The notes under the pieces were generated by a model that worked only from the letters and a program-made list of their open reading frames with translations, searched no databases and was not told where the DNA came from. Of a stretch of 25,560 nucleotides of DNA, positions 1-25,560 are shown piece after piece. This DNA comes from a virus: positions 1 through 25,560 of the IMG/VR virus record IMGVR_UViG_3300022223_000023. One strand, written 5' to 3'. Position numbers and translations under genes: made by a program. Each line of letters starts with the position of its first letter. Positions within the stretch are counted from its first letter, which is position 1.

Positions 1-850
1 TATTCCTAATCGCTGTACTGCCATATGTGATCGGGTATCTGAACGTACCATCGTCTGCTCCAGATAAAATTCCGGGGACGGCTTCTATAGTACCATTAAG
101 TGCTATAGGAAACTCAATCCCATCTCGAGTAACCGCCGTAACTAAATACGAAACTGGATACGCAGGAGGGGTACCATCAACTCGAGGACGACATATTAAT
201 TGAATGTTATTGTTTGCAACTCTTTCTTCGTATGTTGGGATTTCTTTTTTAAACAGGGTGAACCTATTGTACACTAGCCCCGATGATGCAACTAAACTCA
301 GTAGATCAAGCTCTCTTAAACAGAAAAGACCCGTACTACCTTGCTGAACGAAATCACCACTTAAACTGTCAATAGTTACCGAAGGTGTGAATACATAGTA
401 CCCTTTAAAATAGTGAACTTGCATTCTCTCAAGATCAAATGGGTCGGTCAGTACTATCCCTCCTAGCTCATTATTAACATCCCCTGCACCTTCTCTATAC
501 CCGAATATAGCATACTCAGTGGGATTGTCAGGGTCACGAATAATAGTGACAATGAATGGACCTGCGAATTGAGAGAATAATCCAAATGATCTAATGGGCA
601 TGGCCTGACCTTCTCCAAGAAAATCATCAAATCCATCAGGCATTGGATTCCCATTAGCATTGTCATCGAATAGCTTAGCAACTACATACTCGAGCTTTGT
701 TCCGGCCCTATTAGATAAGCCTCCGGTTCGTCTAGTATGCATATTATATGCTTTCTCTACCGCGTTCTGGTATGAAACATTATCAGAATTATATTTTTGA
801 AGAGATGATATCTCACCGAATGAAAAATTAGTTTGTTTTCCTGATGACAT
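1..850 (-). CDS. Tail nozzle / tail tubular protein B-like, partial (runs off left edge)
   Basis: An open frame reads from ATG at 850 to the window edge without a stop, giving about 283 residues. The N-terminus has the layout typical of podoviral nozzle (T7 gp12-like or stabilization) proteins: NFSFGEIS near residues 8-15, then YQNAVEKAYNMHTRRTGGLSNRAGTK near residues 27-52 in two adjoining parts, where the family usually shows a GG-x-RRPGT signature. The remainder is beta-rich. In known phages this protein forms the distal tail tube below the adaptor ring. The start overlaps the adaptor gene stop by one base (TAATG), so translation is probably coupled. The family call rests on the N-terminal pattern and on gene order directly after the adaptor. 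The C-terminus is not visible. Confidence 0.72.
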   Translation of the reverse strand, partial: MSSGKQTNFSFGEISSLQKYNSDNVSYQNAVEKAYNMHTRRTGGLSNRAGTKLEYVVAKLFDDNANGNPMPDGFDDFLGEGQAMPIRSFGLFSQFAGPFIVTIIRDPDNPTEYAIFGYREGAGDVNNELGGIVLTDPFDLERMQVHYFKGYYVFTPSVTIDSLSGDFVQQGSTGLFCLRELDLLSLVASSGLVYNRFTLFKKEIPTYEERVANNNIQLICRPRVDGTPPAYPVSYLVTAVTRDGIEFPIALNGTIEAVPGILSGADDGTFRYPITYGSTAIRN

Positions 851-1476
851 TACCGATACCTCACTCTCACTGTGGGAGGTTCTGGATATCTTTTCTGAGG
901 GCTTCTAGCAATGTCCTCTGCAATGGCTGCACTGATTTCGTTATTAGCTCTAGTAGTAATTACATTCATAACCTTTGGCCAGTTGTGAGCTATAAGTGCA
1001 GGGCCAGCTTCGAGTGCTAGTCTTCCGGCAACTCCCCTACCGAAGTACGATTTAAAACTTAAATTATCGCTCAACCTTTCTGTATATTTAGCATGAGCAT
1101 TTTCAACGCTAGTGAATATTACGTTAGAGTTCCCCAAGTTTCTTTCCTCGAATTGTGGAATCTGATCGTGATAATGTTCATATCTAGGGTTAAGAAAGTT
1201 ACCATCGCAGGCAACCTCTCGAATCACAAGAGAGTTCACTGGCATATAATAGGCGAATCTAAAATTATTTTCGGGGTCGTCAGAATGTTTAGCGAGTACT
1301 GCTGTTCTTGTAGCGAATGTCCAGTAATGCTGCTCTAACACGTAGTCGATTGCATCACGCATGAACGATCTAAGAACTCTACCTTCGTTAGATATATCAG
1401 TCTCTAAATCTGTTAATCGAGAAGTTATTCCTAAGTGACCGAGGGCCTTGTTTGCAATGTCGGTTTTCAACATCAT
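850..1476 (-). CDS. Head-tail adaptor (tail tubular protein A-like)
   Basis: The product has 208 residues. The N-terminus (DIANKALGHLG, then a stretch with L-x-D-L-E-T-D and S-x-E-x-R, then AIDYVLEQHYWTFATRTAVL around residues 42-61) fits the gp11/gp4-type adaptor family of short-tailed phages. Members of that family start with a helix carrying A-L-x-x-[LI]G and then reach an aromatic W-x-FA motif. In that family twelve copies form a ring under the portal and carry the nozzle. Two ATG codons lie side by side (1476 and 1473), and an AGGGGG ribosome binding site sits 7 nt before the first. The next gene overlaps by one base. Position between capsid genes and nozzle supports the role. Confidence 0.75.
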   Translation of the reverse strand: MMLKTDIANKALGHLGITSRLTDLETDISNEGRVLRSFMRDAIDYVLEQHYWTFATRTAVLAKHSDDPENNFRFAYYMPVNSLVIREVACDGNFLNPRYEHYHDQIPQFEERNLGNSNVIFTSVENAHAKYTERLSDNLSFKSYFGRGVAGRLALEAGPALIAHNWPKVMNVITTRANNEISAAIAEDIARSPQKRYPEPPTVRVRYR

Positions 1477-1503
1477 AGTAAGACCCCCTGTTCAAAGATG
1501 TAT

Positions 1504-1950
1504 TTATACTAAACTGCTTGGAGCACTATTTTGTGGTTGATCTGAGGGCTCGCCCTGATCACCATTATGAGCATCGGCGATAGCCGCCATTTCAGCCTCA
1601 AGCTCTTTTCTTAGCTCTGCTTTCATGGACTCTCTGTCAGCCTCTAGCTCAGCCTCTAGCTCAGCCTTAGCTTCCGCCTTAGCTTGCGCCTTAAGTTTTG
1701 CTAAATCAAGCTGATTCTCAGCCTTAAGCTCTTTAGCAGGCTCTTGGCTTAGGTGCGCCTCTTGATCTTCTTTGTCCAGCTTGCTGAACTCAGACTTGAA
1801 CTCTTCATCAAGGCATTTAACCCAACGAGGGAAACGACCATTAATGATTAGTCCGTTATAAGTAAATTTTTGGGTAGGGTGCCTTAACACTCCACCATGT
1901 TGTCCCATTTCAATAGCCTGCACGCTCACAGACACTTTTTGCTTGTGCAT
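1504..1950 (-). CDS. Unknown head-region protein with long charged coiled coil
   Basis: The product has 148 residues and I do not recognise the family. Residues 1-50 are compact, with HPTQKFTYNGLIINGRFPRWVK, split here as HPTQKFTYNG and LIINGRFPRWVK; such short domains are common in unassigned proteins downstream of capsid genes. Residues about 66-125 are an uninterrupted Ala/Glu/Lys-rich helix with repeats of the A-E-L-E-A type, almost certainly a coiled coil. The tail is disordered, Gln/Pro/Ser-rich, and ends in SSLV, one of several hydrophobic C-termini in this phage. GGAGAG precedes the ATG at 1950. A minor head or head-completion role is only inferred from position between cement protein and adaptor. 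Confidence 0.6.
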   Translation of the reverse strand: MHKQKVSVSVQAIEMGQHGGVLRHPTQKFTYNGLIINGRFPRWVKCLDEEFKSEFSKLDKEDQEAHLSQEPAKELKAENQLDLAKLKAQAKAEAKAELEAELEADRESMKAELRKELEAEMAAIADAHNGDQGEPSDQPQNSAPSSLV

Positions 1951-1967
1951 ATCACTCTCCTAAAATA

Positions 1968-2420
1968 TTATCCTTGGTACGCTCCGTCAACCGCTGTTAC
2001 AACACCTGCTGTGATCTTGCCAGTGGCGGGAACCGCGTCAGCTACGTATCTTAGCCTGATGTACCTTTTTGTAATTTCTCTAGGGAACTTGTCCATAGGG
2101 AAGATAAAACCTTCAAATAGCTTTGCAACAGCGTCGATCTTTACTTCAACAACTTGCTCCGCTGCTCCGAAAGCCTCATCATCGTCTTGCTCCATAATAA
2201 CTGAAAGCTCAGTATTATTTGTAAATTGCTCTACAACTTGAACAAGTAAAGGAACCTTCATGCCTACACCTAGTCTACGACTAAGTTGTTGACGAGGTCC
2301 ACCTTTTGAATTATACGCCACTTCTGCCATCTCGCCCATGTCGAGTACGTTAGTGGAGATTACCGACAACGCACCAATTGTTTGCGCGTCAGAAAAAATT
2401 GATTGATTATCTAAATGCAT
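1968..2420 (-). CDS. Bbp16-like capsid cement protein
   Basis: The product has 150 residues. The N-terminus MHLDNQSIFSDAQTIGALS followed by a STNVLDMGE stretch matches the Bbp16 family, whose BPP-1 member is the cement protein that stabilizes the capsid shell from outside. The rest is predicted beta-rich (LLVQVVEQF, ELSVIMEQ, VEVKIDAVAKLFEGF, RYIRLRYVADAVPATGKITAGVV in short segments), as expected for a jellyroll. It lies directly downstream of the major capsid gene, the same order as in BPP-1. AGGAG is about 8 nt before the ATG. Family recognition is from memory of the N-terminal signature and gene order, not from a search. Confidence 0.75.
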   Translation of the reverse strand: MHLDNQSIFSDAQTIGALSVISTNVLDMGEMAEVAYNSKGGPRQQLSRRLGVGMKVPLLVQVVEQFTNNTELSVIMEQDDDEAFGAAEQVVEVKIDAVAKLFEGFIFPMDKFPREITKRYIRLRYVADAVPATGKITAGVVTAVDGAYQG

Positions 2421-2470
2421 CTCAGGCTCCTGTTAAACCGTTAAGAGTTATTTTTAAGTGCCGTAATTAC

Positions 2471-3487
2471 TTACGACACTGCTTCTTCTGTATCTAGGAT
2501 TGCATCCGATTCGTGAATCGGAACGCCTCTAAACATCAATACCTCTTTAGCGTTTGGCCCTTGCTGACCATAAGTCAAGAAAAGGTTTTGATTCGGCTTG
2601 TATCTAACTTGGTAGTCAAGATACTTAACGATGTTTGTATTAGCGTAGATAACTGTTTTACCTTTTTGAACTCTACGACCTTTGTGAGCATAGTATGCCT
2701 CAGTCAATAAGTTCACGATGTCTGCTCCTGCTGAAGCGTCAATCACAAGATCACTAACATCAATGTTTGCCACTCTTGATAGGTATTGCCAGTTTCTAAC
2801 TGTTAGTCCCATGTGCCATGCAAAGTCTTCACGATATGCATGATACTTGTTCCCGTCTTCATCTTCTGCGTAGTAGTCATTTCCTGCGTCTTTTCTCTTA
2901 ACACCAAGGTGTGCGCCTTTAGGTCTTAAAAGGTGGCAAGATTGTCTATCCCAAGTAATCATCCAAATTGAAGTGTTGTCGTTTCCTGCACCACCACCAT
3001 CAATGATCTGAGAAGCGTTCTCTGCTGAAAGATCGCTAAATCTTGGAGATAAACCCATAAATTTATCAGGCTCAGTTTTTGTGTCAGCGTAGAAAATTGA
3101 TCTAGCTGCTTCCTGTGCCATGGCCTCTAAATGCCCTTCTGCTTCCGCAAGACGAATAGATGCTTTTTCTTCTGCTGTTTCAGCAACATCAACTAAGTCA
3201 GCATCAACTTCGCAAGCTGATTTCATTTGACCCATAGTGTCTACTACTGATTGTCTACGTCCCTTTGTAGCAGGAACACCTTTATATAACCTACTCCAGA
3301 TAACTGACGGAAGACCTGTCAAGACTGTGGTCTTGTGTGAGTTACCATCGTTAGCCTCAAACACTGGTGCGTCTGAAAGTACAGGGTTATATTGTGCCAA
3401 TAGATTTATTACGTCTTTGACATTTTTTGACTCTGGTATTTCTGCCAGGTCGGCATAAGTTGGATATTGTGCATTAAGAGTTCCCAT
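2471..3487 (-). CDS. Major capsid protein (BPP-1 Bbp17 type, HK97 fold expected)
   Basis: The product has 338 residues. It starts with a short N-terminal arm (NAQYPTYADLAEIPESKNVKDVINLLAQYNPVL, read in parts) and continues with E-rich helices around residues 90-135 (a run of ET-AEEK-ASIRLAEAEGHLEAMAQEAARSIFYAD, in parts) that resemble the spine helix region. A C-terminal segment around V-L-M-F-R-G-V-P-I-H-E-S-D-A-I follows, typical of phage capsids of this group. Length, position after the scaffold and before the cement gene, and a strong AAGGAG site 7 nt before the ATG all fit. In the family the protein forms the icosahedral shell. No protease domain is visible nearby, so a separate, uncleaved scaffold is likely. 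Confidence 0.85.
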   Translation of the reverse strand: MGTLNAQYPTYADLAEIPESKNVKDVINLLAQYNPVLSDAPVFEANDGNSHKTTVLTGLPSVIWSRLYKGVPATKGRRQSVVDTMGQMKSACEVDADLVDVAETAEEKASIRLAEAEGHLEAMAQEAARSIFYADTKTEPDKFMGLSPRFSDLSAENASQIIDGGGAGNDNTSIWMITWDRQSCHLLRPKGAHLGVKRKDAGNDYYAEDEDGNKYHAYREDFAWHMGLTVRNWQYLSRVANIDVSDLVIDASAGADIVNLLTEAYYAHKGRRVQKGKTVIYANTNIVKYLDYQVRYKPNQNLFLTYGQQGPNAKEVLMFRGVPIHESDAILDTEEAVS

Positions 3488-3554
3488 TTACTACTCCTTC
3501 ATAGGCGTTTCTTGAACTAACTTTTTATATGCTAATTCGTGCAACTACTTCGAG

Positions 3555-4319
3555 TCAAGCACTTTTTTCGTCAAAGTATTGCGGATAAAGATTTTTTAAG
3601 CTCTGAGTGTATTCACTATCGTTGCTCACTGGAGTACTCGAGCCTTTTCCTGCACTTGACGGATTGTCTCCCATTAGCGATTCGCCTATTGATTTCAGCA
3701 GTTTAGCCAGAGCGTAGTTGTTCCCGATCTCCGGCGAAGATAGTTGCTTAACCATCTCGTCGTCACCAAACTTATCTACTACAGTTTTAATCGCTAAAAA
3801 AGAAGCATCTTTATTTTCGCCATTAAAAGCAGGGTCTTTATCAAAAAAGTTTTTCTGATCTTCATAATATTTAAGTCTCGGACTATTAGCTGCAACCATT
3901 CCTCTTTTGTAAGACTCTTCATATATACCTACCATCTCGTCAGCTTGCTCTTTAGTCCAACCTTTCTCACCTGCTAAAGTGGCGATGTGGTCTAGGTCTT
4001 CATCCGATAACGGCGAATTATCTGCCACAGTAATGTCGTAACTCTCAGGCTCCTCAGTAGCAGTCGCCGCAGGGTCTTCATCACCTTTAGTAGTAACTGC
4101 AGGGTCTTCATCGCCTTCAGTAGTAGCCGTAGTATCCTCATCGCCCTTGCCTTTGATTGCATCTGCAATTGGATTAGATAAGGTCGGCTCCGTACTCGTG
4201 CTGCCCTCTTGCTCCGAGGTCGTCTGGGAGGTCGTAGAGTTCCCCTCTGTCGTTGACGTCGGCTCCGTAGTTCCGCTCGAAGTAGTCGTTGTCTCTGTTG
4301 TCTCTGTCTTTTCGCTCAC
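3555..4319 (-). CDS. Scaffolding protein with low-complexity acidic N-terminus
   Basis: The product has 254 residues. Residues 1-50 are almost entirely Thr, Ser and Glu. Residues 59-88 hold three 10-residue repeats beginning GDED. Then come a predicted helical part (LSDEDLDHIATLAGEKGW, then TKEQADEMVGIYEESYKRG) and a C-terminal helical region that in scaffold proteins contacts the capsid protein. Such acidic, helical, low-complexity proteins just upstream of the capsid gene are the usual scaffold. The start is GTG at 4319 with AAGGAG 7 nt upstream; there is no ATG before about residue 117, so this start is well supported. The first 146 nt overlap the preceding gene in another frame. Confidence 0.75.
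   Translation of the reverse strand: MSEKTETTETTTTSSGTTEPTSTTEGNSTTSQTTSEQEGSTSTEPTLSNPIADAIKGKGDEDTTATTEGDEDPAVTTKGDEDPAATATEEPESYDITVADNSPLSDEDLDHIATLAGEKGWTKEQADEMVGIYEESYKRGMVAANSPRLKYYEDQKNFFDKDPAFNGENKDASFLAIKTVVDKFGDDEMVKQLSSPEIGNNYALAKLLKSIGESLMGDNPSSAGKGSSTPVSNDSEYTQSLKNLYPQYFDEKSA
4056..4145 (-). repeat. Three tandem 30-bp repeats inside the scaffold gene
   Basis: The DNA encodes GDEDTTATTE, GDEDPAVTTK and GDEDPAATAT in direct succession, a period of exactly ten codons. The second and third copies are closest. The repeat lengthens a disordered acidic linker and is likely to vary in copy number between relatives. Confidence 0.85.
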
Positions 4320-4581
4320 GTTCTTTCTCCTTCATTTTATCTCGTAGCTGTGACTCTTGTATCATTTTCATAACAAGTGATTCATCTACGTCATTTGTAA
4401 TTGCCATTATATAAAGTGCGACTGATCGTTTACCTAGCATTCGATTAACTTGATTAGGCTCTCCAGAAATATCGTGATATAGGCCACAATATTCTATTAG
4501 TGACCACACGAACTCACGACCGCTAGTGGTCGTCATTACGTGCCTAATTGCATTGTTCAATCTTACGTTTTCATCTCTCAT
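4174..4581 (-). CDS. Bbp19-like phage protein
   Basis: The product has 135 residues. The N-terminal half (LNNAIRHVMTTTSGREFVWS followed by LIEYCGLYHDI, then G-K-R-S-V-A-L-Y-I-M-A) matches the small Bbp19-like domain of phage head genes, which shows the same T-x-x-GR-x-F/W-x-LL-x-x-CG-[LV] pattern and a GxRxxAL segment. Its function is unknown to me. Residues about 80-100 are highly charged (KEKERERKDRDNRDND), and the C-terminus is YGADLI. ATG at 4581 has GGAGAG upstream. The last 48 codons are also the start of the scaffold gene in another frame, so this tail and the Thr-rich scaffold N-terminus are encoded by the same bases. Confidence 0.7.
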   Translation of the reverse strand: MRDENVRLNNAIRHVMTTTSGREFVWSLIEYCGLYHDISGEPNQVNRMLGKRSVALYIMAITNDVDESLVMKMIQESQLRDKMKEKERERKDRDNRDNDYFERNYGADVNDRGELYDLPDDLGARGQHEYGADLI

Positions 4582-4602
4582 GTTCTCTCCGGCGTAGCTA
4601 AC

Positions 4603-6384
4603 CTACGAAGCTATCGTATCCAACAACGAGCCATTGTTCAATGGGGTTTGTGACATTTTTTGTGCCGACTCCGCCCTCTGTTGAGCTAGTGCTATTTGTC
4701 TTTCTTCTGCTTGTCTTTGCTGTATCCCTTCTCTCAATTCCTTAAACTCCTCAGGGGTTGCTAGCTCATCAGGATTAACTCCGATGTCATCTGCATATCC
4801 TCTTAAGAACTTCTCATGGTTTGCAAGTGATGCAAGTGACGGGTCGCCCATTGCCTGTGCGTATGATGACACAAAATTAGCATAGCGCTCTCTAGTATTA
4901 ACCTGAGAGGACTTAGCTGCTTGAGCTAATATTGAAGTATATTCTGGACGTATATCTGCACCCTCAAGCTCTGCCGGACGCTCAGGCATCCTTCCTTGCT
5001 CAGTCAGTATGTCCATCGAATTATTGATTACTTTTGATGAAAGATCAAAGTCCCACTGCCCAAGTATCGGAGCTAGTACCGCCATCTTCTCGGCTGACCT
5101 TTCATTAATCTCTGCAACTGAAACGTGCGACTTAGTTTCATTCCTTGAAATCATTTTAAACACGTCTTCAAAGAAAGCAGATTGAATTGCGAACTCTACC
5201 TCGGCTTGATTTGCCACTAAGTCTGCTAGTGCTGGCCCTACTTGGAAGGCAGGTTTAAATCCCATCTCCATAGACCTATCATCAAGGTACGTGATTCCTC
5301 CTGCGAGTATCGACGACTGATACCTTCTTAAAGCAGCATGACCCACCATAGGCGGTCTTACTAATTTATATGAACCTTCCATTCGCAGTTTCTCTTGCTC
5401 CTGTAAAGTCATAATATCGTCGATTGCCATTTCGCCCGGCCCATCGACTCCGTAGTTACCTTCCGGCTCAACTTCCCATCTAGGAGTGATAACCGGAAAA
5501 TAATTATATCCAGAAATTTTAAGGTACTGTGGATCTTTTTCACTCACACTTCCAGAAGTTCTTTGCTGCTGTCTGAAACCACTTTGACCTTGATAGTTTA
5601 CACCGGCCATAGGGCCACCAATCGACAGTACATAAGTATAGCTTTGAAACTTCATGTCTAGTGGATTGATTGACTTCTTTGCAAATACTGGATTGTAATT
5701 AGGATTAGGTACAATAACCTGAGCGATCTCAACCTCATCAAGAAACCTTCTAGTTTCATACAGAGATTTAATTGCTTTTGGTATTGTGTCCCACTGTATC
5801 TGACCAGCATCATTCAGCTTGGCAAAGTTCTGCACCACTTCTCTAACGGTGATAGTTGTTGTTCTTGTAAACATATTTGTATTGCCCATAAGATCACATG
5901 AGAAAGCGTAAGTGCCTATCGTGTACGGATAAAAATAAAATCCAAATCTAGGGTGAGGCAATTGTGCAAAAGCTGCATTTGAAAATATACCAACGTCTTT
6001 GTACGCCAACATCAAAGCTCTATAGAAGTTCGATACCTGCAAGTGACTTTGTATAATCATTTCAGATTGCTTTAAAAAACTTTTAACTTTTGGAATCTGC
6101 ATTTTACGAGGGTCAGATGAAACTTGATTGAACCACGACCTATCTCTAGGTGTAGCCCCATCCATCATGCCTGACACGAAAGTTCTAAGTGATCTTCCGG
6201 CAGTGTTGCGGATAATATCTTTAGTCTTTCTCGCACCATCAATCCTCGGTGAGCCATCTTCCTTAAGTCTCTTAGGAGCTATAAACCTCGATAGCAATCT
6301 CCACTTAGGAAGATGCTCTTGCATCTCATTTCTCATTTGAAGCCTGAGCGTATCTATCTCAGCGTATGTCATATCGTTTCTCAC
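4603..6384 (-). CDS. Portal protein (T7-like head-tail connector family)
   Basis: The product has 593 residues, within the usual range for the podoviral head-tail connector family. Family-like features are the N-terminal W-x-x-[LI]-S-x-[FY]-x-x-P stretch (KWRLLSRFIAPKR, residues 27-39), a helix with AGRSLRTFVSGMMDGATPRD, read as AGRSLRTFVSGMMD and GATPRDRSWF, and YKDVGIFSNAAF near residue 128. The C-terminus is Gln/Ala-rich and helical, as in the barrel of known portals. The dodecamer is the DNA entry and exit channel and docks terminase and adaptor. The start is GTG at 6384 with AGGAG 6 nt upstream; an in-frame ATG lies four codons later without a better site. Confidence 0.88.
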   Translation of the reverse strand: MRNDMTYAEIDTLRLQMRNEMQEHLPKWRLLSRFIAPKRLKEDGSPRIDGARKTKDIIRNTAGRSLRTFVSGMMDGATPRDRSWFNQVSSDPRKMQIPKVKSFLKQSEMIIQSHLQVSNFYRALMLAYKDVGIFSNAAFAQLPHPRFGFYFYPYTIGTYAFSCDLMGNTNMFTRTTTITVREVVQNFAKLNDAGQIQWDTIPKAIKSLYETRRFLDEVEIAQVIVPNPNYNPVFAKKSINPLDMKFQSYTYVLSIGGPMAGVNYQGQSGFRQQQRTSGSVSEKDPQYLKISGYNYFPVITPRWEVEPEGNYGVDGPGEMAIDDIMTLQEQEKLRMEGSYKLVRPPMVGHAALRRYQSSILAGGITYLDDRSMEMGFKPAFQVGPALADLVANQAEVEFAIQSAFFEDVFKMISRNETKSHVSVAEINERSAEKMAVLAPILGQWDFDLSSKVINNSMDILTEQGRMPERPAELEGADIRPEYTSILAQAAKSSQVNTRERYANFVSSYAQAMGDPSLASLANHEKFLRGYADDIGVNPDELATPEEFKELREGIQQRQAEERQIALAQQRAESAQKMSQTPLNNGSLLDTIAS

Positions 6385-6393
6385 GACTATCTC

Positions 6394-6822
6394 CTATTTA
6401 GCTTGTGATCTTCTCATCTTAAGCTCGTTAAGAACATCCGTAGGGTTACGGCCCGGAGGGACTTGAAAGTACCCGATCTCAGGGTCAAAAGCGTTTGCAC
6501 CTTCAAAGAATGGTACAAGCCCTAGCGACTGCTTTGGCGCCATTGGTCCTGTGCCTGCACCCGTTTCCGTAGCTGATGGTTGGGAAGTGGCCGCTGCCGA
6601 TTTCGTCCGTGGTTGCGAAGTGACTGCGGCTGACCTAGTCCTTGGTTGCCTATTGACCGATGCCGATCGAGTAGTCCTTTCAGACGTATTGACCGCACTC
6701 TCGGCAGAAGCCACTTGCCCTGCTGCCCCTTGGGTATTTGCAGATGCTACATTATCTTTCGCAGCTGATTTAGCTACGTTCTGTCTTTTCACTGTACGTT
6801 TCTTTTTCTTAGCTGTTGCCAT
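6394..6822 (-). CDS. Basic protein with histone-like N-terminus and 11-residue repeats
   Basis: The product has 142 residues; family not recognised. The N-terminus is Lys/Arg-rich (MATAKKKKRTVKRQNVAKSA), resembling lysine-rich tails of nucleic-acid-binding proteins. Residues 51-83 contain three 11-residue repeats (TRSASVNRQPR, TRSAAVTSQPR, TKSAAATSQPS). The last 50 residues are different, with PKQSLGLVPFFEGANAFDPE and a VPPGRNPTDVL segment, and look like a small folded or partner-binding part. The gene sits between the glycine-zipper gene and the portal gene, so an internal head protein or portal/terminase partner is possible, but I cannot decide. AAGAGG precedes the ATG at 6822. Confidence 0.6.
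   Translation of the reverse strand: MATAKKKKRTVKRQNVAKSAAKDNVASANTQGAAGQVASAESAVNTSERTTRSASVNRQPRTRSAAVTSQPRTKSAAATSQPSATETGAGTGPMAPKQSLGLVPFFEGANAFDPEIGYFQVPPGRNPTDVLNELKMRRSQAK
6574..6672 (-). repeat. Three 33-bp repeats in the basic head-region gene
   Basis: Codons 51-83 of the basic protein form three consecutive 11-codon units with the pattern T-[RK]-S-A-x-[VA]-x-x-Q-P-[RS]. Each has a basic residue after the first Thr and a Q-P pair. Confidence 0.8.
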
Positions 6823-6831
6823 GAATACCTC

Positions 6832-7191
6832 TTAAAAAGTTCCTGCCGAACTAGGAACATTACTAATATTTTGACCTATGAATCCATTTGATTGACTAGT
6901 TGCCATTGACCCACCTTGAGAGCCCGCCTCAATACTCCTAGAAGACATCGAAGTTAATTGCTTCTTAAGTCCCATCTCAGTATCAATGGCCTGCTCTATA
7001 CGTATTTGGCGAGTTCTTTGCGCTTTCTTCGCAGCCTTATCTTGCTCATTAGCTTGATAGATACCAAGACCTGCGCCAATGATACCACCTGCTAAAGCTC
7101 CATATGGCCCTGCAACTGCACCCGCCGAGGCTCCACTTACGGCACCCGTAATCACTGATGATTGTCTGGACTGTCTAGTTCTAAGACCCAT
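6832..7191 (-). CDS. Glycine-zipper protein, possible internal virion/ejection protein
   Basis: The product has 119 residues. Residues 13-45 are a glycine/alanine-rich hydrophobic segment with regularly spaced small residues (ITGAVSGASAGAVAGPYGAL, then AGGIIGAGLGIYQ), a glycine-zipper pattern able to insert into membranes. The central part is basic and helical (KAAKKAQRTRQIRIEQAID). The C-terminus is Ser/Gly/Asn-rich. Phages often carry such small proteins near the portal and terminase genes. An ejection or membrane-channel role is inference only. AGGAGG lies 5 nt before the ATG and overlaps the large-terminase stop codon, so the two are tightly linked. Confidence 0.6.
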   Translation of the reverse strand: MGLRTRQSRQSSVITGAVSGASAGAVAGPYGALAGGIIGAGLGIYQANEQDKAAKKAQRTRQIRIEQAIDTEMGLKKQLTSMSSRSIEAGSQGGSMATSQSNGFIGQNISNVPSSAGTF

Positions 7192-7200
7192 TAGGACCTC

Positions 7201-8769
7201 CTATGACTTATGATTATGTCCCATATTGTTATACGGGTCAAGTTGAGACTCATCTGATATATGAGAGTTATGCCCTCTTTTAAGCATATGTTTTTGAAAT
7301 CCTTGGGCCGATAAGTCATCAGGACTAAAGGATTGATTACCATAATCTGCAAAGAAACTTGGCTGCTCCACGTCAGCAAATGTTTGGGCCAACGCGTCTG
7401 CCCTATCGGGACTTCGACCTAATCTAGCTTTTACTTGCTCTTTTTCCTCAAGCCTTATCTTACCACCTCGAAGAAAAAATTTGACAGAGCAAAGCTCCTC
7501 CGCAAGTATCGGGTCTTTCGGTAAGCATCCACCCTTCTGAACCCAATCACGCATTCGCATCCACATTTCAGTACGCTTATTAAAATATCTTTTATCTTGT
7601 GCCTTGGAATTATAGTGAATCGGAGTCACATCAATATGTGGCATCTGATCTAATGAATCTAAAACTGATGAACCAAAGCCACCGGTATTATCAACGAATA
7701 CCCTTTCCACTCTATCGTTCATATGAATGTTAGCAACCATACCTGCAAGCCCCGGCCCGTTTACATCAGAACCAATAACCTCAATAGGGTACGCCTTAAG
7801 CCCTTTCCTCTTAGCGAATGAACTTCTGTCAACACCACCTCGAGCTACATCAAGACCTAATCGCATTTGCGAATTACTAATATTCTTATCTTCTACTTCT
7901 CGCATCTGAGCTTCACGAACTTCTATATCTGAAAGCAAAGTATCAACACCAACTTTCGGATATTTCCCCAAGACGTTAATCATAACCCAAGGGTCTTCGC
8001 GCCCGTACTGCGCAATCATTTCTTCTGCCCATGTCTTATCAACACGCTTCGCCCTCTTAGGGTCGTCAGGGTCGCCGGATATTGTTAGTACTGCCCAATC
8101 CTGCTTAGAGTGTCCCATGTAAGCTCGGTACACCACTCCTGAAGGCTTCTCGGGGTTAGCTGTAATTAGTAGCTTTGCGCATTTGTCACCTTCGTTACCA
8201 GTAGATAGTGCTGCATCTGCCGTGTTAATAACAGCATCAGGAATCATACCTGCCTCATCAATTAGGAAGGCAACATTGTCCGCGTGAAGACCTGCTAGAG
8301 ATGATGCCTGCTGACCTTCATCAGCCGACTTTGGAAACGATCTAGCATCTATGAATGAATAACCTTCGTGACCAATTCTAGTAAGCCTAGACTCCCCATC
8401 AGTAACCGTTCTTTTGATGAGCTCCGACATAGCTCTAAGCCTTCTAAGCTCCGCCCATAGGTTAGACTTCAAGTGATCTTTCGTAATTGATAGAGCGGCC
8501 ATCTTAGGAAGATGCCGACATATGAAGAAGTGCCAACCAATTGTTGCCAACGTAAAAGTTTTACCCGGCCCTTTACTTGCAACCGCTGCCACCCTCGAGT
8601 GATTCATGTAGAGGTTTACGTAATCCTCCTGCCACGTATCGTACTTAACATCGAACACGTCCTCGACGAATATAATAGGCTTCGCTCTCCACAATTTCAT
8701 TATGTGGTACGGTTGAAGATCGGCACCTTTATTTAGGTACCGCTGAACATTAGGCGCTTCAATTGTCAA
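7201..8769 (-). CDS. terL: Terminase large subunit
   Basis: The product has 522 residues: packaging ATPase plus headful or cos nuclease. ATPase motifs are Walker A at residues 63-71 (VASKGPGKT), Walker B at 167-174 (AFLIDEAG) with the catalytic Glu after Asp, and the coupling motif LITANPE at 201-207. The RNase H-like nuclease shows acidic residues D307 (LGLDVARGG), D360 (VFVDNTGG) and D455/D458 (GRSPDRADAL). Length is typical. The start is TTG at 8769, with GGAGG 7 nt upstream. It overlaps the stop of the preceding gene as TTGA, the same geometry as the ATGA overlaps elsewhere, which supports the rare start codon. Works with the small terminase and portal. Confidence 0.92.
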   Translation of the reverse strand: MTIEAPNVQRYLNKGADLQPYHIMKLWRAKPIIFVEDVFDVKYDTWQEDYVNLYMNHSRVAAVASKGPGKTFTLATIGWHFFICRHLPKMAALSITKDHLKSNLWAELRRLRAMSELIKRTVTDGESRLTRIGHEGYSFIDARSFPKSADEGQQASSLAGLHADNVAFLIDEAGMIPDAVINTADAALSTGNEGDKCAKLLITANPEKPSGVVYRAYMGHSKQDWAVLTISGDPDDPKRAKRVDKTWAEEMIAQYGREDPWVMINVLGKYPKVGVDTLLSDIEVREAQMREVEDKNISNSQMRLGLDVARGGVDRSSFAKRKGLKAYPIEVIGSDVNGPGLAGMVANIHMNDRVERVFVDNTGGFGSSVLDSLDQMPHIDVTPIHYNSKAQDKRYFNKRTEMWMRMRDWVQKGGCLPKDPILAEELCSVKFFLRGGKIRLEEKEQVKARLGRSPDRADALAQTFADVEQPSFFADYGNQSFSPDDLSAQGFQKHMLKRGHNSHISDESQLDPYNNMGHNHKS

Positions 8770-9029
8770 AGTTTTGCCTCCTCAGGAATCGGCGGTGGAA
8801 CGTCTGCATTATACTCTGCATATGTATAGGAACCATCAAAGTTTCCAATCTTAGATGCCACTGCCTTAGTTCCATAGAATACAGCTTCTTCAATTTTAGT
8901 TTTGAATATTGCCTTCTCTCTACCTTCGGGCATATGGGCCAGCTCTCTTGAAATTGCTTTACTCATTGCTGTCTTAAAACGATCAACGTCCTTAACGCCT
9001 TTTGAATTCAATTTGTAACTTCCAAACAT
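8766..9029 (-). CDS. Small helical protein resembling Acb2/Tad1 hairpin family (possible anti-defence nucleotide sponge)
   Basis: The product has 87 residues. The central part (REKAIFKTKIEEAVFYGTKA, residues 37-56, followed by VAS) matches the pattern RE-x-[SA]-x-x-x-T-K-[LI]-EE-A-x-[FM]-[WY]-x-x-K-[AS]-[IV]-A. I know that pattern from small phage proteins grouped with the Acb2/Tad1 hairpin domain. Characterised members bind cyclic oligonucleotides or gcADPR made by CBASS or Thoeris and so blunt bacterial defence. Whether this copy binds any ligand is unknown, and the match is by eye. The C-terminus (NADVPPPIPEEAKL) looks like a flexible tail. ATG at 9029 has AGGAG upstream; the gene is wedged between the two terminase genes and its stop overlaps the terL start. 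Confidence 0.62.
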   Translation of the reverse strand: MFGSYKLNSKGVKDVDRFKTAMSKAISRELAHMPEGREKAIFKTKIEEAVFYGTKAVASKIGNFDGSYTYAEYNADVPPPIPEEAKL

Positions 9030-9039
9030 TCTTGCTCTC

Positions 9040-9624
9040 CTATATTAATGAACTGTACGGACTATCCGCACTTTGATTTTCTTCTTCCTCTTCGGTGGCC
9101 TCGGCTAACCTTTTATGATCTCTTACTCTACGGTACTCAGCCTCAATATCTTCAAGCGTCCGCCCGTCGTCCTCTTCAGGCTTCTTGTAGGAGTTCATAA
9201 CAATTTGTGTGAGTGTAATATTTGAATCGATTTCAAGTCGGTCCACAAAATCACCCTCAGACTTTCCTAGTAGCTCAGACGCTTTTAATCTTTGCTGTAT
9301 TGGAATGTCAGGCTGTAACTCTTCTGGTAGGGGATTTCCGTGCTTGTCCTTCGCAGGCTTTGAATGAGGGTCACGATTATACATAATATCGGTCCACCAT
9401 GCTTGACGATGTTCTCTAGTAGCAATGACAGATTTTCTCTTCGTCATAAAACGTGAACGATCTTTTAAGCACTCCATAATTTTTGGGTCGGCCAGCAGCC
9501 TCGAACCATACTGCCTAAGGTAAGTTTCGCTTCCTTGGTATCCGGCAGTCTGCATTGCTTCGACTATGTCACCTGCATAGCTATCTACAAAAAGTCGTTG
9601 TTGTTTTGTCAAGGTCGTTGTCAT
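9040..9624 (-). CDS. terS: Terminase small subunit
   Basis: The product has 194 residues: DNA recognition for packaging. The N-terminal LTKQQRLFVDSYAGDIVEAM leads into QTAGYQG, then Y-L-R-Q-Y-G-S-R-L-L-A-D-P-K-I, the usual helix-turn-helix of small terminases. The region around residue 130 has RLKASELLGKSEGDFVD, another family hallmark. The C-terminal third is very acidic, then ends YSSLI, identical to the C-terminus of the SNF2 helicase encoded at 13150-14547. I start at ATG 9624, with GGAG 9 nt before it. A longer GTG form at 9645 would include this binding site in the coding region and start only a few bases after the predicted transcription start. First gene of the late operon. Confidence 0.88.
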   Translation of the reverse strand: MTTTLTKQQRLFVDSYAGDIVEAMQTAGYQGSETYLRQYGSRLLADPKIMECLKDRSRFMTKRKSVIATREHRQAWWTDIMYNRDPHSKPAKDKHGNPLPEELQPDIPIQQRLKASELLGKSEGDFVDRLEIDSNITLTQIVMNSYKKPEEDDGRTLEDIEAEYRRVRDHKRLAEATEEEEENQSADSPYSSLI

Positions 9625-9647
9625 CGTTTTACTCTCCGCGTTCACAA

Positions 9648-9677
9648 TATATAGGTTACTTCGAGTTATGGTATCAA
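9648..9677 (-). promoter_or_regulatory. Predicted sigma70-type promoter for the late/morphogenesis operon
   Basis: On the minus strand, TTGATA (9677-9672) and TATATA (9653-9648) are separated by 18 nt. Transcription would start near 9641, about 17 nt before the terS ATG. Two near-identical boxes, TGTCGACAG at 9698-9706 and TGCCGACAG at 9725-9733, lie just upstream and could bind an activator. Confidence 0.5.
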
Positions 9678-9875
9678 TGCAAGAGAAAAGTTAATAGTGT
9701 CGACAGAGCTATTAGGGAGTGCCCTGCCGACAGTGGATAATTGCCGGAGAGCAAATTGAAACCACACTTAATAGTAAATGCGGTATGAGAGGGCGTCCAC
9801 AAATTTCTGAAAAATTTTTTCGGGCACTAGGTACTTAAAGTCTTCACGTATGAGGGAGGGATTAGACCAGCAGCA

Positions 9876-9939
9876 TGGACACTAAACAATACAGGTACTA
9901 TAAATTATGCGTACACTAAACAATACAGGTACTATAAAT
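9876..9939 (+). promoter_or_regulatory. Tandem-repeat plus-strand promoter(s)
   Basis: A perfect 27-bp direct repeat lies at 9879-9905 and 9913-9939 (period 34). The first copy makes a strong sigma70-type promoter: TGGACA at 9876-9881, 17 nt, TATAAA at 9899-9904. The second copy keeps TATAAA (9933-9938) but has a poor -35 box (CGTACA). Start sites would fall near 9911 and 9945, some 770-800 nt before the first plus-strand gene, so the transcript would have a very long leader or be a separate RNA. Confidence 0.55.
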
Positions 9940-10208
9940 ACAATATGTTTATACGGATGGAGAGTGGTAAAATATTAAATACGGATGGTACCTATGTCCA
10001 CGCGCCCGATCGGAAAGGGGGAAGGCGGGGTGTGCATTGAGAAAATCGACCCCCTACCACGTAAAAACTAAACGACTCTCATTGATGTTGCGACTAGGCG
10101 TGTCGGCGTGTCCCGTCGTGCCCACCTAAACACAACGCATTTATAAACAAGGACAATGCCCCGACTGGCTGCACGTTTCGAGCGTTTCGGACATAAATGT
10201 TGTTTAGC

Positions 10209-10259
10209 TATGTATAGTTGCCTCTAGTGTATAGTTTAAACTGGAGGCAACCAGACATG
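10209..10259 (+). repeat. 51-bp inverted element, left copy
   Basis: Reading 51 bases from here and comparing them with the reverse complement of 10540-10590 gives 45 matches without gaps. This includes an uninterrupted 25-base identical block (10227-10251) that contains the palindrome AGTTTAAACT. GTATAGTT half-sites lie at 10212-10219 and 10229-10236. This copy can also fold on itself: GTTGCCTCTAGT pairs with ACTGGAGGCAAC (11 of 12). Confidence 0.85.
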
Positions 10260-10539
10260 AAAACGTAGTTGTTTCAAGGGCTTGGCGTGATTCGTGCCGT
10301 TTTGTGCTTCGAGATTTCCACGAGTTACAAACGCGATTCGTGTATAGTTTAAAAACGTGATTTCTGTGGGGATTATATACACTATGCATTATAGTACATA
10401 TATTGTTTATATGCATAATGTCTAAATTGCGTATGAACTTCGATATTTAAACTATATATAAATTAAATATATAAGTATATGTAATCACATAGACAAAATA
10501 TCATAAAATCACGCTAAACCCGTGGATTCATTTAGTTTC
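10260..10539. other. AT-rich core between inverted elements; candidate replication origin
   Basis: The 280-bp core has a G/C-richer left part with related boxes (GCGTGATTCGTG at 10285-10296, CGCGATTCGTG at 10332-10342, CGTGATT near 10356) and a single GTATAGTT at 10342-10349. The right part, about 10370-10510, is extremely AT-rich: 15 of 60 G/C in the line from 10381 and 9 of 60 in the line from 10441. Repeated protein boxes beside an easily melted stretch, flanked by large inverted repeats, are the usual layout of a phage origin. No gene is visible. Origin function is inferred. Confidence 0.45.
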
Positions 10540-10590
10540 CATGTATAGTTGCCTCCAGTTTAAACTATACACCAGACATAACTATACATA
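10540..10590 (-). repeat. 51-bp inverted element, right copy
   Basis: This is the opposite-orientation partner of 10209-10259. Half-sites are GTATAGTT at 10543-10550 and AACTATAC at 10563-10570 and 10580-10587; the last two are 17 bp apart, like the pair in the left copy. The palindrome AGTTTAAACT is at 10557-10566. Confidence 0.85.
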
Positions 10591-10639
10591 CAGGAAGCAT
10601 TTTCCGTACATAAACACAAACAAACGCCATTTATAAACA

Positions 10640-10668
10640 TTGACCATTTACATCGAGTCATGTATCCA
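10640..10668 (+). promoter_or_regulatory. Predicted early promoter
   Basis: TTGACC at 10640-10645 is followed after 17 nt by TATCCA at 10663-10668. The -35 box is good and the -10 box weak, as is common for regulated promoters. The start would lie near 10675, about 40 nt before the first early ATG. Confidence 0.4.
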
Positions 10669-10715
10669 CAGAGTACATATCAGCATAATAACCACAGCAA
10701 CAGGAGAGCAAAACA

Positions 10716-11168
10716 ATGAGCAATTTTAAAACAATTCAAGAGGTACAAAATGCCTTGGATGATAATAAAGTATTAATCAATCAAAAGAGGTTAATAGCTA
10801 AAATGATAGACGGTGGTATATGCACACTTCACATCGACGAGGAAGGCAAACATACATGGTGGACTAATAACAAAGTACTCCACACGTGTGGGCCTAAAAC
10901 TTGGAAGGTTATTAAAGGACTTCATGCCAAGGATAATCACGTCGGAGTACACCTTGTAGAGCTACGTAGAAGCCTAGGTGTTACACAGTATCAAATGGCA
11001 AAAAGGCTAAAAGTCTCTCAAGTTACAGTTACACGTATGGAGCGAGGAGAGCGAGTTCCTAGCGCTTGGTTACTACGAAATATGTTAATGATCGGGATAG
11101 ACATAAATAGTTATTTGTTTCGCTTACCTGAGAGGCGAGAGGATTTATACAAGAAGAGAGGAGAGTAG
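10716..11168 (+). CDS. HTH transcriptional regulator (XRE-type, C-terminal DNA-binding domain)
   Basis: The product has 150 residues. Residues 84-130 form a helix-turn-helix of XRE type: LRRSLGVTQYQMAKRLKVSQ, then VTVTRMERGERVPS, with the classic Q-x-x-x-A-x-x-L and E-R-G-x-R-x-P-S positions. The N-terminal 80 residues (with TLHIDEEGKHTWWTNNKVLH) are not familiar and may bind a partner or ligand. It is the first gene of the plus-strand operon, directly after the origin/operator region, so it may control its own promoter or the 51-bp elements. AGGAGAG stands 8 nt before the ATG. Confidence 0.75.
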   Translation: MSNFKTIQEVQNALDDNKVLINQKRLIAKMIDGGICTLHIDEEGKHTWWTNNKVLHTCGPKTWKVIKGLHAKDNHVGVHLVELRRSLGVTQYQMAKRLKVSQVTVTRMERGERVPSAWLLRNMLMIGIDINSYLFRLPERREDLYKKRGE

Positions 11169-11170
11169 AG

Positions 11171-11488
11171 ATGCGAGTATCAATTGGACAGCGAGTATTT
11201 GTTATAGATAGTGAGCATAAAGACTATTTACGTGCGGGCCAAGTAATAGCAATCTACGACAGTAGATATTTTAATTCAGGCGTATGCGTTCTGATGAACG
11301 GACACAAAAGGCGTTTGAAGCCGGAGCAAATTGAAGTCATAGACGGTTCGCTTCCATACTCAAGTAGAGGCGACTTATACAGGGCAATTAAAGCAGAGAA
11401 AATAAAAGGGCAGGAAATAGTCGACGTGCTTCGAGAGCTAAGAGATCGTGGAGCTATTAAAATATTATTACCTGCAAACTTAAAATAA
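11171..11488 (+). CDS. Unknown protein with KOW/SH3-like N-terminal segment
   Basis: The product has 105 residues. Residues 1-58 look like a small beta-barrel: MRVSIGQRVFVID, then AGQVIAIYDSRYFNSGVCVL and RRLKPEQIEVIDG. This pattern of a turn-rich barrel with a final conserved 'ix-v' strand is seen in KOW or Tudor-like nucleic-acid-binding modules. The C-terminal 40 residues are helical and charged. I cannot assign a function. GGAGAG precedes the ATG, and the gene follows the first regulator by only a few bases. Confidence 0.55.
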   Translation: MRVSIGQRVFVIDSEHKDYLRAGQVIAIYDSRYFNSGVCVLMNGHKRRLKPEQIEVIDGSLPYSSRGDLYRAIKAEKIKGQEIVDVLRELRDRGAIKILLPANLK

Positions 11489-11504
11489 TAAGAGGAGAGT
11501 AGAG

Positions 11505-11690
11505 ATGCCAACAACAATTACAGAACAGCACTTTAGAAAGTTATTAAATGCAGTTAAGGCCATTCGTTTTTTAATGGAATTATACTTGGATGTGGGAGAG
11601 GTGGATCTTGCCATGCAAATGAGCAAGCACTTACTGAAAGTCACGGCAGAAATTAATGAAATTGATGCCATTGAAGAGGAGAGATACTAA
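11505..11690 (+). CDS. Small helical protein of unknown function
   Basis: The product has 61 residues and is almost entirely helical, with LLNAVKAIRFLMELYLDVGE and a second helix of ALKVTAEINEID type. Its leader AGGAGAGTAGAGATG is nearly the same as that of the preceding gene, which suggests gene-end duplication within the operon. The size suits a regulator-binding or inhibitor peptide, but nothing in it identifies a role. Confidence 0.5.
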   Translation: MPTTITEQHFRKLLNAVKAIRFLMELYLDVGEVDLAMQMSKHLLKVTAEINEIDAIEEERY

Positions 11691-11691
11691 A

Positions 11692-12078
11692 ATGTTAGTT
11701 TCAGACTTAATCAATAGTAAGATCAGGAATATTACAATGCCACTTGATAAAGCGTCCGAGGTATCGGGCGTTTCAAAGTCTACACTATGGAGAGCAAAGT
11801 GTGGCGTATCACTGGTCAATATGGAAACGGTTAGACGACTTGAGGAGAGCAGAGTTATTGACTTAAATGAAAGTTTCGACGAGAGACTAAAAGAGAAAGA
11901 CGCTAAAATATCTAGTCTTAAAAGAGACAATGATCTACTGCTCACCAATGAAGCCAAGCGGACTGAGATACTTTATAAGGTGCTTAACAGTCTTAAAAAG
12001 TTACACGTTGCCGGAGTCGAGGGCTTTGAACAACGTAAGATAATCATAGATACTTTAACCAAGGAGCTAAAACGATGA
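11692..12078 (+). CDS. HTH protein with C-terminal coiled coil
   Basis: The product has 128 residues. Residues 17-50 form a helix-turn-helix (LDKASEVSGVSKSTLWRAKC, then GVSLVNMETVRRLEE). From about residue 60 the chain is a charged coiled coil (FDERLKEKDAKISSLKRDND), probably for dimerization. I use the ATG at 11692, which has AGGAGAG upstream and lies two bases after the previous stop. The frame is open upstream to 11656, but those codons belong to the previous gene. Likely a phage regulator; its target is not visible. Confidence 0.65.
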   Translation: MLVSDLINSKIRNITMPLDKASEVSGVSKSTLWRAKCGVSLVNMETVRRLEESRVIDLNESFDERLKEKDAKISSLKRDNDLLLTNEAKRTEILYKVLNSLKKLHVAGVEGFEQRKIIIDTLTKELKR

Positions 12079-12239
12079 TTGTTTTTAAAATATTTGTATT
12101 CATAATCATACTGGCAGTAATACCGTTTATATTTGCAGCAATATTCGACGATACGAAAGATTGTATCAACGACTGTGAACACTACGACAATAACCCACCA
12201 CCATTGCCGAAGGAGTCATTCGATGTCAAAGATAACTAG
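12075..12239 (+). CDS. Small single-pass membrane protein, 54 residues
   Basis: A short frame starts with ATG at 12075, overlapping the previous stop (ATGA) with GGAG 10 nt upstream. The N-terminus is strongly hydrophobic (MIVFKIFVFIIILAVIPFIF), one membrane span or uncleaved signal anchor. It is followed by an acidic, Cys-containing tail (DDTKDCINDCEHYDNN) and a Pro-rich end. The codons fit those of neighbours and the next gene starts inside its 3' end, so it looks real. Such early small membrane proteins can act in host takeover or superinfection exclusion; that is inference. Confidence 0.6.
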   Translation: MIVFKIFVFIIILAVIPFIFAAIFDDTKDCINDCEHYDNNPPPLPKESFDVKDN

Positions 12240-12492
12240 AAAGGAAGTCAAGCAAGCATTTATTAACTTTATCCATCCTGCAGGTAGAGGGCCTACCCTT
12301 TGCAATTTTACAGCTAATCAAAGTTATGATCTAGGTCAAGCGTTTAAGAAAGTATGGGATATTAGACCTAATCGGCCCACGTTTATAACTGGACTATTCA
12401 TAGACGAACCTTGCCAAGACGAACTCACTTACCTATGTAGAGCATTAACTTTAAATATACTATTAGACGACAACGAGGAGTTATTTAAATGA
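12223..12492 (+). CDS. Unknown small cytoplasmic protein
   Basis: The product has 89 residues and starts MSKITRKEVKQAFINFIHPA; no family recognised. It contains RPTFITGLFIDEPCQDELTY in the middle and ends in an acidic helix. I use the ATG at 12223, with AGGAG upstream; the longer open frame from 12133 overlaps the membrane protein gene entirely and has a low-complexity N-terminus. Start and stop overlap the genes on both sides (17 nt upstream, ATGA downstream), so it is translated as part of the same cluster. Confidence 0.55.
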   Translation: MSKITRKEVKQAFINFIHPAGRGPTLCNFTANQSYDLGQAFKKVWDIRPNRPTFITGLFIDEPCQDELTYLCRALTLNILLDDNEELFK

Positions 12493-12710
12493 AACTAACA
12501 TTAATTTTATTAGTATTGTTCGCAATTGGTTGCGGACAGAACAACCGAACTACAAGCAGAAAGACGTCGAGAAACTACGAGTGTAGTAGGCAGTCATACG
12601 AGGTTAATTGTGTAAGTCACTTACCAACGACTTCCAAGATTGCACCAATGTATTTTTACGACCAATTTTGTTACCAAGATTATCAACTTTGTCTATCAGG
12701 AGGTAGGTAA
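12489..12710 (+). CDS. Small cysteine-rich lipoprotein
   Basis: The product has 73 residues. MKLTLILLVLFAIGCGQ is a lipoprotein signal with the lipid-carrying Cys at position 15. The mature part is about 58 residues with four further Cys (32, 41, 61, 68), probably two disulfides in the periplasm. No family recognised. Phage lipoproteins expressed outside the lysis cassette are often superinfection-exclusion factors that shield a receptor (T5 Llp is the known case); this one could be similar, but only the lipobox, size and early position support it. Overlaps the genes on both sides (ATGA and TAATG). Confidence 0.65.
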   Translation: MKLTLILLVLFAIGCGQNNRTTSRKTSRNYECSRQSYEVNCVSHLPTTSKIAPMYFYDQFCYQDYQLCLSGGR

Positions 12711-13045
12711 TGCAAACGACTAAAGTTTTCAGGCATATCGCACAGGTATCGAAAATAGCTAGATTAAAAAGTGGTATGTCACAACCACAAATGGCAAAGC
12801 ATTTAGGGTATAACAGTGGGCAATTCATATCCAACGTAGAGCGTGGACTCTGTTCGTTGCCACCGAGTAAAGTACCAAAGATGGCCCATCTCAGTGGAGT
12901 ACCAATTGAGGAGTTCAAAAATGCACTTTTAAAGGACTTTGAGCATAATATTAACTATGAGATAGGGGCTTTTAGCGAAACGTCTTCAACGGCCACGTAC
13001 AAGGCCATGAATGACCACGTTAGCAGATTCACAGGGCTTGTTTAA
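12710..13045 (+). CDS. XRE-family HTH regulator
   Basis: The product has 111 residues. Residues 12-60 carry the XRE fold: VSKIARLKSGMSQPQMAKHL, then GYNSGQFISNVERGLCSLPP, with Q-x-x-[MV]-A-x-x-L and the recognition stretch ending in E-R-G. A short helical extension follows, ending in FTGLV. It is preceded by AGGAGG and overlaps the lipoprotein stop by one base. The next intergenic gap holds an inverted repeat centred on a promoter, which is the most likely operator for this protein. Confidence 0.75.
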   Translation: MQTTKVFRHIAQVSKIARLKSGMSQPQMAKHLGYNSGQFISNVERGLCSLPPSKVPKMAHLSGVPIEEFKNALLKDFEHNINYEIGAFSETSSTATYKAMNDHVSRFTGLV

Positions 13046-13066
13046 GCGCATCAAAAATAAATCTTC

Positions 13067-13103
13067 GCATCGCTTGACATAGTTTGAGCGATGCCATTAC
13101 CAT
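13067..13103 (+). promoter_or_regulatory. Promoter overlapped by an 8-bp inverted repeat (putative operator) before the replication module
   Basis: TTGACA (13074-13079) and TACCAT (13098-13103) are 18 nt apart. GCATCGCT at 13067-13074 and AGCGATGC at 13087-13094 form a perfect 8-bp inverted repeat with a 12-nt centre that covers the -35 box, the classic place for a repressor. No T run follows, so it is not an intrinsic terminator. Confidence 0.55.
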
Positions 13104-13149
13104 TTTAATAACACACATTTAATTATCACAGGCACGGAGAGCAAACCAA

Positions 13150-14547
13150 GTGATACAGACAGCATTAAAAGCTAGAGCGCATCAGATTGACCTGATGAAC
13201 TTTAGCGCAACTAACAGCATGATAGGCACGCTTGCGTGGCACGGTATGGGGCTAGGTAAAACTTTGGGCGCATTGTGGGCCGCTCAAAAACATACCGACG
13301 ACCTTATCGCTTCAGGACTTGCAAACAATCCTAAGGTAGCAATCTTTTGCCCGAAGTCGGCAGTAATAACTTGGCGTCAAGAAATCAATACAAACGTAAA
13401 GGCACTAATACCTAAGGCATTGATTTACCCTATCTCTTCAATTCATCATTTTGTTAAGTCGTGTAAATACCACGACGTTAGATACATCATAATTGACGAG
13501 TCGCACGCTTTCAAAAGTCCTGAAACCGATCGCATCAGTGTGCTGGCCAAGCTATTTAAAACTATAGGTACTCACGGTAATGCGTTTAAGAACGGTCGTA
13601 TGATGTTACTTACTGGTACGCCAATGCCTAATGGTGCGCATGAACTTTATACTTCATTTGCCATGTGTACGGCACCGGACTTAGTCGAAGCATCGAAAAG
13701 ACTTCAAGACCCTAAGAGAATTAAAGCATGGGAATATTCATATGCAGATCGCAAGAAGAAAAACTTCAGAAAATACGACAGGAAAACTCACAGCAAAGTT
13801 AACGAAGAGAGAAGTTCACCGTCAGGGGCAGCAAACGTCGACCTACTTGGAAAACTTTTAACGAGGTTCACTCACTATCGTAGAGTTACGGACTGTATTG
13901 ATATACCGAAAGCGCATGAGCATCACATTAACTTAGGACTTCCCGACGATGATCTATTAAGAGATGCGGACATCGAGAAGCCAGAGGCATACATGGCAAT
14001 TGTTGAAAGATTGTCAGCGGCAAAAACTCCGCATATGCTTTCATGGATTAATGAGTTCATTAGAATCAATCCAACAACACAGCTACTAGTTTTTACAATG
14101 CACCGACGACCGCTTGATGCATTGATGGCACACTTTAAAGGTCGTGCTAGACAGATAACAGGTAAAGAGAAGAGGACTGAACGTGACGATAACATCAATC
14201 ACTTTAAAGAAGGTCGATACCAAATACTAGGCATGACATATAAGTGTGGTTCAGAAAGTTTAAATTTGCAGAACTCATATAATTCACTTTACCATGGATA
14301 CCCGTGGACAGATTCAACATTAAGGCAGGCAATGGCACGAACATATAGATCGGGCCAGTTAAACGAGACTAACCATTTCTTTTTAACTAGTGGTCAGAAC
14401 GACTCAAGAGTTCTTAATTTAGTGCGCAGTAAGCAAGAGGCAACAAATGCAGTCGAGGATATGCTAATCGAATTAGAGAAGCAACGAATCAACCAAGCAA
14501 TACAGGTACAAACTCAACGACAAAACTTATACAGTTCGTTGATATGA
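13150..14547 (+). CDS. SNF2-family DNA helicase/ATPase
   Basis: The product has 465 residues. It has the superfamily 2 motifs in order: I GMGLGKT (32-38), Ia IFCPKS (65-70), II DESH (116-119), III LTGTPMPNG (154-162), and VI RQAMARTYRSGQ near residue 393. The Asp-Glu-Ser-His box and the closing Y-R-x-GQ are typical of compact phage SNF2 proteins found with DUF2800, DUF2815, PolA and VirE genes, where they are thought to act in replication or recombination. The start is GTG at 13150 with GGAGAG upstream. The C-terminus (QNLYSSLI) repeats that of the small terminase. First gene after the operator-promoter. Confidence 0.85.
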   Translation: MIQTALKARAHQIDLMNFSATNSMIGTLAWHGMGLGKTLGALWAAQKHTDDLIASGLANNPKVAIFCPKSAVITWRQEINTNVKALIPKALIYPISSIHHFVKSCKYHDVRYIIIDESHAFKSPETDRISVLAKLFKTIGTHGNAFKNGRMMLLTGTPMPNGAHELYTSFAMCTAPDLVEASKRLQDPKRIKAWEYSYADRKKKNFRKYDRKTHSKVNEERSSPSGAANVDLLGKLLTRFTHYRRVTDCIDIPKAHEHHINLGLPDDDLLRDADIEKPEAYMAIVERLSAAKTPHMLSWINEFIRINPTTQLLVFTMHRRPLDALMAHFKGRARQITGKEKRTERDDNINHFKEGRYQILGMTYKCGSESLNLQNSYNSLYHGYPWTDSTLRQAMARTYRSGQLNETNHFFLTSGQNDSRVLNLVRSKQEATNAVEDMLIELEKQRINQAIQVQTQRQNLYSSLI

Positions 14548-14564
14548 AATGAAGGAGTTTATTT

Positions 14565-14750
14565 GTGAGTAGTCATTCGGTCAGGTTGGCAAAAAATTTA
14601 AGAGATATTGAAAAAATGAAAGATGCTCAAAAATTGCAGCGCATGACCGAATATAATAGAGGTCTTTATAATGGGATGGAAATGTTTTTGGCTTTGCCAA
14701 CAAATAGAAAGCCAGAATATACTAACAAAGAAACCAAGAAAACAAAATAA
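14565..14750 (+). CDS. Unknown small protein in AT-rich insert
   Basis: The product has 61 residues, basic and helical (LAKNLRDIEKMKDAQKLQRM), ending KETKKTK; family not recognised. The start is GTG at 14565 with AAGGAG 8 nt upstream. Base composition is lower in G+C (18 of 60 in the line from 14581) than in the helicase gene (25 of 60 in the line from 13561). Its end and the leader of the next gene form the left copy of a 30-bp repeat that recurs after the next gene. Confidence 0.5.
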   Translation: MSSHSVRLAKNLRDIEKMKDAQKLQRMTEYNRGLYNGMEMFLALPTNRKPEYTNKETKKTK

Positions 14751-14765
14751 AAGGAACTATTGATG
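14736..14765 (+). repeat. 30-bp direct repeat, left copy (gene boundary)
   Basis: This stretch starts AAGAAAACAAAATAA and ends at an ATG. It matches 15087-15116 at 26 of 30 positions. Both copies contain the end of one gene (codons for KKTK-stop), a ribosome binding site and the start codon of the next. Confidence 0.8.
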
Positions 14766-15101
14766 GCAATTAGACTTGGCGAATATTTAAAGTCTTTAAG
14801 AAAATTAAACTGCTTCACACTAAGGCAATTTGAAGAGTTTGCAGGTATATCTAATGCCTATTTATCGCAAATTGAAAACAACAAAATTAAAAGTCCAAGC
14901 CCAAATTTTCTTTTTAAGTTAGCTGATCTTTACAAGGTTGATTACAGAGCAATGTTTGAAAAAGCAGGATATATTGAGGAATCAAAACAATTTACAGGGC
15001 CAGCATTTGCTACAATCGAACTAGGGATTAAAATAACAAAAGAAGAAGAAAATAAATTGATGGAATATTTAGAATTTTTAAGAACGAAGAAAACAAAATA
15101 A
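14763..15101 (+). CDS. XRE-family HTH regulator in AT-rich insert
   Basis: The product has 112 residues. Residues 3-60 are a textbook XRE domain (LGEYLKSLRKLNCFTLRQFE, then EFAGISNAYLSQIENNKIKS, then P-S-P). The C-terminal half has an FTGPAFATIELGIKIT segment and an acidic-basic helix ending RTKKTK. I choose ATG 14763; a TTG at 14760 adjoins it with poorer spacing to AAGGA. The gene is AT-rich (18 of 60 G+C in the line from 14881) and lies exactly between two 30-bp repeats, as if inserted as a unit. Resembles chromosomal or prophage SinR-like repressors more than the other three HTH proteins here. Confidence 0.75.
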   Translation: MAIRLGEYLKSLRKLNCFTLRQFEEFAGISNAYLSQIENNKIKSPSPNFLFKLADLYKVDYRAMFEKAGYIEESKQFTGPAFATIELGIKITKEEENKLMEYLEFLRTKKTK

Positions 15102-15116
15102 GAAGGACTATTTATG
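15087..15116 (+). repeat. 30-bp direct repeat, right copy (gene boundary)
   Basis: Partner of 14736-14765, with four mismatches at positions 16, 18, 20 and 27. It again joins a KKTK-stop end, a binding site AAGGA and an ATG. Confidence 0.8.
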
Positions 15117-15410
15117 ATAAAATTTAGTACAGGCAAACTATTAATAACAAAACAAACATCGAAGTGGTCAAAACAGCAAAGAGATGAAGGTCAAAGAGAA
15201 GAAGAACGTAGAATTTTCTTTAACTTTAGTGCAAGAGATGAAGGTCGCTCTAGGGGTTACGTTACAGCTTGTGACGATAAAGACATAGCAAAAACTATAG
15301 CAGATTGCCTTGAAGCCATAATCTACTTGGATAGTGTAGACGACAAAAAACAGGCCATACCAAAACTTATGACTACGGCCAAGTGGCTTAAGCAAAGATT
15401 AAACATATAA
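15114..15410 (+). CDS. Unknown small protein before the nuclease gene
   Basis: The product has 98 residues; no family recognised. The N-terminal half is very polar (KQTSKWSKQQRDEGQREEER), followed by RIFFNFSARDEGRSRGYVTA, which could be beta strands. The rest is a two-helix region (AKTIADCLEAIIYLD and IPKLMTTAKWLKQRL). ATG at 15114 has AAGGA upstream, inside the 30-bp repeat. It lies 29 nt before the next gene, whose binding site AGGAGAG is in the gap. Confidence 0.5.
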   Translation: MIKFSTGKLLITKQTSKWSKQQRDEGQREEERRIFFNFSARDEGRSRGYVTACDDKDIAKTIADCLEAIIYLDSVDDKKQAIPKLMTTAKWLKQRLNI

Positions 15411-15439
15411 ACTAAGCAAATTATAAGAGGAGAGCAAGA

Positions 15440-16696
15440 ATGAACACAGGAAATTTCAACGACCTGATAAATTTCGTTAGACCTTCGGAGCACTCTAAAT
15501 ACTCTCCGTCGGCAGCAGAAAGGTGGCTAGAAACTGGCTGTCCGGCCAGCATAAGATTAGAAGAGCCGATACCTAATACATCATCGAAGTATGCAGAGGA
15601 AGGTACACTAGCACACAGCTATTGTGAGGCAGTAATAAGGCAAAGGTTCTATAATACTCCAATCCCACATCATCTATCGCTACAGCTTGCACAGCTAGAG
15701 GATAACGGCGTGGAGATGGAGCATTGTGCAAACTTATATGCAGACGTTGTTGAGTGGTGGTTAAGAAATCCGGCACTAGGTAAAATTATTTGGTGGGGGC
15801 TTGAACGTGGAGTTCCTGTCTTTCCAGAAAAAGGATGTTTTGGTACGGCGGACTGTTTAGTTATCGGTTCAGAAGGTGCGGCAGTTATCGACTTCAAGTA
15901 TGGTAAGGGTAAGAACGTATCGGCAAATACAGTACAACTACAAGTGTATGCGGCAGGAGTGGCAAAGCACCTACCAATTACTAACAAAGATTATCCAATC
16001 ACAGCGGTAGTTCATCAACCACGAATAGTTGAGGACGCCAAAGAGCATACATATACTTTTCAAGAACTCATCGACTTTCTATACGTAATAGAGAGGTCAA
16101 TCAATAAGTGTGAAGACCCGAACGCACCAATCGTCGACGGTAATCACTGTTTTTGGTGTAGAGCTAGAAGGACTAATGACCCTTCACTTAAATGCCCCGT
16201 CATTGCAGATAGACCACGTAAGTTAGCGCTTGAAAACTTCGATAAGTTTTTAGCTGACTCTAATCTTAATCCGCCCGATATTGCAGTGAAGACTACTCGA
16301 GATCAAGCGATCATAAAACTCATGGCACTTAAGCCATTAATAGATGAAGTCGTCAACGAAGCACACTCGGAGTTCAAGCAAAGACTGATTAACGGTGAGG
16401 CGATCGAAGGCATACAGTTAGTGGAGAACTACGGTAGAAGAGTCATCAATGCTGTTAATGATGAAGAGGCAAGCAGACTAATTAAGCAACATTTTCCACA
16501 GGTCAATCCAGTTAAAACTGTACCATCAAAAGTGAAGCTGAAAACGCTCACTGAAATTGAAAAGGAATTGGGCAAAAATAAATTAGACCCACTTTGTATC
16601 AGAAAAATAACGAAAGAAGTAAAGGTCGTAGACCAGAAAACAAGATCAATTATTGAGAGTATGTCTCAATATGCTAAACAAATAGGAGGGCAGTAA
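15440..16696 (+). CDS. DUF2800-type PD-(D/E)XK nuclease (Cas4/RecB-like)
   Basis: The product has 418 residues. DUF2800 features are SPSAAERWLETGCPASIRLE (residues 22-41), EEGTLAHSYCEA near 53, CFGTADCLV near 132-140, AVIDFKYGKGKNVSANTVQL near 148-167 and QVYAAG after it. The Asp in GTAD and the D-F-K triad are the nuclease core. Four cysteines may bind an iron-sulfur cluster as in Cas4/AddB: C34 and the group C-x2-C-x11-C near 237-252 (HCFWCRARRTNDPSLKCP). The family is regularly next to DUF2815 SSB genes, as here (TAATG overlap). Likely role: DNA end processing or recombination. AGGAGAG precedes the ATG. Confidence 0.8.
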   Translation: MNTGNFNDLINFVRPSEHSKYSPSAAERWLETGCPASIRLEEPIPNTSSKYAEEGTLAHSYCEAVIRQRFYNTPIPHHLSLQLAQLEDNGVEMEHCANLYADVVEWWLRNPALGKIIWWGLERGVPVFPEKGCFGTADCLVIGSEGAAVIDFKYGKGKNVSANTVQLQVYAAGVAKHLPITNKDYPITAVVHQPRIVEDAKEHTYTFQELIDFLYVIERSINKCEDPNAPIVDGNHCFWCRARRTNDPSLKCPVIADRPRKLALENFDKFLADSNLNPPDIAVKTTRDQAIIKLMALKPLIDEVVNEAHSEFKQRLINGEAIEGIQLVENYGRRVINAVNDEEASRLIKQHFPQVNPVKTVPSKVKLKTLTEIEKELGKNKLDPLCIRKITKEVKVVDQKTRSIIESMSQYAKQIGGQ

Positions 16697-17631
16697 TGAC
16701 GCCAGAACAACAAAAAGAATTTTTTAGTAAGACGTTCACTCTTCAGGGGCGAATGTTTTTTACACAAAACGTGCTCACTCCCGAGCAGCCATCGCCGGAG
16801 GACGCAGCGAAAGGGTATAAGCCTGCATACAAAATTATGTTTGTGTGGCCTAAAACCTCTAACGCTCATGTGATGCAAGAGCTAGGACAGTTTATAACGA
16901 CTGCAAAAGATCAATTGCACGCATCAATTCCTTGGCAACATTTCGTAAATCCAATCAAGGACTACGATACTTACGTGCGCCAAGATGGAAAGCCTAACCA
17001 CGAATTTACTAAAGGGTGCTATTGGATAAATGCTTCGACTCAATTTCAGCCACCAGTGGTAGGGCCAGACAGACAGCCTGTCATTAATGAAGCAGACGTG
17101 TACTCAGGTAGAAACTGTGTAATTAATATTAGTTTTTACAATATGTCCGGTACAACTAAAGATGGTAAAGCAGGAAAACGAGGACTTTCTACAAACTTTA
17201 ATGCAGTCATGCTTCTTGAAGGTGGTGAGCGTGAAGGTGGTGGAGGAGTTCAAGTTGACCCCAACCAAGTGTTCGGACAATTCCAAGTTGACATGGGCCT
17301 AGTCAACCAAGGAGGGCCAGCGCCTTCCGCATCACCGTCGAGTGACCCGTTTGGTGGTCAACAGCATCAAGCACCTGCCCCACAAGGTAGTCCGTTTGGT
17401 GGTCAACCCCAAGCACCGGCACCGACTCCCCAACAAACCCCACCTCCACAGCAAGGGCAGCCTAACCCGTTTGGTCAAGGTGCTCCTGCCCCTGTCCTAC
17501 AAGGACAGCCGCAGCCTAGCCCGTTTGGTGGACAAGCTCCTGCGCCTCAAGCACCGGCAGGACAATTTGGTGGTGGACAACAAGTTCAGATGCCTAACAT
17601 TAACACTAACGCTAATCCATTTGGTCAATAA
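16696..17631 (+). CDS. Single-stranded DNA-binding protein, DUF2815/Enc34-like, with PFG-repeat tail
   Basis: The product has 311 residues. Residues 1-185 match DUF2815: Y-K-P-A-Y-K-I-M-F-V-W-P-K, GCYWINASTQFQPPVV, ADVYSGRNCVINISFYNM and STNFNAVMLLEGGER are the family's conserved strands of an OB-like fold. Proteins of this group bind single-stranded DNA in phage replication. The C-terminal 110 residues are a disordered Pro/Gln/Gly-rich tail with repeated DPFGGQ, SPFGGQ, NPFGQG and final NPFGQ. Normal SSB tails are acidic and end in IPF; this one replaces that with many PFG units, which may recruit several partners at once. ATG overlaps the previous stop. Confidence 0.78.
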   Translation: MTPEQQKEFFSKTFTLQGRMFFTQNVLTPEQPSPEDAAKGYKPAYKIMFVWPKTSNAHVMQELGQFITTAKDQLHASIPWQHFVNPIKDYDTYVRQDGKPNHEFTKGCYWINASTQFQPPVVGPDRQPVINEADVYSGRNCVINISFYNMSGTTKDGKAGKRGLSTNFNAVMLLEGGEREGGGGVQVDPNQVFGQFQVDMGLVNQGGPAPSASPSSDPFGGQQHQAPAPQGSPFGGQPQAPAPTPQQTPPPQQGQPNPFGQGAPAPVLQGQPQPSPFGGQAPAPQAPAGQFGGGQQVQMPNINTNANPFGQ

Positions 17632-17643
17632 GAGGAGAAACCA

Positions 17644-18270
17644 ATGTATAAATTAACTATCGAATGTAAAAACATCAACGATCTTTCTGAAGTAGTAGGA
17701 CGCTTAGGTTCTACTGCTGTCAGCGCAAAGATTGAAACCCCATCGACTGCACAGGTAGATAGGGCCGCTGAACCTACTCGAGCAGAGGATACAAGCGGCG
17801 ATAAGCTAACGCCGAAGCAGAAGGCGAAAGCAGAAGCGGAAGCATTAGGCGTCGAAGTAAGTAGTAAAGATACTAAAGCAGACATCGAAGCTAAGATTGC
17901 TGCTCATACTTCAAGTGGTGATTTGCCAGAACCGCCACCAGTTCCACAGATGAGCGCTGCTCAATCAAATAATCCGCTACCACCGGAAGGCGTAGTATCA
18001 CCGGCGGCAGCACCGGCAGCGGCACCGGCCTTCAATCGCGATGTTGCACTTCAAAACATCGTACAAGGCTTTCAAAGTTTACAGCAGGCAGGATACCCTG
18101 AAGCACAAATTGCACCACTATTGCAGCAAGAGCTTCAAAAGGCAGGCGCTCCTGCGGTTAGACTAGGTGAGCTTTCAGATCAACACTTATCGGCGGCATA
18201 CCCTTACATTATGGACATGATTAACTCAATCCTTAATGCATCTAAGAGTCAGTCGTCAGCATTTGTTTAG
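17644..18270 (+). CDS. Replication-module protein with HeH/SAP-like segment
   Basis: The product has 208 residues. Residues 55-89 (LTPKQKAKAEAEALGVEVSS followed by KDTKADIEAKIAAHT) look like an HeH/LEM/SAP-type helix-extended-helix, a small DNA-binding fold common in phage proteins. A Pro/Ala-rich linker (98-130) leads to a helical C-terminal part (NIVQGFQSLQQAGYPEAQIA, then LLQQELQKAG). The very end is SSAFV. The gene is directly downstream of the SSB gene with GGAGAAACCA before the ATG, so it may be an SSB partner or loader. The HeH call is by eye. Confidence 0.55.
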   Translation: MYKLTIECKNINDLSEVVGRLGSTAVSAKIETPSTAQVDRAAEPTRAEDTSGDKLTPKQKAKAEAEALGVEVSSKDTKADIEAKIAAHTSSGDLPEPPPVPQMSAAQSNNPLPPEGVVSPAAAPAAAPAFNRDVALQNIVQGFQSLQQAGYPEAQIAPLLQQELQKAGAPAVRLGELSDQHLSAAYPYIMDMINSILNASKSQSSAFV

Positions 18271-18279
18271 TAGTAATTT

Positions 18280-18299
18280 GTGGGGGCTTCGGCCCTCAC
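18280..18299 (+). other. Very stable cUUCGg hairpin in leader of the next gene
   Basis: Eight base pairs (one G-U) close a UUCG tetraloop with a C-G closing pair, the most stable RNA tetraloop known. No T run follows, so it is not an intrinsic terminator. It ends 5 nt before the AAGGAAG binding site of the next gene and may act as an RNA-end protector or a translation modulator. Confidence 0.6.
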
Positions 18300-18315
18300 T
18301 CACAAGGAAGTAACT

Positions 18316-18540
18316 ATGGCAAAAAGACAGATGATAATGACTATTGATGAGGCACTTAGAATGGTCGTGCCTTTTGGTAAGTACAAAGGGATGTATTTAC
18401 TAAGACTATTCCACGAACAGAATAATTATTTTAACTGGCTTCGAGAGAACTCTAACGGACGACTTAACGAAGCACTAAAACTAATTGAAGAGGACAGCAA
18501 TCTAATGAAAAAGATAGGCTTTTCTCAGAGGAGATACTAA
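18316..18540 (+). CDS. DUF3820/ExoX-C-like small protein
   Basis: The product has 74 residues. VPFGKYKGMYLLRL (18-31) followed by Y-F-N-W-L-R-E is the short pattern F-G-K-[YH]-K-G ... Y-x-x-W-L found in DUF3820 and in the C-terminal domain of exonuclease X-like proteins. I therefore expect a nucleic-acid-related accessory role. The start is ATG 18316 with AAGGAAG upstream; a GTG at 18280 would begin in the hairpin. The stop overlaps the next ATG (TAATG). Confidence 0.65.
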   Translation: MAKRQMIMTIDEALRMVVPFGKYKGMYLLRLFHEQNNYFNWLRENSNGRLNEALKLIEEDSNLMKKIGFSQRRY

Positions 18541-18875
18541 TGTTCAGTTCAAGAACACTCAGAAGACGAAAAGAGAAAAAACTTAAAAAGCACGCTGAGA
18601 AAACCAAAGACTTTCTAGTGGAGTGTAGAAGAAAAATTCTTCCCACACTTATAAGTTCATTCAATGGGATGAATAAAACATATCCGTGCAAGCAATTTCA
18701 GCTAATCATTATGGACTTGGAAAGTATCACCGAACACTTAAACGATCTTAAAAAGAATGGTGCAAAAGCTCCTATGTCAGTGACACCTTTAAAAGATAGT
18801 AAAGTTAAAATGAATCCTGAAACTGATCTACCTAAGAATCTTAGAGATCAAAAAGTTGAGCCGAGTTCACTATGA
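18540..18875 (+). CDS. Unknown basic protein
   Basis: The product has 111 residues. The N-terminus is strongly basic (LRRRKEKKLKKHAEKTKDFL), possibly nucleic-acid-binding. The middle is helical (FQLIIMDLESITEHLNDL) and the end polar, PSSL. No family recognised. It lies between the FGKYKG gene and DNA polymerase with overlaps at both ends (TAATG, ATGA), so it is co-translated with the replication genes. A processivity or primer-handling helper is possible but nothing in the sequence proves it. Confidence 0.5.
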   Translation: MFSSRTLRRRKEKKLKKHAEKTKDFLVECRRKILPTLISSFNGMNKTYPCKQFQLIIMDLESITEHLNDLKKNGAKAPMSVTPLKDSKVKMNPETDLPKNLRDQKVEPSSL

Positions 18876-20857
18876 TGGATTTCTTCTTCGACTTTGAAAC
18901 TAGGAGTCGCCTCGACCTTAAGGAAGTAGGCACAATACGATATGCACTTCACGAAAGTACAGAGGCGACCCTTATCACTTATGCTTTTGGAAAGTATGGA
19001 GAGCTTAGATACTGGCGATTAGGATGGCCACTACCTCAAGACTTAATCGAAGTTGCAAGAAATCCGGAGAACTTTAACTTCATAGCTTTCAACGTGATAT
19101 TCGATTACATGATTTGGATGCACGCATTTATCGGTAAGATGGGCGGCATCGTCAATAAGATACCATTAGAAAGAGTCCACGACTGTATGGCCCTAACCTG
19201 CCACTATAGGGCCGGAAGTTCGTTAGGGTCAGCGGCAAAAATGTTTGACCTTCCACTAGAGAAAGATAAGGAAGGTCGACGAATAATGCTTAAACAACGT
19301 AAGCCTGATCGCAAGGGTAAATTCCCTGAGCTAACAGCAGAGGAGTGGCAACACTTCATCAGATACGGACTACTAGACACAAGGATACTGCGAGAGATTT
19401 ACTATCGTTGTCCTGCACTTCCATCTGGTGAGCGATGGGTATGGGAGTGGACGTTCAGACGAAACCTTCAAGGCATACGTGTTGACGTCCCATTAATCAA
19501 CGTGCTCAACGACATACTAAGCGAAGAGTATCCAAAATATTTAAGACAATTTCATTACTTCACAGGCGGAAACTTCACAGTAAAGTCTACACAAAAATGC
19601 CTAGAGTTTTTTAAACAGTTCTGGCCCTCGATTAAAAACATGAGAAAGGATACCGTAAGGGATATGCTACTAGAGTCAGAAGGGAAACCGAACCATGCAG
19701 TACAGGCATTAAAAATAAAAGAGACTGCCGGTTCCAACTCATTAGCGAAAATTAAAGTAGCAGTTAATCAAACTTTTAAAGGTCGACTATATAACCTTCT
19801 GGTTTACCACAAGGCCCAAACAAAAAGGTGGGCAGGCTATGGAGTTCAAATACAAAATATGCCTCGACTAGAAAGATTAGAAGGTGAACCTAAAATTAAC
19901 CTCGACGCTGTCAATGTGGCGGAGCAATTGTTGGAGGTTAGATCACAACTAAAGCAACCACTAAAGTATATAAAAAATTTAATTCGTCGATGGTGGATAC
20001 CTCAAGACGGAAATAGATTTTACTGTGGTGACTACTCTAAGATCGAACCAACATTTTTAAGATGGCTTGCAGGCATGGGCGAGATACCACCACTAGTCTA
20101 CGAAGAAATGGCAGAGGCGATATATAACATTCCAATAGACCAGATCGGTAAGGACTCCGAGGAAAGACAAGTCGGTAAGGCAGTCGAACTTGGTGGAGGC
20201 TATGGCATGGGATGGAGAAAATTTAGGGCCGACGTGTACGAGAAAACAGGCATCGTCCTAACTCCAGAAATGGCAAAGCACGTTATAAAAGTTTATCGCA
20301 AGAAGAACAAACCAATCGTTGATTTATGGAACGCACTTGACGCAGCATTTCGTAGGGCGATCTACGGCGAAACTTCTGTTGTTTGTGATGGCAAGATTGC
20401 AGTAGGCCCTATGCAGGGCAGAAGAGGCGTTCAGATTCGTTTACCTTCCGGTGGGCGACTCTACTATCACGGGGCTTTTATCCGTGGTGAGGAAGAGATT
20501 ATGGAGACTATCACAATCAGAAATGGTGTGCCGCACATTGAAAAGAAAAAGGTATGGAGAGACAATGTTTATTATGTCGGAGATGACCAAGGTTCAGTCA
20601 AAAATATTAAAGTGTACGGTGGCCAGCTAACTGAGCACGTAACGTCCGCTATCAGCCGTGAGGCACTTGCCCCTGCAATGTGGCGAGTAGAGCAGGCAGG
20701 ATTTGAAGTCCTTTGCTGTGTACACGATGAAATGTGGGCAGAATCTTACCATGGACGTGACCAAGAGTTCGACGATCTCATGGCACATCGACCTACATGG
20801 GCGAGGGATGTTGTAATAAAAGTTGGATTAGATAACGGATTAAGATATTTAAAGTAG
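18872..20857 (+). CDS. Family A DNA polymerase with 3'-5' exonuclease
   Basis: The product has 661 residues: replicative polymerase of the phage. The exonuclease domain shows FFFDFETRS (D7, E9), FNVIFDYMIW near residue 74 and YGLLDTRIL near 168. Polymerase motifs are A GDYSKIEPTFLRWLAGM near 385, B ERQVGKAVELGGGYGMGW near 431 (the R-x3-K-x6-YG pattern) and C VHDEMW near 617. All catalytic acids are present. The motif A change from the usual Q-I-E-x-R to K-I-E-P-T is notable but seen in small phage PolA proteins. The start overlaps the previous stop (ATGA). Next to DUF2815, nuclease and primase genes as in other phages of this type. Confidence 0.9.
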   Translation: MMDFFFDFETRSRLDLKEVGTIRYALHESTEATLITYAFGKYGELRYWRLGWPLPQDLIEVARNPENFNFIAFNVIFDYMIWMHAFIGKMGGIVNKIPLERVHDCMALTCHYRAGSSLGSAAKMFDLPLEKDKEGRRIMLKQRKPDRKGKFPELTAEEWQHFIRYGLLDTRILREIYYRCPALPSGERWVWEWTFRRNLQGIRVDVPLINVLNDILSEEYPKYLRQFHYFTGGNFTVKSTQKCLEFFKQFWPSIKNMRKDTVRDMLLESEGKPNHAVQALKIKETAGSNSLAKIKVAVNQTFKGRLYNLLVYHKAQTKRWAGYGVQIQNMPRLERLEGEPKINLDAVNVAEQLLEVRSQLKQPLKYIKNLIRRWWIPQDGNRFYCGDYSKIEPTFLRWLAGMGEIPPLVYEEMAEAIYNIPIDQIGKDSEERQVGKAVELGGGYGMGWRKFRADVYEKTGIVLTPEMAKHVIKVYRKKNKPIVDLWNALDAAFRRAIYGETSVVCDGKIAVGPMQGRRGVQIRLPSGGRLYYHGAFIRGEEEIMETITIRNGVPHIEKKKVWRDNVYYVGDDQGSVKNIKVYGGQLTEHVTSAISREALAPAMWRVEQAGFEVLCCVHDEMWAESYHGRDQEFDDLMAHRPTWARDVVIKVGLDNGLRYLK

Positions 20858-20868
20858 AGGAGAGAGCT

Positions 20869-21804
20869 ATGTCCAAAGAAGAGAAGAAGAAAAAAGTTAA
20901 TGGTACTAAAAAAGGTAAGCAATTTGAGAGGGATGTTGCTAATGCTTTAGGGCACATATTTCCAGAGGCGGAAAGAAACCTTGAATACCAAGCATCTAAT
21001 TGTGTTGGCGTCGATCTTAACGGCACAGACATTTTTAGAATCCAGTGTAAAAACTATCAAGCCTATGCCTCGATAAGTAAGATCAACGAAATTAGAGATG
21101 AAGACCCTAATCATATACCCGTACTAGTCACCAAAGGCGTAAGACAAAAACCAATGGCAGTACTTCCTTTTGAAAAGTTTGTACTAATGCTAGAGCATAT
21201 CTACTTAGGCAAACATGACATCGGCGACAAGAAGACCATAGCGGCAGTAGAACCTGCTAAGATCGAACCACCAAGAGCGATCAAAGAGCCTGCTTCAGAA
21301 ATCATAATGAGAAGAACTCCATCATTTGAAGACGTGTGCGATAATGCAGAGTGTGGCGAGTACGATCACTCGATGGCAGAAGGTGTGAAGGGTGAACAGA
21401 CTCTCCCATACCAAGACGTTATCACTAAGATTGAAGAGTACTACGATACTGAAGTCGAATACATGGAAGGACTTGAGTATAACAGGATGTGCTTGACGTT
21501 CAGAGATAATGGAAAGCAAGACGAGAACGATTATTTCTTGTGGCTAGATTGGACTAAGAACTCAGGATTCTCAAGATTGATTGTTGAAGTCGCACAACTA
21601 GAAAAGAAAATGAACGCCTCATTATTGGCGGTGTATGTGTCAGATAAATATTTAGAGGGGTCGGATGAAGAGTCTACCGTTGAAGAAACTACTATTGAAG
21701 AGGCCAAAGTTGTTACCGATGCTCCGAGTACTAGCTACTCTAGTTTACTTGGAGATATATCGACTCCGGCTACACAATCACAAACATCGTACAGTTTCAT
21801 TTAG
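20869..21804 (+). CDS. PD-(D/E)XK nuclease (Holliday-junction-resolvase-like) with long C-terminal region
   Basis: The product has 311 residues. The N-terminal 110 residues form a restriction-like nuclease: GKQFERDVANAL (E20), then ASNCVGVDLNGTDIFRIQCK (D49, D54, Q59-C-K61), close to Hjc-type resolvases or VRR-NUC proteins; Q replaces the usual E in the E-x-K pair. After a linker near 120-150, the second half (L-P-Y-Q-D-V-I-T-K-I-E onward) is unfamiliar. The C-terminus is disordered, has an internal YSSLLGD and ends TSYSFI. Probable role: branch resolution or DNA trimming before packaging. GGAGAG precedes the ATG. Confidence 0.72.
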   Translation: MSKEEKKKKVNGTKKGKQFERDVANALGHIFPEAERNLEYQASNCVGVDLNGTDIFRIQCKNYQAYASISKINEIRDEDPNHIPVLVTKGVRQKPMAVLPFEKFVLMLEHIYLGKHDIGDKKTIAAVEPAKIEPPRAIKEPASEIIMRRTPSFEDVCDNAECGEYDHSMAEGVKGEQTLPYQDVITKIEEYYDTEVEYMEGLEYNRMCLTFRDNGKQDENDYFLWLDWTKNSGFSRLIVEVAQLEKKMNASLLAVYVSDKYLEGSDEESTVEETTIEEAKVVTDAPSTSYSSLLGDISTPATQSQTSYSFI

Positions 21805-21812
21805 GCGGACTT

Positions 21813-23915
21813 ATGTATCACGATCTAAAAGCAATACGCTTCATAAGTGGGACGAAAATATCTCACGACTATCGAGGGAGGGAAGTCAATACCTTCAGCC
21901 TAAGAGAACTTATCTCAAAGAAAGTGGATTCTATAGGTGTTCCGGCAAAACAAAACAGACTTCTGATCGTCGACGTAGACGTAGCAGGCCCTTCACATCA
22001 GCATGACGGTCGTCAGTGGTGGCAGAATTTTTGTCAAGAGTACGGGATACCCGACACATATACGGTGCAGACTCCATCAGGAGGATACCACTTCTACTTT
22101 AGAATACCGGACAGCATAGACCTAGAAACTTTTGCCTGTCCTGCTCACCCTCAAGAGAATGGCGAGTCAGTTCTAGGAGTAGACTTCAAGTATAATGGAT
22201 GGGTAGGTTCTCCACCAACTAAAGGTTACTATGTTATCCACAAAGATATTAGTCAGATTGAAGAGCTTCCTGTAGTTTTCCTTGCATACATCAGTAACAT
22301 TACTCAAGGTCAGAGTATATCGACTAATGCGAATAATCCTGTGGCAAACCTTCACCGACCTTATACAGCAGAGCAAATCGAAGACCTTCAAAGTAAGATA
22401 AATTGGGTACGATCTAACACAACACTCTCCAGAGATGAGTGGCGTGATGGGATATTCTCACTCAAGGCAGGTATTGAAGACCCTGCATTACTCGAGGACT
22501 TAGTAGTTAAATGGACAATGAACAAGTCCTATATAGATGGCGACGAGAAGCTAGCAATCGACATGGCAGATCGTGCAGACAAGTACGGAAGTATCGGGCC
22601 GGGTACAATCTTTAGTATTATAAAAGATGCAATGACTAGATCAGGAGAGGCCATCAAGATTGATAGTGCAAGCGCTGAACAAAGCCCATGGACTCGAGAT
22701 GAAATCTTTGCTCGGGCACAAGTTCCTGTTCATGTTAACAGAAAAGGTGAAGACGTTGTCGAACCTTCAGAGTCTAATGCAGCCGCTTTACTTGGAGCAC
22801 TCTACGACATCAATAGTTTGTATTATGATACTAGAAATAATATGTACATTTTTAATGACGAGTCATACTCCGATACTGAGCTGGCCAACAGGTTCATACC
22901 TTTAATTCAAAGTTCATCACACGGTCTAGGACTTGATAAGTTTAGAGCGTCTACCGTTCAGAGGGGCATTGATATTTTAATGGCGAATAGAAAAGTCGAC
23001 CCTCACGAAAGATATCTTAAGAGTCTTCAATGGGATGGAGTTCATAGAATTGAAACTTTCTTTATAGACTTTTTAAAAGTTCAGGATACTGCATACCATA
23101 GACGAGTAGGTAAGAACTTCTGGACTGCACTCGCGGCAAGAGGTTTATGTGCCGGTTGTAAGTTCGACTCGATGTTAGTCATCGAAGGGCACGAAGGCAT
23201 TAGAAAGTCCTCACTAGTTCAAGTGATTGGTGGTAAAGAATATACATACGCGCCCCTATCGAACAAAGCGTTTGAAGACCTCGACGAATTGAGAAAGATG
23301 CATCAGTCGGTGATCGTTGAGCTACCCGAACTAATAGGGTTAGTGAATCGTCCTGCTGAAATGGTTAAGGGATTTCTTTCTAATCCAGTTGATACCATTA
23401 GGGACTTGTTTGCGAAAAGAGCAAAGCAAAATAAAAGAGGCTTTGTTTGTGTAGGCACTACCAACGAAAGTAAGTACTTAAATTCTGCCATGGGCATCAG
23501 AAGGTTCTGGCCAATAGTGTGCCCGTCAGATTTACAATCAATTGATACAGTTGAGATATCAAGAATCAGAGATCAACTTTTTGCGGAGGCAGTCGCATGG
23601 TATCGTGATGGGTACGAGTATTGGGATATGCCTTCTAATTTATTAGGACAGGAAGTTAACGGTAAGATTCAAGAAGACCCATTAAAAACAGCTATTAGTA
23701 AGTGTGTGTTTGATGGTGAGCACTTCGACATACTTGATCTATTTAAGCGACTTGCCGATCTTGGATATGTTAATAGAGGATTCGATTATAGACTAGCTGA
23801 GAGGTTCGAGACTGCCTTGAAATCATTAGGGTTTATGGAGGTGGGCGGAATGTGGTCAAAGCCTACGACCGAGTCGCAGCCTGAGTTCTTAGCGCAATTT
23901 ACTAACTTGATCTAG
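21813..23915 (+). CDS. Primase-polymerase fused to VirE-type (D5-like) helicase
   Basis: The product has 700 residues. The N-terminal archaeo-eukaryotic-type primase shows LIVDVDVAG (51-59), QTPSGGYHFYF (86-96) and GVDFKYNGWVGSPPT (122-136), the Asp pair and His region of bifunctional prim/pol domains. The C-terminal half is a VirE-family superfamily 3 ATPase: RYLKSLQWDGVHRIETFF, Walker A EGHEGIRKSS near 458 (Arg where Gly is common), Walker B VIVELPEL, FVCVGTTNES and GIRRFWP. Together they prime and unwind at the fork. It is the last gene of the replication block, begins 9 nt after the nuclease stop, and ends FTNLI. Confidence 0.85.
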   Translation: MYHDLKAIRFISGTKISHDYRGREVNTFSLRELISKKVDSIGVPAKQNRLLIVDVDVAGPSHQHDGRQWWQNFCQEYGIPDTYTVQTPSGGYHFYFRIPDSIDLETFACPAHPQENGESVLGVDFKYNGWVGSPPTKGYYVIHKDISQIEELPVVFLAYISNITQGQSISTNANNPVANLHRPYTAEQIEDLQSKINWVRSNTTLSRDEWRDGIFSLKAGIEDPALLEDLVVKWTMNKSYIDGDEKLAIDMADRADKYGSIGPGTIFSIIKDAMTRSGEAIKIDSASAEQSPWTRDEIFARAQVPVHVNRKGEDVVEPSESNAAALLGALYDINSLYYDTRNNMYIFNDESYSDTELANRFIPLIQSSSHGLGLDKFRASTVQRGIDILMANRKVDPHERYLKSLQWDGVHRIETFFIDFLKVQDTAYHRRVGKNFWTALAARGLCAGCKFDSMLVIEGHEGIRKSSLVQVIGGKEYTYAPLSNKAFEDLDELRKMHQSVIVELPELIGLVNRPAEMVKGFLSNPVDTIRDLFAKRAKQNKRGFVCVGTTNESKYLNSAMGIRRFWPIVCPSDLQSIDTVEISRIRDQLFAEAVAWYRDGYEYWDMPSNLLGQEVNGKIQEDPLKTAISKCVFDGEHFDILDLFKRLADLGYVNRGFDYRLAERFETALKSLGFMEVGGMWSKPTTESQPEFLAQFTNLI

Positions 23916-23935
23916 GGACGGATACCTGGTAAAAT
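23907..23935 (+). promoter_or_regulatory. Predicted extended -10 promoter for the membrane/lysis-like genes
   Basis: TTGATC (23907-23912), 17 nt, TAAAAT (23930-23935) with TGG directly before the -10 box. It spans the end of the primase gene. The start would fall near 23942, just before the GGAGG site of the next gene, allowing separate timing for the cassette. Confidence 0.5.
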
Positions 23936-23958
23936 AAATAGACCATGGGAGGTTCAAC

Positions 23959-24354
23959 ATGAGATTTTTAATTATTATCGCCACACTAATGATGATGGCA
24001 ACACTAGCTTTTGCACAATCAATGGGAGTACCAGACGCAAATCCACTTCAAAAACTTGGTGAGCTTGTTCTCAATTGGGAAAACTTATCGAGCTTAATGA
24101 AAGGTTCTCTGGCCGTTTTAATTTTAGTTCAAGTCATTAAGCAAGTTACCGACTTTAAGTATAAGCGACTACTTGTCACGTTACTATCTATTGGTTATGG
24201 TGTACTCCAAATGCTAATAGGCGATGCAAATTTGAGCCAAGCGATCATCGCAGTTTTGATTTCCGGTGGTGGTGCATCAGCACTTTACGAAGTATTAAAA
24301 CCTTTTCTTCGCAGTATTCCTTTGTTCGACTTCCTCAAGTTGGGCGATAAATAG
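23959..24354 (+). CDS. Holin-like membrane protein with signal peptide
   Basis: The product has 131 residues. MRFLIIIATLMMMATLAFAQ is a signal peptide with an AFA-Q cleavage site. Three hydrophobic segments follow: SLMKGSLAVLILVQVIKQV, RLLVTLLSIGYGVLQMLIG and AIIAVLISGGGASALYEVLK. Size, membrane spans and a Lys-containing end (KLGDK) fit a holin that times lysis, but there is no diagnostic motif. GGAGG is 6 nt before the ATG, and a promoter lies just upstream. Confidence 0.5.
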   Translation: MRFLIIIATLMMMATLAFAQSMGVPDANPLQKLGELVLNWENLSSLMKGSLAVLILVQVIKQVTDFKYKRLLVTLLSIGYGVLQMLIGDANLSQAIIAVLISGGGASALYEVLKPFLRSIPLFDFLKLGDK

Positions 24355-24692
24355 TGGACACTGAGAAGGAATTATATTCTCTCTTCTTCGAGGAAGTGGT
24401 ATCGGTGGTGATATCTAATATCATATCAGCGGTGCCCTTCCTCGGGCTTCCAGTTATCAATTGGTTTTTTGTTCAAGCAGTTAAGTACTTGGCAAAAGCA
24501 TTTTGGAAGGAGGCATCTATCGTTGGAATGTTTATTCGCATAGACTTTCAAGAAGGTGAGAAGCAGCAGAGATATGAAGAGGCAGTACAGGACTTAGAAG
24601 ATGCTGTATGGAGCGGCGACGAAGCTGCTAAGGAGAAGGCAAGAGATGAATTTAAAAATACTTTACGTGATCTTATTCGCATTGACCGTTAG
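24354..24692 (+). CDS. Membrane protein with charged helical tail (holin or inner-membrane spanin candidate)
   Basis: The product has 112 residues. Residues 14-50 are hydrophobic (VVSVVISNIISAVPFLGLPV, then INWFFVQAVKYLAKAF); the last 45 are a charged helix (EGEKQQRYEEAVQDLEDAVW, then DEAAKEKARDEFKNTLRDLI). A membrane anchor plus helical extension overlapped by a lipoprotein gene recalls Rz/Rz1 spanin pairs, but the hydrophobic part is longer than usual. The start is GTG at 24354, sharing a base with the previous stop (TAGTG); the binding site is weak, so translation is probably coupled. Confidence 0.45.
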   Translation: MDTEKELYSLFFEEVVSVVISNIISAVPFLGLPVINWFFVQAVKYLAKAFWKEASIVGMFIRIDFQEGEKQQRYEEAVQDLEDAVWSGDEAAKEKARDEFKNTLRDLIRIDR

Positions 24693-25044
24693 TTGCGGCA
24701 AGGTGAAAATAAAAGACTCAGAGTTCTGTGGTGACATGGGACCAGAAGGGGCAACCTGTTTCCGCCTTCTATCTGATGAGTCCCGAACACTAACAGCTTC
24801 CGAATGGGAGCAGGAAAGGTTCGGAATGATATGTTCTAAGTCAAAAGCGTTTTTAAATTTTAAGACGTCCATATTAAAACTTTGTAACATAACAAAGCGA
24901 TGCACCTATGAGCAAAGGCAGACTGCCAAAAAGTTAGGGGAAAACATAGACGCATTTATTAAAGAGTTAAACGGAGAGCAGAATGAAGGAATTGAGAAGC
25001 CGCATCGACAAAATGTCAGAAGCGGAATTAAAAACAGCAATTAA
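24646..25044 (+). CDS. Cysteine-rich lipoprotein
   Basis: The product has 132 residues. MNLKILYVILFALTVSCGK is a lipoprotein signal with the lipidated Cys at 17. Five more Cys (28, 38, 63, 80, 86) suggest a folded, partly disulfide-bonded periplasmic domain. The C-terminus is helical and polar. I use ATG 24646, with AAGGAG upstream; the frame is open upstream but those codons lie inside the previous gene, with which it overlaps by 47 nt. Candidate outer-membrane spanin or superinfection-exclusion protein. Its signal peptide is similar in style to that of the lipoprotein encoded at 12489-12710, but the rest is not. Confidence 0.65.
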   Translation: MNLKILYVILFALTVSCGKVKIKDSEFCGDMGPEGATCFRLLSDESRTLTASEWEQERFGMICSKSKAFLNFKTSILKLCNITKRCTYEQRQTAKKLGENIDAFIKELNGEQNEGIEKPHRQNVRSGIKNSN

Positions 25045-25549
25045 AAATTACGTCGATGGTACTGCTCATTCAGAGAAATCCAAATTAGGAAAGTACCTCG
25101 GCGTAGACATAGCACCTAGACATAAGCCGCATAAAAAGATACAGCTACCATATGGGACTATGATTACAGAACCTCAATTAAAAAATCTACTTGATAACGA
25201 CTACCTTATTAGTAGTATAGATCAGGTAGTTAATGCCCCTATCAAGAACGGCAGGGCGGACATCACGACCATGCTGGCCTTAATGGGAGCAGCTAAGTAT
25301 TGTGCCGGTAGCAAGATCAAGAAACTAAAAAATGATATGGCGACCATTCTAAGGATTGCAGGATTTGAAAGTCGGACAGGGTACATTGAGCACCTTGGTC
25401 ATAGAAAGACTGCTAAGTACTGGATAAGCTGCGAGAGCACCAAGTACTTATCACCTGAGGAGAGAGCACAGCAGACTAGATACCTGCTAGATAAACTAAA
25501 AAAGATCCACCTTGATCGTGAAGATCAAACTAATTATAACCTCATCTAA
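24983..25549 (+). CDS. Unknown protein with possible winged-helix-like segment
   Basis: The product has 188 residues; no family recognised. It starts with a charged helix (MKELRSRIDKMSEAELKTAI). The middle carries PYGTMITEPQLKNLLDND. The stretch around 120-150 (ATILRIAGFESRTGYIEHLG, then HRKTAKYW) looks like the small winged helix often seen at the end of phage primase or helicase proteins, with W near the end of the wing. The C-terminus is QTNYNLI. The binding site CGGAGAG precedes the ATG, and the first 62 nt overlap the lipoprotein gene. Confidence 0.5.
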   Translation: MKELRSRIDKMSEAELKTAIKNYVDGTAHSEKSKLGKYLGVDIAPRHKPHKKIQLPYGTMITEPQLKNLLDNDYLISSIDQVVNAPIKNGRADITTMLALMGAAKYCAGSKIKKLKNDMATILRIAGFESRTGYIEHLGHRKTAKYWISCESTKYLSPEERAQQTRYLLDKLKKIHLDREDQTNYNLI

Positions 25550-25560
25550 GGAGAAAGAAT
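25550..25560 (+). promoter_or_regulatory. Ribosome binding site of a further gene at the right edge
   Basis: AGGAG, a short spacer and a final AT suggest that a next plus-strand gene begins at 25559 (ATG split by the window end). The operon therefore continues to the right; an endolysin could follow. Confidence 0.4.

Follow-up and report, generated by a model that had tools for sequence, protein, structure and literature searches.

Introduction

The C-terminal tails of the T7 replisome proteins are long and acidic and carry a terminal phenylalanine. The bacterial SSB C-terminal peptide (DDDIPF) recruits DNA enzymes. In phage T4, gp43, gp55 and gp33 share a hydrophobic/acidic C-terminal motif, which follows a linker that is divergent in both sequence and length (PMC2988020). 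The phage locus described here carries a five-residue C-terminal motif on a larger set of unrelated proteins, and the form of this motif changes from genome to genome.

The analyzed stretch (hereafter the window) is 25,560 bases long and is an IMG/VR virus record in its entirety; it is classed as linear and is probably a fragment of a 45–50 kb genome. The TerS, TerL, portal, scaffold and capsid genes on its minus strand form an epsilon15-like virion module, and its plus strand contains a replication module composed of an SNF2 helicase, a DUF2800 exonuclease, an Enc34/DUF2815-type ssDNA-binding protein (SSB), a protein encoded at 17644, DNA polymerase A (PolA), a resolvase-like nuclease and a Prim-Pol/VapE primase-helicase (Table 1).

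Table 1. Tagged proteins, untagged reference proteins and the covarying segment in the window.
Feature	C-terminal tag or segment	Coordinates	Tag codons	Strand	Basis
Small protein between cementing-type and tail-tube-type genes	PSSLV	1504-1950	1507..1521	-	ORF
Bbp19-like protein	GADLI	4174-4581	4177..4191	-	PF25181
TerS	YSSLI	9040-9645	9043..9057	-	PF03592, phrog_51
HTH protein	FTGLV	12710-13045	13028..13042	+	PF13560
SNF2 helicase	YSSLI	13150-14547	14530..14544	+	PF00176/PF00271
DUF2800 exonuclease-like protein	untagged	15440..16696		+	PF10926, phrog_69
ssDNA-binding protein, Enc34/DUF2815 type	untagged here (NPFGQ)	16696..17631		+	PF10991, E 6e-17
17644-type protein, candidate tag reader	SSAFV	17644-18270	18253-18267	+	without known family
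Dialect-covarying segment in the 17644 helical domain, residues 152-165	PEAQIAPLLQQELQ	18097..18138		+	best window, r = 0.32
DNA polymerase A	untagged	18872..20857		+	fold matches Pol I structures; PF00476 under cut-off by sequence
PD-(D/E)XK Holliday-junction-resolvase-like nuclease	SYSFI	20869-21804	21787..21801	+	phrog_244, E 1e-10
Prim-Pol/VapE primase-helicase	FTNLI	21813-23915	23898..23912	+	PF09250, PF05272
Protein 24983-25549	NYNLI	24983-25549	25532..25546	+	ORF; homologue and family sought, none found

Results

The terminal [LF][IV] pair is far in excess of chance

An earlier note, made by reading the sequence of the window, had pointed to nine unrelated proteins that end in [LF][IV] and had estimated that fewer than one would be expected. 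All nine endings are confirmed (PYSSLI, LYSSLI, TSYSFI, QFTNLI, TNYNLI, YGADLI, RFTGLV, QSSAFV and APSSLV). They represent 9 of the 35 genes called in the window by a simple codon-model caller, compared with 0.53 expected from the frequency of internal [LF][IV] pairs (binomial P = 2e-9). All of the excess falls on the terminal pair (9, 0, 0, 0, 1, 0, ... by offset), and a similar enrichment is present in most relatives. The ending is rare elsewhere: it occurs in only 23 of 1775 genes (1.3%) from 67 unrelated IMG/VR loci, with a maximum of 3 of 20 in any one locus. Among the 97 non-gene ORFs of the window, 2 have it, and epsilon15, Olaya, phiCDKH02 and MW202496 have none or one each. The terminal pair is written with mixed codons, as the note had observed, and the stop codons vary as well; it is therefore the peptide, not the DNA, that is conserved.

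The same orthologues are tagged throughout an uncultivated lineage

IMG/VR searches with TerL, VapE, SNF2, PolA and DUF2800 yielded 11 further 45–50 kb genomes of one lineage, the eleventh of which (G037) was read from locus L229, together with many fragments; a resolvase search also found relatives. A portal-based IMG/VR search returned no relatives, a search of bacterial genomes returned no close relative, and a lipoprotein search found nothing. The proteins were clustered across genomes and their C-termini were read, which revealed that the same orthologues are tagged in the 11 other genomes (12 including the window). The resolvase-like nuclease carries the tail of its genome's own version, or dialect, in all 14 homologues (13 [LF][IV] and one YL), and the SNF2 helicase does so in 14 of 14. 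VapE ends in [LF][IV] in 12 of 14 complete homologues, with YL and YV in the other two, and TerS in 22 of 28, nearly all the others ending in FL or YL. Nine of 13 SSB homologues also carry the tail (GGFV type; the window copy has lost it), as do 10 of the 12 members of the 17644-type cluster, and of the 1504-type homologues 11 of 16 end in [LF][IV]. A small HTH protein encoded between the polymerase and resolvase genes has a hydrophobic tail in 11 of 11 copies, and several accessory proteins near SNF2 are tagged as well.

Of the nine families in which conservation of the ending was to be expected from the note, seven retain it (TerS, SNF2, nuclease, VapE, 17644, 1504 and 12710), the 12710 HTH family on the strength of one distant homologue in G030 (DLCGLV). 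No homologue of the 24983 protein was found, and the Bbp19-like protein is a weak member of the set: only 3 of its 17 homologues end in [LF][IV], and most end in other hydrophobic pairs (IF, II, VI, LV). DNA polymerase A is never tagged and ends in RYLK in 14 of 14 relatives, DUF2800 is tagged in 1 of 13 homologues, and the TerL, portal, capsid, scaffold and tail genes are untagged with rare exceptions. The tag set is absent from phages that share virion genes only (Olaya, epsilon15) and from phages with a distant replication module (L224, L237–L241, phiCDKH02, MW202496).

The tail is a five-residue motif on a divergent linker

The 93 distinct tails give the consensus [LIV]-[DE]-[DST]-[LF]-[IV]-COOH. 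Information is confined to the last five positions (1.5–2.9 bits each, compared with at most 0.65 further upstream), and in the alignments the tail is the sole conserved element after a gapped, divergent linker. A hydrophobic-x-x-hydrophobic-hydrophobic spacing is found in 72 of the 93 tails. L, accompanied by an aromatic at −4 or −5, is the form used in the window, where most tails lack acidic residues. An upstream glutamine, which the note had read into four of the tails as Q-x(1-2)-[YF], is not conserved. The VapE tail is disordered beyond the last folded domain in an AlphaFold model.

Unrelated tails of one genome change together

Each genome uses its own version of the tail across its carriers. 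Position −2 is L in G016, G018, G020, G030 and mostly in G029, and F in G015, G021, G028 and G037. G026 has a YL dialect (MSQYL, LSTYL, LARYL, EGKYL, IGKYL, GSKYL), and G027 has aromatic variants (EAYV, NDFI, DEWV, GDFV, GDYL). Within-genome similarity at −2 over five unrelated families is 4.30, compared with 1.99 by permutation (z 9.1). In a partial Mantel test with tree distance removed, the mean partial correlation is r = 0.60 at −2 (P = 0.002) and r = 0.49 at −5 (P = 0.017), with no signal at −6 to −10. Sister genomes can differ in dialect, as in G026/G030 and the window/G021. The 17644-type protein and the SSB have variant tails (SFI, GFV) and do not fully follow the dialect. Since the unrelated tails of one genome change together, the simplest explanation is one common co-evolving receptor, and we infer that a single such receptor most likely reads all tails of a genome.

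A segment of the 17644-type protein covaries with the dialect

The specific receptors that the note had suggested, a beta-clamp and a PDZ domain, find no support. The bacterial clamp motif QLxLF matches 0 of 93 tails, and no beta, PCNA or gp45-type clamp was found in the 12 phage genomes: at E 0.1, a threshold that a diverged clamp could escape, none of them matched the sliding-clamp families PF02916, PF00705 and PF02768. A phage-encoded PDZ domain (PF13180) was found in 0 of 12 genomes, with 14 of 14 controls positive. The phage proteins were therefore screened for residues that follow the dialect, by tree-corrected, distance-based covariation in ten-column windows over 19 phage families.

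Only the 17644-type protein has a strong window (residues 152–165), at r = 0.32 in a set of 12 genomes in which permutation and linear removal of tree distance provide imperfect phylogenetic control. None of 1000 permutations, and in a second run none of 2000, equalled this value, which therefore survives correction for 19 families. Used singly, the VapE, nuclease, SNF2 and TerS tails each lead to the same window, which is also robust to the omission of any single genome and to three alignment methods. The segment reads G-[AP] in F-dialect genomes, D or E in most L-dialect genomes, Q in G026 and A in G027, and G037, which lies outside the set in which the column was first found, has the expected F-dialect residue G. 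The tendency is thus for a bulky −2 residue to be accompanied by a small one in the candidate reader. The signal arises with position −2, and position −5 alone gives none (P = 0.25). The next best family is TerS, with a weaker window adjoining its own tail (P = 0.002), and PolA and DUF2800 show no covariation with the dialect (P 0.19 for PolA). VapE was considered as a receptor when early columns hinted at a strict F-versus-L separation, which vanished with more genomes.

The 17644-type protein is also the most divergent of the set, a further caveat on the covariation. Its gene immediately follows that of the SSB. All 12 tagged genomes encode a member of the family, whereas the 2497 proteins of tag-free controls, which include six phages with a distant replication module, contain no credible match to it. 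The protein contains a conserved N-terminal strand-helix stretch, followed by a long linker, then a C-terminal helical domain, which is predicted by eye from sequence, and a short tail of its own. Searches of PDB, Pfam and PHROG gave no convincing match, only designed helical repeats and composition matches. Taken together, the covariation and the distribution make a 17644-type adaptor the most likely receptor among the candidates.

Natural read-through fusions, in which the stops are read as G and serve as tethers only, were also modelled with AlphaFold (PolA::nuclease and nuclease::VapE). The tails were left disordered in both.

Discussion

We tentatively propose that the tails form a C-terminal docking code, for which an SSB-linked, 17644-type adaptor is the candidate reader, and that this code gathers the tagged proteins and so couples packaging to replication and recombination. 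The motif, which can be written hydrophobic-[acidic/polar]2-[L/F]-[I/V]-COOH, is carried on flexible linkers by the primase-helicase, the SNF2 helicase, the junction resolvase, the SSB, HTH proteins, TerS and several small accessory proteins. In the proposed scheme, the adaptor, tied to SSB or ssDNA, would read these C-terminal addresses, presumably with recognition of the free carboxylate, and would collect replication, recombination and packaging functions on SSB-coated replicating DNA. The general idea of a common docking hub, already raised in the earlier note, is strongly supported by the conservation on orthologues and by the coordinated rewriting in each genome, whereas its specific guesses (beta-clamp, PDZ) fare badly. 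The suggested link to SSB fares less evenly. Indirect evidence for the link is that most relatives have a tagged SSB and that the gene beside it encodes the best receptor candidate; the SSB of the window is untagged, and a reading of the SSB tail itself is unsupported. A more far-reaching version, which we consider possible but rather doubtful, is a hub of an undescribed kind, in which a single SSB-linked adaptor, through a helical domain of a new peptide-reading type, reads an address tag on about ten replication, recombination, regulatory and packaging proteins and co-evolving dialects keep the replisomes of co-infecting relatives apart.

The hub could instead be the phage DNA polymerase A, on which the tails would dock as the T7 gp2.5 and gp4 tails dock on T7 gp5. 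The module follows a T7-like logic (T7-type SSB, family A polymerase and primase-helicase), the polymerase is universal and is the sole core replication enzyme that is never tagged (14 of 14), and the T7 gp2.5 tail is implicated in contacts with the polymerase and the primase-helicase (PMC5686142). However, the polymerase residues do not covary with the dialect and the tag on TerS is not easily explained, and we regard this arrangement as unlikely. In the PolA::nuclease tether model the tail is undocked and the nuclease itself is poorly modelled.

A host protein (sliding clamp, SSB-tail binder or other), with dialects that track the host, is a slightly poorer candidate still. The hydrophobic-x-x-[LF]-[IV] spacing in 72 of 93 tails resembles PIP or T4-type clamp motifs. 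Against this, the bacterial clamp motif is missing from the tails, dialects as different as these would not be imposed by conserved pockets of a host protein, the polymerase is untagged, and it is a phage protein that covaries instead.

Proteolysis and virion sorting, both of which the earlier note had allowed for, fit the coordination less well, and we regard each as improbable. Hydrophobic C-terminal residues are recognized by several bacterial proteases, so that the tail could serve as a degradation or stability signal for a protease or its adaptor; yet the tag is limited to selected functional classes, it is conserved on essential replication enzymes, and known C-terminal degrons are less specific than a five-residue consensus that has an acidic core and a dialect in each genome. 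A signal for loading into the virion or a compartment would suit the tagged TerS and small 1504 protein, which lie in the morphogenesis region, but not the untagged capsid, portal, scaffold, TerL and tail proteins, nor the fact that the carriers are mostly replication enzymes. Chance, composition or a DNA-level artefact, which the selection of the pattern after reading the sequence might favour, is a negligible explanation and is refuted by the comparative data, namely the excess in the window and most relatives against the low control frequency, the mixed codons, the independent conservation and the coordination.

If the docking code is real, one reusable address tag would hold the viral replication and packaging apparatus together, the terminase would be physically joined to the replication machinery, and the 12 natural dialects would be ready-made orthogonal tag/reader pairs. 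The coordinated evolution of tails in unrelated proteins would stand as a clear record in nature of co-evolution driven by a hub, with the 17644 type, a protein without assigned function, as the candidate hub. A per-genome scan for shared C-terminal dipeptides could reveal other phage hub systems.

Comparison with known systems

The main comparisons are with the T7 replisome tails (PMC5686142) and with one other system (PMC7892883). On the features compared (no clamp, an untagged polymerase and no PF ending), membership in either is not supported. The bacterial clamp motif is often C-terminal, like the present tails, and differs from all of them in sequence. The PIP box of PCNA ligands shares the spacing of a hydrophobic residue, two intervening positions and two hydrophobic residues, whereas the phage tails have no conserved Q and are mostly non-aromatic, and no PCNA was found. 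The bacterial SSB peptide is likewise an acidic-hydrophobic C-terminal peptide; in contrast, none of the 93 tails has Pro at −2 or F at −1, and here the enzymes, not mainly the SSB, bear the peptide. As in T7, a tail is carried by the SSB and the primase-helicase of a family A polymerase replisome, with an SSB of the T7-like Enc34/DUF2815 type (PF10991), a polymerase assigned to PF00476 by fold, and PF05272/PF09250 present, but the T7 tails differ from this five-residue motif, which is found on many more proteins. The T4 gp45 hub resembles the present set in that a hydrophobic/acidic C-terminus on a divergent linker is common to unrelated proteins. Unlike in T4, no gp45, PCNA or beta clamp was found and the polymerase is untagged; here the motif is borne by many more carriers, including TerS and the resolvase, and is written in dialects.

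Tail endings and the replication module

Several tail proteins of the tagged relatives G016, G018 and G020 carry DGTDWF[IY]I-like C-termini, a distinct C-terminal pattern of tail proteins that is separate from the [LF][IV]-COOH tag. These endings match [LF][IV] in places and are to be left out of tag counts. In the window's PD-(D/E)XK nuclease, a tag-like but internal SYSSLL lies a little upstream of the terminal TSYSFI. SYSSLL looks as if it were a former tail, which would have been superseded when an extension created the new one.

In most relatives, the untagged DNA polymerase A (PolA) and the resolvase-like nuclease have one reading frame in common at their junction, which a tagged HTH gene overlaps in a different frame. 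The polymerase domain of the 912-aa G021 PolA holds an insertion of ~250 residues; a Pfam search of this protein found no intein domain. The virion and early modules of the window are divergent and are separated by ~1.07 kb that is likely a regulatory or origin region.

Coordinates of the features discussed
Feature	Location	Description
Region between modules	window 9646-10715	no called gene
Small protein	window 18280-18540	PF12843 (QSregVF_b) match; weak C-terminal ExoX-like match
SYSSLL	window 21733-21750	internal to nuclease
PolA	G021, L049:5321-8059	
VapE protein	L240:14674 gene	C-terminal DDTELPF
85-aa protein	G021, 34656-34913	C-terminal DDIPF

Two further endings, on the VapE protein of a distant, tag-free phage (L240) and on the 85-aa G021 protein, resemble the C-terminal peptides of host SSB; their carriers are non-SSB proteins.
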